Assembly: GCF_016446285.1 (NCBI RefSeq) | Contig: NZ_CP054140.1 | Coordinates: forward strand, 601,501 to 665,500 | Origin: Desulfobulbus oligotrophicus | GTDB lineage: Bacteria; Desulfobacterota; Desulfobulbia; Desulfobulbales; Desulfobulbaceae | Direction: 5' to 3' | DNA: 64,000 bases | Shown here: piece after piece, positions 1 to 64,000 of the stretch | Layout: each line of letters opens with the position of its first letter | How positions within the stretch are numbered: the stretch's first letter is position 1 | Position numbers and translations under genes: made by a program | The notes under the pieces: generated by a model | Seen by the model: the letters and a program-made list of their open reading frames with translations, nothing else | Databases searched by the model: none | What the model was told of the DNA's origin: nothing

Positions 1-1
1 C

Positions 2-268
2 GACGAACTCAAGGACGTGATCGCCATGCTCGGGCTGGAGGAACTGTCACGCGACGACCAGCGACGTGTGCACAGAGCGCGGCGGCTGGAGCGGTTCCTG
101 ACCCAGCCATTCTTCACCACCGGGCAGTTCACCGGCATGGGCGGCGCCATGGTGGAGCTGGAGGACACGCTGGACGGCTGCGAGCGTATCCTCAACGACG
201 AGTTCTCCGGCTATCCCGAGCAGGCGCTGTACATGATCGGCACAGTCGATGAGGCGAAGAAGCCATGA
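2..268 (+). CDS. atpD: F1 ATPase beta subunit, C-terminal end (partial, N-ATPase type)
   Basis: Only the last 88 residues are present; the gene begins before the window. The frame reads from base 2 and ends in a TGA that overlaps the next start (ATGA). The residues around 'FLTQPFFTTGQFTG' are the usual C-terminal helical domain of the catalytic beta subunit, which hydrolyses or makes ATP in the F1 head. Being first in the order D-C-Q-R-B-E-F-A-G identifies the operon as an N-ATPase and not a standard atpBEFHAGDC cluster. Identification is firm despite the truncation. Confidence 0.93.
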   Translation, partial: DELKDVIAMLGLEELSRDDQRRVHRARRLERFLTQPFFTTGQFTGMGGAMVELEDTLDGCERILNDEFSGYPEQALYMIGTVDEAKKP

Positions 269-684
269 GCACGGAGGGTAGTTCAATGACCATGCGGATC
301 AAGGTCATCGTGCCCTCGGGCGTGCTGGCAGAGCAGCAGGCCGCAAAACTGGTGGCTGAGGCGAGTGACGGATCGTTCTGCCTGCTGCCGCGTCATGTCG
401 ACTTTGTGGCAGTGCTGGTCCCAGGCATTCTCACCCTGACCTCTGCAGACGGTGAAGAGACCTTTTTCGCGGTGGACGAAGGCCTGCTGGTCAAGCACGG
501 CACAGACGTCCGGGTGTCCACCTGGAACGCCCTGCAGGGCAAATTGGGCGAGCTGCAGCAGGCGGTGCTGGCGCAGTTCCGCGAACAGGGCGAACAGGAG
601 CAGCAGGCTCGTCACGCCCTGGACCGGCTGGAGACCAGTCTGGTGCAGCAGGTCCTGGACTGGGACGGGCGCAGACATGCCTGA
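265..684 (+). CDS. atpC: F1 ATPase epsilon subunit
   Basis: 139 residues with the epsilon N-terminal beta-sandwich pattern (motifs 'IKVIVPSGV', 'FCLLPRHVDFVAVLVPGIL') and a C-terminal helical arm rich in Gln and Glu. It links the rotor shaft to the c-ring and can inhibit hydrolysis. The start overlaps the atpD stop by four bases, and the stop overlaps the next start, so the genes are translationally coupled. In N-ATPase operons atpC directly follows atpD, as here. Confidence 0.93.
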   Translation: MSTEGSSMTMRIKVIVPSGVLAEQQAAKLVAEASDGSFCLLPRHVDFVAVLVPGILTLTSADGEETFFAVDEGLLVKHGTDVRVSTWNALQGKLGELQQAVLAQFREQGEQEQQARHALDRLETSLVQQVLDWDGRRHA

Positions 685-1021
685 ACGCGATCCCATACCG
701 CCGAATGAGCCGTTGCGCGGACTGGACGAGGAGATCGGTGCCAGGGAAGCGCGCAAGGTTCGGATGCGCAGCCGCCGCGACCGCACCCTCTGGCACGGCC
801 TGGGGGCGGCCGGCATCGTTGGCTGGTCTGTGACCGTGCCGACCGTGGCCGGGACATTTTTGGGACTGTGGATCGACCGCCGCTGGCCGGGCGATCTCTC
901 GTGGACCCTGGCACTGCTGCTGGGCGGGGTCGCACTGGGTTGCCTCAATGCGTGGTATTGGGTCAATCAGGAGTCAAGGATGATCGAGAAGGACGAAGCA
1001 GAACAGGAGGCCGACCAATGA
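677..1021 (+). CDS. atpQ: N-ATPase accessory membrane protein AtpQ (AtpI-like)
   Basis: 114 residues. A charged, Arg-rich N-terminus is followed by two hydrophobic segments (about residues 46-66 and 74-94) and an acidic tail. The second-position small gene with two membrane spans matches AtpQ of N-ATPases, which is related to AtpI/Gene1 proteins and is thought to help c-ring assembly. The ATG at 677 overlaps the atpC stop. The name rests on position and topology more than on sequence motifs. Confidence 0.8.
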   Translation: MPERDPIPPNEPLRGLDEEIGAREARKVRMRSRRDRTLWHGLGAAGIVGWSVTVPTVAGTFLGLWIDRRWPGDLSWTLALLLGGVALGCLNAWYWVNQESRMIEKDEAEQEADQ

Positions 1022-1323
1022 ACACCGCGCTTCTCCTGCTGTTGGCACTGGTGGCCGGGCTCGGCCTGGGCCTGCTCTATTTCGGCGGCCTGTGGTTGAC
1101 TGTACAGCGGCTGGCACGCACACGCAACCCGACGCTGCTGTTTGCACTGAGCTTCGTGCTACGCACGGCGCTGGTGGTGACGGGCATGTACCTGGTGATG
1201 GACGGCAGCTGGCAGCGCCTGCTGGTATGCCTGGCCGGCTTCATTATCGTGCGCCAGGTGATGCTGTCGCGACTGCGGCCCGACTGCTTCCCGCAGGCGC
1301 CGTGCAAAGGAGTGGAACCATGA
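1018..1323 (+). CDS. atpR: N-ATPase membrane subunit AtpR
   Basis: 101 residues, almost entirely hydrophobic, with three predicted membrane segments and a conserved Arg in the second ('FVLRTALVVTGMYLV'). AtpR is found only in N-ATPase operons and is thought to interact with the c-ring ion site through membrane Arg residues. The ATGA overlap with atpQ and the overlap with atpB show tight coupling. Position between atpQ and atpB is diagnostic. Confidence 0.85.
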   Translation: MNTALLLLLALVAGLGLGLLYFGGLWLTVQRLARTRNPTLLFALSFVLRTALVVTGMYLVMDGSWQRLLVCLAGFIIVRQVMLSRLRPDCFPQAPCKGVEP

Positions 1324-2045
1324 CCATCACGCCTGATGCCATCGTCTACTGGCAGTTCGGTCCATTTGCAATCAGCGCCACTTTAGTGTTCACCTGGGTG
1401 GTGATGGCGCTTTTGGCCGGTGGCTCGTGGCTGATTACGTGCAGACTGACGGGCGGGACTTCGGTGTCGCGCGGACAGCTGCTGCTGGAGATCGTGCTCG
1501 ATGGCATCCGCGGGCAGATCCGCGGCGTGGTCGACGTCGACGCAGACCGCTACCTGCCCTTTATCGGCACGCTGTTCCTGTTCATCGTGACGTCCAATGT
1601 CCTGGTCGTAGTACCAGGGTTCCAGGCACCCACCGGCTCGCTCTCGACCACCACGGCGCTGGCGCTGTGCGTGTTCGTGGCGGTGCCTGTCTTCGGCACT
1701 ATGTCCCAGGGCCTGCGTGGCTACCTGAAGACGTACCTGCAGCCAACCTGGCTCATGCTGCCGTTCAACATCCTCTCAGAACTGACGCGGACGATCTCGC
1801 TGTCGATCCGCCTGTTCGGCAACATGATGAGCGGTACCATGATCGCAGCGGTGGCGCTGGCGATCGCGCCGCTGTTCTTTCCGGTCATCATGAGTGTTCT
1901 CGGCCTGCTGATCGGCGTGATCCAGGCCTACATCTTTTCGGTCCTGGCGCTGGTCTACATCGTCTCGGCCACACGTGCCCACGAGGAGCAACTCGGCGGG
2001 CCACACAACGACAACAAAGGAGGAAGTACCCGTGGAGAGCCTTGA
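1320..2045 (+). CDS. atpB: Fo ATPase a subunit
   Basis: 241 residues and about five to six membrane segments. The essential stator Arg lies in the conserved stretch 'SIRLFGNMMSG', followed by the C-terminal helix ending 'AYIFSVLALVYIVSA'. The protein forms the two ion half-channels beside the c-ring. The ATG at 1320 overlaps the atpR stop; in-frame codons further upstream would run into atpR and are rejected. The 3' end overlaps atpE by 14 bases. Confidence 0.93.
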   Translation: MTITPDAIVYWQFGPFAISATLVFTWVVMALLAGGSWLITCRLTGGTSVSRGQLLLEIVLDGIRGQIRGVVDVDADRYLPFIGTLFLFIVTSNVLVVVPGFQAPTGSLSTTTALALCVFVAVPVFGTMSQGLRGYLKTYLQPTWLMLPFNILSELTRTISLSIRLFGNMMSGTMIAAVALAIAPLFFPVIMSVLGLLIGVIQAYIFSVLALVYIVSATRAHEEQLGGPHNDNKGGSTRGEP

Positions 2046-2310
2046 GCTGATCGGCATGATCTCAATCATCATGGCGGGAGCCACTGTCGGCATCGGTGCC
2101 CCGATCACCGCTATCGGCGAGGGCTGGGCGGTCTCACGTGCGATGGGCGCGCTGGCCCAGCAACCCGATGCCGCACCGGTGATTTCGCGCACGCTGTTCA
2201 TCGGCCTGGCAATGACCGAGTCGTCGGCGATCTACTGTTTTGTCGTGTCAATGATCCTGATCTTCGCCAACCCGTTCTGGAACCACTTTCTGAGCCTTGC
2301 GGGAGGCTGA
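2032..2310 (+). CDS. atpE: Fo ATPase c subunit, N-ATPase type with Na+-like ligands
   Basis: 92 residues forming a two-helix hairpin. Translation most likely starts at GTG 2032, preceded by AAAGGAGG at the end of atpB. Helix 1 carries a second carboxylate ('AIGEGWAV'), the loop is 'AQQPDA', and helix 2 has the ion-binding Glu in 'MTESSAIYCF'. The pattern E-S-x3-Y together with the helix-1 Glu is the double-carboxylate signature of N-ATPase c-rings and suggests Na+ coupling. Ion specificity is inferred from these residues only. Confidence 0.92.
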   Translation: MESLELIGMISIIMAGATVGIGAPITAIGEGWAVSRAMGALAQQPDAAPVISRTLFIGLAMTESSAIYCFVVSMILIFANPFWNHFLSLAGG

Positions 2311-2312
2311 GC

Positions 2313-3095
2313 ATGGCGGTCGACTGGTTCACGCTGGTAGCCCAGGCTATCAACTTTCTGGTCCTGGTATGGCTGCTTAAACGCCTGTTTTACGACCGGA
2401 TCATCGGTGCCATGGACCAGCGGGAAGCAGGCATCGCCGACCGTCTGGAGGAGGCCGCACGTGAGCGCGAGGTTGCTGCAAAGGAAGCCGAGAAGTACCG
2501 CGCCGGCAACTGGGAGTTTGAGCAGCAACGTGAACAGATGCTCGCACGCGCTGCTGATGAGGCCGAAGCGCGGCGCCAGGTGCTGCTGGAGGACGCACGC
2601 CGGCAGGCCGCCAAGGTCCAACAGCAGTGGCTCGGGAAGTTGGAACGTGAGCGTGAGGACCTGCTGCAGGACTTTCGCGAACGCGTTGGCCAGGGAGTGT
2701 TCACCCTGGCCGGTCAGGGCCTGAAGGAGCTGGCTGACGCGGATCTGGAAGCGCAGATGCTGAAAGTGTTTGCGCAGCGGATCCAGGACCTCGATCCGGA
2801 GCAGCGCGAGGCGATCATCGCAACGATCCGCGACTCCAGCGGCGAAGTCGAAGTCAACACCTCCTTCACGCTCAACCAGCAGGGCCGGGACACGCTGACA
2901 GCAACCCTGCGCGAGCATCTGGGCAAGGATATCCAGGTGCACTTCGGCACCGACCCGAAACTGATCTGCGGCATCGAACTGCGCGCCCGCTCACACCGCC
3001 TGGCCTGGAGCCTGGGCTCCTGGCTGGAAGGACTGGAAGCACGGGTCTTCGAGGCCCTGGACGAGAGCGCCCGGGATCATGCCGCCGACCGCTAA
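2313..3095 (+). CDS. atpF: Fo ATPase b subunit, extended N-ATPase form
   Basis: 260 residues, well above the roughly 160 of ordinary b subunits. One N-terminal membrane helix ('[20 protein letters not shown]') is followed by a long charged coiled coil to about residue 135. A C-terminal region ('[14 protein letters not shown]' to '[11 protein letters not shown]') resembles the delta-subunit fold. The operon has no atpH, so this extension probably replaces delta in the peripheral stalk, as proposed for N-ATPases. It overlaps the atpA start by 17 bases. Confidence 0.88.
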
Positions 3096-4644
3096 GCCAA
3101 CGACAGCCGGCGCAATGAAGGAGTCGCTGCACGCGTCCGTCAGGCTGACACTGGACATCGTCGCACAGGTGCTGGCGGGCACGCGCGCGGAGCTGGTGAC
3201 CCATGAGGTCGGCAGAGTAATTTCGGTCGGCCCGGGAGTGGCGCGGGTGCGCGGCCTGGCCGGGGTTCAGGCCGAGGAGCTGGTGGGCCTGCATGGCGGT
3301 CTGCTCGGGATGGCCTACAACCTCGATCCCGACGAGGTCGGCGTGGTGCTGCTGGGTGCGGGTAACGCGCTGGTGGCGGGCAGCTTCGCCCACCGCACAG
3401 GTCGCATCCTTGATGTGCCGGTCGGCGGTGCACTGCTCGGCCGCGTGGTCGGTGCGCTGGGTAATCCACTGGACGAGCTCGGGCCGGTGCGTACGCGCGA
3501 GCGGCGGCCGGTCGAGCGACCGGCGCCACCGATCCTGCACCGGGCACCGGTCACCCGGCCGTTGCAGACCGGGCTGAAGGTTATCGATTCGCTGCTGCCC
3601 ATCGGCCGCGGCCAGCGCGAGCTGATCCTCGGTGACCGCCAGACCGGCAAGACCGCCATTGCCCTGGACACCATCCTCAACCAGCGCGGCCGGAACGTGG
3701 TGTGCGTGTACTGCAGCATCGGCCAGCGCACTTCAGAGGTGGCCGAGCTCCTCACCCACCTGCGCCGCCACGATGCGCTGGGCTACAGCATCATCGTGAC
3801 CGCCTCGGGCGACGAGCCGCCGGGCGTCCAGTACATCGCCCCGTACGCGGCAACAACCATTGCCGAATACTTCATGGAACAGGGCCGCGACGTGCTGATC
3901 GTCTACGATGACCTCACCCGCCACGCCCGCGCCTATCGCGAGCTGTCGCTGCTGATGCGCCGACCCCCCGGCCGCGAGGCCTACCCGGGCGACATCTTTT
4001 ACGTGCATTCGCGACTGCTCGAACGCGCCACCCAACTGCGTGCTGAGCGCGGCGGCGGCTCGTTGACCGCGCTGCCGATCGCCGAGACCCAATCGCAGAA
4101 CATCTCCGCCTATATCCCCACCAACCTGATCTCCATCACCGACGGTCAGATCGTCCTGTCGCCGACGCAGTTCCGCAAGGGCATCCTGCCGGCCGTGGAT
4201 GTGGGCCGTTCGGTGTCGCGGGTGGGGGGCAAGGCGCAGCTACCCTGCTACCGCGCCGTGGCCGGGGAACTGCGGCTGTCGTACACCCAGTTCGAGGAGC
4301 TGGAGGTCTTTGCCCGCTTTGGCACACGGCTGGATGAGGCCTCGGTTGCCACGCTCGAACGCGGCCGTCGGGTACGCGAGGTGCTCCGCCAGCAACAGTA
4401 CCGGCCGATGCCGGTCGCCGAACAGGTTGCAGTGCTGATGACCGCCGGTGAGGGACTGTTGAACGCCGTGCCGGTGGAACAGGTTGCAAGGGTCGAACAG
4501 GCGATCCGCACCGCTGTCACCAGACAGTTACCGAAAATCTGTCAACGCATGGAGTCCGGCGAACCGCTCGTCGACGAAGATCGCGCCGAGCTGCTGCGCG
4601 TGATCGGTACGGTGCTGACTGTTGCCAAGAAAGCTGCACCATGA
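3079..4644 (+). CDS. atpA: F1 ATPase alpha subunit
   Basis: 521 residues. The non-catalytic nucleotide-binding subunit is shown by the P-loop '[10 protein letters not shown]' (about residue 190), the '[11 protein letters not shown]' stretch and the '[21 protein letters not shown]' region. The first ATG (3079) overlaps atpF; a second ATG at 3115 is possible, and neither has a strong ribosome binding site. The stop overlaps atpG by four bases. Family identification is secure. Confidence 0.95.
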
Positions 4645-5546
4645 GCCGGAACCTGGAATCAATGCGCCGCCGGATCAGCACCGCCGAAGACCTGTACGGC
4701 GTGGTCCGGGTGATGAAGGCCATGGCCGCCTCCAGCGTGCGCCAGTACGAGGCTGCTGTGGAATCGCTGGCCGAGTACAATCGCACCATCGAGGCCGGCC
4801 TGCAGATCGCCCTGCGCCACCGCCCCGAATCCATCGCGCCCGAGGTCGCGGTCGGCATGCGTACGATGGTGGTCGTGTTCGGCTCCGACCAGGGCATGTG
4901 CGGCGCTTTCAACGAGCAGGTCACGGCTTTCGCGCTGAAGCAGCTCGACACCCTCGGCAACGAGCGCGGAGACACCGCAGTGCTGGTTGTTGGCGCACGA
5001 GCAGCGGGCAGGCTGGAAGACGCGGGCTGCACCCTGGTACAACGGCTGTCGATGCCGAGCTCGATTGCCGGCGTCAGCCCAGCGGTCCACAACCTGTTGC
5101 TTGCGGTCGAGGCGTTGCGTTTCAGTGACAACATCGACCGGTTACTGGTCATCCATCACAGGCCGGGTGCCTTCACTGACTCACGATTGCAGGTGCTGCA
5201 ACTGCTGCCCGTCGACCGTGCCTGGCTGGACCATCTGGCCAACAGGGACTGGAATTCACGCTCGCTGCCGACCTTCAGCATACAGTGGCGCGAGCTGTTC
5301 TCATCGCTGATCCGGCAACACCTGTTCGTTGCCCTGTACCGCGCGTTTGCCGAGTCGCTGGCCAGCGAAAACGCCAGCCGCCTGGCGTCAATGCAGGCTG
5401 CCGAGCGCAACATCGAGGGCCACCTCAGGCAGCTTCAGCTCGACTATCACCAGGGACGGCAGGAGTCGATCCAGGCGGAGCTGCTGGACATCGTGGCCGG
5501 CTTTGAAACCCTGACTGAAGATGAGGAGAGACCGCCCGGTTTGTAA
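4641..5546 (+). CDS. atpG: F1 ATPase gamma subunit
   Basis: 301 residues. The N-terminal helix ('[29 protein letters not shown]') and C-terminal helix ('[20 protein letters not shown]') form the antiparallel coiled-coil rotor shaft, with a Rossmann-like middle ('[16 protein letters not shown]'). It is the last gene of the N-ATPase operon; the next gene is convergent and ends only 26 bases away, so the operon stops here. Confidence 0.94.
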
Positions 5547-5571
5547 AGAGCAGCAAACCCAAAAGACACGA

Positions 5572-6537
5572 TCACAAAAAAGACCGGCTCACCGCCAGCC
5601 AGGCAACAAGTACACCGATCAGGGCCGTGCGGGTCATAAGCCGGCAGGCGGCAGCAATGTGTTGCGGTGTTACAGCAGCAAGTCCTACACCGATATACGG
5701 TTTGTCCACCAGAACCCCGTGATAGTAGTTCGGTCCGTTAAGGCGCACGCCCAGGGCACCGGCAAAGGCTGCCTCCGGATAACCGGCGTTGGGGCTGGCA
5801 TGATGCGTCCCCTCCTGCCGGGCAACGTTCAATGCACGCAGACCGGTAAGACCTGGGGTCAGGCCGGCGGCCAGGGCAATCAACAGTGGTGAAAGCCGGG
5901 CCGGCAGGAAATTCGCCACATCATCTATGCGGGCCGCAGCCCGACCAAACAGCAGGTAACGCTCATTCTTATAGCCGACCATTGAATCAAGGGTATTGAC
6001 CATCTTGTAGGCCAGGGCCAGGGGTGCACCACCGATGGCCGCGAAAAAGAGCGGTGACAGCACACCGTCGACCGCGTTCTCCGCCACGGTCTCCACCGTT
6101 GCCCGGGCTATATCATCGGCCTGATACTGATCAACATCCCGGCCCACAATCATGGCCACCTGGGAACGGGCCCGGCCAACCTCACCGATGGCCAGCGAGG
6201 CATGAATTTCCATGGCTGCCTGCCGCAGAGAGCGGGCTGACAGACAAAAAAAGAGCAGCACACTCTCCACCATAAAGCCGACCACCGCATGCACCTGCCA
6301 GGCCAGGGACACAACCGCAGCAGCCACGCCCCAGCACCCAAGGATCAGGCTCACGGCAAAGGCCCAACCGGCAAGCTGTTCGCCGGCAAGCCACCGCCGC
6401 CACAGCGGCTCGGTTTTGGTGATGGCCCATCCCATCCAGCGGATCGGATGCGGCAACCAGCGGGGATCGCCGATCAAGGCGTCCAGACAGAAGGCGGCGG
6501 GAATGGTCAACCAGACCAGATAACCGGCAAGATCCAT
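5572..6537 (-). CDS. cbiB: Adenosylcobinamide-phosphate synthase CbiB/CobD
   Basis: 321 residues from the ATG at 6537. The frame is open 23 codons further, but that would overlap the upstream gene, and this start fits the usual family length. Integral membrane protein with several hydrophobic segments and the family stretches 'LDALIGDPRWLPHPIRWMG', 'ATVETVAENAVDGVLSPLFFA' and 'SPNAGYPEAAFAGALGVRL'. It joins aminopropanol (or its phosphate) to adenosylcobyric acid in cobalamin synthesis. Last gene of a four-gene minus-strand operon, seven bases after the aminotransferase-like gene. Confidence 0.93.
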   Translation of the reverse strand: MDLAGYLVWLTIPAAFCLDALIGDPRWLPHPIRWMGWAITKTEPLWRRWLAGEQLAGWAFAVSLILGCWGVAAAVVSLAWQVHAVVGFMVESVLLFFCLSARSLRQAAMEIHASLAIGEVGRARSQVAMIVGRDVDQYQADDIARATVETVAENAVDGVLSPLFFAAIGGAPLALAYKMVNTLDSMVGYKNERYLLFGRAAARIDDVANFLPARLSPLLIALAAGLTPGLTGLRALNVARQEGTHHASPNAGYPEAAFAGALGVRLNGPNYYHGVLVDKPYIGVGLAAVTPQHIAAACRLMTRTALIGVLVAWLAVSRSFL

Positions 6538-6544
6538 AACAGAC

Positions 6545-7621
6545 TTATCGTTGTGAATGAACAAGAGCGACCAGATGCCGGGCCACCGCACTGTTTGCAG
6601 CCGCATCTTTCAAAGCGATGCGGATGTATCCCTCATCAAGCCCGTAAAAGTTGGCGCAGTTACGGATGAGAAAACGCTGTTCAGCCAGGGCCCGGCAAAC
6701 AGCGCCTGCGGTTTGTCCCTCCGGCAGACCGATGAGCAGGTACGAGGTGGTGCTCGGATAGACAATAAGGGGTGCAGCGGCGAGCCGCTGCCGAAACAGT
6801 GCACTTTCAGCGTCCAGGTGAGCGCGGGTCTGATCGATGAAGGCACCAACCGTATCCGGATGGGCGCCGATATACCGTACTGCCTCCTGGGCCAGACTGT
6901 TGACGCACCAGGGCTGCATGTAGCGACGAAAGGGTTCGATAACAGACGGATCAGCCACTAAAAATCCAACGCGCAACCCCGGCATGCCGAAGATTTTGGA
7001 GGCTGACCAGAGAACAATGACGTTGTCCAGTGCACATTGGCACATACCCTGATCTTCCCGGGCAAAGGACAGATACGATTCATCAATGATAAAACGGACC
7101 TCGCGGTGCTGTGTACACAACTCCATTAACTGTGCATGGGGAATCAGCCGCCCCGTCGGATTGTTGGGATTGCAGAGGAAAACAGTGTCAATCCCGGTCA
7201 GTCGCGCACTGAGCCGCACCACATCCACGGCAAAATCAAGGTTTGGCGAGGTGAGAAAAAATTCAGGCATGATCCCGTGGAGGCGGGCACCGTCGGCGTA
7301 ATCGGCATAGGTCGGGCCAACGATCAGCACCCGCCTGCTTTTCAGAACAGCACAGGCCGTGTAGATGAACTGGGTGGTGCCGTTACCGGCCAGAACCCGC
7401 TGCTCGCTCACACCAAGCAGGGCCGCAACAGCACGAACAGCGCCCTGCGCATCGACCTCGGGCAGTGACGTGATCCGGTCCATTCGCCCCTGGAGGTACT
7501 CGATCAGCCCGGGTAACGCACCAAGAGGATTGATGTTGCTGCTCATATCGGTGATATCTTCCGGCCGGCAGCCCAGCTCTTCGGCCAGCTCGACAACATT
7601 GCCGCCATGTCCTTGTATCAT
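6545..7621 (-). CDS. cobC: PLP-dependent threonine-phosphate decarboxylase-like protein (CobC/CobD)
   Basis: 358 residues of fold-type I aminotransferase related to HisC. Visible features are 'CNPNNPTGRL' (cofactor site), 'FIIDESYLSF' (Asp contacting the pyridine nitrogen), the PLP Lys in 'SASKIFGMPGLRVGF', and a C-terminal Arg in 'GYIRIALKD'. Its place beside cbiB and cbiP indicates L-threonine-O-3-phosphate decarboxylase, making the aminopropanol phosphate linker of cobalamin. A histidinol-phosphate aminotransferase is the alternative, but the context argues against it. Naming differs between species (CobD in Salmonella). Confidence 0.87.
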   Translation of the reverse strand: MIQGHGGNVVELAEELGCRPEDITDMSSNINPLGALPGLIEYLQGRMDRITSLPEVDAQGAVRAVAALLGVSEQRVLAGNGTTQFIYTACAVLKSRRVLIVGPTYADYADGARLHGIMPEFFLTSPNLDFAVDVVRLSARLTGIDTVFLCNPNNPTGRLIPHAQLMELCTQHREVRFIIDESYLSFAREDQGMCQCALDNVIVLWSASKIFGMPGLRVGFLVADPSVIEPFRRYMQPWCVNSLAQEAVRYIGAHPDTVGAFIDQTRAHLDAESALFRQRLAAAPLIVYPSTTSYLLIGLPEGQTAGAVCRALAEQRFLIRNCANFYGLDEGYIRIALKDAAANSAVARHLVALVHSQR

Positions 7622-7715
7622 AATGGCTCCATGCAGGTACGAAAAAACAGATCAGAGGTCAACAGGTGTGTACACCGTGGTGCAGTACAACCGGTCGGCA
7701 GCAGAGACAGCGTTG

Positions 7716-9242
7716 TCACGATCGGTGACTCAGCCGTTCCTGCAGATCCCGCGGCAGCAAAGCGATGATCGCCTCGATGTCAAGATAGGCTGCAGCATGC
7801 TCGGCCAACTGGTCATAGGCCCGATCACGGGCAGCCGGGCCGTGCAGCTGATCAACAGCCACATGACTGAGGCCGATACCACTCAGCCAGCGGCGGGTGA
7901 TTGCCGGCGTATCGAAAAAGCCGTGCATATAGGTGCCCATCACCCGCTGATCAGCACTGATGCACCCATCAGCATCGTTGCAGGACGTGCCGTTGCGGTC
8001 CTGTACACACAGCAGGCTCTGCCCGTCGGGACACCTGCTCTGCCCCATGTGAATCTCATAACCGCACCCGGCAATACCCCCCCAGGTAAAAGTAGTGCGT
8101 GTGGTGGTTTTCGGGGCCTTCAGCACAGTCTCCACCGGCAGCAGCCCCAATCCCCTGGTGCTGCCGGGCGGGCCTTCGATGCCGTCCGGGTCGTGTACCC
8201 AGGTGCCGAGCATCTGATAACCGCCGCAAATACCCAGCAGATGCCCACCGTCATCGACATACCGCCGAAGATGCTCCTGCCAGCCCGTCTGGTCAAGCCA
8301 TTGCAAATCTGTACTGGTGGCCTTTGAACCCGGCAGAATAACCGCCTGCAACTGAGCAAGCGACTGCGGCTGTTCAAGATAGACCAGCCGGCAGTCGGGC
8401 AGTTGCGCCAGGGGATCAAAGTCCGTGAAGTTGGAGATATGGGGAAGTCGAATAACGCCAATGGTCGGTCGATCAGCGTCCAAAGAGTTGTGCCGGGCAA
8501 GCTTGGGGCCTTCGATGACCACTGCATCCTCTGCCTCGATATGAAAATGCTTAAACCAGGGCAGGACACCAAAAACCGGTTTGCCGGTCCGCTGTTCAAT
8601 CCAGTCGATACCCGGTTGAAACAACGTGAGGTCGCCGCGGAAACGGTTGATGACAAAGCCGCTGATCCGATCCTGTTCCTCCGGCGACAGACAGGCAAGC
8701 GTACCAACGATCTGGGCAAACACGCCGCCCCGGTCGATATCAGCCACCAGAACGACCGGCGCCCGGGCATAGGCAGCCATCCGCAGGTTGACAATATCAT
8801 GCGCCATCAGATTGACTTCGGCGCAGGAACCGGCTCCTTCGAGCAGAATAAGATCATACCGCTGCCGCAACCGGTCAAGGGCGGCCCGGCTCTCGGCAAA
8901 GAGAAACTCTTTTTTACCGGTGTAGGATCTGGCAGAGGCATCGATCCAGGCTGCACCGTTGAGCACCACCTGGGCACCGACATCGCTCACCGGCTTGAGC
9001 AGAACCGGGTTCATATCACAGTGCGGGGCAACCCGTGCGGCCTCAGCCTGCACAATCTGAGCCCGCCCCATCTCTGCACCTTCGGCGGTGACTCCGGAGT
9101 TGTTTGACATATTCTGCGCCTTGAACGGTGCTACGCGAAGACCCCGATTGACCAGAATCCGGCACAGGGCAGTGGTGACAATCGATTTCCCCACATCTGA
9201 TCCGGTTCCCAGCACTGCCAGACAGGCTGCTTGCTTTTTCAT
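7716..9242 (-). CDS. cbiP: Cobyric acid synthase (glutamine-hydrolysing)
   Basis: 508 residues. An N-terminal dethiobiotin-synthetase-like ATPase domain ('LGTGSDVGKSIVTTALCRIL', 'PFKAQNMSNNSGVT') is followed by a class I glutamine amidotransferase domain with the catalytic Cys in 'LLGICGGYQMLG' and a distal His near 'GTYMHGFFD'. It amidates side chains b, d, e and g of adenosylcobyrinic a,c-diamide. Length and motif order are normal for CbiP/CobQ. It lies second in the cobalamin operon after cobO. Confidence 0.96.
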   Translation of the reverse strand: MKKQAACLAVLGTGSDVGKSIVTTALCRILVNRGLRVAPFKAQNMSNNSGVTAEGAEMGRAQIVQAEAARVAPHCDMNPVLLKPVSDVGAQVVLNGAAWIDASARSYTGKKEFLFAESRAALDRLRQRYDLILLEGAGSCAEVNLMAHDIVNLRMAAYARAPVVLVADIDRGGVFAQIVGTLACLSPEEQDRISGFVINRFRGDLTLFQPGIDWIEQRTGKPVFGVLPWFKHFHIEAEDAVVIEGPKLARHNSLDADRPTIGVIRLPHISNFTDFDPLAQLPDCRLVYLEQPQSLAQLQAVILPGSKATSTDLQWLDQTGWQEHLRRYVDDGGHLLGICGGYQMLGTWVHDPDGIEGPPGSTRGLGLLPVETVLKAPKTTTRTTFTWGGIAGCGYEIHMGQSRCPDGQSLLCVQDRNGTSCNDADGCISADQRVMGTYMHGFFDTPAITRRWLSGIGLSHVAVDQLHGPAARDRAYDQLAEHAAAYLDIEAIIALLPRDLQERLSHRS

Positions 9243-9314
9243 AGTTCCTCTCCCGGGTGCCCGTCAAAGTGGAGGCAGTGCATGAAGCCTCATAAAGACG
9301 CCCGCTGCTCCTGG

Positions 9315-9830
9315 TTACACTTCAATACCTTTGCGAACCTGCACACCCTGGTCATAGTAGTGTTTGACCGCACGCATGTCTGTCACAAGATCAGCCTGCG
9401 CCATCACCGCCTCCGGTGCACCGCGGCCGGTGAGAACCAGCTCCACCGACTCCGGCCGCTCGGCAATGAGATCAAGCAGATCCTGCTCACCAAGAAGCCC
9501 CAGGGCACAGGCCACATTGATCTCATCGGCAACAACCAGGTCGTACTTTTTTGAGCGCAGCACTGCCTTCAGCGTTGCAAGACCGGCACGGGCAGCCTCG
9601 ATATCGGCCTCCTCCGGCGTCGTGACCAGCATGCATCCCCTGCCAAACTGTTCAACAGTGATGAGATCAGCAAGACGGGTCAGGATGTTCAGTTCGCTGT
9701 ACGCAGCGTTCTTGATAAACTGTCCGATATACACACGCAGTCCGGCCCCCGCGGCCCGTAACGCCAGACCGAGGGCAGCGGTGGTTTTACCTTTGCCGTC
9801 ACCTGTATAAATCTGCACATAACCCTGCAT
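9315..9830 (-). CDS. cobO: Cob(I)yrinic acid a,c-diamide adenosyltransferase (CobO/BtuR type)
   Basis: 171 residues with the ATP-binding P-loop 'GDGKGKTTAALGLALRA' at the N-terminus, 'VYIGQFIK', and 'LVVADEINVACALGL' (Walker B-like), as in CobA/CobO/BtuR. It transfers the 5'-deoxyadenosyl group from ATP to the corrinoid cobalt. First gene of the minus-strand cobalamin operon, with a GGGAG ribosome binding site a few bases upstream. Confidence 0.95.
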   Translation of the reverse strand: MQGYVQIYTGDGKGKTTAALGLALRAAGAGLRVYIGQFIKNAAYSELNILTRLADLITVEQFGRGCMLVTTPEEADIEAARAGLATLKAVLRSKKYDLVVADEINVACALGLLGEQDLLDLIAERPESVELVLTGRGAPEAVMAQADLVTDMRAVKHYYDQGVQVRKGIEV

Positions 9831-10534
9831 TTCTCTTTACTCCCATTGTCTTTCCAGGTGGTCTCATAAAAAATCGTAACTCTTCAGTCAACAGCTTTTC
9901 ATGCCCCGGTACACACCTGTCACGATAAAGAAGAGGTGCCAGACAGTTCCAAAGCAAACAGACCCCCCAGACGGTCACGCCTCTTTCCCTGCTGCCTGCG
10001 TTTTGCAATTAAACAACCGGGCAATACACTCCATTTTTCCGGCACATTCACCGGCTGTGTTTCCTTATATCCTGTTTTTATTAAAAAAACGACAAAACGA
10101 AAACCACCATTTTTTTTCTTCATCTTCCCTCCCTTCTGAAAGCATGGAATGAAAAGGAGTTAAAGACAGCCGGTGTCTGCTAAACTAAAAATAGAGTATT
10201 ATTGAGCTAAAACGAGGAAAATGGAGCTCTGCCGGGATCCTGATTTGTTGACAAATTGTTAACAAACTGCTGGTTAACAGCACAACCACTTGATTTAACT
10301 GTATATAAGTAAATATTTTCTAATTTTAACGCTGTCAGTGCAGGTTATGCATCGCAGGTCTTGGAAAGTCTGATCCCGGCCAGATCTTTTCATATCAACA
10401 GAACCGACTCATTTTGAAGATAAAATCGGGACAAATCGCTTTTGACCGGCAATCGGTTTTTCAGTAGATCAGAGACCATTCAAGAAATTGGAAATGTCTG
10501 GCAAGGTATCTTATCTCAAAAGGAAGAGCTTTCT
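9831..10534. other. Gene-free AT-rich region between cobO and dnaA
   Basis: About 700 bases without a convincing gene, separating the divergent cobO and dnaA. The half near dnaA (about 10160-10345) is AT-rich and contains the palindrome TTGTTAACAA and further TTAACA-type motifs. Homopolymer runs of A and T occur near 10080-10115. I see no clear consensus DnaA boxes (TTATNCACA) and no complete cobalamin riboswitch upstream of cobO. It may hold both promoters and possibly a replication origin; this is inference from position and base composition. Confidence 0.5.
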
Positions 10535-11851
10535 ATGATGTGGAATACGATCAAAAAATCCCTGCACGGTCTTTTATCGGAGAGTGAGTTGAACTTATGG
10601 ATCAGCCCGATTCAATGTCAACCTCTGGAAGGAGATATCCTTACCCTCACCGGACCGGATCGTTTTTTCTGCGCCTGGGTCGAAGATCGGTATCTGGAGC
10701 AAATCCGCCGTGTCGCCCGGGAGGTCGGTCAGTTCAGTGATGTCCGTCTCCTCGTTGCCGACCCGCAAACCCAGCATTTTGAGAACAATAAAAGAGGCCA
10801 GCTGCTGTTGCCGGGGACTGCCGCCACCCCAAAGCTGCGCTCTCTCCATCCAGCCTTCACCTTTGCCCAGTTCATGATGGGCGAATCAAATATGCTGGCC
10901 GGATCTGCCTGTAAAGCGCTGGCTGGTGGTGAGAAAACCTTTGGCAACTGTCTTTTCATGAACAGCAGCACCGGTTTGGGCAAAAGCCACCTCACCCAGG
11001 CTGTGGTCCACCAGGTGCTGCAGACCGCCCCCTCCACCCGCCTGCACTATCTGACGGCTCAGCAATTTACTGCAGACATGGTCAAAAACATCCGGGCCAA
11101 GTCCATGGAGCTGTTTTCCAAAAAATATGTCAACAACTGCGACATGCTGCTGGTGGAAGACATCCACACGTTGACCGGCAAGGCAAAGACGCAGGAAGAA
11201 CTCAACACCATTCTCGATTATCTCATCAAATCAGGCCGTCGGGTGATCCTGACCTCTGCTGTCCCGCCTAATAAACTGACAGACTTTGACGAGGATTTCC
11301 GCAGTCGTATAGCCTCAGGTCTGGTGACCGGCATCATGTCACCGGATTTTGAAACACGGGCACGGATTATTCGTCATAAGATGGGCCAACACGGCCTGTC
11401 CATCACGGACGATCAGGTTGGATTTATGGCAGAATACCTCAGAGGAGACGTGCGTCGCATTGAAAACGCCATCATCGGTATCAAGGCCCAGTGCTGCCTG
11501 CATGAGACAACACCTGACCTGGCGATGATCCGCGACGTGGTCTTTGGATTAACCGACGGTGCGGCGGAGGTAACAGCTGAAAGTATCCGTGATCTCATCG
11601 GCCGCCAGTTCCGGGTCAGTATCGATGAGCTGTGTTCGCGTTCCCGAAAACGAACCGTCACCTTCCCCCGGCAGATGGCCATGTATCTGACACGCAAATT
11701 CACCAACCAGTCTCTTGCTGATATCGGCAGTCTGTACAATCGTGACCATTCAACGGTTCTGCATGCCGTTAAAATCATCACCAGAGAGATGAGTCAGCAG
11801 TCAGCGGTTCGGCAACAGATCGAGATACTGACCGCCCAACTGAAACGATAA
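10535..11851 (+). CDS. dnaA: Chromosomal replication initiator DnaA
   Basis: 438 residues starting at ATG 10535 (a second ATG follows at once), with AAAGGAAG upstream. Domain I begins 'MWNTIKKSLHGLLSESELNLWISPI'-like, the linker is short, the AAA+ domain has Walker A 'SSTGLGKSHLTQAV' and Walker B 'CDMLLVEDIHTL', and domain IV has the DNA-binding signature 'SLADIGSLYNRDHSTVLHAV'. It opens the replication origin. Upstream in-frame codons to 10442 look non-coding. Desulfobacterota genomes often carry more than one dnaA-like gene, so this may not be the only copy. Confidence 0.92.
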   Translation: MMWNTIKKSLHGLLSESELNLWISPIQCQPLEGDILTLTGPDRFFCAWVEDRYLEQIRRVAREVGQFSDVRLLVADPQTQHFENNKRGQLLLPGTAATPKLRSLHPAFTFAQFMMGESNMLAGSACKALAGGEKTFGNCLFMNSSTGLGKSHLTQAVVHQVLQTAPSTRLHYLTAQQFTADMVKNIRAKSMELFSKKYVNNCDMLLVEDIHTLTGKAKTQEELNTILDYLIKSGRRVILTSAVPPNKLTDFDEDFRSRIASGLVTGIMSPDFETRARIIRHKMGQHGLSITDDQVGFMAEYLRGDVRRIENAIIGIKAQCCLHETTPDLAMIRDVVFGLTDGAAEVTAESIRDLIGRQFRVSIDELCSRSRKRTVTFPRQMAMYLTRKFTNQSLADIGSLYNRDHSTVLHAVKIITREMSQQSAVRQQIEILTAQLKR

Positions 11852-11859
11852 ACCGCTGT

Positions 11860-11876
11860 TGCCGGCATGACCGGCA
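11860..11876. terminator. Hairpin between convergent genes
   Basis: Six-base arms TGCCGG and CCGGCA flank a five-base loop in the 38-base gap between dnaA and the convergent oxidase gene. There is no T-run on either side, so an intrinsic terminator is only a possibility. Confidence 0.3.
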
Positions 11877-11889
11877 GCACGTGGCCGCA

Positions 11890-13284
11890 TCAGAAGTAGA
11901 TCTTTTTCACCTCAACAGACTGCTCTTCCCCGCTCTGTTCCACAAGTGCCGCTACGGCCTGGCGGGCCTCCCTGACCATGTCGTTGATCCCGACACCCCG
12001 CCACCCGAACCCGCAGCAGCGCATATCCGCATGCGTTGTGTGCACGGTCTGCCGCCAATGCAAAAGGCCCATGTAGCCATGCTCCAATTGCGGGATACCC
12101 GACGACGGCCGCAGCACCGCGCTGTACACCGGGAGTGACAACTCCATGAGTTGCCTGAGGTCGTGATACACCGCATCAACAAGGTCGGCATCACTTAAAC
12201 GCAGCCGTTCCGGGTGGCGACGACCGCCCACCAGAGCTTCCACCAGTTGACAACCAGCAGGGGCCCGACCGGGAAACATGTGTGAGGAAAACAGCGCACC
12301 CAGAGTGAAACGCTGCTCCTGTTCCGGAGCCAGGTACCCAAAACCATGAGGGATCTGCGCCCTGGAATCAAAGCCGAGCAGTACGGAGAAAATCCTTGCT
12401 TCCGGAATGGCGGAGACAGGAGGCGGCATAACAGGCAACGCCGCGCCCAGTATCTGCAACGATGTATTGATCGGGAGTGCGAGCAGGAGTTTACGACAGC
12501 GCACCTCGCCCCGGTTGCTGTGAACCAACCAGCCGTCAGGTTGCCTGGTCAGCCCCTGGACAGTTGTGCCGTACTCGATTATGTCTGCCAGATTTGCAGC
12601 CAGACGTCGGGGTAGGGCAGCCATACCGTTGTTGAAGCTGATCATGGACGGCAGGCCCCTTTTTGTTCGCTTTTCCTTTCCCGCTGCCCGCATCTTTGCC
12701 AGCATGCCCCGGATAACCGAGCCATGCCGCTGCTCCATCTCCCGGACACCGGGCATGACCGCATCGATCCGCAACCGTTCAATATCACCGGCATAGGTCC
12801 CGGTAAAAACGGCATCAGCAAAAGGTACCAGTGCTGCCCCGAACCGGTGAGCCACCCAGTCTGCCACTGAAGGTTCCCCCTTAAGCGGCCTCTTCCACAC
12901 ATCTGCCAGCACCCGCAGCTTGGCGCTCCAGGGGATCAGCGGCTGGCGGACGATCGTCCATGGTTTTTGCGGGATGCACTGCAGCCGGCCGTTCAGGCAC
13001 AGGTAGCGGACAAACTTTGCCAGAGACGCGGTAACAACCTCTTTTTCCAGTCCGCCCAAACGGATCAGTTCCCGGCTCTCCGCACAGTTATCAAGAAAAC
13101 CGTGCGGCCCCCATTCGGCAAGATACCCACTGTCACTATAGGAGGCGATGGCACCACCCGGCCCATCTGCCTGTTCCATAACAAGTACATTCAGATCCGG
13201 GCACAACGCCCGGGCAAAGGTCGCCGCACTCAGACCGGAGACACCGGCGCCGACAATACAGAGGTCATACGGAATTGATTTCAT
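11890..13284 (-). CDS. hemY: Protoporphyrinogen oxidase, HemY type
   Basis: 464 residues of FAD-dependent amine-oxidase-like protein. The N-terminal dinucleotide-binding motif 'DLCIVGAGVSGLSAATFAR' is followed by 'MEQADGPGGAIASY', and the C-terminus has the second FAD contact 'CCGFGWRGVGINDMV'. 'TGTYAGDIERLRIDAVMPGV' is typical of HemY/PPOX. It oxidises protoporphyrinogen (or coproporphyrinogen in some lineages) during haem synthesis. Convergent with dnaA; the start has only a weak ribosome binding site. Which porphyrinogen is used cannot be told from the sequence. Confidence 0.85.
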   Translation of the reverse strand: MKSIPYDLCIVGAGVSGLSAATFARALCPDLNVLVMEQADGPGGAIASYSDSGYLAEWGPHGFLDNCAESRELIRLGGLEKEVVTASLAKFVRYLCLNGRLQCIPQKPWTIVRQPLIPWSAKLRVLADVWKRPLKGEPSVADWVAHRFGAALVPFADAVFTGTYAGDIERLRIDAVMPGVREMEQRHGSVIRGMLAKMRAAGKEKRTKRGLPSMISFNNGMAALPRRLAANLADIIEYGTTVQGLTRQPDGWLVHSNRGEVRCRKLLLALPINTSLQILGAALPVMPPPVSAIPEARIFSVLLGFDSRAQIPHGFGYLAPEQEQRFTLGALFSSHMFPGRAPAGCQLVEALVGGRRHPERLRLSDADLVDAVYHDLRQLMELSLPVYSAVLRPSSGIPQLEHGYMGLLHWRQTVHTTHADMRCCGFGWRGVGINDMVREARQAVAALVEQSGEEQSVEVKKIYF

Positions 13285-13343
13285 ACACCACAGAAGTTAA
13301 CAGACGCATTGGCATGGGCATGGGCATGGGCACAGGCCCTGTC

Positions 13344-13371
13344 TTGACAGAGAATCATTCGTGCTTACCAT
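13344..13371 (+). promoter_or_regulatory. Possible promoter upstream of htpG
   Basis: A perfect -35 TTGACA (13344-13349) is followed after 16 bases by TACCAT (13366-13371), four of six matches to a -10. It lies about 110 bases before the htpG start. No clear sigma32 heat-shock element was seen. Weak evidence. Confidence 0.35.
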
Positions 13372-13481
13372 GTTGCCCGGATAAAAGAAAGCCCCTTTAT
13401 CTGCCTGGTATTATCACAAAAACGTGTGCCGGCCGGCCGTAAACACACTTATTTTTTCATGTACTTTGAGGAACATCACCC

Positions 13482-15377
13482 ATGACAGCAACACAGGTTG
13501 AAACCAAGCAGTTTCAGGCAGAGACCAGAAAGGTTCTCGATATCGTCATCAACTCGCTGTATACCGAGCGTGACATCTTTGTCCGCGAGCTGGTCTCCAA
13601 CGCCGCCGATGCCCTGGAAAAATTCCGTCATCAGAGCTTGATAGAAAAGATCGAATTCGACAGTCACGTCCCCCTTGAGATCACCATCAACGGTGACGAT
13701 AAAAACCACACCCTCACCATCAGCGACACCGGTATCGGCATGACCCGGGAGGAGCTTGAAACCAACCTGGGGACCATTGCCCACTCCGGCTCCCAGCACT
13801 TCTTTGAACAGCTTGCTGAGGCTGCAAAAAAAGACGTCAACCTGATCGGTCAGTTCGGTGTCGGCTTTTATTCGGTGTTCATGGCTGCCAAGAACGTACG
13901 CGTTCAGACCCGCTCCTGGGACGGCTCCGAAGGATGGGAGTGGAGCTCCGACGGCGGCGGTTCCTACACCATCGGCCCCTGCCCCGGCCTGCATCGCGGC
14001 ACCCGTATCATCATCGAACTGAAAGACGATGCCCACACCTATGCCTCCAAGTTCACGATTGAACGGATCATTCAGCAGTACTCCACCTTTGTCCCCTTTC
14101 CGGTCATTGTCGAGGGGAAAAAAGTCAACACCGTGCAGGCGATCTGGTCTCGATCCAAATCTGAAATCACTGAGGAGGAGTACAACGAATTTTACAAGTT
14201 CATCGGCAATGCGGTTGATGAACCGTTGTACCGTTTTCACTTCTCAGCCGATGCACCGCTTTCGATCAACGCCCTTCTCTATGTGCCCAAAGAGAACTTT
14301 GAGGTGCTGGGCATGGGCCGGATGCAGCCGGGTGTCAACCTCTACTGCCAGAAGGTGCTGATCGACCAGCACAGTGAAAATATCCTTCCGGAATGGCTCC
14401 GTTTTCTGAAAGGTGCGGTGGACTCTGAAGACCTGCCGCTGAACATCTCGCGGCAATCGCTGCAGGACAACGCTCTCGTCATCAAACTGCGCAAAGTCCT
14501 GACCAAACGGGTGATCAAGTTCTTTGCCGAAGAGGCTGAACGGGACGCCGACAAGTACCGTGACTTCTGGAAGATCTTCGGTATCTTCATTAAAGAGGGG
14601 ATGACCAGCGATTTTGAACATCGCGCTGATCTGGCAAAACTGCTCCGTTTTGAATCTTCAGCCAGTGAACCCGGGGTCATGATCTCGCTTGATGAGTATG
14701 TTGACCGGATGAAGGAGGGCCAGGACAAGATCTACTTTATCAACGGTCCCAGCCGGGCTGCTGTTGAGTATGGGCCCTATGTTGAGATGTTTAAAAAACG
14801 CGGCATTGAGATCTTCTACACCCTGGACCCGATTGACGACTTTGTCCTCAATCATCTGGGCGAATACAACGGTAAAAAACTGGTTTCCGCAGATCGGGCC
14901 GACCTCACCCTGCCCGAGAGCACAGAACCTTCCGCCGACACGGCAACCGATGAGCAGCAGGTTGAGCCGCTGTCTGATGCAGTGGCAACCTCGCTCTGCC
15001 GCTGGATGAAAGAAGTGCTCGGCGAGCGCATTCAGGAGGTGAAGGCCTCGGATCGTCTGGTGGACAGCCCGGCCATGATCGTGAATGTCGATGGCTTTAT
15101 GACCTCCTCCATGGAGCGGATTCTCAAAGCGTCCGGACAGACCGAGGCCTTTGGTATCGGATCGAAAAAAGATATGGAGGTCAACACCAGCAGCAATCTG
15201 ATCAAACGACTGGCTGCACTGCGTGAAAGCGATGCTGACTTTGCCCGGGATCTGGTCGAACAGCTGTATGACAACGCTATGATCCAGGCTGGTCTGCTGG
15301 TTGACCCCATGGTGATGGTGCGCCGCAACTACCGTATCCTGGAACGTGCCGCCGACGCCTCTTCACCAACGAACTAA
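13482..15377 (+). CDS. htpG: Molecular chaperone HtpG (Hsp90)
   Basis: 631 residues. The N-terminal GHKL ATPase domain shows 'ELVSNAADALEK', 'ISDTGIGMTREE' and 'GQFGVGFYSVFMAA'; the middle domain shows 'LYVPKENFEVLGM' and 'LPLNISRQSLQ'; a C-terminal dimerisation domain follows after an acidic Ser/Thr-rich linker (about residues 480-500). ATP-dependent folding and remodelling of client proteins in the cytoplasm. It ends upstream of a strong terminator. Confidence 0.97.
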   Translation: MTATQVETKQFQAETRKVLDIVINSLYTERDIFVRELVSNAADALEKFRHQSLIEKIEFDSHVPLEITINGDDKNHTLTISDTGIGMTREELETNLGTIAHSGSQHFFEQLAEAAKKDVNLIGQFGVGFYSVFMAAKNVRVQTRSWDGSEGWEWSSDGGGSYTIGPCPGLHRGTRIIIELKDDAHTYASKFTIERIIQQYSTFVPFPVIVEGKKVNTVQAIWSRSKSEITEEEYNEFYKFIGNAVDEPLYRFHFSADAPLSINALLYVPKENFEVLGMGRMQPGVNLYCQKVLIDQHSENILPEWLRFLKGAVDSEDLPLNISRQSLQDNALVIKLRKVLTKRVIKFFAEEAERDADKYRDFWKIFGIFIKEGMTSDFEHRADLAKLLRFESSASEPGVMISLDEYVDRMKEGQDKIYFINGPSRAAVEYGPYVEMFKKRGIEIFYTLDPIDDFVLNHLGEYNGKKLVSADRADLTLPESTEPSADTATDEQQVEPLSDAVATSLCRWMKEVLGERIQEVKASDRLVDSPAMIVNVDGFMTSSMERILKASGQTEAFGIGSKKDMEVNTSSNLIKRLAALRESDADFARDLVEQLYDNAMIQAGLLVDPMVMVRRNYRILERAADASSPTN

Positions 15378-15485
15378 CCCTCTCTGCCCTGGACGCATCG
15401 TGTGTGCACCGCAGTATCAGGAACACGAACATCCAGGGCACCGGTTTTTCTTTGCATCTCTGCGATAAACCGGTATCATATCTTG

Positions 15486-15525
15486 AAAAAAGGTTGTGTT
15501 CACGATATATGAACACAACCTTTTT
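15486..15525. terminator. Bidirectional intrinsic terminator after htpG
   Basis: Twelve-base-pair perfect stem (15490-15501 with 15511-15522), nine-base loop, A-run before and T-run after. It can stop transcription on either strand and separates htpG from the lipoprotein gene. Confidence 0.85.
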
Positions 15526-15558
15526 CGTTCTATGAATTGCTTCTGGAGAAACTGTGTG

Positions 15559-15939
15559 ATGCGTTCATCCCTTTTCATGCTTTTCATGGCGCTTCTGCTT
15601 CTTGCCGGCTGCCATACAAAACAGATTCGCCACCTTGCCTCTGATGCCGCTCTGATCAAACCGGGACAGACCACGGTGAAAGAGGTGCAGCAGTATCTGG
15701 GAGAACCCAATGCCCGACGCGAGGTAGCTCCCGGGGTCAGCGAATTTCTCTACTATGAGGACCGGCCCGGGATGTTCGGTACCATGCCGCTGATCGGCTC
15801 GTTCAGCAGTTCCAAAGGGTATGAGATGATCGTTCTGACCATCACCAACGACGTTGTCACCAGCTGTGATTTCCGCAACCACAACGAGACAGATCGCAAG
15901 TGGCTGGAAGACTACACCTGGGATCAGGAACTCCAGTGA
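15559..15939 (+). CDS. Small outer-membrane lipoprotein, BamE/SmpA-like
   Basis: 126 residues from ATG 15559, with a GGAG eight bases upstream; earlier in-frame starts lie in the terminator. A lipoprotein signal peptide ends in the lipobox 'LLAGC' (Cys about residue 18). The body 'LIKPGQTTVKEVQQYLGEPNA' resembles the SmpA/OmlA (BamE) fold of small two-layer lipoproteins. Its partner is unknown, and membership in the outer-membrane assembly machine is not shown. Its stop overlaps pcm by four bases, so the two are co-translated. Confidence 0.72.
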   Translation: MRSSLFMLFMALLLLAGCHTKQIRHLASDAALIKPGQTTVKEVQQYLGEPNARREVAPGVSEFLYYEDRPGMFGTMPLIGSFSSSKGYEMIVLTITNDVVTSCDFRNHNETDRKWLEDYTWDQELQ

Positions 15940-16589
15940 ACCCACTCACCATCTTTGACATCAACAGAGAGCGGATGATCGAGGAGCAACTGATTCGCCG
16001 GGGCATAACCGATCAGCGTGTCCTTGACGCCATGCGCACAGTCCCCCGACATCTTTTTGTTGAGGATGCCATTCAGTCACAGGCGTACAGCGACTTTCCC
16101 CTACCCATCGGCAGCGGACAGACCATCTCCCAGCCGTATATCGTTGCCCTGATGACCATGGCCCTGCAGCTTACCGGGTCTGAGAAGATTCTCGAAATCG
16201 GTACCGGCTCCGGTTACCATGCCGCCATCCTCTCCCGGCTCTGTCAGAAGGTCTATACCGTGGAGCGCCTGGACGCCCTGGTCAGTCGTGCCCGCAAGAT
16301 CTTTGACCGGCTTCGCTATCACAACATCGTCTCGCGTATTGACGACGGCACCGAGGGCTGGCCTTCGGAAGCCCCCTTTGACCGGATCATCGTGACAGCC
16401 GGCGGGCCCCGCATACCCACACCCCTCATCGATCAGCTGGCAGATCCCGGGCGGCTGATCATGCCGGTCGGCGGCCAGGAGGTGCAGGAGTTACAGGTGG
16501 CGGATAAACGTGACGGTGATATCAAGATAACAACCATTGAGCATGTTCGCTTTGTGGATCTCATAGGGGCCCACGCCTGGCCCAACTGA
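15936..16589 (+). CDS. pcm: Protein-L-isoaspartate O-methyltransferase
   Basis: 217 residues if translation begins at GTG 15936, which overlaps the lipoprotein stop; an ATG at 15975 would give 204. The SAM-binding motif 'ILEIGTGSGYHAAILSRL' and the family stretches 'VPRHLFVEDA', 'IGSGQTISQPYIVALM' and 'FDRIIVTAGGPRIPTPLIDQL' are clear. It repairs isoaspartyl residues in aged proteins. In this window it is co-transcribed with a lipoprotein gene and not with surE. Confidence 0.94.
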   Translation: MNPLTIFDINRERMIEEQLIRRGITDQRVLDAMRTVPRHLFVEDAIQSQAYSDFPLPIGSGQTISQPYIVALMTMALQLTGSEKILEIGTGSGYHAAILSRLCQKVYTVERLDALVSRARKIFDRLRYHNIVSRIDDGTEGWPSEAPFDRIIVTAGGPRIPTPLIDQLADPGRLIMPVGGQEVQELQVADKRDGDIKITTIEHVRFVDLIGAHAWPN

Positions 16590-16740
16590 TAACGCCCTCC
16601 CCATAATACGGCAGTCGGAACCGGCCTGAACAGCCTTCCCTCTCCGGCTGTCGGGAAAAACCTTGCATTCGTTGCGGCGACGGGAGAAAATACCAGAGTA
16701 ATCCGTTCACCTCCTCTCCACCTGTCACCCGATAAAGATC

Positions 16741-18573
16741 ATGTCATTTCTCAACAGCGAAGCCCTGCTCGACCTGCTTATCAAACAGCAGCTGCTCTCC
16801 CACGAACAGCGCCGATTCGTTCTCCTGCAACAGGGAAAACAGCGTCAGAAACTATTAAAACAGTTCGGCGGCCGTCGCCAGGAGGATCGCAACAGGCAAC
16901 TGAAAGGTTTTCCAGACCTTGTTGATATTATTGTCGCCCTCGGGTTGGAGAACCCTGATGTGCAACAGGGACCGCTCACTGAAGAGACCATTATGCGGGC
17001 CGTTTCCAGGGGCCTGAAGATCCCGTTTAAAAAGCTCGATCCGCTTGAACTGGACATGGACACGGTGACGAAAACCATTCCCAGATCGTTTGCGGTCAGT
17101 CACCTGATCCTGCCGCTGACACTACAAAACGGCGTCCTTGAAGTGGTCAGCTATCACCCGGATATCCAGTCAGTGTTCGAGGATATTGAACGGGCCAACC
17201 AGGTGAAAATCCGACCGTATCTGTCGACACGCAGTGACATCAAAAAAATTCTGGCCGAATTTTTCGGTTTTCAGCGTTCCATCACTGCTGCAGAATCCCA
17301 ATTCGGGACGACCAGCGTTTCCACAGCCGTGGATATCGGCAACCTTGAACAGTATGTGCGCCTGGCCTCCACCAAGGAGCTGAGTTCCACGGACCAGCAC
17401 ATCAAAGCCGCGGTCAACCATCTGTTCAGCTACGCCCTGGAGCAACGCGCCAGTGACATCCACATTGAGCCCAAACGGGACACCTGCCTGGTCCGTTTTC
17501 GCATTGACGGTATCCTCCACACCATTTACAAGCTGCCCAAGGCTGTCCATTCGGCCATCACCTCCCGAATCAAGGGACTGGCCCGACTGGATATCGCGGA
17601 AAAACGCCGCCCCCAGGACGGCCGCATCAAGATCGGTCGTCAGGAGGAAAGCCAGGAGGCTGAGATCCGGGTCTCCACAGTACCGGTGGCCTTTGGCGAG
17701 AAGACGGTCATGCGCATTCTCAACCCTGAGGTTATTTTTCAGCAGCTGGACAACCTTGGCTTTTCCCGGCGCGACCGGCTGGTCTACAACAGCTTCATGA
17801 ACGCCGCCCACGGCATTGTCCTGGTGACCGGCCCCACCGGCAGCGGTAAATCGACAACCCTGTACTCCACCCTCAAACAGATCGCCACTCCGGAGATCAA
17901 TATCGTCACCATCGAAGATCCGGTGGAAATGGTGTACGAGGAGTTCAATCAGATCGCGGTACAGCAGCAGATTGATGTCACCTTTTCCTCAATCCTGCGC
18001 AACATCCTCCGGCAGGATCCGGACATCATCATGATCGGTGAAATCCGGGATCTGGAAACCGCTACACACGCTGTCCAGGCCGCTCTGACCGGTCATCTGG
18101 TCTTCTCCACCCTGCACACCAACGATGCGGTTTCCACCATCATCCGCCTGGAAGATCTGGGGCTCGAACCCTTCCTCATTGCCTCCACCATGCTGGGGGC
18201 CCTGGCACAGCGGCTGGTGCGTCGCAACTGCCCCTACTGTCTGGAACCGTACACAATGGACAGCGCCGAACTGCGTAAACTGGGCTTTCCGCTCGCTGCC
18301 GGCCACAATTCCATTGAGCTGAAACGAGGCAAAGGCTGTCTCCAATGCCGGAACACCGGCTACCTGGGCCGCATGGGTATCTTTGAGGTCTTTCCCATGT
18401 CTGAACAGCTCAAAAAACTGATCGCGGCCAAGGCCAACGGTTCCGAACTGCGGCAGATAGCTGTTCGTGAAGGGATGACCACTTTACGCGAGGATGCCTG
18501 GCGCAAGGTGCAGGCCGGGCTGACCACCGTGGAAGAGGCGCTGCGTGTGACCGGAGAAACCGAGACCATTTGA
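16741..18573 (+). CDS. Type II secretion / type IV pilus assembly ATPase (GspE/PilB)
   Basis: 610 residues. The N-terminal MshEN-like region is followed by the ATPase core: 'ASDIHIEPKRDTCLVRFRIDG', Walker A 'VTGPTGSGKSTTLYSTL', Asp box 'VTIEDPVEM', Walker B 'DIIMIGEIRDLETA' and the His box 'TGHLVFSTLHTND'. A tetracysteine zinc site ('CPYC' and 'CLQC') near residues 495-535 is typical of GspE/PilB extension ATPases. No other secretion or pilus gene is adjacent, so GspE and PilB cannot be told apart. Confidence 0.9.
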   Translation: MSFLNSEALLDLLIKQQLLSHEQRRFVLLQQGKQRQKLLKQFGGRRQEDRNRQLKGFPDLVDIIVALGLENPDVQQGPLTEETIMRAVSRGLKIPFKKLDPLELDMDTVTKTIPRSFAVSHLILPLTLQNGVLEVVSYHPDIQSVFEDIERANQVKIRPYLSTRSDIKKILAEFFGFQRSITAAESQFGTTSVSTAVDIGNLEQYVRLASTKELSSTDQHIKAAVNHLFSYALEQRASDIHIEPKRDTCLVRFRIDGILHTIYKLPKAVHSAITSRIKGLARLDIAEKRRPQDGRIKIGRQEESQEAEIRVSTVPVAFGEKTVMRILNPEVIFQQLDNLGFSRRDRLVYNSFMNAAHGIVLVTGPTGSGKSTTLYSTLKQIATPEINIVTIEDPVEMVYEEFNQIAVQQQIDVTFSSILRNILRQDPDIIMIGEIRDLETATHAVQAALTGHLVFSTLHTNDAVSTIIRLEDLGLEPFLIASTMLGALAQRLVRRNCPYCLEPYTMDSAELRKLGFPLAAGHNSIELKRGKGCLQCRNTGYLGRMGIFEVFPMSEQLKKLIAAKANGSELRQIAVREGMTTLREDAWRKVQAGLTTVEEALRVTGETETI

Positions 18574-18644
18574 TTTTTCACTGGCACTTCCCTGGATTCG
18601 ACCTATAGTATTGTTGATCAGTAACCAGAAACAGTGCAGAGAGT

Positions 18645-19100
18645 ATGGGACAGAAGATTGTCAGTAAAAATAAAAAAGCCTTTCACGACTACGCCATTGA
18701 GCAGACCTTTGAGGCCGGCATTGTACTCAGCGGTCCGGAGGTGAAGTCGCTCCGAGCCGGCAGGGTTAACCTTCGTGACGGGTATGCCCAGCTCAAGGGC
18801 GGTGAGGTCTTTTTGTACAACGTGCATATCTCGCCCTACTCCTATGCCACCCATGTTGAGCAGGACCCGCTGCGGACCCGGAAGCTGCTGCTGCATCGTC
18901 ACGAGATCCGTAAGTTGATCGGTAAACTGCACGAAAAAGGCATTGCGCTGATTCCATTGAAGATTTATTTTATCGGCAACGGTAAGGCCAAGGTGGAAAT
19001 GGCGCTAGCCAAAGGAAAAAAACTCTACGATAAACGGGCTGCCCTGAAAGAGAAGGAATCAAACCTTGAGATGAAGCGGTCCATGCGCCACAGTGACTGA
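18645..19100 (+). CDS. smpB: tmRNA-binding protein SmpB
   Basis: 151 residues with the SmpB beta-barrel motifs '[20 protein letters not shown]', '[19 protein letters not shown]' and 'HISPYSYA', and a basic C-terminal tail ('[11 protein letters not shown]...RSM') that enters the ribosomal decoding centre. It works with tmRNA in rescuing stalled ribosomes, and the ssrA gene lies only 44 bases downstream. Confidence 0.97.
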
Positions 19101-19144
19101 TCACCTTGATTGGGCAGCAGACTTATAGAACCAACACCTACTAT

Positions 19145-19501
19145 GGGGGCGAAACGGATTCGACGGGGATGTTGAAGCTTAATGTTGCATGCCGAGTTTT
19201 CTGTCAACTCGTTAAACTGACGGAAGTAAATATAATCGCAGACGATTATAACTACGCACTGGCAGCTTAATCTGCTGTGCCGTTCCACCGGTTTTCGCCT
19301 GTAGAACCGGATTCAGAGCGTCGACTCCACAGGCTGGTTGTCCGTGAGTGCCTGGGCACGGCCAACGAGATCTTCAGGCTGGCATCCGAATATCTCTGTT
19401 TCGGGAGAGAAGCGGATGCGAGATCTAATCCCGGAACTATGCATGTAGAGACTTAAGGGGAGAATTTCCGGACCCGGGTTCAACTCCCGGCGCCTCCACC
19501 A
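19145..19501 (+). ncRNA. ssrA: Transfer-messenger RNA (tmRNA)
   Basis: The 5' end GGGGGCG pairs with CGCCTCC near the 3' end, which is followed by a genome-encoded A-CCA (CCA at 19499-19501). The T-arm is GGGTTCAACTCCC. The tag reading frame (19238-19270) encodes ADDYNYALAA and a stop, resuming at GCA. Length about 357 bases. It rescues stalled ribosomes with SmpB. The 3' end is probably the attachment site of the element that follows, since the tmRNA stays intact and phage-type genes begin just beyond it. Confidence 0.95.
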
Positions 19502-19513
19502 TTTAGAAAAGAC

Positions 19514-19563
19514 AAACCCGTCTCTCTGGGGTCATTCTCCGGGGTGACGGGTTTTCTTTTTCC
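19514..19563 (+). terminator. Intrinsic terminator downstream of ssrA
   Basis: Stem AAACCCGTC (19514-19522) pairs with GACGGGTTT (19546-19554), followed by TCTTTTT. It lies about 12 bases beyond the tmRNA 3' end. If the element inserted exactly at the 3' end, this terminator belongs to the element and replaces the original one. Confidence 0.8.
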
Positions 19564-19867
19564 CCTTGTTTCTAAAGGGTTTGCGCCCGTTTCACATCTT
19601 TCCAAAGCACCTCTCCGCACCACCGATTCTCCCCATCTTCCTGCCTTTCTTTCTCTGTTTGGCCCCTGATTCTCTGTTTTCTCCGGACGAAGTCCGAAGC
19701 GCGTCCGGAAAGTTACATCCTTGATTGATATGGGTTTGCGGCAGATTGCCATTTTTGGCGGTTGTCTTAGGTCATCGTTCGATGCCGCAACCGGACGTTT
19801 TTTTCGAAATCGCCCGCTTCGGCCATGAAAAGAAGCGTGGTCAACTCCGGTTTCCTGCCCCCTAAAG
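19564..19867. other. Non-coding left end of the element
   Basis: About 300 bases with no supported gene. It contains an eight-base-pair inverted repeat TCCGGACG / CGTCCGGA (19682-19689 and 19702-19709) with a 12-base loop that could be part of a recombinase site or a structured RNA. Nothing else is recognised. Confidence 0.4.
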
Positions 19868-19894
19868 TAAAAAAGCCGACGCTGATGGTCGGCT
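19868..19894 (-). terminator. Terminator of the integration operon
   Basis: On the minus strand, stem AGCCGAC / GTCGGCT (seven base pairs, seven-base loop) is followed by a run of T. It lies 27 bases past the stop of the last minus-strand gene and ends the operon that starts near 22720. Confidence 0.8.
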
Positions 19895-19920
19895 CTCTGT
19901 GGTGGTCTCCGGTCCGGTCG

Positions 19921-20343
19921 TCAGTCGGTGGCGAAGCCGAACTGGCGGCGCTGCTCGGTCCAGTCCTCTGGAAAGGTCTGGGTCAGCTTGGCCAGCGAGA
20001 GCCCGTTGGGTTCCTCACCGTTGATCAGGGCTTCGACGATGTCGGGGGCCAGGGTCGTCAGCTTGAGAATGCGGGCCACATACGAGCCATCGACGTCAAG
20101 GGTACGGGCAAGCTCGCTGATGGACTTGATCTGGCCGGATTCGAGGATGTCGGCCCAGGAAAAGGCCCTTCCCAGTGCCTGGAGGATGGCGGACTGCACC
20201 GGTTCCTGCGCTCCGGTGATTTCTCCATCCAGGGCCTGGGGAGCGATGACCGTCTTGCGGCCGCGCATGCGCCGGATCAGCATCGGGATGTGGATCTGCA
20301 GGTTGCCGTTGTCGGCAACAGTAATGGTCGGCTTCATTTTCAT
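19921..20343 (-). CDS. HTH-like protein of the serine-recombinase operon
   Basis: 140 residues from ATG 20343, which has GGAGG upstream and overlaps the recombinase stop (ATGA). The C-terminal half reads as a ParB/KorB-like helix-turn-helix ('SISELARTLDVDGSYVARILKLTTLAPDIVEALI'), with a basic N-terminal segment ('IPMLIRRMRGRKTVI'). Small proteins like this often accompany large serine recombinases and may act as a directionality or DNA-binding partner; that role is inference. Last gene of the operon, followed by a terminator. Confidence 0.7.
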   Translation of the reverse strand: MKMKPTITVADNGNLQIHIPMLIRRMRGRKTVIAPQALDGEITGAQEPVQSAILQALGRAFSWADILESGQIKSISELARTLDVDGSYVARILKLTTLAPDIVEALINGEEPNGLSLAKLTQTFPEDWTEQRRQFGFATD

Positions 20344-21926
20344 CGGCTTGCCCTCCGTTCGGTGACTTCGCATGCCAGACCAGCCAGCTCGGCGATGAGC
20401 GTTGTCAGCCCGTTGGTTCGCAGCTCCATGTCGATTCCGGTCTCGCGGATCTCGACCTTATCCACCAGGAGGCGGATGAGCCGGTTTCGCTCCACCGGGA
20501 AAAGGTCTTCCCAGAAGCCCTCGACATTCTGGAAGGCCTCCGACACATCCTGTTCCGTGATGCTGCTCCCCTGGTAGGCTCTGCATCGCTCGCTCACATG
20601 GGTCAGTTGTTTCGAGAGCTCGACCGCCTGGCGATTGACCGTCGTCAGCATTTCGGTCTTGCCCGACTGATCGCTGCCGGGTTTCATCAGTTCGATGGCT
20701 TGCTTCCGCGCCTGCGACAGCTCCATTTCGAGTTGGGCTTTCTGCTTGAACAGCCGCTCCCGCTCCACCTGCTCGATGTCCCGGGCCGCGAAGTAGGTTT
20801 TGGCCACCAGCGTCGGCGTGCGGAACACCGCGCTCAACTGCTCGACCACGGCCTGCTCGATGTCCCCGGCGGGAATCCGTTTGAGGGGGCACCGGCTCAC
20901 GGTCCGCTTGCTGTCCTTCTGGCAGATGTAATAGGTGTAGTGGCGGCCGTTCTTGCGGGCGTAGGTCGGTCCCATCGCGCATCCGCAGTGGCCGCAGCGG
21001 ATGACGCCTTTAAGCGGGGCGACCATTTTGGTTCTTGCCATGGAAACCTTGACCGGTTTGTTGTCCTCCAGGATGGCCTGCACCTTGTCCCAGGTCGTCC
21101 GGTCGATGATTCCTTCGTGCTCACCGGGGTAGCTGCGATCCTTGTGGGCAATCTCGCCGATATAGACCCGGTTGTTCAGCAGCCGGTAGATGTGGCCTGT
21201 ATTCCATTCTGAGCCCTCGCGAACCTTGCCTTTCTTGGTGGTCCAGGCTTTTGTGCGGTATCCCTGTTCGTTCAATTCCTGGCCCAGCTTCTTGGCCGAG
21301 CCGATCTGGATGAATCGGCGGAAGATGTACTGCACCGTCCTGGCTTCATCCGGGTTGACCAGCAGCTTCTTGTTGTCTCGGTCGACGTCGTATCCAAGAA
21401 TGGGTACGCCGCCGCAGTATTTCCCCCGGCGCTTGGCGGCCGCCACCTTGTCCCGGATGCGCTCGGCGATGACCTCCCGCTCGTACTGGGCGAAGGTGAT
21501 CAGGATGCCGAGAAACATTCGGCCGGTGGGGTCGGTGGTGCTGAAGTGCTGGGTGACCGAGACGAAGCTGACACCCTTCTCGTTGAAGAGGTCGATCATC
21601 TTCATGAAGTCCAGCAGCGAGCGGGACAGCCGGTCGACCTTGTAGACCACGATCACGTCAATCTTCCCGGCATCGATGTCCGCCAGCAGGCGACGCAGCC
21701 CCGGGCGCTCCATGTTTCCACCCGAGAATCCACCATCGTCGTAGCGATCCGGCAGAGCCGTCCAGCCACGCATCCTCTGGGCTTCGATATAGTGTTCCGC
21801 CGATTCCCGTTGCGCATCCAACGAGTTGAACTCCTGTTCGAGACCTTCCTCGTGGCTCTTGCGGGTGTAGATGGCACAGCGCAGGGTCTTGTTTTTGCCC
21901 GGCGCGACATTGCTGTTATCAAGCAT
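20340..21926 (-). CDS. Large serine recombinase (probable phage integrase)
   Basis: 528 residues. The resolvase-type catalytic domain has the nucleophile Ser24 in 'YTRKSHEEG' and 'YKVDRLSRSLLDF'; next come the recombinase domain ('GVPILGYDVDRDNKKLLVNP'), a zinc ribbon ('CGHCG' then Cys pair further on) and a C-terminal coiled coil (about residues 385-450). Proteins of this type catalyse site-specific phage integration. Its position at the left end, next to ssrA, makes it the likely integrase, though a tyrosine recombinase also exists at 40827-41741. It overlaps both neighbours. Confidence 0.9.
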   Translation of the reverse strand: MLDNSNVAPGKNKTLRCAIYTRKSHEEGLEQEFNSLDAQRESAEHYIEAQRMRGWTALPDRYDDGGFSGGNMERPGLRRLLADIDAGKIDVIVVYKVDRLSRSLLDFMKMIDLFNEKGVSFVSVTQHFSTTDPTGRMFLGILITFAQYEREVIAERIRDKVAAAKRRGKYCGGVPILGYDVDRDNKKLLVNPDEARTVQYIFRRFIQIGSAKKLGQELNEQGYRTKAWTTKKGKVREGSEWNTGHIYRLLNNRVYIGEIAHKDRSYPGEHEGIIDRTTWDKVQAILEDNKPVKVSMARTKMVAPLKGVIRCGHCGCAMGPTYARKNGRHYTYYICQKDSKRTVSRCPLKRIPAGDIEQAVVEQLSAVFRTPTLVAKTYFAARDIEQVERERLFKQKAQLEMELSQARKQAIELMKPGSDQSGKTEMLTTVNRQAVELSKQLTHVSERCRAYQGSSITEQDVSEAFQNVEGFWEDLFPVERNRLIRLLVDKVEIRETGIDMELRTNGLTTLIAELAGLACEVTERRASR

Positions 21927-22443
21927 CCGAACCTCCCTCGGCTTTTCTGCCGTAAACCTTCTTCAGTCCGAAAAAGACCTTGCCGTTCCACCTGGTCCCG
22001 GTGATCTCCCTGGCCACCGCGCTGAGCGACCGGAAGGTGCGGCCTTCGAACTCGTAGCCATCGGCAAGGACGATCACCTCATAGCGCCGGTCGTTCCAGA
22101 CCCGCACCAGTCTGGTCCCGGGCAGGATCGCTTCGTTCGATTTCCGCTCTTCTGGGATGCGTCGATTGACAGTGGCGACCGGGTCCTCCTTGGCGGCCTG
22201 CTGGAGATGGACCTTGGCCTGTTCGGACAGCCCGCCGTAGAAAAGCTCCTGGATGCGATAGGCCAGCCGCTTGATGAGGAATTGTTTCTTGTACTGGGGT
22301 GGCTCTTCTCCGTAGAGGTCGAGCCATTTTTCCCGGAGCTGTTCCAGGGACATGGATTGCAACAGGGCCATCTGCCGAAGGACTGAGTTTCGGGTTCGGT
22401 CCTGATTCTTGCCGCCGGTGGCGGCGTTCTGTAACTCATTCAT
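21919..22443 (-). CDS. DUF2924 family protein
   Basis: 174 residues from ATG 22443 with AAGGAG upstream; the frame is open further but without a better start. The C-terminal half ('LPGTRLVRVWNDRRYEVIVLADGYEFEGRTFRSLSAVAREITG') is the DUF2924 pattern with an 'S.VAREITGT.WNG..FFGL' ending. Genes of this family regularly precede serine recombinases in prophages and other integrated elements; the function is unknown. It overlaps the recombinase start by eight bases. Confidence 0.85.
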   Translation of the reverse strand: MNELQNAATGGKNQDRTRNSVLRQMALLQSMSLEQLREKWLDLYGEEPPQYKKQFLIKRLAYRIQELFYGGLSEQAKVHLQQAAKEDPVATVNRRIPEERKSNEAILPGTRLVRVWNDRRYEVIVLADGYEFEGRTFRSLSAVAREITGTRWNGKVFFGLKKVYGRKAEGGSDA

Positions 22444-22477
22444 TTTCAACTCCTTATTTTGGTTTCCGGACGAGTTG

Positions 22478-22720
22478 TCATGAATGAATGCTCTGTTCCG
22501 GCAATGAATCAAGTCCTTCTTCGAGCACAGGGGAAGAATCTTCGAAAACCTCTAACTCATTGCCCACACATGCGTTTTTTGCCTTTCGGCGCAGGATCGC
22601 CGTGGCCAGAATGGAGGCGGCTGACTGGAGCCTCGCCTCACCCGACAAGCGGCCGGGTTTGCCGTTTTCGCCAAGGTCATCCGTCCCCGGCCCATCATTC
22701 ATTTCCTGGACATCCAACAT
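22478..22720 (-). CDS. Small hypothetical protein heading the integration operon
   Basis: 80 residues with a good ribosome binding site (GGAGG, seven bases before the ATG at 22720). Acidic, Gly- and Ser-containing, with no recognised domain. It reads into the DUF2924 gene with 34 bases between, so it is probably co-transcribed. It might be a short regulator; support comes only from the ribosome binding site and position. Confidence 0.55.
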   Translation of the reverse strand: MLDVQEMNDGPGTDDLGENGKPGRLSGEARLQSAASILATAILRRKAKNACVGNELEVFEDSSPVLEEGLDSLPEQSIHS

Positions 22721-22856
22721 CGAACACCTCCGGTGGGACCGGGGGACTGGATGGTGTGGATGCCAGAAAACGGTGGCGGTCGGGATGCGCGTTCGATGGC
22801 ACCCACAACCGCCTCAGCTCCGCCTCTGGTCGGTTATCTGGTTTCTAACTGCTCGT

Positions 22857-22871
22857 CCGGTTTCAAACCGG
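22857..22871. promoter_or_regulatory. Perfect palindrome in the divergent control region
   Basis: CCGGTTTCAAACCGG, seven-base arms around a single C, in the 300-base region between the minus-strand integration operon and the repressor gene. A binding site for a dimeric regulator of the leftward operon is plausible; its ligand is unknown. Confidence 0.45.
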
Positions 22872-22918
22872 CTTTCTTCAGGCCTTACCTACCGAGGGGC
22901 TCATGGAAGTGTCGGAAA

Positions 22919-22967
22919 TCAGGTGTGAGATTATTTCTTGACCTGATATGCGTCAGGTTTATATTAT
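22919..22967 (+). promoter_or_regulatory. Repressor promoter with overlapping palindromic operator
   Basis: A sigma70-type promoter has -35 TTGACC (22939-22944), 17 bases, then -10 TATTAT (22962-22967). The palindrome ACCTGA-N6-TCAGGT (22941-22958) covers the -35 and spacer. A third half-site TCAGGT lies at 22919-22924. The geometry fits binding by the LexA-like protein encoded 55 bases downstream, that is, autorepression relieved in the SOS response. Binding is inferred. Confidence 0.72.
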
Positions 22968-23021
22968 TAGGGTTTGCTGGCGCATTGCGCCTTTTTGTCT
23001 TTCAACAGAAATGGAGACGCC

Positions 23022-23645
23022 ATGGGCAAAGCGAAAACGGATGAGATAACGCCGTTGCAGCGGAAAACGCTCGAAGCGATATGTCGTTTCGTCGATGCCA
23101 AGGGCTTTCCTCCAACGGTGAAGGAACTGAGCGAGATCTTTGAAATCAGCCCGGCGAGTGCCCACGACCGGATCAACCAACTGGTGCGCAAGGGATACCT
23201 GAAGCGGGAGGACGGGAAGTCGCGAGGCATAGCTGTTGCCCGTCGCCCCAGCGAGATGGCTGCCTCTCTGGTTTCAGTACCTGTTGTGGGGATGGTGGCG
23301 GCTGGCCGTCCCATCCTGGCCGAGGAGAACATCACCGGCCAAGTGCTGGTCGAGTCGGACGTCGTTCGTTCCGGACAGCACTTCGCACTCCGTGCGGTGG
23401 GTGACAGCATGATCGGTGCCGGTATCAACGATGGCGATTTGATCATCGTGCGGCAGCAGCCCATCGCCGAGGATGGTGACATCGTTGTAGCGCTGCTCAA
23501 CAACGAGGCGACCGTCAAACGGCTGAAAATCAAAGACGAGCTCATCGAATTGGTGCCAGAGAACCCGGAGGTAAGAAAGATCCGGATCAGGCCGGAGGAT
23601 GACCTTCGAGTTTTAGGCAAGGTCGTTGGATGGAAACGGAGTTAA
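23022..23645 (+). CDS. LexA-fold phage repressor (S24 self-cleaving)
   Basis: 207 residues from ATG 23022 (TGGAGA upstream). The N-terminal winged helix ('LQRKTLEAICRFVDAKGFPPTVKELSEIF') is of true LexA type, not the usual phage Cro/CI type. The C-terminal S24 domain has the Ala-Gly cleavage site ('VGMVAAGRP'), the catalytic Ser in 'GDSMIGAGI' and Lys in 'EATVKRL'. It probably keeps the prophage silent and is cleaved with RecA during DNA damage. The promoter and operator just upstream suggest autoregulation. Confidence 0.9.
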   Translation: MGKAKTDEITPLQRKTLEAICRFVDAKGFPPTVKELSEIFEISPASAHDRINQLVRKGYLKREDGKSRGIAVARRPSEMAASLVSVPVVGMVAAGRPILAEENITGQVLVESDVVRSGQHFALRAVGDSMIGAGINDGDLIIVRQQPIAEDGDIVVALLNNEATVKRLKIKDELIELVPENPEVRKIRIRPEDDLRVLGKVVGWKRS

Positions 23646-23691
23646 CCGAGACAGACATGGACGAATAACGACAAAACGACAGGAGTATTTG

Positions 23692-24858
23692 ATGGCAACT
23701 TTTAACCTACGCCGCTTTTCGAAGCCGGAGATGCTCCGGCGAATCGACAGGAAGCATCTCATTGCCTTTCTGGAGCCTCATGCCGCCTATTTTTCAGCTC
23801 GCGGCGTAGAGTTGCCACCAGTCCAGCAGGAAGATGGCCTGGACTACAACGCCCTCAGCCACCTTTTGCTGACGCCGGACAGTACGACCCCGGATGATCT
23901 CGCCGAGGCGCTGTTTTATGTCAATGAAGTCTCGACCCCCGAGGGTTTTGATTCCATTCAGGATGAGATCGCCGGAACGGACATCGACGTGGAAATCGGG
24001 GAGAACGCCGCACCGGCAGACTTGGCGATCCAGGTCTGGATGGCTGACCGGGAAATCATCGAGAAGGTACACGCCGAACAGTTCTTCATGAACGTCAGGT
24101 CCTTCGAGTATTTTAAGACCAAGAAAAACCCGCTGCCGGATTTCGTGCTGCCATCCGAGGAAACCCTCGCGGCCCTCGAAGCCGATCTCGACGAATGGTT
24201 TTCCAAGAAACGTCGCGGTAAGTATTCCAAGGTGTTCGTCTATCCCAAAGAGGGCCACACATGGTTCCTCGTGCGCCATGGCAAGCCCTATGCCCGTGAG
24301 GCGGTCATTGAGGCCGGTGAGTCCACCAGCCAGTACTTCCGTCCTGAAAAATTCGACGTGCTTGCCTACAACCCCGTGATCGGGGAAATCCGCATGAACG
24401 CTGAAACCAAGGGTGAGAAGGAGCTCTACCGCAAGAAATTCGGATTCCACCTGTTCGGAGACGAAGAGTTTTTCAACGAGCGCAGCCGATTTGATCTGGA
24501 ACCTTTGCGGCAAATTGGTGAGGACGCGCTTCTATGTGACGATGTCGATGGCATCGAGTATGTCAGGCTCAAGGAAGTTCAGGTCTTTTGGGGCGGCGCT
24601 CATAAGGACGTTGAGATTCGTCGGTCCGAGGATCTGTTTGCCTCCCTTCGTGATCGCGAAAAATCCCTTCCCGCAGGCGGAAAGATCGTGAAGGCAAGCT
24701 TCCAGATTAAATTCGACGGTTCGAAGACGCCCAGGTCGGTCACCTTGAGTTCAGGTAACCGAGCGCAATTCAAGCGGGATGGTGATGCCGAGGTTATCGA
24801 GCGCTGGCTCGGACTCAGGGGCTTTATTGTCGGAGCCGGAGGGACATCGGATGAGTGA
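23692..24858 (+). CDS. Hypothetical protein, first of a repressor-linked pair
   Basis: 388 residues from ATG 23692 with AGGAG upstream. Not recognised. The N-terminus ('LRRFSKPEMLRRIDRKHLIAFLEP') is basic, the middle contains 'KKRRGKYSKVFVYPKEGHTWFLVRHGKPYARE', and there are no membrane segments. It lies 46 bases after the repressor gene in the same direction and overlaps the next gene by eight bases, so all three probably form one lysogenic transcript ended by the terminator at 25943. A role in lysogeny maintenance or host protection is possible but unproven. Confidence 0.75.
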   Translation: MATFNLRRFSKPEMLRRIDRKHLIAFLEPHAAYFSARGVELPPVQQEDGLDYNALSHLLLTPDSTTPDDLAEALFYVNEVSTPEGFDSIQDEIAGTDIDVEIGENAAPADLAIQVWMADREIIEKVHAEQFFMNVRSFEYFKTKKNPLPDFVLPSEETLAALEADLDEWFSKKRRGKYSKVFVYPKEGHTWFLVRHGKPYAREAVIEAGESTSQYFRPEKFDVLAYNPVIGEIRMNAETKGEKELYRKKFGFHLFGDEEFFNERSRFDLEPLRQIGEDALLCDDVDGIEYVRLKEVQVFWGGAHKDVEIRRSEDLFASLRDREKSLPAGGKIVKASFQIKFDGSKTPRSVTLSSGNRAQFKRDGDAEVIERWLGLRGFIVGAGGTSDE

Positions 24859-25915
24859 TCCCTTCTGGGCATATCTGGAGAGATTGCCTGGAAATTCGGC
24901 GGCGCTGTTCGATTGGGATAAGGCGCTCTCCGGTTGGGACCGATACCCGTTGTTTCGGGATCACTTCCTTCAACTGACCAAGAATCACGCGACCGCCGTG
25001 GATTGCCCAACGGAATGTGGCCTCGGATGCCCACGGAGTGTTGTCACCCATGTGAAGACCAACATCCGGGCCATCTGCAATGAAAAGGAATATCCAGCCG
25101 TCCAACTCACCACAAGGCAGACCTTGATCTACCGGCTCAAGCAGTCAGCCATCAATGGTGCTATCTGCGCGGCCTTGGGAATAGAACACCGAGAATCGAA
25201 ATTCGATGGACTGCCCCATACATGGAGACTGGGCGATTTCATACCCACGGCGGGGATGGACTTCCCGGTTGTTCTGACGATGCAGGACAGCAAGGATGCG
25301 CTGGCAGAGGTCGTTCGATCATTATGTCTCTCGATCCCCAAACCCTTTGTCCTGATCGCGCCCACGCGCCTTCATCTGAGTCCTGCAGTTGAAACACTGC
25401 TGGCGCAGAGAAGCAGCCCCTTCATTGCGCTGAACGAAGAGCTGCACCTGGGAGATGAACCACGGTTTCTGACACGTCGGGACAAGGCCGCGATATTCGC
25501 CCCCCTTATCGGCCAGGTGCCTGAGCCGGATTCTGGCGGCACGGTGTTTTTTCCGACACCGCCGGGCACCACATGGCCACAAATCAAGATTCAGTTCCGC
25601 GATGGTCATACCGTGACGATATGGGCGGGAGAAAAAACTGGACGTTATTCCTACGGCGAAATGGGCATGTTGAATCGAAAGAACAACAAGCCAACGGTCC
25701 AGTGGCGTTGGTTGGAAGGGTTCGCAAACTCGCACGGGGAGATCGATTGGAAGAACAAGTATTCGGCGGTCACGTTGAAGAAACAAAAGCAAGAACTGTC
25801 AAAGCGACTGCGGGCATTCTTCCGGATCGAGGATGACCCCATCGAGTGGATAAAAGAAACAAAGACCTACCGCTGCAAGTTTCGCATCCTTCCGGAAGGT
25901 GACGAGGTCTACTGA
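24851..25915 (+). CDS. Hypothetical protein, second of a repressor-linked pair
   Basis: 354 residues. A cysteine cluster ('CPTECGLGCPR', about residues 56-66, with further Cys at residues 81 and about 104) suggests metal binding. No other domain is recognised. It overlaps the preceding gene by eight bases (ATGAGTGA arrangement), implying translational coupling and a joint function. It ends shortly before a strong terminator, closing the repressor transcript. Confidence 0.75.
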   Translation: MSDPFWAYLERLPGNSAALFDWDKALSGWDRYPLFRDHFLQLTKNHATAVDCPTECGLGCPRSVVTHVKTNIRAICNEKEYPAVQLTTRQTLIYRLKQSAINGAICAALGIEHRESKFDGLPHTWRLGDFIPTAGMDFPVVLTMQDSKDALAEVVRSLCLSIPKPFVLIAPTRLHLSPAVETLLAQRSSPFIALNEELHLGDEPRFLTRRDKAAIFAPLIGQVPEPDSGGTVFFPTPPGTTWPQIKIQFRDGHTVTIWAGEKTGRYSYGEMGMLNRKNNKPTVQWRWLEGFANSHGEIDWKNKYSAVTLKKQKQELSKRLRAFFRIEDDPIEWIKETKTYRCKFRILPEGDEVY

Positions 25916-25942
25916 CCAGCCTCGTTATAGCCCGAGAAATCT

Positions 25943-25978
25943 AAAGCCCCGATTCAGGATTCTGGATCGGGGCTTTTT
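25943..25978 (+). terminator. Terminator of the repressor operon
   Basis: Eleven-base-pair stem (AAAGCCCCGAT with ATCGGGGCTTT), 12-base loop and a T-run. It separates the lysogenic transcript from the early lytic genes. Confidence 0.9.
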
Positions 25979-26238
25979 GCGTCTTGGAGACCCGCCCGGT
26001 GAAATTTCACTGGGGCCGGGCAAAAAAAGTTAAAAAAGTTTTCCTCTGTAAACCCACCACCAATCAGAGCCTTACGGGCTTTCCTCCTCCTTGAGCCCGG
26101 GCGTTTTTCGGGGTCGCAACGAAAATTCGCCAAAGCAGGGTGACAGGTCTGGTGAACACAAAGAGTTCACGACCGCCACCCGGGAAATTCATGCCGGACC
26201 TGTCCCCCCGGTCGGTCCACAAATGAAGGAGGTTCGGC

Positions 26239-26565
26239 ATGAACCAGACAAGCAAAGCACACCTCACCCCACCGAAGCGGCGACTCATCGAGTTGATGCA
26301 GGACATCAACTTCGGCCGCATCACCAACATTCCGGTCCGCGACGGCGAGCCGGAACTCACCCCTGACACGGTCATCGAGCGCGAGATCAAGCTGGGCGGA
26401 CAGAGCGGTCCCCGGCCCGAGCGCGACCAGGATGACTTCATCCTCAAGCAAGAGGTCGTGGCGCTGCTGGAGCACCTCGCGCAGATGGGCAGCGGAAAAG
26501 TCTGCCTGCTCGAAATCAAGCACGGTCTCCCGTTCCTGATGCGCATCGAGGAACGGGCAGCCTGA
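26239..26565 (+). CDS. Small phage early protein
   Basis: 108 residues, with GGAGG upstream of the ATG. The sequence 'KRRLIELMQDINFGRITNIPVRDGEPEL' begins a compact basic-acidic protein without recognised domains. It is the first rightward gene after the repressor terminator and lies just before the sigma-like gene, so it is probably expressed early. The 260 bases upstream contain A/T runs near 26020-26045 but no promoter I would assert. Confidence 0.65.
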   Translation: MNQTSKAHLTPPKRRLIELMQDINFGRITNIPVRDGEPELTPDTVIEREIKLGGQSGPRPERDQDDFILKQEVVALLEHLAQMGSGKVCLLEIKHGLPFLMRIEERAA

Positions 26566-26736
26566 ACACGTAACGACCTGAACCCTTAGACACTGGACAA
26601 CAAGCTGGACGCATGGCGGAGGCTGTTGTGGGTGTCGCCGAGCCGAATACGGCAATTGGCGGCGTACCTGCGACCCCTTCGCCCACGCGACAGCTTTGTC
26701 CTGTGATCTGGCCCGTGCCGACACCCACGCGGACCT

Positions 26737-26755
26737 CCTCCTCGCTCCGAGGAGG
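26737..26755 (+). promoter_or_regulatory. Hairpin sequestering the sigma-factor ribosome binding site
   Basis: CCTCCTCG and CGAGGAGG form a perfect eight-base-pair stem with a three-base loop. The 3' arm contains the Shine-Dalgarno GGAGG, five bases before the ATG at 26761. Translation of the sigma-like protein should be low unless the hairpin is opened. The stem is seen directly; control is inferred. Confidence 0.65.
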
Positions 26756-26760
26756 CCCCG

Positions 26761-27345
26761 ATGGTTTCACAGAATTCTTACGACGGCATCGACAAGTATG
26801 CCGCCGACCTCATTCGGCACAAAGCACGTCAACTCGTAGGCAAGGCCGGATTCACCGAGGACGACAGACCCGACCTCGAACAGGAACTGATGATCGATCT
26901 GCTGCAGCGGATGCGGCATTTCAATCCCGCCAAGGCCAAGAAGACCACCTTCATGGCTCGGATCGTCGAACGTCACATCTCCACCATTCTGGAGGCCCGG
27001 TTCGCCCAATGCCGGGACTGGCGGCTCTGCCAAACATCACTCAATGAACCCCTCGACAACGGCGAAGGCGACACCACCGAGCGGATCGACTTCCTGGACA
27101 GCGAGGGCTCTCTGGGAAGCGGCACCCGCGAGACAAGGGAGCGCCTCGGCCATGAGATCCGCATGGACCTCGACCGGGCCATCGCCTCGCTGCCGGAAGA
27201 GCTCCGGGATCCGTGCGTGCGCCTGCACGACAGCACCATGGCCGAAATCGCCCGGGAGATGGGCATTCCCAGAACCACCCTCTACGACCGGCTGAGCAAG
27301 CTGCGGGAGGCTTTCAGCGAGGCTGGCCTGACCGACTACCTGTGA
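26761..27345 (+). CDS. Phage-encoded sigma-70-like factor
   Basis: 194 residues. A region-2-like segment ('DRPDLEQELMIDLLQRMRHFNPAKAKKTTFMARIVERHISTIL') comes first and a region-4-like HTH last ('TMAEIAREMGIPRTTLYDRLSKLREAF'). The layout is that of a small, ECF-sized sigma factor that would redirect host RNA polymerase. Its Shine-Dalgarno is buried in a hairpin, and the first copy of the repeated promoter-like motif begins two bases after its stop codon. That link makes it the best candidate reader of the motif. Which promoter it recognises is inference. Confidence 0.8.
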   Translation: MVSQNSYDGIDKYAADLIRHKARQLVGKAGFTEDDRPDLEQELMIDLLQRMRHFNPAKAKKTTFMARIVERHISTILEARFAQCRDWRLCQTSLNEPLDNGEGDTTERIDFLDSEGSLGSGTRETRERLGHEIRMDLDRAIASLPEELRDPCVRLHDSTMAEIAREMGIPRTTLYDRLSKLREAFSEAGLTDYL

Positions 27346-27346
27346 T

Positions 27347-27379
27347 CTCCGACGCATCAGCCCCGGCTCCGGTAAGTAA
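27347..27379 (+). promoter_or_regulatory. Bipartite phage promoter-like motif, site 1
   Basis: CTCCGAC (27347-27353), 15 bases, CCGGTAAGTAA (27369-27379). It starts two bases after the sigma-like gene and lies ahead of the recombination/replication operon that begins at 27450. Part of a seven-copy set with fixed spacing. Confidence 0.75.
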
Positions 27380-27449
27380 GCACCGTGCCGCATGGTGCGG
27401 CTATCCGGGGCCTCGGAAATCAGAACCTGAACAAAAGAGGAGTTCAATC

Positions 27450-27788
27450 ATGACTCACGACACCTACAAGTACCGTTTTGACGAGTCGGTCCCGGCCCAG
27501 GAACTGGAAGACACTTTCATGCTGGCGATGCTGGCCGTCGAAAGCCTGCACGGACGTTCCCGTGTGCGGATGGAGAGCCGGTTCAATCTGGACAAGGCCC
27601 GCCGTACCTGCGTGATCGACGCCTCCACCGATGTCGGCAGTGATCTCGCCCGCATCTTTACCGGCTTCGCCACCAAGGAGTACGGCGAACGCTCGGTCCT
27701 GATCGAACGAACCCAGCCGTCGGGCTGTGCCTGCGCCTCCAAGCATCGCGCAGCGCCCGCCGCTGCTACAGCGGGGGTGGCGGTATGA
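27450..27788 (+). CDS. Hypothetical early protein
   Basis: 112 residues from ATG 27450 with GAGGAG upstream. Acidic, mixed alpha/beta, ending in a Cys- and Ala-rich tail ('SGCACASKHRAAPAAATAGVAV'). No domain recognised. First gene of the replication operon behind promoter-like site 1; the stop overlaps the nuclease start by four bases. Confidence 0.65.
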   Translation: MTHDTYKYRFDESVPAQELEDTFMLAMLAVESLHGRSRVRMESRFNLDKARRTCVIDASTDVGSDLARIFTGFATKEYGERSVLIERTQPSGCACASKHRAAPAAATAGVAV

Positions 27789-28801
27789 GCGAGCTAATGA
27801 CCACCACCTATTCCATGTGGCGGCTGTTCCGCAACTGCCGCATGGCCTGCAAGTGGCGCTACATCAACGAGCTGGTGCCGCTCGAGCGCGACCCCAATCT
27901 GGCCTTCGGCTCGGTCATTCACGACTGCCTGGAGTGCTGGCACGGTGAGCGAGATCTGGCCAAGGTCCTCGACCACATCGACCGGACCTATCCGAACCGG
28001 GCGCAGGACGATCATCAACAGGCCGACTGGCATCTCGCCAGGGCCATGATGAGCGCCTATGCGGAACACTACCCGGCTGAAGAGTTCGAGGTCGTCGCAC
28101 TCGAGAAGACCTTCGAAGGCCCCATCGTCAACCCGGCGACCGGGGCGACCTCGCGCAGTTTCATCCTCGCGGGGAAGGTGGACGGCATCGTCCGCCAGGA
28201 TGGCCAGTATTTCCTGCTGGAACACAAAACCGCCTCACAGATCGACGCCAGCTACCTGGAACGGCTGTGGACCGATTTCCAGATCATCCTCTACGCCTGG
28301 TACCTGGAGCAGACCCTCGGCATCACGGTCAGCGGCATCATCTACAACGTCCTGGTCAAGGCCAAGCTGCGCCAGGGCAAGGGTGAAACCGAAGCCGAAT
28401 TCGAGGCCCGCCGGGCGGAGCTGATCGCCAAGTCGAAAACCGGCAAGAGCAGCGCCAAGCGCAAGTTGCCCGAGGACGACGACACCTTCCAGCAGCGGCT
28501 CCAGGAGAAGTACCTCGAGCCGGGCATGTTCCACCGCGAGGTGCTCTACATCTCCCGCGACCAGTTCGAGGAACTGCGGGCGGAGCTGTGGGAACTCTCC
28601 AAGGCCATGCTCGACGCCCGTCGGCGCGACACCTTCTACCGCAACACAAGCTACTGCTTCCAGTACGGAAGGCCCTGCGCCTACTTCCAGCTCTGCCGCT
28701 CGGGCGGCAACCCCAACGTCATCGAAAACCATTTCCAACGGATCGCCCCGCACGAAGAGCTGCGGGACGGAGCCGGTGAAGACGCCGCTCCGGTGTTTTG
28801 A
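27785..28801 (+). CDS. PD-(D/E)XK nuclease, Cas4/RecB-like
   Basis: 338 residues. The nuclease core is 'GKVDGIVRQDGQYFLLEHKTAS' (Asp, then Glu-x-Lys, residues about 127-148). A Cys near the N-terminus ('NCRMACKW') and a C-terminal triplet ('YCFQYGRPCAYFQLC') match the iron-sulfur cluster arrangement of Cas4/AddB-type exonucleases. It probably resects phage DNA ends for recombination together with the ATPase and DUF669 genes that follow. No CRISPR genes are near, so it is not a CRISPR Cas4. Confidence 0.82.
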   Translation: MSELMTTTYSMWRLFRNCRMACKWRYINELVPLERDPNLAFGSVIHDCLECWHGERDLAKVLDHIDRTYPNRAQDDHQQADWHLARAMMSAYAEHYPAEEFEVVALEKTFEGPIVNPATGATSRSFILAGKVDGIVRQDGQYFLLEHKTASQIDASYLERLWTDFQIILYAWYLEQTLGITVSGIIYNVLVKAKLRQGKGETEAEFEARRAELIAKSKTGKSSAKRKLPEDDDTFQQRLQEKYLEPGMFHREVLYISRDQFEELRAELWELSKAMLDARRRDTFYRNTSYCFQYGRPCAYFQLCRSGGNPNVIENHFQRIAPHEELRDGAGEDAAPVF

Positions 28802-28827
28802 AATCCCAACCATAAGGAGACGAAGCC

Positions 28828-29598
28828 ATGCTTCCCAAGACCAAAAGCAAACCCAAACACACGCTCTCGGACCTCACCGCTCTGGTGTACGGCCCGAGCA
28901 AGATCGGCAAGAGCACCTGGTGCTCCAAGGCCGATGACGCACTGTTCCTGGCGACCGAGCCGGGCCTGAACGCCCTGGAGGTGTTCCAGACCCCGATCAC
29001 CTGCTGGGACGACCTCCTGCAGGCCTGCGCGGAAATCGCCGAGGGCAAGCACGAGTTCAAGACTATCGTCGTCGACACGGTGGATAACGCCTACAAGATG
29101 TGCTCGGACTACGTCTGCAAGAAATTCAAGATCGAGCACGAATCCGACCTGGGCTACGGCAAGGGCTACGCGCTGATCAACAACGAGTTCCAGCGCGTCA
29201 TCAACAAGCTGGCCTTCCTGCCCTATGGGCTGATCCTTATTTCCCACTCCCAGGAGCGGGACATCGAAACCCGGACCGGCAAACACACCCGCATCGTGCC
29301 GACGCTTCCGGAAAAGGCGCGGAAGCTGGTCACCGGCCTGGTGGACCTGATCCTGTTCTGCGACCTGGACATGAAAACCGGCGAGGACGGCAAGCCGGTC
29401 TGGCAGCGCGTGATGCGCACCAAACCCAGTCCCAACTACGACGCAGGTGACCGCACCGGCCGACTCCCCGAAGTCATCCCCCTTGATTTTCCGAGCTTCA
29501 TGAAAGCGTTCAACAACACGGCAGCCGGAGCTGCGGCGAGTGCCGCCCGGCCGAAGCCGGAGCCGACCGCGAGTGCGGCGGCGAAACCCCAACAGTAA
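28828..29598 (+). CDS. Sak4-like RecA-fold ATPase (phage recombinase)
   Basis: 256 residues. Walker A is 'VYGPSKIGKSTWC' (residues about 20-32) and a Walker B-like stretch is 'FKTIVVDTVDNAY'. 'YGLILISHSQERDIETRTGKHTRIVPTLP' is typical of the phage AAA/Sak4 family. The C-terminus is a low-complexity Ala/Pro tail. Members work as single-strand annealing or pairing proteins with a cognate SSB-like partner, here probably the next gene. Assigned by motif and context. Confidence 0.78.
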   Translation: MLPKTKSKPKHTLSDLTALVYGPSKIGKSTWCSKADDALFLATEPGLNALEVFQTPITCWDDLLQACAEIAEGKHEFKTIVVDTVDNAYKMCSDYVCKKFKIEHESDLGYGKGYALINNEFQRVINKLAFLPYGLILISHSQERDIETRTGKHTRIVPTLPEKARKLVTGLVDLILFCDLDMKTGEDGKPVWQRVMRTKPSPNYDAGDRTGRLPEVIPLDFPSFMKAFNNTAAGAAASAARPKPEPTASAAAKPQQ

Positions 29599-29610
29599 GG
29601 AGATCCGACC

Positions 29611-30084
29611 ATGGAACACTACGAAAACCAATCCAACAGCAACCTCGACCTGGCACAGTTCGACGACGCCTTCGAAACCGCCGAAGTCGAGGAGCGTGAG
29701 TTCGAGGCCGTCCCCGACGGCAAATACCAGGTCAACGTCGACCGGGTCGAACTGACTCGCGCCCAGACCTCGGGCAATCCCATGCTCAAGTGGACCCTGC
29801 GCATTCTCGCGCCGACCCACAAGGGCCGTCTGCTCTGGCGCAATAACGTCATGGCCAGCAATGAGAACATCAAGTGGCTCAAGCAGGACTTCTACACCTG
29901 CGGGCTGCAGCTTCAGAAGCTCTCCGACCTGCCGGGCCACCTCGAGCAGCTTCTCAACATCAAGCTGGAGGTGACCAAACGCACTCGCGGTGAAAACGAG
30001 AACATCTACTTCAACCGTCGCATTGTCATGGCCGACGATGCCGGGGCTCCCGGCGCGGCGATGGACGACATGATCCCGTTCTGA
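29611..30084 (+). CDS. DUF669-family SSB-like protein
   Basis: 157 residues. 'EAVPDGKYQVNVDRVELTRAQTSGNPMLKWTLRILA' followed by a Lys/Arg-rich segment fits DUF669 proteins found beside Sak4-like ATPases. The C-terminus ends in an acidic tip 'DDMIPF', like the partner-binding tail of SSB. Probably a single-strand DNA-binding protein of phage recombination. The stop overlaps the next start. Confidence 0.75.
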   Translation: MEHYENQSNSNLDLAQFDDAFETAEVEEREFEAVPDGKYQVNVDRVELTRAQTSGNPMLKWTLRILAPTHKGRLLWRNNVMASNENIKWLKQDFYTCGLQLQKLSDLPGHLEQLLNIKLEVTKRTRGENENIYFNRRIVMADDAGAPGAAMDDMIPF

Positions 30085-30566
30085 TGATGGACCGGATCAC
30101 CGTTGTCGTCGACACCCGCGAACAGGAGCCCTACAGCTTCGATAGTGACAAGGTTTCGGCGGTTCGCAAGGCGCTGCCCGCCGGTGATTACTCACTGGTC
30201 GGCCTTGAGGAACGGGTGGCGGTGGAGCGCAAATCCCTGACGGATTTCGTCTCCACCGTCATCCGGGGGCGAAAGCGGTTTCACCGCGAGCTGGAAAAGC
30301 TCTCCGCCTACGAATCCGCCTGCGTGGTTGTCGAGTGCAACTTTCGCGATCTGGTCGATGGCCGCTACCGCAGCGATGCCCACCCGCATGCGCTGATTGG
30401 AACGGTCGCCTCCATCGTCGTCGACTTCGGTGTCCCCGTCTACTTCTGCTCGGACCGGCAGGCCGCCTGCCGTTTTGTCGAGGAGTACCTGACACGTTTT
30501 CACCGGAGGATCGCGAGATGCCAAAAAGAAATGAGAGTAACCCGGCGCGACTCCGGGGAAGAATAG
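30084..30566 (+). CDS. ERCC4-domain nuclease
   Basis: 160 residues of the XPF/ERCC4 nuclease fold: 'VVVDTREQEPYSF', 'LPAGDYSLVG' and the signature 'VAVERKSLTDF' (ERKxxxD). There is no helicase or HhH domain, as in small phage-borne forms. It probably cuts branched or flap DNA during replication and recombination. It overlaps the RecD2-like gene by 49 bases. Confidence 0.85.
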   Translation: MMDRITVVVDTREQEPYSFDSDKVSAVRKALPAGDYSLVGLEERVAVERKSLTDFVSTVIRGRKRFHRELEKLSAYESACVVVECNFRDLVDGRYRSDAHPHALIGTVASIVVDFGVPVYFCSDRQAACRFVEEYLTRFHRRIARCQKEMRVTRRDSGEE

Positions 30567-32746
30567 AGCGCGTTTACTATGCCGGACCCAAGTTCTCCGC
30601 AGGCCGACTGCTCACCCCGACCGGTGAGGAAGTCCAGTTCGCGGGCAATTTGTTCGCCCGGGAAAATCAGCCTGTGGTCCTGCTCGGGTCGTGGTCCACC
30701 CATCCCAAATACGGCCGTCAGTTCAAGGTCGACGGGATGGAGCACGACCTCGAACTCGATCCGGAGGGGCTGATCCACTATCTGGCCAACCATCCAGAGA
30801 TCAAGGGCATTGGTCCGGTCAAGGCCAGATTGATCGTCGAGAGCTTCGGCGACGCCTTTGAAGAAACCCTTCTGAATGACCCCGAGCGCATCGCGCTCAA
30901 GGCTCGACTGCCTCTGGACGCGGCCCGGCGGCTGCGTGACGAATGGTTGAAGAACCGCAGCGTCAACACCGTCATGGCCTGGCTGTCGGCATTCGGCCTG
31001 ACCCATCATCAGGTCACCACCCTGGTCGAAAGACTCGGCGGCAACTGCCTCGATATCCTGAAGGAAGACCCGTACATCCTCATTCGGGAGATCCGGGGAT
31101 TCGGCTTCAAGAAGGTCGACAAGATTGCCCGCAAGCTGGGAACCCCCAAGGACCATACCCCTCGTATCCGCGCTGGGTTGAATTTCTGCGTCCGTGAAGC
31201 CCTGGACAATGGCCACTGCTGGATCGAATACGAAGATCTGGTGGACCAGGCCAATCTGCTGCTGGTCATGGATGCCCTGGACAGCCGGGTCCGTATCGAG
31301 AGCGCCCTCGACGCGCTCATCGAAGAACAGACGCTTTCCTGCGATTCCCACGGCGGGCGTTTCGTGGTCGCTCTGCCCGAGATCGTCCGCATGGAGCGGG
31401 AGCTGGCCTCGCTGTTCGGTCAGGCCGAAACACCCAACCCGCATTTCCACTCCGTCAAGAAACTCGATGCTCTGATTCGGCGCTGCGCGGCGACGCTGAA
31501 CGAGAAGCAGCTCGACGCGGTCCGCTCGGCCCTCAATCACAGCATCAGCCTGATCTCGGGTGGAGCCGGTTCGGGCAAGAGCTACACCATTTCGGTCATC
31601 AACACCATCTGCGAGGAGAGCGATCTGGAGGTCGTGCTCGCCGCGCCGACCGGCAAGGCGGCCAAGCGCCTGGAGGAAGTCAGCGGTCGCAGCGGCACCA
31701 CCATTCACCGCCTGCTCGGCTATGACGGCAAGGGTTTCTCCCGCAGCAAGGAGAACCCCATCGATGCCGACGTCCTGGTGGTCGACGAGTTTTCGATGGT
31801 CGACGTGCCGCTGGCCTGGCACCTGTTCGAGGCGGTCGATTTGTCGCGGACCACGGTGCTGCTGGTCGGGGACCACAACCAGCTTCCGCCGGTGGGACCC
31901 GGAAACATACTGCGCGATCTGATCCAGACACGCGCCATCCCCACGGTCATCCTCGACAAGGTCGTGCGCCAGGCTGGCGTCCTCAAGGAGAACTGCACCG
32001 CCGTTCTCAAGGGCGAGGTGTGCAAGACCAGCGAGGCGTCGGTGGCCGGATGCCGGGATTGGTACCTGGTGGATCAGTTCACCGATCCGATGGCTGCACG
32101 CTCGTTCCTGCTGGAGCTGTTTCAGGAGCGGCTCGACGCCCTGGGTTTCGACATCATCAAGGACGTGCAGGTGCTGACGCCGACCCACAAGGGGCCGCTC
32201 GGCACCAAGGAATTGAACGAGGAACTGCAGCGGCTCATCCAGCGAAAACTCTGGAACACCGAAGTACCGCCGGTCGCCATGGGCCGCCGCGCCCCGTTTC
32301 TCAAGCACGACAAGGTCATCCAGACCCGGAACAACTACGACCTGAACGTGATGAACGGTGCCATCGGCTATGTGGTCGATGTCCTCGCGAACGGCACCCT
32401 GGTCATCGACTTCGACGGCATGCCCGTGGAGATGGAAAAGGGTTCGCCCGACCTTCAGGACCTGCAGCTCGCCTATGCGCTCACCATCCACAAAACCCAG
32501 GGGTCCGAATTCCCCTGCGCCGTGGTGGTGGTCCACAAGGCGCATTCCTTCATGCACCACCGCAATCTGCTCTACACCGGGGTGACCCGCGCCCGGCGCA
32601 CCGCCATTGTCCTGGGCGACCATTGGGGCATCCAGAATTGCGCCAAGCGTTGCCAGGTGGATGACCGTCGGACCTTTCTGCCCCTGTTTCTGGACGCCGC
32701 CCAGCACGCGGAGGCCGATTTCGCCCGTGTCGCGGAGGCCGAATGA
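30518..32746 (+). CDS. RecD2-like DNA helicase
   Basis: 742 residues from ATG 30518, preceded by GGAGG inside the previous gene. An N-terminal OB-like region and helix-hairpin-helix repeats ('IKGIGPVKARLIVESFG', 'IRGFGFKKVDKIARKLG') precede the superfamily 1 core: Walker A 'ISGGAGSGKSYTI', Walker B 'VLVVDEFSMVD', 'LVGDHNQLPPVGPG', and C-terminal 'ALTIHKTQGSEFPCAVVV' and 'LYTGVTRARR'. A 5'-3' helicase for phage replication or repair. The antisense frame is also open for most of its length but is not coding. Confidence 0.9.
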   Translation: MPKRNESNPARLRGRIERVYYAGPKFSAGRLLTPTGEEVQFAGNLFARENQPVVLLGSWSTHPKYGRQFKVDGMEHDLELDPEGLIHYLANHPEIKGIGPVKARLIVESFGDAFEETLLNDPERIALKARLPLDAARRLRDEWLKNRSVNTVMAWLSAFGLTHHQVTTLVERLGGNCLDILKEDPYILIREIRGFGFKKVDKIARKLGTPKDHTPRIRAGLNFCVREALDNGHCWIEYEDLVDQANLLLVMDALDSRVRIESALDALIEEQTLSCDSHGGRFVVALPEIVRMERELASLFGQAETPNPHFHSVKKLDALIRRCAATLNEKQLDAVRSALNHSISLISGGAGSGKSYTISVINTICEESDLEVVLAAPTGKAAKRLEEVSGRSGTTIHRLLGYDGKGFSRSKENPIDADVLVVDEFSMVDVPLAWHLFEAVDLSRTTVLLVGDHNQLPPVGPGNILRDLIQTRAIPTVILDKVVRQAGVLKENCTAVLKGEVCKTSEASVAGCRDWYLVDQFTDPMAARSFLLELFQERLDALGFDIIKDVQVLTPTHKGPLGTKELNEELQRLIQRKLWNTEVPPVAMGRRAPFLKHDKVIQTRNNYDLNVMNGAIGYVVDVLANGTLVIDFDGMPVEMEKGSPDLQDLQLAYALTIHKTQGSEFPCAVVVVHKAHSFMHHRNLLYTGVTRARRTAIVLGDHWGIQNCAKRCQVDDRRTFLPLFLDAAQHAEADFARVAEAE

Positions 32747-35700
32747 GTATGGGCGGAACGGATAACGTCAGGGAGTATTACCGGCACGTCACCGAGATGG
32801 ACATCGGTGACGTGGCCCGGGAACTCCTGCCGGGACGGATCACCCAGGAGACCGGCCAGCGCTTGATGTGCGACTGCCCCAACCATCAGAGCCAGTCGCG
32901 TCTGTCGCTGCACGTGATGCTCGACAAGCAGGGCTGGTACTGCTTCGGCTGCGGAGTCGGCGGTGATGTGCTGCAGCTCGTTGAGTTCATTCAGACGGGC
33001 TCGGTCACCGCCGGGCAATCCGGTCCGATGCCGGACAGCCACCGTCAGGCCCGGGACTATCTCGCCAAGAAGGCGGGCTTGCCGCCGCTGTCGCGCTATG
33101 GCCTCAGCCAGGAGCGTCTCGCCCAGACGGAGGCCGACCGCGCCTTCGAACTGCGGGTCAAGGACGCGCTGACCTCGCTGGCCAGGCTTTACCACGCCAG
33201 ACTCAAAGAGTCGCCGGAGGTCCTCGACTGGCTGAAATCCAAATACGCCCTGAGCGAGGAGACCATCGACGATCTCCTGATCGGCTACGCGGACAACGCG
33301 TCCGGCGCGGTCGCCCAACTGACCGGGGGTGAGGACGGTTTCTCCAAGCGGGAGCTCGCCGCCACCGGCGCTTTCCGTCCCACCAGCCAGGACGGCCTGA
33401 CGCCATTTTTCGAGCGCCGGATCGTCTTTCCCTACTGGAGCCGTGGCCGGGTGGTGTTCATGATCGGCCGCAAGACGCCGTGGACCCCGGACGTTGGCTG
33501 GGAGCAAGGGAAATACAAGAAACTGCCGGTTCACGACGAACACCAACGGCCTTACGTCGCCGACTTCATCAACAACGCGCTGCTGTTCAACGAGGACTGC
33601 CTGCTGGCGAGGCCCGGCAAGGTGATCATCACCGAGGGGGTGACCGATTGCTTGGCGCTGATGCAACTGGGCCTGCCCACCGTATCTCCGGTCACCGTCC
33701 GCATCCGGGCCGCCGATTGGGAGCGCCTGATCCCCAAGCTGCGCGGCGTCGAAACTGTCTACATCTGCCAGGACAACGAACTCTCCCAGGCCGGTCTCAA
33801 AGGGGCGCTGCAAACCGCTCGCACCCTGGCCGAACACAAAATCGACACCCGCCTGGTGACGCTGCCCTTGTCGGAGACACAGCTCTCGGCCCGGCAGGAG
33901 CTGACCGAACGCTTCGGCCTGACGGCAAGCGTGGGGCCGAAGGAGCTGGCCAAGCTACTGGCGGGACGTCCCGCCGAGGAAATCCAGGCGGCCGAGGCGC
34001 TTCTCGCCATCGCCAAGATCGACGTCAACGATTACATTGCCGCCGGGCATACCCTGGAGGATTTCGAACGCCTGCTCGCCGAAGCCAGCACGCCCATCGA
34101 ATTTGGTGTGCGCTCGTTGCCCGAGGGCGCTGAAGAGGAAGAACGCAACCGCCTGCTTGAACCGGTCCTGGGGGAAATTTCCGAACAGTCGCCGCTGGAA
34201 CAGGCACGCCTGCTGAAGCTGGTGCAGGAGCGCATCGGCGGTGGTGTTTCCATGGCCACCCTGAAGGAACAGATCCGCGCCATCCAGAAGGACCGCAAGG
34301 TCGAGTTCCGCAACGAAAAGAAAAAGGCCAAGCGGATGTCCGGCGCAATGCCCGGATCATGCCGCGCCCGGGTCGACGAGGTGCTGATCGACACGGAGCT
34401 GGAGAACGGCGCTCCCGACTACACCTTGGCAGCCGAGGCGGCCTACGACTGGTTTACCGCCAACGGTGCCCAGTTCTTTCATACCCTGCAGGGTGAGCCG
34501 TTCATGTATTTCGACAACGCCATCTACTGGATGGATTCGCCAGACCGGGGCCGAAAGCGCCACTACGCGGCCATGCTCTACAAGCACACGGGCATGGTGC
34601 CGACATCCAACGGCGGACGGACATTTTTCGAGGTGTTACCCAGCCTGGCCATGATCCGTGGCCAGGTGCGCGACCATTTCTCCTGGCTGCATACCGATGT
34701 GGCTTCCTACACCGTCTATTTCAACCTGAACAATCCGGAGCACGAGATCGCCAAGATCACCCCGGACGAAATTCAGATCATGAAGAATGGCGGCAACGAG
34801 GACGGCATCATCCTGGACGGCTCGCGCAAGATGAAGCCGCTGAAATTCCTGCCCGACGCCGACCTCGAAGAGGCGGACCGGCTCCTGGTCGATCTGCTGG
34901 TGGGCAACATGACCTGTCCACAAGGAGATCGCTTTCTCATCCTTTCCTGGCTCTCCTGTTTCTTGCTGATCGACTTCGCCGGGACGCGGCCCATGACCCG
35001 CTTCGAGGGCTCGGCCGGATCGGGCAAGACCACTGCCAGCAAGATCACGTCGACGCTGCTTTACGGCGAGCCCCAGCACAAGAAGGCCACCGACGCGGCG
35101 AACTACACCGACGGCTCGCAGAACCCGCTCATCGTCCTCGACAACATCGAGGTCAAGCAGATGACCGAGGATCTGACCACCTTCATGCTGACCAGCATCA
35201 CCGGTATCGCCAAGGAGAAACGCAAGAGCGGCACCGACAGCGAGACCATCACCGAGCGGACCAAGTGCCTGCTGAACACCACCGGCATCGAGCCGCTGTG
35301 CGGAGAGCTTTCGGAGATTCTGTCGAGGTCCTTCGTCATCAACTTCGACCTCGCCAACCAGGCCAGCGACTGCTTTCTAGAGTCGGAGGTCATCTCCGCC
35401 ATCCAGCAGAACCGGGACCTGATCATCTCGGCCATTATGAAGCGGACCAGCCATGTGTTGGCGATGATCCGGGACGGAGCCCAGAAACAGGTCATGCGCC
35501 TGCTGCACCGAACCATGCCGACCCATGGCAAGCGCCGGTGCAACGATTATCTGAGCCTGATGTACCTGATGATGCTGGCCGGGTCCGAGGAACACGAGGT
35601 GACCAGCGGACTCGAGGACCTGAGCCCGCTGTTCATCGAGCAGATCCATTCCATCAACGACACCAGCCAGGAGATGGCGCGGGAGTCGAACCCCATTGCC

Positions 35701-36054
35701 ACGGCGTTGGCGTCGCTCTTCCATGCCTACCGGAACGCGGTGGAGCTGGACGAGAAAGCCCGCTACGGCGAGGACGACCGGGCAAACCACGTGGTGGGGT
35801 TCATCGAACGCTACCAGGTGAGGTTCGAGAACGAGAACACCATGGAGCCGGTGTCGGCGGGACGGCTGCTCGCGGCGCTGCGCAGGGTCGGCCGGGAATT
35901 CAACCTCGAATTCGAATACAAGAAGCCCGCCCAGCTCGGTCGGCGCATCAGCAACGACCTGGACGTCATCCGGGACGCCGGGTTCGACATCGACCGGCAG
36001 CGCAACACCCACACCAAAAACTTCGAGTATCGCATCGGTAGCAGAGGTGTTTAA
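32743..36054 (+). CDS. Primase-helicase fusion (CHC2 zinc finger, Toprim, P-loop ATPase)
   Basis: 1103 residues. A DnaG-type zinc finger (Cys-rich 'CDCPNHQS' and 'WYCFGCGVGGDVLQLVEF', about residues 42-80) leads to a Toprim-like core ('VIITEGVTDCLALMQLG', 'VYICQDNELSQAG'), where the usual DxD reads Asp-Asn-Glu. The C-terminal half has a P-loop 'FEGSAGSGKTTASKI' (about residue 765) and 'NPLIVLDNIEV', resembling phage/plasmid helicases. It probably primes and unwinds phage DNA, doing the job of separate DnaG and DnaB. It overlaps the RecD2-like gene by four bases. Confidence 0.85.
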   Translation: MSMGGTDNVREYYRHVTEMDIGDVARELLPGRITQETGQRLMCDCPNHQSQSRLSLHVMLDKQGWYCFGCGVGGDVLQLVEFIQTGSVTAGQSGPMPDSHRQARDYLAKKAGLPPLSRYGLSQERLAQTEADRAFELRVKDALTSLARLYHARLKESPEVLDWLKSKYALSEETIDDLLIGYADNASGAVAQLTGGEDGFSKRELAATGAFRPTSQDGLTPFFERRIVFPYWSRGRVVFMIGRKTPWTPDVGWEQGKYKKLPVHDEHQRPYVADFINNALLFNEDCLLARPGKVIITEGVTDCLALMQLGLPTVSPVTVRIRAADWERLIPKLRGVETVYICQDNELSQAGLKGALQTARTLAEHKIDTRLVTLPLSETQLSARQELTERFGLTASVGPKELAKLLAGRPAEEIQAAEALLAIAKIDVNDYIAAGHTLEDFERLLAEASTPIEFGVRSLPEGAEEEERNRLLEPVLGEISEQSPLEQARLLKLVQERIGGGVSMATLKEQIRAIQKDRKVEFRNEKKKAKRMSGAMPGSCRARVDEVLIDTELENGAPDYTLAAEAAYDWFTANGAQFFHTLQGEPFMYFDNAIYWMDSPDRGRKRHYAAMLYKHTGMVPTSNGGRTFFEVLPSLAMIRGQVRDHFSWLHTDVASYTVYFNLNNPEHEIAKITPDEIQIMKNGGNEDGIILDGSRKMKPLKFLPDADLEEADRLLVDLLVGNMTCPQGDRFLILSWLSCFLLIDFAGTRPMTRFEGSAGSGKTTASKITSTLLYGEPQHKKATDAANYTDGSQNPLIVLDNIEVKQMTEDLTTFMLTSITGIAKEKRKSGTDSETITERTKCLLNTTGIEPLCGELSEILSRSFVINFDLANQASDCFLESEVISAIQQNRDLIISAIMKRTSHVLAMIRDGAQKQVMRLLHRTMPTHGKRRCNDYLSLMYLMMLAGSEEHEVTSGLEDLSPLFIEQIHSINDTSQEMARESNPIATALASLFHAYRNAVELDEKARYGEDDRANHVVGFIERYQVRFENENTMEPVSAGRLLAALRRVGREFNLEFEYKKPAQLGRRISNDLDVIRDAGFDIDRQRNTHTKNFEYRIGSRGV

Positions 36055-36075
36055 CGAGACATTTTCTCTTTTAGA

Positions 36076-36111
36076 TTGACTTTCAGGCCGCCTATGCCTA
36101 TATTAAAGGCA
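36076..36111 (+). promoter_or_regulatory. Host sigma70 promoter of the RloAB-like pair
   Basis: TTGACT (36076-36081), exactly 17 bases, TATATT (36099-36104). An inverted repeat TGCCT-N7-AGGCA (36095-36111) is centred on the -10 and could be an operator. The neighbouring late genes use the bipartite motif instead, so this pair can be expressed in the lysogen. Confidence 0.78.
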
Positions 36112-36147
36112 TGATAAAGCGAATATTTCACTTTAGGAGGCGGTAAG

Positions 36148-37494
36148 ATGATAGTCAGTTTCTCACTCGAAAACTGGATGTCCTTCCGCAACCAGGTCAC
36201 ATTTTCGATGGTCGCCAGCAGGGAGCGCCAGCATGGAGACAGGGTTCCCAAGCTCGGCAAGTACCAGACGAGAGTTCTTCCGGTTGCGGCAATTTACGGC
36301 GGCAACGCGTCGGGCAAGACCAACTTTTTCAAGGCCCTGAGTTTCGCCAAGGCGCTGGTCGTCAAGGGCACCCAGCCCGACAGCCTGATTCCTGTCGAGC
36401 CGTTCCGGCTGGACGCCAAGGTGGCCGATCAGCCGTCACGGTTTGGCTTCGAGCTGCTGATCGACGAGATCATTTACGAGTTCAGCTTCGCGGTGACCCG
36501 CAAGGCGGTTCTGGAAGAGAAGCTGGTGGCCATAACCAGTACCAGTGAAAAGGTGCTCTACCACCGTCGGGACGGAAAGCCCAACTTCGATGATTCCCTG
36601 GCCAAGGACCAGTTCCTCCAGTTCGCCTTCAAAGGGACCCGGGACAACCAACTCTTTCTGACCAACTCGGTCTCCCAGAAGGTCGACAATTTCCGGCCGG
36701 TCTACGACTGGTTCAAGGACACGCTCGAGCTGGTCGCGCCCGATTCTCGCTTCGAACCTTTCGAGCAGTTCCTCGACGAGGGGCATCCGCTCTATTCGAC
36801 CATGAACGAGATGCTGCCGCAGCTCGACACCGGCATCGCGCACCTGGGTGGCGAGGAGATCCCTTTCGAGAACATTCCGCTGCCCGAGCCACTGAAGACC
36901 AAGCTGCAGGAAGACGTCAAGGAAGGCATGACCGTTCGTCTGCTGACCGAGCCGATCAACGAGCGATTTGTGGTGACCCGCAAAGGTGGTGAACTGATCG
37001 CCAAGAAGCTGGTGACCTACCATCCGAAGGCGGACGGCACGGAAGCCAAGTTCGAGATCCGTCAGGAGTCGGACGGCTCACAGCGGGTAATCGATCTGCT
37101 GCCCGCGTTTCTTGAGCTGTCGGCCCAGGTCTCAAAGAAGGTCTACGTGATCGACGAGGTCGACCGTAGCCTGCACACGCTGCTGACACGCAGATTGCTC
37201 GAAGCGTACCTCGCCAATTGCTCCACGGAAACCAGAACGCAGTTGCTGTTGACCACCCATGACGTGCTGCTCATGGATCAGCAACTCCTGCGCCGTGACG
37301 AGATGTGGGTCGCCGAAAGAGATGCCACCGGAGCTTCGAATCTGCTCTCCTTCAGCGAGTACAAGGATGTCCGATACGACAAGGACATCCGCAAGAGCTA
37401 CCTGCAGGGGCGACTGGGTGGAATTCCCCGGATTCTCTTGGGAGGCGCTTTGACCAATCCCTGCCTCACCGAGGAAAGTGAGGGGGATGACTGA
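36148..37494 (+). CDS. AAA15-family ATPase, RloA/AbiLi-like defence component
   Basis: 448 residues of ABC/SMC-like ATPase. '[17 protein letters not shown]' opens the fold; Walker A is '[16 protein letters not shown]', Walker B '[12 protein letters not shown]', and the H-loop is '[12 protein letters not shown]'. The partner gene overlaps its stop, the RloA-RloB arrangement also seen in AbiL phage-exclusion systems. Preceded by AGGAGG and its own sigma70 promoter. Inferred job: sensing infection and activating the RloB partner against competing phages. Confidence 0.83.
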
Positions 37495-38090
37495 TGCCAC
37501 CGAAGAGACGCAGATTCCAGAGACCCCTCGGCGAGCGTCGCTACCGCAAACTGTTCGTGATCGCGGTGGAAGGCGTGAAGACCGAGCCGCAGTATTTCAA
37601 CATCTTCAATGACCAACAGTCGGTGATCCGGGTGAACTGCCTCAAAGGCAGTCATGATAGTTCTCCTCCGCAGGTGCTGAAGCGGATGGAGGACCATCTC
37701 CGGCAGGAGGAACTGAGATCCTCCGACGAAGCCTGGCTCGTGGTGGACAAGGATCAGTGGACCGACGAACAGTTGGACCAACTTCATGCCTGGGCTCGGG
37801 CACGCGACAATTACGGCTTCGCCCTCAGCAACCCCAAGTTCGAATACTGGTTGCTGCTTCATTTCGAGGACGGCACCGGCATCGCATCGTCACGGGATTG
37901 CAGCGACCGGCTTAAGCGGCATCTTCCCGGTTACGACAAGGGGATCGACGCACGCAAGATCACCCGCGACCGAATCGATGAGGCCATCCGCCGCGCCAGG
38001 CTGCGCGACAATCCTCCCTGTGCCGACTGGCCACGAGCCCTTGGCGGCACCACGGTTTACAAGCTGGTCGAAAACATTCTCCAGGTCTGA
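37494..38090 (+). CDS. RloB-family protein (AbiLii-like)
   Basis: 198 residues. The family motifs '[18 protein letters not shown]' (Glu-Gly-x-x-Thr-Glu), '[15 protein letters not shown]' (Asp-x-Asp) and '[18 protein letters not shown]' form a Toprim-like acidic site, so a metal-dependent nuclease is plausible. Start overlaps the ATPase stop by one base. Followed by a strong terminator, so the two genes form a closed cassette. The target of the effector is unknown. Confidence 0.85.
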
Positions 38091-38120
38091 ACCTCAACCA
38101 ATTCGATCCCCAATCATCCA

Positions 38121-38147
38121 GGACGCTCTCGGGCGTCCTTTTCTTTT
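38121..38147 (+). terminator. Terminator of the RloAB-like pair
   Basis: GGACGC / GCGTCC stem with six-base loop followed by TTTTCTTTT, 31 bases after the stop. It isolates the defence cassette from downstream structural genes. Confidence 0.85.
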
Positions 38148-38676
38148 GCGGTGGTGCGGTGATCACCGCTGTCCCTTGCGGTGGATGACCACCGCACGCC
38201 AAACCCTTGCCAGACAAGGCTTTCATGGCCTTTGCGGTGGTTGCGGTGGTAAATCCAGAGGTCTCACCCCCTATGGGCTGAAATATTTTTTCTACCTACC
38301 AACCCGACATCCCACGCCAGGGAAATTCCGGCCCAGCGTGAGAGACATTCCCCAAATACCACCGCAACCACCGCACTCTATCTTCTCTTTCTTCATAACT
38401 ATCTAAAACTAAATAACAAACAAAGAACTACCCTCCTGCGGTGGGACAAGAAAACCTTCCACCGCACGACCACCGCAACCACCGCACATATCCACCGCAG
38501 CGGGTGGTCACCGACGGTTTCAGGGCAGCTCCGGTAAGTAACGGGAAAAGCGATTAACCCGTATTTCTGGAGCCTGAAACCATGAGCCTTCTGAAAACCA
38601 TGATCAAGCACACCGCCGGAGGGCAGGAAGCCTCGGCCGGATGTGAAACCCCATTATTACCACCGCAACCACCGCA
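38147..38676. repeat. Iteron-like CCACCGCA cluster, candidate phage replication origin
   Basis: Fourteen exact copies of the octamer TGCGGTGG or its complement occur in about 530 bases: forward at 38147, 38177, 38233, 38242, 38437; reverse at 38189, 38359, 38368, 38459, 38470, 38479, 38492, 38660, 38669. Several are paired nine bases apart. An AT-rich stretch (38377-38430) sits among them. The last two copies fall inside the next gene and give it a Pro-Gln-rich segment. Iterons beside AT-rich DNA, near a primase-helicase gene, suggest an origin; binding protein and activity are unproven. The intergenic part (38091-38581) holds no supported gene. Confidence 0.65.
38509..38541 (+). promoter_or_regulatory. 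Bipartite phage promoter-like motif, site 2
   Basis: CACCGAC (38509-38515), 15 bases, CCGGTAAGTAA (38531-38541); one mismatch to the CTCCGAC box. It ends 40 bases before the gene at 38582 and starts the structural half of the element. Confidence 0.75.
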
Positions 38677-39352
38677 GCCCGCCATCTATGTCTCCACCGG
38701 GCTCGACATCCACGAGATCGAAGACGCCCGCGACTGGCCTGAAGACATGGAGATCGACGGCACGCTGTGTCGCCGTCTGTCGCCTGAATACTTTGCCTGG
38801 CTACGTTCCCGCATGGTCACCGCCCAAACCGCGCACAAGGCCGGAAAGCTCCCCGAGGATGCCTGGAATACGCTGCGGCAGCGATTCAACGCCATGCAGG
38901 AACTGTCCATCCGGGAGTTCGGCAAGGAACACTTGCAGGAGGTCCTGCAGTCCTTTCCCCCGAAGAACTACCAGCCACCCGCGCTTCGTCCCGAGTCCCA
39001 GAAGAAACCCGTCGAAGTTCCAAGAAAGGACTGGATTTATCCCGGGAACCAAGCTTGGAAATGTAAGCAGCCGGTGACTTCCCAGGCTGTCGCCAAGGTC
39101 GACGCCATCCGTGAGGAGGCCATGGCCAAGGGCTGGTCCGAGGCACGCCTCTTTCAGAACCAGGGCCGATTCCGGTTTCCCTGCGGCGAGGACTACGGCC
39201 TGGTCTGTTTCGTCGATGGCGATCAGGAGATTGGCGAGGTCACCGAGCGTTCTATCGAAATTATCCACGGGCCGAAGTCCGGGCGTCCCAGCACGCTGCG
39301 GTTCTACAACCCGGACGTGCCGCAGCCGTGGATGAAGAAAGTGGAGGATTGA
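38582..39352 (+). CDS. Hypothetical phage protein
   Basis: 256 residues. The N-terminus contains a Pro-Gln segment ('LLPPQPPQPAIY') encoded by two iteron octamers. The rest ('DMEIDGTLCRRLSPEYFAWLRSRMVTAQTAHKAGKLPEDAW' and a C-terminal 'GRFRFPCGEDYGLVCFVDGD') is not recognised. First gene behind promoter-like site 2 and four bases upstream of the HTH gene, so an early-late regulator or packaging helper is possible. No function assigned. Confidence 0.65.
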   Translation: MSLLKTMIKHTAGGQEASAGCETPLLPPQPPQPAIYVSTGLDIHEIEDARDWPEDMEIDGTLCRRLSPEYFAWLRSRMVTAQTAHKAGKLPEDAWNTLRQRFNAMQELSIREFGKEHLQEVLQSFPPKNYQPPALRPESQKKPVEVPRKDWIYPGNQAWKCKQPVTSQAVAKVDAIREEAMAKGWSEARLFQNQGRFRFPCGEDYGLVCFVDGDQEIGEVTERSIEIIHGPKSGRPSTLRFYNPDVPQPWMKKVED

Positions 39353-39355
39353 GCC

Positions 39356-39634
39356 GTGAAGAAAAAGAAGCGCTACGCCAACGCCAAGGATGTCCTGCCC
39401 GAGGAACTCTTCGAGCAGATCCAGAAGCACTACACCGGAATTCTCTGGGTTCCTGCACCGAGCCGCTTCTACCAGGAACGCCGCGACCTAGTGCTTGCCC
39501 TTCATCTGCAGGGGATCAGCAGCCAGGAGATCTCCAACCTCGCCGGAGTGACCACCCGCCGGGTCAACCAGATCATCGCCGCCGAACGAAAACAGGGTCG
39601 GGACCGACAGTTTAGCGCCGCTTCCGGTAAGTAA
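39356..39634 (+). CDS. Small HTH regulator, Mor/CD3324-like
   Basis: 92 residues from GTG 39356. 'KDVLPEELFEQIQKHYTGILWVPAP' followed by 'LVLALHLQGISSQEISNLAGVTTRRVNQIIAAE' matches small HTH proteins related to the Mor transcription activator. Its last codons overlap promoter-like site 3. It may regulate late transcription alongside the sigma-like factor. The assignment is from the HTH pattern. Confidence 0.7.
   Translation: MKKKKRYANAKDVLPEELFEQIQKHYTGILWVPAPSRFYQERRDLVLALHLQGISSQEISNLAGVTTRRVNQIIAAERKQGRDRQFSAASGK
39602..39634 (+). promoter_or_regulatory. Bipartite phage promoter-like motif, site 3
   Basis: Core CCGAC (39604-39608), 15 bases, CCGGTAAGTAA (39624-39634), overlapping the end of the HTH gene and lying 92 bases before the small terminase gene. 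Confidence 0.75.
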
Positions 39635-39725
39635 CCCCTGAACCGGCGGGAGCGCGTTTGGAGGCTAAATCGGCCTCCCGCCCCGTATCCCGGCTTGGGA
39701 AAACAATATTCGGCAGGATTTCCAC

Positions 39726-40226
39726 GTGGCACTGAACAAACCGGACAAAGAGACGCTGGACCGCTGGCACCGCAACGAGGGCAAGACCGAACCGCCCCGG
39801 CGCGGGCCTGGTGCGCCCGAGGGCAACCAGAACCGGCTGCGTCACGGCATCTTCGCCGACCGTTGCCTGACGCCGGAAGAGAAGGTCATGTTCGACGCGA
39901 TCATCGACCGCCTCAACCAGGACTTCGAGTTCAACAAGTCCAGCGACTTCCTGCAGGTGGAGCTGGTGGGCGTCTACTCGGTGAAGCTGGTCCGCGCCCA
40001 GATCGAGGGGAACACCGACGCCGCCGAGAAGCTCGACCGGATGATCCGCTGCCACATGAAGGATCTCAAGACCACCAAGATTGCCCGCGAGGGTGAGGAG
40101 CCGAAAGGCCCGCAGACCTCTCCGGCAGAATGGGCGGCGGCGCTGCTCGAAAAGGTAGCCGAGGCCGCCAACGCCCCGGGCGCGAAACCCTCCGGCCGCA
40201 AGAAACGCGGAAAGAATTGCGGATAA
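39726..40226 (+). CDS. Terminase small subunit-like protein
   Basis: 166 residues from GTG 39726. The N-terminal 'GPGAPEGNQNRLRHGIFADRCLTPEE' is characteristic of small terminase or terminase-associated DNA-binding proteins; the C-terminus is Lys/Arg-rich. It would recognise the packaging site and recruit the large subunit. The large terminase gene is separated from it by 2.8 kb that includes an antisense recombinase cassette, which is unusual. Confidence 0.72.
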   Translation: MALNKPDKETLDRWHRNEGKTEPPRRGPGAPEGNQNRLRHGIFADRCLTPEEKVMFDAIIDRLNQDFEFNKSSDFLQVELVGVYSVKLVRAQIEGNTDAAEKLDRMIRCHMKDLKTTKIAREGEEPKGPQTSPAEWAAALLEKVAEAANAPGAKPSGRKKRGKNCG

Positions 40227-40390
40227 CACCATGGAGGGCTTTTCCGATGACCCCGGCACACGGCGACTTGCGGCAGACAGCTTCACCAGGGATTGCGGAT
40301 AAGACGTGTTCCTTGCACTTTCGGAATCGGCATTTTCCGGCCGTCGATCACCATTTCCACTCCTCGACCTCCTCCTGCAGCTCTCGATAT

Positions 40391-40630
40391 CCGCTTGGCA
40401 TGTCTGCGCATAAGCCGAGCCGCATAAGCCAAGTAGATATCGGCATGTTCACTCCGGAGCTCTCTCACACAACCCAAGTAAATATTGGCATATCGTGCCC
40501 CAGGCAGAACCGGCCAAGCCCCGCACACAGCCATTCCTTCGGCAGCGGCCCTCGCACATGCCAAGCAGATATTGTCATGTGTGTTCCGCGCCCGGAGCGC
40601 ACAAGCCAAGCAGCTATAGCGATGTGCGGC
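40391..40630. repeat. 45-base direct repeat array beside the tyrosine recombinase
   Basis: Units beginning CCAAG at 40429, 40474, 40513, 40561 and 40606 (steps 45, 39, 48, 45) share the core CCAAGYARATATYGNCATG, best kept in units 1, 2 and 4. A complementary copy of the start (GCTTGGCATG) lies at about 40393. The minus strand is open through the array (40283-40657) and would give a 15-residue repeat ('ANIYLGCVRELRSEH', 'ADIYLAYAARLMRRH'), but it has only a TTG start and no ribosome binding site. Protein-binding array or repeat-coding remnant cannot be told apart. The rest of 40227-40826 holds no other supported feature. Confidence 0.6.
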
Positions 40631-40826
40631 CGACAGACAGCGAAGGAGAAATTCCGGTCAATCGATATTTCCCGCTCCGCCTGGGAGACTGAGAACCATC
40701 GTCATGATCAATCATCATCGGCGGATGTGTTCTTTTGCGGGCACTGTCATTCACTGTCTTCGACACTGTCTCGCCCAACGAAAACAGGAGCAGCCGAGGC
40801 CGCTCCCATCGTCGGGTTCGGAAGGA

Positions 40827-41741
40827 TCAGAGTCGTTCGAGGGCTTCCTCGAGCTGGCCGTCCACGAGGTGTGTGTAGATCTGGGTGGTGGACACGTCCC
40901 GGTGCCCCAAGGCCCGCTGCACCACGAGCAGGTCATTGGTCGCGCCGTAGAGGTGGGTGGCGAAGGTATGCCGCAGCCCGTGCGGCGTCAGTTCCTTTTC
41001 GATCCCGGCCTTCCGCAGCCAGTGGGCGAGCCGGTTGGCTATCTGCCGCTGGCAGAGTCTGCCGTCCCGGTTCGACAGGAACAGGGCTTCCATTTCTGGG
41101 CGGCCATGTCGACGACGCTCGGCCAGGTAATGGCGCAGCAATGTGCGGAGGTCGGTCTTGATGAACTTGACCTGCGGCACATTTCCCTTGGCCCGCACCC
41201 GCAGATGCTTGGCGTCGAGGTCGATGTCATCCATGTCGAGCGCGGCCAGCTCGCCAAGCCTGATCCCTGTGCCCAGCAGCACCTCGATCATGGCGCGGTC
41301 GCGCAGCGCGGAGAAGTCGGTCCGTCCCTTGAGCTCCTTGAGCAGACGTTTCTTTTCGGCGGTGGTCAGGAACACCGGCAGCTTTCTCGGCAACCGATGC
41401 ATGCGGATGGACCGGGCCGGATTGTCCTCGACCACGCCCGCCTCGACGGCCCAGGCGAAAAAGGCCCGCACCGCCGCCTTCATCCGATGGAGCGAGGCCG
41501 CCGAGCGAGGGCCTCGCTCACTCTCGGTGACCGCCCCGTCGGAAAACACCTGGTCGAGGAGCCCGGCCGTGACCGCCCGGCAGACGATGCCCGGGGTCAG
41601 CTCCCCGGCCACGCGGGCCACCAGGGCGATGTCCCGGCGGTATGCGGATATGGTCGCCGGGGAGCGTCCTTCGGCCGACAGGCGGGCACAGAACGCCTCT
41701 GCCGCGCCCGTCAGGTCGAGGTCAGCCGTTCGGTTGCTCAT
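40827..41741 (-). CDS. Tyrosine recombinase, XerC/D-like
   Basis: 304 residues. An N-terminal SAM-like core-binding domain ('AAEAFCARLSAEGRSPATISAYRRDIALV') and catalytic domain with Arg in 'GTGIRLGELAALD', His-x-x-Arg in 'HGLRHTFATHL', His in 'LGHRDVSTTQIYTHL' and the nucleophile Tyr about residue 289. All catalytic residues are present. It is encoded antisense within the late genes, far from the probable integrase, so it may serve a resident mobile cassette, a dimer-resolution step, or the neighbouring repeat array. Confidence 0.9.
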   Translation of the reverse strand: MSNRTADLDLTGAAEAFCARLSAEGRSPATISAYRRDIALVARVAGELTPGIVCRAVTAGLLDQVFSDGAVTESERGPRSAASLHRMKAAVRAFFAWAVEAGVVEDNPARSIRMHRLPRKLPVFLTTAEKKRLLKELKGRTDFSALRDRAMIEVLLGTGIRLGELAALDMDDIDLDAKHLRVRAKGNVPQVKFIKTDLRTLLRHYLAERRRHGRPEMEALFLSNRDGRLCQRQIANRLAHWLRKAGIEKELTPHGLRHTFATHLYGATNDLLVVQRALGHRDVSTTQIYTHLVDGQLEEALERL

Positions 41742-42096
41742 CGCTGGACTCCTTCACCCGGCTGTGGCCCATGGGTGTGCTCTTGGGCAGAGGCAGCTCC
41801 TCGATGCGCCCCGACTCCCTGGCCCAGACCATCATCATGCGGAACACCCGGACGGTCTTGGCAATGGTGCGCTCGGCCCGCTCCTTGCCGTCGGGGAGTT
41901 TGAGCAGCAGGTCGGACTTGTAGAACTTTCCGACCTGGGGAAGCCGGATCTCGGCGAGTTGGCGATCCGCGCCGAAGAAGGCCTCCACCGCGTCGAGGTC
42001 CTTCCGGTAGGTGTAAAGGGTCCGCTCTTTCTTTCCGGATTCCCGCAGGTAGCCGATGAAAGCCTCTGCGGCTTGATGCACGGTGCATTCGGTCAT
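41722..42096 (-). CDS. Stand-alone SAM-like (recombinase core-binding) protein
   Basis: 124 residues with AAAGGAG before the ATG. 'AAEAFIGYLRESGKKERTLYTYRKDLDAVEAFFGADRQL' is the N-terminal core-binding fold of tyrosine recombinases, but no catalytic domain follows. It overlaps the full recombinase start by 20 bases. It could be a partner or specificity subunit, or a remnant of a second recombinase. Function not known. Confidence 0.75.
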   Translation of the reverse strand: MTECTVHQAAEAFIGYLRESGKKERTLYTYRKDLDAVEAFFGADRQLAEIRLPQVGKFYKSDLLLKLPDGKERAERTIAKTVRVFRMMMVWARESGRIEELPLPKSTPMGHSRVKESSDEQPNG

Positions 42097-42129
42097 GTCG
42101 ATGTCTCCTTTGTTGGTGGCCCGGTGTGT

Positions 42130-42324
42130 TCAGGACAGGAACTCGTCCAGATCCCGCAGCAGTTCCTCGACGTGGCCGAGGGAGCCGACGCTCGCCCAGG
42201 TGATGTCCGGCTGCTTCGCGTCCGCTTCGAGCTTGCCGCGAATGCCCTCTATCAGCCGGGTGATGTTCTCCTGCTTTTCTCGGTACGCCTTGAGTGCCTG
42301 CTGGCGGTTTCTGTCGTAGGTCAT
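42130..42324 (-). CDS. Small helical protein heading the recombinase cassette
   Basis: 64 residues from ATG 42324 with GGAGG seven bases upstream; longer forms lack a ribosome binding site. Predicted helical ('RNRQQALKAYREKQENITRLIEGIRGKL'). Not recognised. Probably co-transcribed with the two recombinase-type genes downstream. Confidence 0.6.
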   Translation of the reverse strand: MTYDRNRQQALKAYREKQENITRLIEGIRGKLEADAKQPDITWASVGSLGHVEELLRDLDEFLS

Positions 42325-42464
42325 GGCCTGCCTCCGGTTCCGGTTTTCTTGGATGCGGGACCATCCCGCGTCACATCCAATGACGCTTCTATTTCGTTGG
42401 AAATCAAGTGTTTGCAGAGATCTTTCTGCATGTGACCCAAACCCATAACCCAAAGGAGATCAAC

Positions 42465-42737
42465 ATGTTGAAGAAGACCATCGAATGGACCATCCCGCTG
42501 GCCCTGGCCGGGATCATGACCGGCTGCGCCACCTACCGGCCTCCGGCCCAGATCCAGTCGGCGGTGGCCACCGTCAACCGCCACACACCCGAGTATGTGA
42601 CCGAGGCCAACAAGGCGCTGCGCGAGGTCGGCCACCCGGACGCCGAGCGCCTGACCGGTGTCGGCCTGCGCCTGCAGACCGCCGTGGACGCCCTTGACCA
42701 GTGGGCCAACGGCGCGAACCAGGAGGCAGGCCAATGA
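42465..42737 (+). CDS. Small phage lipoprotein
   Basis: 90 residues from ATG 42465 (AAAGGAG upstream). The signal segment 'TIPLALAGIMTGC' ends in a lipobox-like Cys at about residue 20. The mature part is helical. Position before the terminase suggests a spanin-like or membrane-associated lysis or host-surface role, but no second spanin was found. Its stop overlaps the next start. Confidence 0.62.
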   Translation: MLKKTIEWTIPLALAGIMTGCATYRPPAQIQSAVATVNRHTPEYVTEANKALREVGHPDAERLTGVGLRLQTAVDALDQWANGANQEAGQ

Positions 42738-43012
42738 AAGAGATCCTTCAGGAAAACAGCGATGCCGTTCGCCAGGCCGGTGAGGCCCTGGTTGAAATCG
42801 GCACCGAGCTGGCGGCGGGACGGATCGAGAACGCCCTCGGCCGTCTGGAAGCGGCCCAGCAGCAGTACCTGGCCTGGGCGGAGTTGGACCAGGCCATCAT
42901 CGACATTCAGGAAGCTGTCCACGACCGGAAGAACACCCTGGCCGTGCAGCAGATCCTGACGGAACTGGTGGGCACCATCCTCGGCAGCGCCTTGAGGACG
43001 GGAATGCACTGA
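42734..43012 (+). CDS. Hypothetical helical protein before the large terminase
   Basis: 92 residues, start overlapping the lipoprotein stop (ATGA) and stop overlapping the terminase start. Strongly helical, with heptad-like segments ('NALGRLEAAQQQYLAWAELDQAIIDIQEAV'). Not recognised. Tight coupling to the terminase suggests a packaging or assembly helper. Confidence 0.6.
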   Translation: MKEILQENSDAVRQAGEALVEIGTELAAGRIENALGRLEAAQQQYLAWAELDQAIIDIQEAVHDRKNTLAVQQILTELVGTILGSALRTGMH

Positions 43013-44535
43013 TGGCGGTAACCGACAAGGAGCGCAAACTCGCGGCGACCCTGAGCGATCCCGTGTTGTGGGGGCAAGCCTACCTCTACAACCGGGATGG
43101 CTCAGGCCGCGACTACTGGCCGCACCAGGTGGAGGACCTGCGCTGCCCGGCCAAGAACATCATCCACCTCGACGGCCGGGACGTGGGAAAGTCCATCGTG
43201 CTCTCGACCGACGCGCTCCATTACGCCTTCACCACCCGGGGCGGCCAGGGCCTCATCGCGGCTCCGCACCAGGGGCACCTCGACACCATCATCGAGGAGA
43301 TCGAGTTCCAGCTCGACAGCAACCCGGATCTGATGAACAGCATCGCCCTGACCAAGTACGGCAAGCCCAAGATCCACCGCAAACCCTACTTCCGGCTGGA
43401 GTTCACCAACGGTTCGGTGCTCTATTTCCGCCCGGCCGGGGCTTATGGCGACGCCTTCCGGTCCCTGCACGTGGGCCGCGTCTGGGTCGATGAAGGAGCC
43501 TGGCTGACCGAACGGGCCTGGAAGGCGCTGCGCCAGTGCCTCAAGGCCGGGGGGACGCTACGCATCTACTCCACGCCCAACGGCCTGCGCGACACCACCT
43601 ATTACCGGCTCACCTCGTCGGATCAGTTCCATGTGTTCCGCTGGCCGTCCTGGCTCAATCCTCTGTGGACCGAGGATCGCGAGGCCGAACTGCTGGAGTT
43701 CTACGGCGGCCGCGACAGCTCCGGCTGGCAGCACGAGGTGGCCGGTGAACACGGCAAGCCCTCCTATGGGGCCTTCAATGTCGAGCAGTTCAACATCTGT
43801 CGGCAGGATCTGCTGGAGTACCAGAAGATCGTCATTACCGATTCCGAGATGCGCGACTGCGACACCGAGGAAGCGGCCCACGACCGGCTGGAGATGCTGC
43901 TCAACCTCACGCCCCGCAGCGGTCAGTTCTGGGTCGGCGGCGACCTGGGCTACACCAACGATCCCACCGAGATTGTCGTATTCCAGGAGTTGGAGATCGG
44001 CGAGCGGACGCTGCTGAAGATGATCCTGCGCGTGCATCTCGAACACGTTTCCTATCCGCACATCGCCCAGATCATCGCGCTGCTGGAGCGTTACTACACC
44101 CCGGCGGGCATCGGCGTGGACAACGGCGGCAACGGCCTGGCCGTGGTCCAGGAGCTGCTCACCCTGGACAAGTACAAGGGGCTGGAGCTGGAAGGCAGGC
44201 TCAAGGGATACGACTTCGGCGGCATGACCCGACTGGCGGTGCGGGACGGCAAGGAAATCAAGAAACGGACCAAGGAGCTGATGACCAGCCTCATCAACGG
44301 GGCTCTGCAACGCAAGCAGCTCATTTTCCCCTCGGACGACCTGGAGGTGGAAGACCAGTTCACCACCCACACCTACACCCTGCGGGACGGCAAGATCATC
44401 TATTCCAAGGGCAACGACCACATCATCGACGCGGTGCGCTGCGCCATGCTGATCCGGGAAGAAGGCAACCTCGACCCGGTCGGGGAAGAGGTGGTCTCGC
44501 TCAAGCCGGTGCTCACCAATCCGGTCTTCATCTGA
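43012..44535 (+). CDS. terL: Terminase large subunit
   Basis: 507 residues. The ATPase part shows 'LDGRDVGKSIVLSTDAL' (Walker A-like) and 'GRVWVDEGAWL' (Walker B with catalytic Glu); the C-terminal RNase H-like nuclease begins 'WVGGDLGYTNDP' (acidic Asp) and continues to 'DHIIDAVRCAM'. It pumps DNA into the procapsid and cuts it. Promoter-like site 4 begins seven bases after its stop. Confidence 0.92.
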   Translation: MAVTDKERKLAATLSDPVLWGQAYLYNRDGSGRDYWPHQVEDLRCPAKNIIHLDGRDVGKSIVLSTDALHYAFTTRGGQGLIAAPHQGHLDTIIEEIEFQLDSNPDLMNSIALTKYGKPKIHRKPYFRLEFTNGSVLYFRPAGAYGDAFRSLHVGRVWVDEGAWLTERAWKALRQCLKAGGTLRIYSTPNGLRDTTYYRLTSSDQFHVFRWPSWLNPLWTEDREAELLEFYGGRDSSGWQHEVAGEHGKPSYGAFNVEQFNICRQDLLEYQKIVITDSEMRDCDTEEAAHDRLEMLLNLTPRSGQFWVGGDLGYTNDPTEIVVFQELEIGERTLLKMILRVHLEHVSYPHIAQIIALLERYYTPAGIGVDNGGNGLAVVQELLTLDKYKGLELEGRLKGYDFGGMTRLAVRDGKEIKKRTKELMTSLINGALQRKQLIFPSDDLEVEDQFTTHTYTLRDGKIIYSKGNDHIIDAVRCAMLIREEGNLDPVGEEVVSLKPVLTNPVFI

Positions 44536-44542
44536 CCGCATC

Positions 44543-44575
44543 CTCCGACGCTTTCCACCCCGCTCCGGTAAGTAA
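44543..44575 (+). promoter_or_regulatory. Bipartite phage promoter-like motif, site 4
   Basis: CTCCGAC (44543-44549), 15 bases, CCGGTAAGTAA (44565-44575), between terminase and portal genes. An ATG overlapping its last base is in frame with the portal gene but is unlikely to be the start if this is a promoter. Confidence 0.78.
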
Positions 44576-44649
44576 TGGGCATCGAGCCGGATTCGGCCCA
44601 CACGGGCCGGATGTGCGGCTGTCATTGCCGAAACTACCGAGAGGATCAC

Positions 44650-46158
44650 GTGGAAAGCACCGCCCATCAGGACGAACAACCCGAAAGCCTGGAAACCACC
44701 GGCTTTGTCATCGCGCCGATGGCCGCAGCGGCCGCTCTCGACTCGGCCGCCTTCGCCAAGGTCAACGCCGCCGAGGCGATTCCGGCCACCTGGGAAGAAC
44801 GCGCCCGCAAGGCCTGGGAATACTATGTCGAGGAGCCGCTGGTGAAGAATTGCGTCAACTCCTGGCGCACCTTCGCCGTGGGCGACGAGATCAAGATCAC
44901 CAGCGATGACGAGACCCTCAAGGAGCAAGCCCTGGAGGCCGCCTGGCGGCTGAACGTCTCGCAGTTCATCAAGGACATGGTTCTTCAGCTCCTGGTGAAA
45001 GGCGACGCCATCGGCTTCAAGCGCTTCACCAAGTCCGGCCAGGACATCGAGGAGCTGGTCTGCGTCAACCCGGTTTCGGTCAAGGTCAAATACGCCCAGG
45101 GCGAACTGATCGAGGCCCGGCAATTTCCCGAGGACACCCCCGGCGGCGGGGAATCCATCCCGCTGCCTGTCGAACAGGTGGTCCACCTCAAATGGGATGC
45201 TCCAGCCTTCTCGCCCCGGGGCAACTCCCTCGTGCTTCCCGCCTTTCAAGCCATCGAACTGCTGCGCGACTACCGCCGGGCCGAACAGGCCATCGCCAAG
45301 CGCTGGGCCACGCCGTTCCGCCTGCTCAAGGTGGGCGGCGCGTTCGGCCAGAAGATGGTGATGCCGGACCAGCGGATGCTCGAACAGGTCCGCGACATGG
45401 TCAACAAGATGGACATGAAAAGCGGCCTGGTGGTCCCGTTCTACGTCAACGTCGAAACCCACGGCACCGATGGCCAAGTCCTCAACGTCGAGGACAAGGT
45501 CAAGGAGGTGAAGGAAGACATTGTGGTGGCCCTGGGTCTGTCACGCTCGCTGGTGACCGGCGACGGCCCCAATTTCGCCACCGCCTCGGTGAGCATGCAG
45601 AAGATGATGGTCATGATCCGCGAGATCAAACAGGCCGCACGCAAGCTCCTCGACTGGGTGTTCGACGACTGGATGGAGCTGAACGGCCATGACGACAAGA
45701 GCATCCAGTTTATCTTCAACGACCTCGACCCCAGCGACGCGGTCGATTTCAAGAAGCTCCTCATCGAACTCTACGACCGCAAGCTCATCAGCCGCTCCAG
45801 CCTTCAGCTCAAGATGGACCTGGACCCGGACATCGAGGCCGCCAACCGCGAGACCGAACGTAAGCAGATCGACCTGATGGACGAGAAGCAGGTGAAGCCG
45901 GTGGTGGATATGGTCGTCTCCGGCATCCTCAGCGTGCCTCGCGCCCGCAAAATGCTCGGGATTCCGGCCGAGGACGATGAACCCACGGCGGAGGCGGCAT
46001 TGGTCTGGTCAGGCGACCTGGAGTCCACCGGCATTGCTGCCGTGTGCGACGAGTGCAGCCACTTCATTGCTGACACCAACCACTGCCGGGTTCACAACAG
46101 CGAGCGCACCTTCGACGCCCCGGCCTGTCGTTTCATCGACCGCCGGGAGCCCCACTGA
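44650..46158 (+). CDS. Phage portal protein
   Basis: 502 residues from GTG 44650, chosen because GAGAGG lies upstream and the earlier in-frame ATG sits inside promoter-like site 4. The portal core ('VHLKWDAPAFSPRGNSLVLPAFQAIELLRDYRRAEQ', 'KEDIVVALGLSRSLVTGDGPNFATASVSMQK') is clear. The C-terminus carries a Cys-rich tail ('VCDECSHFIADTNHCRVHN', then another Cys) that looks zinc-binding, unusual for a portal. It forms the dodecameric channel at the capsid vertex. Confidence 0.88.
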   Translation: MESTAHQDEQPESLETTGFVIAPMAAAAALDSAAFAKVNAAEAIPATWEERARKAWEYYVEEPLVKNCVNSWRTFAVGDEIKITSDDETLKEQALEAAWRLNVSQFIKDMVLQLLVKGDAIGFKRFTKSGQDIEELVCVNPVSVKVKYAQGELIEARQFPEDTPGGGESIPLPVEQVVHLKWDAPAFSPRGNSLVLPAFQAIELLRDYRRAEQAIAKRWATPFRLLKVGGAFGQKMVMPDQRMLEQVRDMVNKMDMKSGLVVPFYVNVETHGTDGQVLNVEDKVKEVKEDIVVALGLSRSLVTGDGPNFATASVSMQKMMVMIREIKQAARKLLDWVFDDWMELNGHDDKSIQFIFNDLDPSDAVDFKKLLIELYDRKLISRSSLQLKMDLDPDIEAANRETERKQIDLMDEKQVKPVVDMVVSGILSVPRARKMLGIPAEDDEPTAEAALVWSGDLESTGIAAVCDECSHFIADTNHCRVHNSERTFDAPACRFIDRREPH

Positions 46159-49100
46159 TGCCGTCGGATCTTAAGCAGCGCATCCAGGCGGCCACCCTAA
46201 AGAGCCTGACGGCCCGCAACCGCTACAACGACCAGGTCACGGCCCAACTCACCCAGGCCCTGAAACAGGCCGAAGACGAGGTCGCCCGCGCCATCCTCCA
46301 GTACCGCTCCCTCGGCTCCCTGCCGGACAACAAGCTCGCCGCCCTCAAGGGGCTGGAAAAACTCCAGCTCGAACTCGACGACACCATGAAGCGGCTCAAG
46401 CGGGAGCAGACCTTGGTCTTTCGCAAGACGACCAAGGACTCCTTCAAGCTCGGCATCCAGCAGGGAATCGGAGAGCTCGCCGACGCGGCGCTGCCGTTCT
46501 ACGCCGACCTCAAACCCGAAGGCATCGACAAGCTGGCCACCAAGGTGTTCACCATCGTCGACACCAATGCCCTCGACTTCATGGCCCAGTACAACCTCAC
46601 CCTCGCCGGTGACGTCCACCGAGAACTCGCAGACGGCATCAAGCGCACCATCCTGAACGGCGTCGCCACGGGCAAGGGAGCCGACGACATCGTCCGGGAC
46701 ATGGGCAAGGTGATCGTCGACAAGGACTCCTTTCGCCAGGCCGGAAGCCGGGTGTTCAGCAAGGCCCAGTACCGCATGGAGATGATCGCCCGCACCGAGG
46801 TCCTCCGCGCCCACAACATGGGCAGGCTCAAGTTCCACGAGCGGGTCGGCATCCAGAAGCTGGAATGGCTGGCCATGGAGGACGAGCGCATGTGCCCGGT
46901 CTGCGGCGGGCTGGACGGCAAGACCTTTCCCATCGACAAGTTCCCCCAGCAACCCGCGCATCCGCACTGCCGCTGCACCAACATCGTGGCCTGGCCGATG
47001 ACCGTCTGCGGCAGCGAGATGGCCGCCAAGGCCGCCGCCCAGGCATCGCAGGGGGACGCATGCATTCTCCCACCCCATGTGCTGGAAGGCATGGCCGAAG
47101 CCCAGGCCAAGGAGAACGCCAAGCTTAAGAGCGCCTTTGAAAACGGCGACATCGCCGACCTCGGCTCGCTGACGGTCAAACAGCTCCAGACCCTGGCGAA
47201 ACAGAACGGCGTGGCCATTGCCCGGACCAAGGCTGATTTCATCAAGCTGCTCGATCTGGCCGAACCGGGGATCGATCACGGCGACCTGGCCGGAGCGGCG
47301 CTCAGCGCCAAGCTCAAGGAACACAAGATCGGTCTGCTGCGGACCAAGGAAGAACTGGTCGAGCTGCTCGGACTGAAGCAGGCGGAACTCAAACAGGCCA
47401 AGCTGCTCGCCGCCCAGATGGCGAAGATCCCTCCCGCCGAGGGGCTGGAGGGCATGACCGCCCAGCAGCTCAAGGAGATGGCGAAGGAGAACGGCATCTC
47501 GCTCAACATGACCAAACAGGAGACCATCGAGCTGCTGGACAAGCTGGAACCCGGCGTGGATCACAGCGGCCTGATGGGCAAGGAACTATCGGCGGCCAAA
47601 CAGAAGCACGGCATCGGCATCCTCAAGAACAAGCAGCAGCTCGTTGAGGCGCTGCAGAAGAAGGCCGGTGCCGACATGGCCGAGTCGGTCAAGAAAAAGG
47701 CGGTCGACGAGGCCAAACAAAAGCTGATCCTGAAACAGAAAACGGCTCTCGAAGACGCCGCCAAGGCCGTGGCCGTTCCCGACACGCCGACCGGCTACAA
47801 GGATTTCCTCGACGCGATTGCCAAGGCGGAACAGGCGGTTTCCGGCGGCACCGATCTACCCCAGGATCTGCTGGCGGCCCACAGCAAGGAAATCGCCCTC
47901 AAGAAACAGCTCTTCCAGGACCAGGTCGGCAAGCTGAAATCGACGGAGCTCAAGACGCTCGCCAAGGAGACCAAGGTCCAGTATTGGCAGTGGGCGAACA
48001 AAGACGAGCTGACCACGCTCTTCACCGAGACCGATCCCGCGAAAATCAAAGCGGTTCAGGCCAGCATCGACACAAAGCACGCCGCCTGGGCCGAAAAACA
48101 TGGCGGCAAGAAGAAAACCGCACCGGCCAAGCCCGCCACGCCGAAACCGGCTCCACAACCGAGTCCGGTCAAACCGCCCGAGCCCAAGATCGTCAAGAAA
48201 GGCGCGGAGTTCACCACCGTCGATACCGCATGGCAGCAGAAAGGTCTGCCGTCAAAATTCAAGAAAACCGGCAAGGCCGCTGTCGGCGGCGCACACGAAA
48301 AGGAGTTCTGGACCGATGAGAACGGCGACAAATGGCTGTTCAAGCCCATTGGCCGCAAGGACGATGAGTTCATCGCCTTCGGAGAGGAAGCCGCCTACAA
48401 GATCGGCCGCCTGATCGACCCCCATTCCATCGAGGTGCGCACCATCCAGTTGAACGGCCGCACCGGCTCCATCCAGAAATGGCGTACCGATCTGCGGGAC
48501 GACTTCGATTTTCGCAACATTCTGCCCCAGGATCTGACCACCATCGAACTGGAGCAGATTCAGCGCGAGCATGTGGTCGACTGGCTGATCGCCAACCACG
48601 ATGGACATTCCAAGCAGTTCATCCGAGCCCGGGACGGTCGCGTCTACGGCATCGACAAAGGCCAGGCCTTCAAGTTTCTGGGCCAGGACAAGCTCTCGCT
48701 CGACTATCACCCCAACGGCGTCTGCGGCGAGGAAGAGCCGTTTTACAACAAGGTCTTCCGGGCGGCCAAGGAAGGGAAGGTACGGGTCGATCCGAACGCG
48801 ACCCTGCGCTACATCCAGGAAGTCGAAAAGATCGCCGACGAGGATTACCTCGATCTGTTGCGGCCCTACGCCGAGGGACGGTTCGCCAAGGACCCTGCCG
48901 GGCTGCGGCATTTCTACGATCAGGCCCTGGAGCGGAAACACAACCTCCGGCGGGACTTCGAGGGTTATTACGCCGATGTGCTGGGGGATCGGGGCTTCCG
49001 TTTCGACAAGCTGAGCGCCGCCACCGGCAAGAAAAAGCTGCTCTCCTCCGCCGAGGAAGCCCTGATCGAGGAGGCCCGCAAACTCGGCTGGCAGGGCAAG

Positions 49101-50732
49101 ACCCTGCCCTTCGACAGTGGCGACGTGGAGGACCAGAACGCGCTGATCTTCACCGAGAGCTTCAAGGGGAAGAAGCGCACCGTGGTCAAGATGAAGATCC
49201 GGCCGGACACCGACCGCCGCATCGACGAGGTGCTGCGCAGGTATGTGCAGACGGCTGCCGGGGAAAAGGGACAACCGCTGGTCGAAGACAGCTTCTTTCC
49301 GACGATTCTGGATGCCGTAAAAAACGTCAATTTCCACGTGGGCGACGGCAAGTACAACCGGACCAAGATCGACAAGGCCCTGCGCCTGCGCAAGAAACTG
49401 GAAACCCTGCAAAAGAGCACCGACCCCAAGGTCAAGGAGATGGCGGACCACTATCTGAAATGGGTCAAGGAGATCGAAGAGTCCGTCGACTGGGACCGGG
49501 CCACCAACGGCGTATTCGAGCAGTACCTGCCCAATCTCGACGCGCAGAAACCCAAGGAGAAACCGCCGTTCAAGGTGGAACGCGGCAAGGTGACCCACAC
49601 CAAGCGCAGGATCGGTTCCGGCACCATTACCGTCGAGGCCGACGACATCGACAACCGGACGCTGTTCAATCAAAACTCCCGCATGCAGGACGGGCACCAG
49701 TACACCGTCACCTTCGAGGACGGCACCCGGGTCCGCTATCGCCCCTGGTCGGACACCAACCTCTATGCCCAGCGCGGCGAGCTGGAAATGATCCTGGACG
49801 GCGACGCTACCCCCGGACGGGTCGAGGCGATGCTGGAAAAGCTCGAACAGCTTGGGATCGATACCCGGGTGGCCACGGCGGAAAACGCGGAGCAGATGTA
49901 CCTCGAAAAGCTCGCCTACATCCGCAAGACCGACAAGAGCGCCGATTACAAACGGCTGCAGAAATCCCTCGACGACCGCAACGCCACCACCACCGAGCGA
50001 GTCCAGGCCCTGCGCGGCTATTGGCAAAAGGAGCTGGGCGTCCAGGACATCACCCAACTTTCCGGATACAACCCGCTGGGCGAATATCAGGCGGGCTTTC
50101 TGGACCGCGACGCCAAGGGCGGATACCGGCACCAGTTCCGGTTCGACATCACCGAGGATGACCTGGAAAAACAGATGAAGGGCTATTCGCTGGTCCACGA
50201 TCTGACCAACGGTGAGAGCATGTCCGGCTTCATCGACTTGATCATGGAGAACAACGGAGCCATGGTCAGCACGGTCGAGAAGATGCGCATGGGCGTGGCT
50301 CCGGGCGGAATGTCCCCGGTGGCCGACATGCAGACCGGCGGCGCGAGCTATTTCTTCACCCGGATCAAGAAGCAACCGGCCAGCGACGCCTCACCGGCCC
50401 TCTATTTCAAGAAACAGATGCTGCGGCGCATGGACGCCATCAGCTACAACCATGACGCCTACGGCAAGGTGATTGACGATTACGTGCAGCGCAACCGGGG
50501 AGCCAGCATCGACGACTGGAAGCGGTTCTCGCAACGCCATGGCAACGAAACCATCTTCAAATACTCGGTGACGCTGCTGGACAACATCGAGTTCATCGTG
50601 GCCAGAAGCGACAACGAACGCCGGGAGATCATCCAGAGTTTCACTCGGCGCGGCATCAAGAAACTGCCCGACGGGCGCAAGGTGGAGGACATTGTCCATA
50701 CCCCGCAAAGCTGGAGCAAACGCAAACAATGA
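46158..50732 (+). CDS. Giant MuF head protein with SAP-like repeats and HipA-like kinase domain
   Basis: 1524 residues, several times the usual MuF size. Residues about 150-275 are the SPP1 gp7/Mu F domain, with 'MCPVCGGLDGKTFP' (Cys246, Cys249) and 'HPHCRCTN'. Residues about 330-620 hold SAP/HeH-like repeats ('LTVKQLQTLAKQNGVAIARTK', 'MTAQQLKEMAKENGISLNMTK', 'KSTELKTLAKETKV'). Residues about 683-945 carry a HipA/PI3-4-kinase-like core: Lys729 in 'WLFKP', a Glu in 'EEAAYKIG', 'NHDGHSKQF' (Asp815, His817) and Asp833 in 'GIDKGQAF'. The last 500 residues are unassigned. It is probably packaged and delivered with DNA, like MuF polymorphic toxins; that is inference. Confidence 0.85.
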   Translation: MPSDLKQRIQAATLKSLTARNRYNDQVTAQLTQALKQAEDEVARAILQYRSLGSLPDNKLAALKGLEKLQLELDDTMKRLKREQTLVFRKTTKDSFKLGIQQGIGELADAALPFYADLKPEGIDKLATKVFTIVDTNALDFMAQYNLTLAGDVHRELADGIKRTILNGVATGKGADDIVRDMGKVIVDKDSFRQAGSRVFSKAQYRMEMIARTEVLRAHNMGRLKFHERVGIQKLEWLAMEDERMCPVCGGLDGKTFPIDKFPQQPAHPHCRCTNIVAWPMTVCGSEMAAKAAAQASQGDACILPPHVLEGMAEAQAKENAKLKSAFENGDIADLGSLTVKQLQTLAKQNGVAIARTKADFIKLLDLAEPGIDHGDLAGAALSAKLKEHKIGLLRTKEELVELLGLKQAELKQAKLLAAQMAKIPPAEGLEGMTAQQLKEMAKENGISLNMTKQETIELLDKLEPGVDHSGLMGKELSAAKQKHGIGILKNKQQLVEALQKKAGADMAESVKKKAVDEAKQKLILKQKTALEDAAKAVAVPDTPTGYKDFLDAIAKAEQAVSGGTDLPQDLLAAHSKEIALKKQLFQDQVGKLKSTELKTLAKETKVQYWQWANKDELTTLFTETDPAKIKAVQASIDTKHAAWAEKHGGKKKTAPAKPATPKPAPQPSPVKPPEPKIVKKGAEFTTVDTAWQQKGLPSKFKKTGKAAVGGAHEKEFWTDENGDKWLFKPIGRKDDEFIAFGEEAAYKIGRLIDPHSIEVRTIQLNGRTGSIQKWRTDLRDDFDFRNILPQDLTTIELEQIQREHVVDWLIANHDGHSKQFIRARDGRVYGIDKGQAFKFLGQDKLSLDYHPNGVCGEEEPFYNKVFRAAKEGKVRVDPNATLRYIQEVEKIADEDYLDLLRPYAEGRFAKDPAGLRHFYDQALERKHNLRRDFEGYYADVLGDRGFRFDKLSAATGKKKLLSSAEEALIEEARKLGWQGKTLPFDSGDVEDQNALIFTESFKGKKRTVVKMKIRPDTDRRIDEVLRRYVQTAAGEKGQPLVEDSFFPTILDAVKNVNFHVGDGKYNRTKIDKALRLRKKLETLQKSTDPKVKEMADHYLKWVKEIEESVDWDRATNGVFEQYLPNLDAQKPKEKPPFKVERGKVTHTKRRIGSGTITVEADDIDNRTLFNQNSRMQDGHQYTVTFEDGTRVRYRPWSDTNLYAQRGELEMILDGDATPGRVEAMLEKLEQLGIDTRVATAENAEQMYLEKLAYIRKTDKSADYKRLQKSLDDRNATTTERVQALRGYWQKELGVQDITQLSGYNPLGEYQAGFLDRDAKGGYRHQFRFDITEDDLEKQMKGYSLVHDLTNGESMSGFIDLIMENNGAMVSTVEKMRMGVAPGGMSPVADMQTGGASYFFTRIKKQPASDASPALYFKKQMLRRMDAISYNHDAYGKVIDDYVQRNRGASIDDWKRFSQRHGNETIFKYSVTLLDNIEFIVARSDNERREIIQSFTRRGIKKLPDGRKVEDIVHTPQSWSKRKQ

Positions 50733-51241
50733 CCATGAAGGACTTTATCGAACAGGAGAAACGACGGCTGCAGGAAGCGCTGCACTGGTTCAACAACCGG
50801 GGCAGTCGCATGACCGTCAGAGAATCCGGGGATCTCTTTCTGGACGCCCTGGTGGACAGCTTCACCGTCACCCGGATCGCTCCCCATTTCGACACCGCTG
50901 GAAACCATCTGCGCACCGATTTCTGGCTGTTGTGGAAGGCGCTCGGTTACGACGAGGGCTTTCAGCACGCCCACACCGTCAAGGTGGTCGATATCAGGAT
51001 CGAAGACACCCTGACAGCCGAACATGACGGCAAAGAGGTCGAAGGCTGGCTGATTGTCGAGCTGACCGACGACCTGGGTCGCATTCACCATGTCGAAATG
51101 ATCGAGCCGGTCTCGGAGCCCGAGCTCGCGGCGGACTGGCAACGCTGGATCGCCTACCGCCAGAAAAGCGCCGAAAGATTCCACCGGATCGACGCCCAGC
51201 TTCTAGCCGAGCATCTCCGGATCGCGGAGGACTGGTCATGA
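50729..51241 (+). CDS. Hypothetical protein after the MuF gene
   Basis: 170 residues, start overlapping the MuF stop. Acidic and helical at the N-terminus, with a central beta-rich part ('HTVKVVDIRIEDTL', 'VEGWLIVELTDDLGRIHHVEM'). Not recognised. Tight coupling to the MuF gene suggests an immunity, chaperone or accessory role, which is speculative. Overlaps the next gene by four bases. Confidence 0.65.
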   Translation: MTMKDFIEQEKRRLQEALHWFNNRGSRMTVRESGDLFLDALVDSFTVTRIAPHFDTAGNHLRTDFWLLWKALGYDEGFQHAHTVKVVDIRIEDTLTAEHDGKEVEGWLIVELTDDLGRIHHVEMIEPVSEPELAADWQRWIAYRQKSAERFHRIDAQLLAEHLRIAEDWS

Positions 51242-51591
51242 AACTGCGCTATATGCTCGACTCGATAATCGCAGACCGGCAAGCCACCGCCCCGGAATAC
51301 GTGCCCGTGGGCGTCTGGGTTCAAGGGCCGGGTCCCGGCCTGGATGTGGAGATGTACTACCTCGACCGGGGGCCTAGCGGGCTTGCCGACCGCAGGGACG
51401 AGGCCGCCTGGGTGGTCAACCGTCTGGTCGAGACCGGGGCCACCTCGCTTCCGGCGGATTTTCTCGAATACCACCGGCTGTCCCGCTCACCCTATGACGG
51501 GGTCTTTTCCGAGATCACCGAGAGCGACGAATACCCCTCCCTCGACGCCTGCGGCAAAGCCGTTCTGGCCCGGCTTAATCCCGCCCGCTGA
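51238..51591 (+). CDS. Hypothetical protein
   Basis: 117 residues, ATGA overlap with the preceding gene. 'VPVGVWVQGPGPGLDVEMYYLDRGPSG' and 'DEAAWVVNRLVETG' show a small alpha/beta protein. Not recognised. Promoter-like site 5 begins 15 bases after its stop. Confidence 0.6.
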   Translation: MKLRYMLDSIIADRQATAPEYVPVGVWVQGPGPGLDVEMYYLDRGPSGLADRRDEAAWVVNRLVETGATSLPADFLEYHRLSRSPYDGVFSEITESDEYPSLDACGKAVLARLNPAR

Positions 51592-51605
51592 ATTTCGCCG
51601 TCACC

Positions 51606-51638
51606 CTCCGACACATCGCCGACGCTTCCGGTAAGTAA
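51606..51638 (+). promoter_or_regulatory. Bipartite phage promoter-like motif, site 5
   Basis: CTCCGAC (51606-51612), 15 bases, CCGGTAAGTAA (51628-51638). Nearly identical to site 6 over more than 30 bases. It precedes the methyltransferase-protease gene and the capsid operon. Confidence 0.8.
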
Positions 51639-51694
51639 CCGCTGAACGCTCCCCGCAGGTCGCGGAGAGCACAGCAAACTGACCGGAGACGTTG

Positions 51695-54091
51695 ATGGAA
51701 CTGTTCGCCACAGACCTGGAAAGGCTGGCGTTTCTACTGGAGGCCGATGCGGCGCTGACTCTCGATCCCGATGCGCTCGGGTCCGAGGCCGCCGAACAGT
51801 CCGCTCCTGAAGAGCTCCCTCCCGAGAAGCGCCCCAAGTACATCACCAACTACATCGGCAGTAAGCAGAAGCTCGTCGACTGGATCTGGAAGCATACCCC
51901 GGAAGGCGTTGGCACGGTGCTGGATGCCTTTTCGGGGTCTGCGGTCGTGGCCTACATGTACAAGACCAAGGGCCTCCAGGTCATCGCCAACGACCGGCTC
52001 CGCTACTGCCACCATGCCGCCAAGGCGATCATCGAGAACAACTCGGTTCGCCTGAGCGAGGACGAGATCGAGGCGCTCCTGGCCGACAACGCCAAGGCGG
52101 GCAGCTTCGTTCAGGACAACTTCAAGGGCATCTTCTTCGCCAAGGGCGTCCATGCGCTGATCGACACCATCCGCGCCAACTGCGACAAGCTCTCCGGGTT
52201 CAAAAAAGACATCGCCCTGTTCGGCCTCGGCAAAACCTGCATGAGCGGCAAGGGTGGCTTCGGCCACTTCTCGTCGTCCACCGATTATGGCCGCCGCCAG
52301 GACACTCCCGACGAGTTCAAGGATCGTTTGCGCAAGAACCTGCAGCGCATCAACGCCCTGGTCTTCGACAACGACAAGGAGAACAAGGCATACCGGCAGG
52401 ACATCAACGACCTGCTGCCGAAAGCCAAGGCGGATCTGGCCTATTTCGATCCGCCCTACGCCACCGAATTTTCGACCACCAATTATGAGCGGGCCTACCA
52501 CTTCGTGGAGGGGCTCATGACCTATTGGGAAGGCCTCGAAATCAAGGCCGACACCAAGGTCAAGTACTACGAGACCGATCACAAGACCGTCACCAAGGCC
52601 AACGCCAGCGAGTTTTTCCAGACCTTTCTCGGCAACGCCAAGCACATCCAGCACTGGCTGATCTCCTACCGCGATCACGCCTATCCCAACGAGCAGGAGA
52701 TGAAGCGGATCATCGGCTCCTTTGGCAAGCAGAGCCGGATGAAGTCCAAGGATCACCACTACGCCATCACTTCCAAGCACGGCGAGGCTTCCAACGCCAA
52801 GGAGCGTCTGTTCGTCTGCGCTCCCGGGGCCAAGGCCAGCGCCGAGCGGGAGGAGAAACCCGTTCCGATGGCCGCCGCCGCGAACTTCCACACCAGCATC
52901 CCCGTGGACATCCGGCTGGGCGAAGGCGAACGCCTCACGACCGAGGCCATGGATGTCGGCTCGGCGGGCGACCCCCAGTTCAGCTTCGTGCTCTGCCGCA
53001 CCGGCACCAACAAGAACGGCGACCACTTCACCGCCGAGGAGTTGTCCGGTCGGCACATGACGGCCGTGAACAAGAAGGTCGATCTGCAGCATTCGCAGGA
53101 GTTCAACGACATCGTTGGTGGCATCGTCGCCGCCGACTACCTGGAGGACGACAACGGGGGCCGCGTGGAATGCGTCGGCGAGCTGTACGTCCACGACACC
53201 CCGGCCGCCCGGCTGGCCTACAAGCTGATGAAGCGCGGGATCATCTCCCAGGTCTCCATGGAGTGCGACTACCAGGAAGGCGAATGCTCGGTCTGCCACA
53301 AGCGCTTCCAGAACAAGGCCGACTACTGCACCCACCTGCGCAAATTCAAGGGCCGTGATTTCAACGGCCAACCCGTTTTCGAGATTCTGCACGGCGTCAC
53401 TTTCACCGGACTGGGACTGCTCGACCGCAAAGGCGCGGACGAGAACGCCAGGATTCTGCAGGTGGCGTCCCTTCAGAGCCAGCCCGACCAATCCCAACCC
53501 GAAGGAGATTCCACGATGGAAGACAAAACCAAACCCACCGATGACCCGGCCGTCGAAGCGGCCAAGAAGAAACCCGCCCAGCAGGAAGGCGATCCTGCCC
53601 GCGTTACCGACCTGGAAAAGGAAAACCGGCAGCTCAAGGCCCAGGTCGCCGAGCTGCAGAAACGCGTCCAGGAACTGGAAGCCGAACAAAAGGCTGCCGC
53701 CTGCCGCTCCCGGGCGAAGAAGCTGCTCACCCGGCTGGAGAAGCAAGGGCTCTCCTTCGCTTCCGATGAGGACCGGGAAGCCGAGCTGAAACGCCTGGCC
53801 GAACTGTCCGACGAAGCCTTAGCCGCCACCGAGGCCGCTTACGAGCGCCTGCCCAAGTCGGCAAAAGCGGACAAGGACAAGGAAGAGAAACCCGCCGACA
53901 GCGACCAGGGCGGCAAGCCCGCCGCCAAGGCATCGACGGAAACCCCGCTGCGCAGCGACGCCGGTGTCAGGCCCCACGATGTGGACGACCGCAAGGTGTC
54001 GCTCGAAGACCGTCTGCGCGACGGATTCATGGCCGCTTACCGCAACCGTGTCGGCGAGGACTCTCCCGAACACTCGCAAATCAACGCATAA
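51695..54091 (+). CDS. DNA adenine methyltransferase (D12) fused to prohead protease and scaffold
   Basis: 798 residues from ATG 51695 (GGAGA upstream). Residues about 48-385 form a D12/Dam-type methyltransferase: 'NYIGSKQKLVDWIW', 'VLDAFSGSAVVAYMY' and the catalytic 'DPPYATEF' (Asp252). Residues about 395-590 look like a capsid maturation protease with candidate His466 ('LQHSQEF') and Ser521 ('QVSMEC'), interrupted by a Cys/His zinc-finger-like insert ('CSVCHKRFQNKADYCTHL'). The last 190 residues are a coiled-coil scaffold. A DNA-modifying enzyme joined to the capsid protease is unusual. An internal start may release the scaffold alone. Confidence 0.83.
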   Translation: MELFATDLERLAFLLEADAALTLDPDALGSEAAEQSAPEELPPEKRPKYITNYIGSKQKLVDWIWKHTPEGVGTVLDAFSGSAVVAYMYKTKGLQVIANDRLRYCHHAAKAIIENNSVRLSEDEIEALLADNAKAGSFVQDNFKGIFFAKGVHALIDTIRANCDKLSGFKKDIALFGLGKTCMSGKGGFGHFSSSTDYGRRQDTPDEFKDRLRKNLQRINALVFDNDKENKAYRQDINDLLPKAKADLAYFDPPYATEFSTTNYERAYHFVEGLMTYWEGLEIKADTKVKYYETDHKTVTKANASEFFQTFLGNAKHIQHWLISYRDHAYPNEQEMKRIIGSFGKQSRMKSKDHHYAITSKHGEASNAKERLFVCAPGAKASAEREEKPVPMAAAANFHTSIPVDIRLGEGERLTTEAMDVGSAGDPQFSFVLCRTGTNKNGDHFTAEELSGRHMTAVNKKVDLQHSQEFNDIVGGIVAADYLEDDNGGRVECVGELYVHDTPAARLAYKLMKRGIISQVSMECDYQEGECSVCHKRFQNKADYCTHLRKFKGRDFNGQPVFEILHGVTFTGLGLLDRKGADENARILQVASLQSQPDQSQPEGDSTMEDKTKPTDDPAVEAAKKKPAQQEGDPARVTDLEKENRQLKAQVAELQKRVQELEAEQKAAACRSRAKKLLTRLEKQGLSFASDEDREAELKRLAELSDEALAATEAAYERLPKSAKADKDKEEKPADSDQGGKPAAKASTETPLRSDAGVRPHDVDDRKVSLEDRLRDGFMAAYRNRVGEDSPEHSQINA
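53516..54091 (+). CDS. Nested scaffold protein (internal start in the protease gene)
   Basis: ATG 53516 lies in frame with the long gene and has GAAGGAG ten bases upstream inside the coding sequence, at the domain boundary after the protease. The product would be 191 residues: an acidic Lys/Glu linker, a coiled coil ('VTDLEKENRQLKAQVAELQK') and a basic C-terminus. This is the arrangement of lambda C/Nu3, where the scaffold is also made from its own start. Seen as a signal, not shown to be used. Confidence 0.65.
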   Translation: MEDKTKPTDDPAVEAAKKKPAQQEGDPARVTDLEKENRQLKAQVAELQKRVQELEAEQKAAACRSRAKKLLTRLEKQGLSFASDEDREAELKRLAELSDEALAATEAAYERLPKSAKADKDKEEKPADSDQGGKPAAKASTETPLRSDAGVRPHDVDDRKVSLEDRLRDGFMAAYRNRVGEDSPEHSQINA

Positions 54092-54103
54092 GGAGGAAAC
54101 ACC

Positions 54104-54466
54104 ATGTCATTCATCAATCCGTGTCACCGCAGCCTCGCCTATGGCGACGGTCACATCCAGGGCGACGGCCAGCTCGGCCAGGTGGTCCGCGTGGTCGGCG
54201 ACGACCTGTTCGCCGTCAACACCGATCCCACCAAGCGCTCCTTCGGCATCCTGATCAAGGACTACGCCGGTGGCGAAATGCCCGGCATCTACTGTGACGG
54301 CGGCGTCTACGAGACCGACGCCTTCGAAGGGACCGTCGTCGCCGGAGACGACCTGAAAGTTTCAGCGGGCGGTCGCCTGACCAACGGCGTCGCGGCCGGA
54401 GAGCACGTCGTTGCCCACGCCATTTCCGTACAGAGCGGCGTCCTCAAATTCCGCCTGCTCGTCTAA
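54104..54466 (+). CDS. Capsid decoration (cement) protein-like
   Basis: 120 residues with AAGGAGG upstream, placed between the scaffold and the major capsid gene. Gly-rich, beta-strand pattern ('GDGHIQGDGQLGQVVRVVGDDLFAVN', 'TVVAGDDLKVSAGGRLT') is like the small head-decoration proteins that follow proteases in many phages. Assignment rests mainly on position and composition. Confidence 0.68.
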   Translation: MSFINPCHRSLAYGDGHIQGDGQLGQVVRVVGDDLFAVNTDPTKRSFGILIKDYAGGEMPGIYCDGGVYETDAFEGTVVAGDDLKVSAGGRLTNGVAAGEHVVAHAISVQSGVLKFRLLV

Positions 54467-54484
54467 CCCAAGGAGCCAACGCAC

Positions 54485-55348
54485 ATGAAAACCAATCAGT
54501 TGAAGATCCATTCCCAGGAATACATGGAAACCATGGCGCGGCTCATGAGCGAGGCTCTCGAGTCGCCCGAAGGCATGCGGGCGCTTGCCGCCGCCATTGC
54601 CGCGCCCATCGAACAGGAGATCAAGCGCAAGGAGATCTCCTCGCTGCTGCTCACCAAGCACACGCTGCCCAAGGGCGAACGTCCGGTCTACCAGAAGAAA
54701 CCGACCGTCAAGGCCCACTGGATCAGCAAGGACGGCGACGCCCAGGAGCAGGAGGTGGGCAAGGACGAGGTCGAGTTCCCCACCAACCGCATCCACTCCA
54801 ACCCGATGGTGGACGTTTCCGTCCTCAAGAACGGCAACATCGGCACGCTGATGGACATCCAGACCAGCGCCGCCGACGCCATCCGTAAGGAGATGGACCG
54901 CCGCACCATCTCGGTGCTCTCCTCGGCCATCCCGGCGGCCAACACCATCGAGGTCACCGGCGATTTGCTCACCGAGGATGCACTGAACGAGGCCATCTCG
55001 ATCATCGAGGACCTGGAGCTGTCGGTGAAGTACATCGTCATGCGCGGCCGCCGGTTCAACGACATGCGCGGCTGGAACCTCGATCCCCAGACCAAGCTCG
55101 AGCTGCGCCAGAAGGGTGTCATCAAGAACTACGGCACCGGCGGCATTCTGCTGACCGCCTCCATGCCACTGGACGAGATCATCATCGTCCCGGATGAAGA
55201 GGTCGGGAAGATGCCGGTGCGCGAAAACCTGAAGACGGAGTCCATCGACCAGAAGACCCGCTTCAAGACCGGCTGGCTGGTGTGGTCCGAGATCGGTCAG
55301 GGCATTACCCGCTCCGACATCATGGCCAAGGTCAAACTGGTTCCGTAA
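54485..55348 (+). CDS. Major capsid protein, HK97-like
   Basis: 287 residues. The N-terminal helix region (about 1-60) and the stretches 'PTNRIHSNPMVDVSVLKNGNIGTLMDI', 'DRRTISVLSSAIPAANTIEVTGDLLTEDALNEAI' and 'GGILLTASMPLDEIIIVPDEEVGKMPVRENLK' fit phage HK97-fold capsid proteins; the gene order (protease, decoration, capsid) agrees. It forms the icosahedral shell. Confidence 0.87.
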   Translation: MKTNQLKIHSQEYMETMARLMSEALESPEGMRALAAAIAAPIEQEIKRKEISSLLLTKHTLPKGERPVYQKKPTVKAHWISKDGDAQEQEVGKDEVEFPTNRIHSNPMVDVSVLKNGNIGTLMDIQTSAADAIRKEMDRRTISVLSSAIPAANTIEVTGDLLTEDALNEAISIIEDLELSVKYIVMRGRRFNDMRGWNLDPQTKLELRQKGVIKNYGTGGILLTASMPLDEIIIVPDEEVGKMPVRENLKTESIDQKTRFKTGWLVWSEIGQGITRSDIMAKVKLVP

Positions 55349-55366
55349 TCCGGGAGGTGACGTGAG

Positions 55367-55726
55367 ATGAATCGAATCAAGAACATCCGTCCCGGCGTTC
55401 TGGTGATCCCCGACGCCGGGTTGAAACTCAAGCCCGGCCAGGTGGTCGAGGTGGAACGCCTCACCAAGCAGATCCAGGCGGCGCTCAAGAACGGCCGCCT
55501 GGCCATGGCCGACAAACCGAAGCAGGAACCGCTCGCCCCTCCAGAGCCCGACCAGGACGCGGAACCGGTGGACCTGAGCAAACTCTCCGCCACCGACGCC
55601 ATCTCCAGGGTCAATGAGGAGGCCAATCCGGAGACCCTCAAAGGCTACATGGAAACCGAAAAACGCCGCACGGTGATCGACGCGCTCAAGAGCCGTCTGG
55701 AGGGCCTGCAAGGTGCTGCTGAGTGA
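55367..55726 (+). CDS. Hypothetical capsid-operon protein
   Basis: 119 residues. An N-terminal beta part ('RPGVLVIPDAGLKLKPGQVVEVERLTKQIQAALKNGRLA') is followed by a Pro/Glu/Asp linker and a helical C-terminus. Similar small genes often lie between capsid and connector genes. Not recognised further. Overlaps the next gene by 14 bases. Confidence 0.65.
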   Translation: MNRIKNIRPGVLVIPDAGLKLKPGQVVEVERLTKQIQAALKNGRLAMADKPKQEPLAPPEPDQDAEPVDLSKLSATDAISRVNEEANPETLKGYMETEKRRTVIDALKSRLEGLQGAAE

Positions 55727-56177
55727 CCTGATCGCCGACCTGCGGCTCGACCTGTCCGATCCGGGCGCATCTCTCTTCGAGGACCAGACTCTGGAGAGAT
55801 GCGTCCGGAAAGCCGTTTTCCGGGTGAGCCGCGACCTCGACCAATCGCTGACGGTCACGGCCGGAGAGATCACCCCCGATCCCACCGGCGAGGTCCGCGA
55901 GCTCCTGGTGATCATGGCGCAGATCCACGCCTGCCAGGTCATGCGTTCGGCCACCGCCAACGCCTTCTCCTTTTCCAGCGGCGACAAGCGGGTGGACAAA
56001 ACCGGCCAGCCCGGCCACTGGGCCAAGCTCGAGGCCGATCTGCTCGCCGACTACCGCCAGCGGCTCACCGAGCTGCGTCCGGCCACCCAGCTCGACCAGG
56101 AAGCCTACATCCTGACCCCGAGCGGCCTCACTCCGGTCATCTACGAACAAGGGATCGATCTCGATGTTGTTGAATGA
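55713..56177 (+). CDS. Head-tail connector-like protein
   Basis: 154 residues from GTG 55713. Helical pattern 'LLSDLIADLRLDLSDPGASLFEDQTLERCVRKAVFRVSRDL' is typical of gp6-like connector/adaptor proteins that sit under the portal. Position after the capsid gene agrees. It overlaps the next gene by 14 bases. Confidence 0.72.
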   Translation: MLLSDLIADLRLDLSDPGASLFEDQTLERCVRKAVFRVSRDLDQSLTVTAGEITPDPTGEVRELLVIMAQIHACQVMRSATANAFSFSSGDKRVDKTGQPGHWAKLEADLLADYRQRLTELRPATQLDQEAYILTPSGLTPVIYEQGIDLDVVE

Positions 56178-56523
56178 CCGGGAACGCGCCGAAGCCGTGG
56201 CCGATGTCGCCCGGCTGATCCTCTCCTCGGGCCAGACCGCACGCATCCTGCGCGTGGTTCCCGGCGAGCGGCTCTACGGCACCGACGATGCCGAATACAC
56301 GGAAATCTCCGTCATCCCCCTCGAACTGAACGAAACCCCACCGGAGGAGCTGAGCGGCAAGATCGACGCGCTTGCCTGTGTCCTTCCGGATGCCGATGTC
56401 CGGGGTGAAGACCGCCTGGCCGCAGACAGGGAAACCTATCGCATACAGAGTGTGGAAGAAGAACACTTCTTCGGCACCGTCACTCATAAGAACCTGCAAC
56501 TGGTGAAGCTCAATGGGCGTTAG
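56164..56523 (+). CDS. Head closure / adaptor-like protein
   Basis: 119 residues. 'LILSSGQTARILRVVPGERLYGTDDAEYTEISVIPLEL' and the C-terminal 'ETYRIQSVEEEHFFGTVTHKNLQLVKL' show the beta-rich fold of head-completion proteins. Assigned mainly by position between connector and tail-completion genes. Overlaps the following gene by 11 bases. Confidence 0.65.
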   Translation: MLLNDRERAEAVADVARLILSSGQTARILRVVPGERLYGTDDAEYTEISVIPLELNETPPEELSGKIDALACVLPDADVRGEDRLAADRETYRIQSVEEEHFFGTVTHKNLQLVKLNGR

Positions 56524-56998
56524 GCGGACCGGTGACTGGGACAAGGCCCGCGCCAAGCTGACCACCGGCATGGGGCCACGCCTGGCCACGGCCCTGCGTC
56601 AGGCCACGATCCGCAACGCCCTTTTTCTGGTGCGCGAGATCCAGCGGGGGATTCGCTCCCAGGCCCCGGGCGGACAGGCCTTCGTAAAACTCGCCGAGAG
56701 CACTACCCTGCGCAAAGGCTCAAGCAAGGCGCTCATCGACACCGGCTTTCTCGTCAACGCCATCACCCAGAAGATCATGGCCGACAAGGCGTTCGTCGGC
56801 CTGCTGCGCGGCACCGTCAACAAGGACGGGGAAGACATGGTGAACATCGGTGCCGTCATGGAGTACGGGGCCACCATCAACCATCCGAACGGCGCGACCA
56901 TCATCATCCCCGCAAGACCCTTTCTGCATCCGGTGATGGAGAAGTACCGCGAACAGATCCTCCAGAACTATCGCGAGGCGATCCGCTCCGCGCTTTGA
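56513..56998 (+). CDS. Tail completion protein (HK97 gp10/Mu gpG-like)
   Basis: 161 residues. 'LFLVREIQRGIRSQAPGGQAF', 'KALIDTGFLVNAITQKI', 'GAVMEYGATINHP' and the closing 'IIIPARPFLHPVMEKYRE' are the pattern of virion morphogenesis / tail completion proteins. Its stop is three bases before promoter-like site 6. Confidence 0.82.
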   Translation: MGVRRTGDWDKARAKLTTGMGPRLATALRQATIRNALFLVREIQRGIRSQAPGGQAFVKLAESTTLRKGSSKALIDTGFLVNAITQKIMADKAFVGLLRGTVNKDGEDMVNIGAVMEYGATINHPNGATIIIPARPFLHPVMEKYREQILQNYREAIRSAL

Positions 56999-57000
56999 TC

Positions 57001-57033
57001 CTCCGACACATCGCCAGCGCTTCCGGTAAGTAA
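57001..57033 (+). promoter_or_regulatory. Bipartite phage promoter-like motif, site 6
   Basis: CTCCGAC (57001-57007), 15 bases, CCGGTAAGTAA (57023-57033), just after the tail-completion gene and 24 bases before the tail operon start. Confidence 0.8.
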
Positions 57034-57057
57034 CCAGGCAGAAAACGGAGGCGTCCT

Positions 57058-57606
57058 TTGAGCACGATACAGACCGTCACAGAAACACTGATCCGCCTGG
57101 CCAAGCAGGCCATCCACCCGGACACCGTGCTGGTGTTCCCGGATGACCTGTTCGAGGTCCAGCGTACCCCCAGCGTCATCCTCCAGGGGCCGAAGCTGGC
57201 GGAAGACCGTTTCCGCCGCAGCCAGAGCCGCCTGTTCGAGAAGAATGTCGCGGAGCTGAGTTTCGAGGAGTGCCGGTTTCCCCGGCTCTATCACCTCGAT
57301 TTCGACCTGGTGGTGACCGTGGACCGGGAGGCCGAACTGCTCGGGTTTCATGAGTCGGTATCGCGGTTCCTCCAGCTTCACCCGGAGATCGCCATCGCCG
57401 ACCAGGGCAGCCTGAACCTCACCGAACTGGTTCCTCTGGGCGGTCTGACCCGGGTGAACCTCTCCAATCTCCGGCAGAGCTCCGGACGCATCCGCATCGA
57501 ATCCTGCCCGGTGTACGACGGCGACCTGCGCGACGGTCGGCTGATCCGGGATCGGACCTTCCAGTTTCACGGCGACGTGACAGAGCAACGAACCATTCAA
57601 CCGTAA
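57058..57606 (+). CDS. Tail terminator-like protein
   Basis: 182 residues from TTG 57058 with GGAGG upstream; no ATG fits. 'PSVILQGPKLAEDRFRRSQSRLFEKN' and 'RFPRLYHLDFDLVVTVDREAELLGFHESVSRFLQLHPEI' resemble tail terminator or tail-joining proteins of myoviruses. First gene of the tail operon behind promoter-like site 6. Assignment is mainly contextual. Confidence 0.65.
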   Translation: MSTIQTVTETLIRLAKQAIHPDTVLVFPDDLFEVQRTPSVILQGPKLAEDRFRRSQSRLFEKNVAELSFEECRFPRLYHLDFDLVVTVDREAELLGFHESVSRFLQLHPEIAIADQGSLNLTELVPLGGLTRVNLSNLRQSSGRIRIESCPVYDGDLRDGRLIRDRTFQFHGDVTEQRTIQP

Positions 57607-57618
57607 AGGAGAACAACC

Positions 57619-57876
57619 GTGATCGAGATCAGAAACCTGCAGTTTCAACCCCTGACGTTCAACCTCTCCGGCCAGGGAACCCTCCACCTCGGGCCGCGAG
57701 AACGCAAGAGCATCGCCCGCAAGGACCTCTCCGCCGAGATCAAGACAGCCGGAAAACGCGGCCTGGTGCGCATCACCGACCTGACCGGCGGCGCGGAACC
57801 GGAGCCGGAAAAGCCCACGGCGACCGATGACGCCGGAACCGATGAGGCCAAGACCACCAGCAAGCGGAGGAAATAA
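57619..57876 (+). CDS. Small tail-operon protein
   Basis: 85 residues from GTG 57619 (AAAGGAG upstream). A short beta-rich part ('FQPLTFNLSGQGTLHLGPRERKSI') is followed by a charged Pro/Glu/Lys tail. Short proteins like this often precede sheath genes. Function unknown. Confidence 0.62.
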   Translation: MIEIRNLQFQPLTFNLSGQGTLHLGPRERKSIARKDLSAEIKTAGKRGLVRITDLTGGAEPEPEKPTATDDAGTDEAKTTSKRRK

Positions 57877-57878
57877 CC

Positions 57879-59408
57879 ATGCCGACCTATCTATCGCCCG
57901 GGATTTACACCCGGGAAACGGACTTCAGTTTCTATGTAAAGCAGATCTCAACCTCGTCGGCCGCCATGGTCGGGGTGGCCGAGAAAGGTCCGATCAACAA
58001 GCCCGTGCTGGTGACGAGCTGGGAGCAGTTCATCAACCGTTTCGGCTCCTATATCAACGAGAGCTATCTGGCCTACGCCGCCCGGGCGTTTTTCGACAAC
58101 GGCGGCTCGGTCCTCTATGTCACCCGCATCGCCCATCTCACCGATCCCACCGACCGGGACACCCTGACGGCGCTCAAATCTTCCATCGTGCTGCAGAACC
58201 GGGAGGCGACGCCCGCCGACGCCCTGCGGATCGAGGCCGTGAACGAAGGCGTCTGGGGGGACCGGCTCTCCGTCTCCATTGAGGATGGCTCGCTCGACCC
58301 GGCCAACCATTTCAACCTGGTGGTCCGGCATAAAGGCGATGTGGTCGAGGTGTTCAAGGATCTGAGCATGGACGAGACGCTGCCCAACCATGTGGAGCTG
58401 GCGATCAACGACCGTTCGGATTTCATCCTGGTCCAGGATCTGGCCTCCGCAACGGGAGCGCCCGGCGACCGTCCGGCATTGGGCGTGTTCACACTCACCG
58501 GCGGTGACAACGGGCTGACCGACCTGGCCGATGCCGATTTCATCGGCGATCCCTCGCAGCATACAGGCATCTATGGCTTTGACGAGATCGACGCCCTGAA
58601 CCTGCTGATGGTTCCCGGCGTCACGACGGTGCCGGTGATCAACGCCGGAATCGCCTATGCCGAAGGGCGCAAGGATCTGCTGTTCATCGCCGACACGCCC
58701 ATGCATCTGGAGCCGCTCGAAGCGGTCGACTTCCGCAAGGGACAAGGGATGTACAGCCACGCGGCCTTCAACTCCTCCTATGCGGCGCTCTACTACCCCT
58801 GGCTGGAGATCAGCGATCCGGTCAACTCGCGCAAGAAGCTGGTGCCGCCCTGCGGCGCGGTGGCGGGCTGCATCGCCCGCAGCGACCAGAAGACCAACGT
58901 CTGGAACGCGCCCGCCGGTATCGACCGGGGCCGCATCTTCAACACGCTCTCCCTGGCCTACAAGACCAGCCGTGGCGAGCGCGATGTGCTCTATCCGGAA
59001 GGGGTCAACGTCATCGCCGTGTTCCCCGACACCGGCATCAACATCTGGGGGCAGAAGACACTGCAGAGCCAGCCATCGGCCGTGGACCGCATCAACGTCC
59101 GCCGCCTGATGATGTACATGGAGGAAGCCATCTCGGAATCCTCCCGCTTCGTGGTGTTCGAACCGAACCATCCCCAGACCTGGCGTGCCCTCGGCCGCCT
59201 GATCAATCCCTTCCTTCAGGACATCAAGGACAAGGGTGGCCTCTACGACTTCGCCTTCCAGTGCGACGAGGAGACCAACACCCCGGCGGTCATCGACCGC
59301 AACGAAATGGTGGCCCGCGTGTTCGTCAAGCCGACCAAGACGGCGGAGTTCATCGAGCTGAACTTCATCCTGACCAGCACCGGCGCGGACTTCAAAGAAA
59401 TCATCTAA
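57879..59408 (+). CDS. Tail sheath protein
   Basis: 509 residues. 'YLSPGIYTRETDFS', 'TSSAAMVGVAEKGPINKPVLVTSWEQFINRFG', 'AARAFFDNGGSVLYVTRI' and the C-terminal 'INVRRLMMYMEEAISESSRFVVFEPN' are diagnostic of contractile tail sheaths. This shows the phage is myovirus-like (or a related contractile particle). Followed directly by the tube gene. Confidence 0.95.
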   Translation: MPTYLSPGIYTRETDFSFYVKQISTSSAAMVGVAEKGPINKPVLVTSWEQFINRFGSYINESYLAYAARAFFDNGGSVLYVTRIAHLTDPTDRDTLTALKSSIVLQNREATPADALRIEAVNEGVWGDRLSVSIEDGSLDPANHFNLVVRHKGDVVEVFKDLSMDETLPNHVELAINDRSDFILVQDLASATGAPGDRPALGVFTLTGGDNGLTDLADADFIGDPSQHTGIYGFDEIDALNLLMVPGVTTVPVINAGIAYAEGRKDLLFIADTPMHLEPLEAVDFRKGQGMYSHAAFNSSYAALYYPWLEISDPVNSRKKLVPPCGAVAGCIARSDQKTNVWNAPAGIDRGRIFNTLSLAYKTSRGERDVLYPEGVNVIAVFPDTGINIWGQKTLQSQPSAVDRINVRRLMMYMEEAISESSRFVVFEPNHPQTWRALGRLINPFLQDIKDKGGLYDFAFQCDEETNTPAVIDRNEMVARVFVKPTKTAEFIELNFILTSTGADFKEII

Positions 59409-59423
59409 CGGGAGAACACGGCT

Positions 59424-59885
59424 ATGAGAAGCGGAAATATGCCCAAAAGCCTTTATCAGAACTGGCAGTTCGCCATCGAGGTAAACGGCTTCGACGTGGC
59501 CCTGTTCCACAAGGGACAGGAGCCCAAAACCGAATTCGAGGAAGTGGCCTTCGCCCCGGCCGGTTCGATGTTCGACCAGAAGGTGGCTGGGCGGGTCAAG
59601 TTCGAGGACATCACCCTCGAGAAAGGCGCACTGCAGGACGGCTCCGACGAGGCTGCCCGCGAATGGATCAAGAAACAGGTGGACGTGAACGCCGTCACCG
59701 GCGGTCTTCCGGCCGACTACATGCGCGACATCGATGTTGTCCGCTACGACCGCACCGGCAACGAGACCCGCCGCTGGACCCTGCACGGGGCCTGGGTGAA
59801 GGCGCTCGAATACGACGAGCTCGAGGGCGGCAACACCGAGAACACCATTGAGAAGCTCACCATCTGCTTCCAATACTGGACCTAA
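59424..59885 (+). CDS. Tail tube protein (T4 gp19-like)
   Basis: 153 residues. 'LYQNWQFAIEVNGFDVALFHKGQEPKTEFEEVAF' and 'RRWTLHGAWVKALEYDELEGGNTENTIEKLTICFQYW' match the tube family that stacks inside the sheath. The sheath-tube-chaperone-tape measure order supports the call. Confidence 0.9.
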   Translation: MRSGNMPKSLYQNWQFAIEVNGFDVALFHKGQEPKTEFEEVAFAPAGSMFDQKVAGRVKFEDITLEKGALQDGSDEAAREWIKKQVDVNAVTGGLPADYMRDIDVVRYDRTGNETRRWTLHGAWVKALEYDELEGGNTENTIEKLTICFQYWT

Positions 59886-59900
59886 ACCGGAGGATCGACC

Positions 59901-60578
59901 ATGTACAGCTTTGAACTGCCAAGCGGCACTGAACTCGAGCTCCGGGAAATGACCGGGACCGAGGAAGAACTGCTCACCAACCAGCGCCTGATCCGCTCCG
60001 GAGAGGCGATCAACCAGGTACTCCGCAACTGTTTCGTCCGACTGGGCGAGAAGACCGATCCCGATCTTTCCGAGGTGATGAACCTGCTCTCGGGTGACCG
60101 GTTGTTCGCCCTGGTCCGCCTGCGCCAGATTTCCCTCGGGGACGAGGTTGAACTGGAGCTGAGCTGCCCGAACAGCGCCTGCCGCATGACCAACTTCGTG
60201 ACCGTCAATCTCGAGGATCTCAAGGTCACCCCCTACGGCGAAGAGCGGGAGTTCGCCTTCAAGCTGCCCGGCTCGAAGAAAACCGTCCGCTTCGGATATC
60301 TCGACGGCCATAAGGAAAAACGCCTGGCCAGCCTGCGCGAGCCCAACATCTCCTCGGCCATGCTGATCCGCATTCTCGACATCGACGGCAAGGCCCCTTC
60401 CAAGAAGAGCCTGGCGGAAATGTCGATGCGCGACCGCAACGCGCTGCGGCAGGAGATGTCGCGGGTCGACGCGGGAATCGACACCTCGGTCGAAACCGAA
60501 TGCGATGGCTGCGGCACCAAGATCCGCACCCGTCTGGAGGCCGAACCGGCTTTTTTGTTCCCCGGAGTTCGCTTGTAA
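59901..60578 (+). CDS. Tail assembly chaperone, zero-frame product
   Basis: 225 residues, between tube and tape measure. 'YSFELPSGTELELREMTGTEEELLTNQRL' and the two Cys pairs ('CPNSAC', 'CDGC') suggest a zinc-containing chaperone. The 3' end carries a slippery heptamer and a downstream -1 frame, the usual G/GT arrangement. It should bind the tape measure during tail assembly and not be part of the virion. Confidence 0.78.
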   Translation: MYSFELPSGTELELREMTGTEEELLTNQRLIRSGEAINQVLRNCFVRLGEKTDPDLSEVMNLLSGDRLFALVRLRQISLGDEVELELSCPNSACRMTNFVTVNLEDLKVTPYGEEREFAFKLPGSKKTVRFGYLDGHKEKRLASLREPNISSAMLIRILDIDGKAPSKKSLAEMSMRDRNALRQEMSRVDAGIDTSVETECDGCGTKIRTRLEAEPAFLFPGVRL

Positions 60579-60721
60579 GCGACGCATTTTTTCTCGCTTA
60601 CGGCGGACTGCACTGGGGCTGGTCGGAAACCCGCTCGCTGCCGCTCAGGGTCCGGCGTCAGTTCGTCGAGGCCCTCGAGCGGCAGCTTGATTTTGAACGT
60701 GAGCAAACGGAACGGCGATAG
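60551..60721 (+). CDS. -1 frameshift extension of the tail chaperone
   Basis: The heptamer T-TTT-TTG (60551-60557, zero-frame codons TTT TTG) fits the X-XXY-YYZ slippery rule. A -1 shift continues in an open frame from 60557 to the stop at 60719-60721, one base before the tape-measure ATG, adding 54 residues including 'GGLHWGWSETRSLP', a pattern common in chaperone T-domains. No separate start with a ribosome binding site serves this frame. The shift efficiency is unknown. Confidence 0.75.
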   Translation, partial: FFVPRSSLVSDAFFLAYGGLHWGWSETRSLPLRVRRQFVEALERQLDFEREQTERR

Positions 60722-63700
60722 ATGAACGGCGATCTCGGACTGGGCATAGTGGTATCGATGAAGGATGCGTTCTCGCAGAACGCGCAGCGCATCCGTGGCT
60801 CCATGATGGACCTCGATTCCACCGTGGCTGATGCCAGCGAGCGGATGACCCGCAACCTGGACCGTATCCAGCAAGGCACCATGATGCTGGGGGCGGGGCT
60901 GGCCCTGATGGCAGTGCCCGCCGCCTTGGTCGCCTCCACCGCCGCGACCCAGAAGGCCCTGGGAGAGCTGGCGTCCTTGGGCGTGCAGGATCTCCGTGCC
61001 ATCGAGGACGCCGCCGAATCCTTCACCAACCAATGGTCCGGTGCCGACAAGGCCGCCTTCATCACCGCCACCTACGACGTGAAATCGGCCCTGTCCAACC
61101 TCAGCGACGAGGCGGTGGGCGTCTTCACCTCCATGGCCGCCATGACCGCCAAGGCGACCAAGGCCACCACCCAGGAGATGGTCGGCACCTTCACCACGGC
61201 CTACGGGATCTTCAAGCCCATCATGGCCGACATGAACGACATGGAATGGGCGACCGCCTTTTCCGGAGCCATGGCGCAGACCGTGGCCTCGTTCAAGACC
61301 AATGGCACCCAGATGGCCGACGCCATCAAGAACATCGGCGCGGTGGCGGCGGCGAGCAACATTCCCCTGAACGAACAGCTCGCCGTGCTCGGCCAGCTCC
61401 AGACCACCATGCCCGGCTCCGAGGCGGGCACGCTGTACAAGGCGTTCATCATGAAGGCGGCCGAGGCCGGGGACGAGCTGGGGCTGTCCTTCACCGACAC
61501 CAGCGGCCGCCTCAAGGGCGTGGTTCCTATCCTGCAAGAGATCAAGCGCCAGTTCCCCGACCTCTCCAACGCCGCCGCCCAGGTGAAGCTGAAGAAGGCC
61601 TTCGGCTCCGACGAGGCGGTCAAGTTCCTGCTGCAGATGTCGGCGGGCATGGAGAGCCTCGAAGGCAATATCCAGTCGGTAGGCCGGGCCATGAAGACAG
61701 GCACGGCGGTCACCGAACAGATGGCCGACGCCATGAACCAGGACATCGGAGCCCGGTTCCTGCTTCTGCGCCAGCAGATGGCCAACCTCAGCGAAATCCT
61801 GGGCCGCACTCTGCTGCCGGTGGTCACGCCGGTGATCAACGGCGTCTCCCGCTTCATTCTATTCCTGCAACGCATGGCCAAATCGATGCCGGGCGTGACC
61901 CGAGTGGTACTGGGGCTGTCCATGGCCCTCGGCACCATTCTGGTCGTGGCCGGAGCCGTCACCGCCGCCGTGGGCATGGTGGGACTCATGCTTCCCGCCA
62001 TCAAGGCCGGGTTCGTGGCCATCAGCGCCGCGCTGGCCGGGGTGGGTTCGGCGGTCGCGACCTATTTTTTGCCCGTCACCGCGATCATCGCGGGCGTGAT
62101 CCTCTCGGTGTATCTGCTCAAACGCGCCTGGGAAACCAACTTCGGCGGCATTCAGGAGATCATCACCGGGGCCTGGAACAAGGTCTCGCTGGTCTTCCAG
62201 GGGATCAGAGAGCTGGTGGGTTCGCTCAGCGGCGGCGTCGGGCAGATGTCGTCCGAACTGGCCCAGAAGCTCGAATCCGCCGGACTGCTGGGCTTCGTGG
62301 TCACCGTCTTCAAAGCCTATTACCGCGTTCGTGAGGCCCTGGCCGGATTGTGGGGCGCGTTCTCCCATGCCTTTGGCCGCATCCGCGCCATCCTCGAACC
62401 AACCGTCCGCACCCTGATGAGCGCCTATGCGGCACTGGCCAGCGCGGTCTTTTCAGTGGTGGAAATCTTCGGCGTGGCCGCCAGCGCCACCGACGGGTCG
62501 TCCTGGCGTACCTTCGGCACGGTTATCGGCACCGTCGCCGGTGTGCTTCTGCAGGGGTTGGCGTTCGCGCTGAAGATTGTGGCCTGGAACCTGTCGCTCA
62601 TCGTCCGAGCCCTGGCGGTGGTGGTGCGCAGCGTGGTCTGGGTCGGCAAGGCCATCGTCGGGTCACTGGTCGGAGCGGCCAAGTTCATCTACAAGTTCCT
62701 GTTGCCCGTGCGCATGATCGGCGAGGCATTCGTGGCCGCCGGGAAGATCATCTATGCGGTCTGGCAAGTACTGACCGGCGACATCTCCCTGCTGGACGGG
62801 CTCAAGGCCATTGGCGGCGCGGTCTACGATTTTCTTGCCACCCCGTTCCGCTGGGCGCGGGATGTGGTGGTCGGGGTCTGGAATTTCATTTCCGGCATCT
62901 TCACCTCCATCGGACGCCTGGTAGCCGACGCCGCCGGACAGATCGGCCAGGCGATTCTGAATCTGCCGATCATCAGCACCCTGCGGGAGCTGTTTGCCAC
63001 CGTGCGCTCCTTCTTCGCCGGGGACACCACCTTCTTCGAGGCGGGCAAAAAGCTGCTGATCACCCTTGGCGAAGGGATCTGGTCGGCGGTGACCTATCCC
63101 TTCACCATGCTCAAGAACGCCCTGGGCAAGCTGCGCAATCTGCTGCCGTTCTCCGATGCCCGCGAGGGACCGCTCGCCAGCCTGACCGCCTCCGGGTCCG
63201 CACTGCTCAAGACCCTCGCCGACGGCATGAGCCTTACCCAGTCGCTGCCCGCGAAAGTGTTCGGCTTCGCCGCTCGCGGGATTCTCTCGGCCGCTGCGGG
63301 AGCCTGGCAGCAGATCAAATCGGCGGGCGGAAACCTCATGGACGCCGCCTCAGCTCCCTTCCGCATGGCCGGAAAACTCTGGGACGGTCTGACCTCCGGG
63401 GCTCAAAGCGTCGCGGCCAAGGCCGGTGCCATCTTCGGCGGTCTCAAACAATCCCTGTTTGGCGACACGCCTGAGCTGGCAATCACGCCGCCCCAGGTCA
63501 ATGCCTGGGATGCGCTGGCCACGGGAGCCGTCACTGTCCGCGACCGGATCGTTGACACGCTATCGGCCGTGCCCGGCGCTGTCGGTCGAATCTTTACCAA
63601 CGCCGGTGCCGAGGGGCAAACCCTCTGGCAGAGGCTTTCCAGCGGCGCGAGCGCGGGCATTCAGGCGATCAAGGATCGCAGCGCCGGGATCGCCAACGGT

Positions 63701-64000
63701 TTGTTCTCCTCCGCTCGCGCCATGCTGGGAGTACAGACTCCGATTCCGCAGGTGGCCGAACAGAAGCAACCGTTCAAGGCCGCGCAGCCCGCCGAATCGA
63801 TTGGACAACGCATCATCGAAAGCGTGCTCAGTCTGGTGCCGCGTCTGGACGAACGCCTGGTGCCCAAGGCCTTGAGCGCCATGCTGATGCTCCAGCCGGT
63901 CATGTCCACGGCCGCGCCACCCCCACAACCGATGAACGGCACCGTGCAGACCGTCGCGGCGGCCGTCGAGCCGGTAAGTAAGAGCTACATCCAGCCGTTT
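60722..64000 (+). CDS. Tail tape measure protein (partial, runs off window)
   Basis: At least 1093 residues; no stop before the window end. The TMP core domain ('DASERMTRNLDRIQQGTMMLGAGLALMAVPAALVASTAATQ', 'FTTAYGIFKPIMADMNDMEWATAFSGAMAQTVASFKTNG', 'LPLDEQ'-like segment 'IPLNEQLAVLGQLQTTMPG') is followed by several hydrophobic segments (about residues 370-480 and 590-700) and Ala-rich helices. It sets tail length and is injected with DNA. The last codons contain a copy of the promoter-like motif. Confidence 0.93.
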   Translation, partial: MNGDLGLGIVVSMKDAFSQNAQRIRGSMMDLDSTVADASERMTRNLDRIQQGTMMLGAGLALMAVPAALVASTAATQKALGELASLGVQDLRAIEDAAESFTNQWSGADKAAFITATYDVKSALSNLSDEAVGVFTSMAAMTAKATKATTQEMVGTFTTAYGIFKPIMADMNDMEWATAFSGAMAQTVASFKTNGTQMADAIKNIGAVAAASNIPLNEQLAVLGQLQTTMPGSEAGTLYKAFIMKAAEAGDELGLSFTDTSGRLKGVVPILQEIKRQFPDLSNAAAQVKLKKAFGSDEAVKFLLQMSAGMESLEGNIQSVGRAMKTGTAVTEQMADAMNQDIGARFLLLRQQMANLSEILGRTLLPVVTPVINGVSRFILFLQRMAKSMPGVTRVVLGLSMALGTILVVAGAVTAAVGMVGLMLPAIKAGFVAISAALAGVGSAVATYFLPVTAIIAGVILSVYLLKRAWETNFGGIQEIITGAWNKVSLVFQGIRELVGSLSGGVGQMSSELAQKLESAGLLGFVVTVFKAYYRVREALAGLWGAFSHAFGRIRAILEPTVRTLMSAYAALASAVFSVVEIFGVAASATDGSSWRTFGTVIGTVAGVLLQGLAFALKIVAWNLSLIVRALAVVVRSVVWVGKAIVGSLVGAAKFIYKFLLPVRMIGEAFVAAGKIIYAVWQVLTGDISLLDGLKAIGGAVYDFLATPFRWARDVVVGVWNFISGIFTSIGRLVADAAGQIGQAILNLPIISTLRELFATVRSFFAGDTTFFEAGKKLLITLGEGIWSAVTYPFTMLKNALGKLRNLLPFSDAREGPLASLTASGSALLKTLADGMSLTQSLPAKVFGFAARGILSAAAGAWQQIKSAGGNLMDAASAPFRMAGKLWDGLTSGAQSVAAKAGAIFGGLKQSLFGDTPELAITPPQVNAWDALATGAVTVRDRIVDTLSAVPGAVGRIFTNAGAEGQTLWQRLSSGASAGIQAIKDRSAGIANGLFSSARAMLGVQTPIPQVAEQKQPFKAAQPAESIGQRIIESVLSLVPRLDERLVPKALSAMLMLQPVMSTAAPPPQPMNGTVQTVAAAVEPVSKSYIQPF
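63949..63981 (+). promoter_or_regulatory. Bipartite phage promoter-like motif, site 7 (inside the tape-measure gene)
   Basis: GACCGTC (63949-63955; CCGTC in place of CCGAC), 15 bases, exact CCGGTAAGTAA (63971-63981). Unlike the others it lies within a coding region, where it encodes 'EPVSKS'. Same spacing and orientation. It may drive baseplate genes just beyond the window, or the match may be partly by chance. Confidence 0.55.

What the first reader, a model, noticed from the sequence alone, without database searches (positions are those of the whole stretch)
27347..63981. Seven-copy bipartite motif CCGAC-N15-CCGGTAAGTAA: a candidate phage-specific promoter class
Seen directly: exact CCGGTAAGTAA occurs at 27369, 38531, 39624, 44565, 51628, 57023 and 63971, always on the plus strand. 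Each is preceded at exactly 15 bases by CCGAC (six copies; CTCCGAC in four) or CCGTC (the seventh). Six copies lie at gene ends or in gaps and precede the blocks for replication, HTH regulator, small terminase, portal, protease-capsid and tail. None lies in the chromosome part or in the repressor/defence modules. Two boxes with fixed spacing look like -35/-10 elements of an alternative sigma factor, and the element encodes one (26761-27345) directly upstream of site 1. Established comparison: phages such as SPO1 and T4 read middle/late promoters with their own sigma factors. Alternatives are stoperator-like repressor sites or antitermination sites.
Basis: partly seen in the sequence, partly recalled or inferred. 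Interest (0 to 1): 0.92.

Follow-up and report, generated by a model that had tools for sequence, protein, structure and literature searches.

The report
Phage sigma factor with matching promoters
A prophage in a sulfate-reducing bacterium appears to carry its own RNA-polymerase sigma factor and a matching two-part promoter in front of its gene blocks, and the same pair turns up in many distant phages, including phage WO of the insect symbiont Wolbachia.

Summary
The motif is real: seven copies in the window, nine in the genome, all in one prophage, all on one strand. The gene just upstream of site 1 (26761-27345) is an ECF-type sigma factor. Searching by sigma protein alone, blind to the motif, finds a site of the same geometry at the 3' end of the sigma gene in 36 of 38 non-redundant loci under 60% identical to the window's (p<0.05); a more distant set gives 28 of 48. 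Stringent scores occur in 28 of 38 against 8 of 475 control gene ends. Sites drift in concert within each phage, and sigma regions 4 and 2 covary preferentially with the -35 and -10 boxes, though parts of that test are weak. This supports promoters read by the phage's own sigma. Two types of Wolbachia phage WO carry the same sigma family, with their own version of the site before each of three lytic units; a third WO has the sigma without a visible site. The site at 63951 lies inside the tape-measure gene; a weaker leftward site faces the integrase operon. Sigma-less copies occur in restriction-modification islands at the phage's attachment site. All evidence is comparative; nothing was measured.

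The parts
26761..27345 (+). ECF-type sigma factor gene (194 aa; regions 2 and 4)
27349..27379 (+). Site 1, directly 3' of the sigma gene, upstream of the replication block
   Evidence: start codon with RBS-like sequence 70 nt after the -10 box
38511..38541 (+). Site 2, upstream of ORF 38582-39352
39604..39634 (+). Site 3, upstream of ORF 39726-40226 (weak terminase small subunit match, E 1.2e-4) and the terminase block
44545..44575 (+). Site 4, upstream of the portal gene
51608..51638 (+). Site 5, upstream of the 799-aa D12-methyltransferase/S78-protease-like gene and the major head gene
57003..57033 (+). Site 6, upstream of the tail genes (sheath 57879-59408)
63951..63981 (+). Site 7 (CCGTC variant), inside the tape-measure gene; no RBS-linked start nearby; by spacing, a site with different flanks sits at the equivalent place in a divergent relative
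   Evidence: (G003:34101)
22885..22915 (-). Weaker leftward site (2 mismatches), about 370 nt upstream of the integrase operon
19921..22512 (-). Leftward operon: recombinase-like 19921-20373, large serine integrase 20340-21926, DUF2924 21919-22512
22974..23645 (+). LexA/S24-type repressor; self-cleaving type by homology
22941..22958 (.). Palindrome ACCTGA-N6-TCAGGT within the repressor's sigma70-like promoter (candidate operator; only exact copy in the window)
27785..36054 (+). Replication/recombination block after site 1: PD-(D/E)XK nuclease, Sak4/AAA_24, SSB-like DUF669, RecD2-like helicase, primase
43012..44535 (+). Terminase large subunit
54485..55348 (+). Major head protein
19145..19501 (+). 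tmRNA (ssrA), the integration site
19493..19522 (.). Left attachment core CCTCCACCATTTAGAAAAGACAAACCCGTC

Best explanation
The motif is the promoter of a phage-encoded ECF-type sigma factor. In the lysogen a LexA/S24-type repressor keeps the element silent (inferred). On induction the sigma gene is transcribed from an early promoter without the motif (inferred). The sigma then directs host core RNA polymerase to CCGAC-N15-CCGGTAAGTAA promoters: the replication block starting right behind its own stop codon, the packaging, head, tail and baseplate blocks, and leftward the integrase operon. CCGAC(A/G) with the following TT is the -35 element, read by sigma region 4. CCGGTAAGTAA is the -10 element, read by region 2. 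The same sigma-plus-promoter pair, with a site at the 3' end of the sigma gene, is inherited by a wide range of phages, including Wolbachia phage WO. Shown: the sequences, sigma homology, adjacency, orientation and concerted drift. Supported but weaker: covariation of sigma regions with boxes. Inferred: the repressor step, timing, transcription itself and direct binding.
For: Sigma identity: TIGR02937 51.7 bits over its 42.9 cut-off and phrog_1740 4.5e-25; AF2 model with helices for both regions (pLDDT 76.6, pTM 0.41), top PDB matches mostly ECF sigmas. Motif-blind adjacency: of 66 loci with sigma under 60% identical, 60 beat all 30 shuffles; dereplicated, 36 of 38 at p<0.05, 29 of 38 at the floor of 1/301; score of 15 or more in 28 of 38 against 8 of 475 control gene ends in the same contigs, the 8 themselves looking like further sites. 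In the 36, G-T-A of the -10 box and one C of the -35 box are invariant and spacer columns hold 0.5 bit or less; sites were picked by best score, which favours box columns but not the spacer. Direction: 55 of 60 dereplicated sites have the downstream gene on the same strand, control 568 of 1200. Concerted drift: a phage's other sites match its own sigma-adjacent site better than those of other phages (34 contigs, 623 against permuted mean 538, sd 7.3, maximum 575 of 20000). Covariation contrast, 64 pairs: p=0.0013 against random splits of sigma columns; 61 pairs without WO-like p=0.023; 26 new loci alone p=0.009. WO: three sites in WOVitA1 and three in a wMel-type WO, one before each lytic unit, each genome with its own spelling. 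Genomes: 7 of 8 sigma carriers have exact sites against 4 of 190 others.
Against: No transcript data. Pfam scores for both sigma regions fall just under the curated cut-offs. First covariation set without WO: not significant (p=0.138). In the 64-pair set region 4 alone does not track the -35 box (0.097, p=0.126) and region 2 also tracks the -35 box (0.134, p=0.030); only the contrast holds; in the 26 new loci region 4 against the -35 box is -0.024. Without WO-like loci region 2 correlates with the spacer (0.226) as well as with the -10 box (0.198) (all). In the more distant set 20 of 48 sigma loci show no site by the general model; WO of Allonemobius (L247) has the sigma without a visible site. 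One of 13 sigma-bearing contigs of the first set (G022) lacks the adjacent site. One sigma-bearing genome (G241) has no exact site. 26 of 60 sites have their centre inside a called ORF, with a crude caller.
Confidence: 0.87

Rival explanations
1. The site is bound by a separate phage DNA-binding activator (Mor/C-, Ogr- or late-regulator-like), with a host sigma doing the initiating; the sigma-like gene is a passenger.
For: Phage late genes are often switched on by activators (recalled). An AAA_24-type gene also follows the sigma both here and in WO.
Against: Two non-palindromic boxes at a fixed distance; the covariation contrast between sigma regions and boxes (with its caveats); ECF-type architecture; the site adjoins the sigma gene in very divergent phages.
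Confidence: 0.07
2. The sites are operators or stoperators of the phage repressor.
For: Many copies, one orientation, mostly between genes.
Against: The LexA-type repressor has a different, palindromic candidate operator at its own promoter. Sites precede gene starts and drift in concert with the sigma-adjacent site.
Confidence: 0.02
3. The sites act in RNA as antitermination or processing signals.
For: Some leaders right after the site fold into an RNA related to Rfam sRNA-Xcc1.
Against: That RNA lies downstream of the boxes and was looked for and seen only at sigma-adjacent sites, in 4 of 6 loci scanned; the window gives no Rfam match. An RNA signal does not predict the sigma-region contrast.
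Confidence: 0.04

Closest known systems
Wolbachia phage WO replication-module sigma (gwv_1123 / ADW80161; 'sigma-70 domain protein')
   Same: Same family (28% identity in the alignment, shared N-terminal stretch and both regions; both hit phrog_1740); followed by AAA24-type replication genes; site of the same geometry directly 3' of the gene and before the other lytic units in two WO types
   Different: AT-rich spelling (TGGAC-N14/15-CCGTGTATATA or CGGAC...CGTACATATATA) and one base of spacing play. Kent et al. 2011 (PMC3173496, passages seen) note the gene and suggest it directs polymerase to the replication genes; the term promoter does not occur in that main text
Phage-encoded sigma factors that switch middle/late genes (SPO1 gp28/gp34, T4 gp55; named in PMC9429907, passages seen)
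   Same: Phage sigma redirecting host polymerase to phage-specific promoters
   Different: Those are virulent phages (recalled); this is a two-domain ECF-type sigma in a prophage with a LexA-type repressor. No sequence comparison with them was made here
Bacterial ECF sigma factors (E. coli sigmaE, M. tuberculosis SigH)
   Same: Regions 2 and 4 only; best fold matches; box distance ECF-like (recalled)
   Different: -35 box is CCGAC, not the GGAACTT of RpoE (PMC8103513, passage seen); an anti-sigma was not sought; target genes are phage modules
PBSX prophage Xpf (recalled, not tested)
   Same: Sigma-like protein needed for prophage late genes, by recall
   Different: Bacillus host; no comparison made

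Membership tests
ECF sigma70 family | Sigma regions 2 and 4 without region 3 | tested here: met
   TIGR02937 above cut-off; Pfam r2 and r4_2 slightly below cut-off; ECF chains lead the fold search
ECF sigma70 family | RpoE-like GGAACTT -35 box (typical of many, not all, ECF sigmas; recalled) | tested here: not met
   -35 box is CCGAC in 8 of 9 sites of this genome, CCGTC in the ninth
phrog_1740 phage sigma factor | Profile match over both regions | tested here: met
   4.5e-25, residues 19-187
Phage sigma with cognate promoters | Recurrent promoter-like site before phage operons, co-inherited with the sigma | tested here: met
Phage sigma with cognate promoters | Sigma-dependent transcription from the sites | not testable with these tools
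   needs 5'-end mapping or in vitro transcription
Phage WO regulon of the same kind | Site before each lytic unit in WO | tested here: met
   3 sites per genome in WOVitA1 and a wMel-type record; two looser matches in WOVitA2, none seen in L247
Stoperator system | Sites bound by the phage repressor | not testable with these tools
   indirect only: the different palindrome at the repressor promoter

The most novel reading that the evidence does not exclude
One phage promoter language, set by an ECF-type sigma, runs from prophages of sulfate reducers to Wolbachia phage WO, and is also used by elements that lack the sigma. Restriction-modification islands at the same tmRNA attachment core, with the same 30-nt left end as the phage, carry one or two copies of the promoter driving a conserved small gene next to the core. 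That would make them satellites, or phage-triggered defence islands, that use the phage's sigma as their induction signal and perhaps its integrase for movement.
Probability: 0.35. Interest if true: 0.9.

Novelty: new variant of a known kind. Interest (0 to 1): 0.78.

Why it matters
Phage sigmas with their own promoters are known from a few model phages. Here a whole family, seen in prophages and metagenomic phages, comes with its promoter attached, so the regulon of a phage can often be read off its genome. For Wolbachia it turns an open question into a direct test. A 2020 review (PMC7397232, passages seen) says the target genes of Wolbachia's sigma factors, including up to four extra ones of 158-181 aa, are still to be determined. 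A 2025 Cappable-Seq study (PMC12558409, abstract, passages and section 24 seen) reports sigma70-like and TAAAAT motifs only and no sign of lytic entry under heat in wMelPop-CLA. The sites found here predict which promoters should fire when phage WO enters its lytic cycle. The naturally diverged sigma/promoter pairs could also serve as orthogonal expression sets (inference).

Tried and rejected
Repressor operator: only one exact copy of the repressor palindrome and no likeness to the motif. RNA-only signal: Rfam finds nothing in window 26000-64000; the leader RNA elsewhere lies downstream of the boxes. First orientation count, with a gene caller that dropped cut ORFs and little dereplication, gave 125 of 157 same-strand; redone with open-ended ORFs and dereplication, 55 of 60. 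The first covariation test looked like a clean double dissociation; against random splits p=0.009, without WO p=0.138, without the alpha-type clade p=0.0095, without the TCGTC clade p=0.042. I then enlarged the set and report both. In one search three weak sites (L353, L271, L311) were dropped and one WO-like pair (L259) was added by hand, giving 64. Named phages other than WO: none in the phage collection with four different sigma queries. Motif-bearing contigs without sigma (20 of 33): by my reading of the coordinates several of the many-site ones (for example G003, G023, G024, G026, G028) end before the place where the sigma would lie, and some single-site ones (G002, G004, G011, G016) look like chance. 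Motif-bearing relatives without sigma (G053, G068, G071): sites on short or ending contigs; G068 and G053 later proved to hold the island cassette, G071 a divergent form of its small ORF. Not checked: whether the highly expressed WO tail-gene starts of PMC12558409 fall at these sites.
Full report
OBSERVATION. All seven CCGGTAAGTAA copies and their upstream boxes are as described. The genome holds nine sites, none on the minus strand, no reversed-pattern control match, all between 628849 and 673949. A minus-strand copy with two mismatches at 22915-22885 faces the serine-integrase operon.

WHERE IT SITS. The prophage starts at the tmRNA 3' end (core at 19493-19522). The next copy of that end sequence is at genome position 710389, preceded by sequence 91% identical to what precedes the same core in another genome, so the element is probably about 89 kb; its last 23-24 kb have a different codon pattern. 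Modules: integrase operon (leftward), LexA/S24 repressor, sigma, replication, terminase, portal, minor head, protease and major head, sheath, tape measure, baseplate (about 30 proteins were scanned, not every ORF). In eight of the nine sites a start codon with an RBS-like sequence follows 24-91 nt after the -10 box; the exception is 63951, inside the tape-measure gene. The host probably lies in the same order as a Desulfobulbaceae MAG: G077 ('same order') has a contig of the same length (117767) as the record behind L141 (inference).

THE SIGMA. 194 aa; Pfam region 2 and region 4 just below their cut-offs, TIGR02937 above its cut-off, phrog_1740. The AF2 model from 35 sequences has confident helices for both regions; pTM is 0.41, so the relative placement of the two is uncertain. 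Foldseek's top matches are mostly ECF sigmas, with low TM-scores (0.26-0.32 by query length in the first 16), probably for the same reason.

MOTIF FIRST. I gave 33 loci, one per record, to a sigma search: 13 of 33 have a sigma match, and in 12 of those 13 a site adjoins its 3' end. This set was chosen by the motif and is therefore biased.

SIGMA FIRST. A profile of 14 sigmas found 101 relatives, of which the tool kept 80. I searched from 70 nt before to 80 nt after the stop codon with a model from this genome's nine sites. Of 66 loci under 60% identity, 60 beat all 30 shuffles, and in none was the stretch upstream of the gene better. After dereplication at 85% identity: 36 of 38 at p<0.05, 29 of 38 at the floor; in one clade the site overlaps the end of the sigma gene. 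28 of 38 score 15 or more against 8 of 475 other gene ends in the same contigs, and those 8 look like further sites. Three more profiles returned 79, 69 and 80 loci, overlapping; I examined 76, of which 48 were non-redundant and long enough, and 28 of 48 have a site at p<0.05 under a general model built from the first set. The remaining 20 include one WO-like locus with an obvious site that the model misses (L259) and several with no visible site. In the phage collection only WO carries the family (four queries).

GENOME-LEVEL CO-OCCURRENCE. Of 198 genomes of the phylum at 95% completeness or more, 8 have the sigma at E<=1e-15 and 11 an exact site: both in 7, sigma alone in 1 (G241), site alone in 4 (G068, G123, G204, G271). 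All 6 genomes with three or more exact sites have the sigma.

COVARIATION. Within a phage, other sites resemble the sigma-adjacent site more than they resemble those of other phages. Examples: CCAGTAAATATC in L202 and L204, CCGGTAGAGAAC in L217, TCGTCA in L198. Partial Mantel tests on 38 pairs: region 4 given region 2 against the -35 box r=0.33, against the -10 box 0.04; region 2 given region 4 against the -10 box 0.36, against the -35 box 0.02. Against random splits of sigma columns p=0.009, but p=0.138 without WO. On 64 pairs the four values are 0.097 (p=0.126), -0.152, 0.492 (p=0.002) and 0.134 (p=0.030), contrast p=0.0013. On 61 pairs without WO-like: 0.197 (p=0.006), 0.064 (p=0.17), 0.198 (p=0.004), -0.059 (p=0.85), contrast p=0.023. 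On 26 new loci: -0.024, -0.256, 0.607, 0.254, contrast p=0.009. Region 2 also correlates with the spacer (0.23). So the contrast recurs while single correlations do not all hold; I read it as supporting evidence, not proof.

WOLBACHIA PHAGE WO. WOVitA1 (HQ906662, 10-50 kb read; KX522565 read in full) has three TGGACGAATT...CCGTGTATATA sites: directly 3' of the sigma before the RepA operon, before the VrlC/tail operon, and before the resolvase/methylase/terminase/head operon. A wMel-type record (MN180251, first 50 kb) has three with its own spelling CGGACGAATT...CGTACATATATA in the equivalent places; two of these were found by reading the gaps after the scan had found one. In WO the spacing varies by one base. 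WOVitA2 (L249) has two looser matches; L247 none. Literature seen: PMC3173496 passages note the sigma-70 subunit; in the main text of PMC9203015 'sigma' and 'promoter' do not occur; PMC7397232 and PMC12558409 passages leave Wolbachia's further sigma targets open. Title and abstract listings of searches for a published promoter of this kind showed none, in an open-licence library only.

SIGMA-LESS SITES. In G204, G271, G182, G272 (two copies), G068 and G053 sites occur in a cassette that begins at the attachment core (0-4 mismatches); in L436 and L254 a tmRNA gene ends in the core, in others another element precedes it. Reading away from the core: a 62-aa leftward ORF (intact, interrupted or partial in different copies), one or two sites driving it (69-72 nt apart where measured), then in L435 an XRE-like regulator (by eye) and, in the four loci scanned (L435, L436, L437, L253), type I R-M genes, some broken. 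Four of the six genomes lack the sigma (G204, G271 at E<=1e-15; G053, G068 at E<=0.01); G182 and G272 have it. No integrase appeared among the 20 proteins scanned with Pfam, a selection. The small ORF occurs in 11 of 395 genomes, 12 places; 6 of 12 have a site upstream and 8 of 12 the core nearby. No relative of it was found in the window's prophage. Satellites, sigma-triggered defence islands and decayed remnants are all possible.

VERDICT. A real promoter class of a phage ECF-type sigma, widely inherited with it. Kind known; family and reach appear new.

Noticed in passing
L435 9653-10458; L436, L437, L438, L440, L253, L254, L255: Sigma-type promoters without a sigma gene beside them, driving a conserved 62-aa ORF next to the phage's attachment core, beside type I R-M genes in the four loci scanned; possible satellites or sigma-triggered defence islands.
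   Followed up: partly
L230 5203-5289; L048 7417-7506; L217 7130-7218; L219 10584-10667: In 4 of 6 loci scanned the leader just after the sigma-adjacent promoter matches Rfam RF02221 sRNA-Xcc1 below its curated score of 53 (44.7 bits, E 8e-5 in L230; L245 and L228 no match). By eye the window leader shares only a short stretch.
   Followed up: partly
window 22941-22958: Single palindrome ACCTGA-N6-TCAGGT inside the sigma70-like promoter of the LexA-type repressor gene: candidate autoregulatory operator.
   Followed up: no
window 51692-54091: 799-aa protein with a D12-type N6-adenine methyltransferase domain and, farther on, a weak prohead-protease match in the capsid block: unusual fusion.
   Followed up: no
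L010 6948-15001 and L454 1-15388 (genome about 686947-710388): Right end of the prophage is about 23-24 kb of genes with a different codon pattern; upstream of the core in L435 there are PglZ and DEAD-helicase genes, so it may be defence cargo. The window genome's own copy was not scanned.
   Followed up: partly
L131 1523-1805; L435 9400-9682; L454 15136-15398: Tandem arrays at the tmRNA attachment site: the core is preceded by the end of another element, so phages and islands stack at one place.
   Followed up: partly
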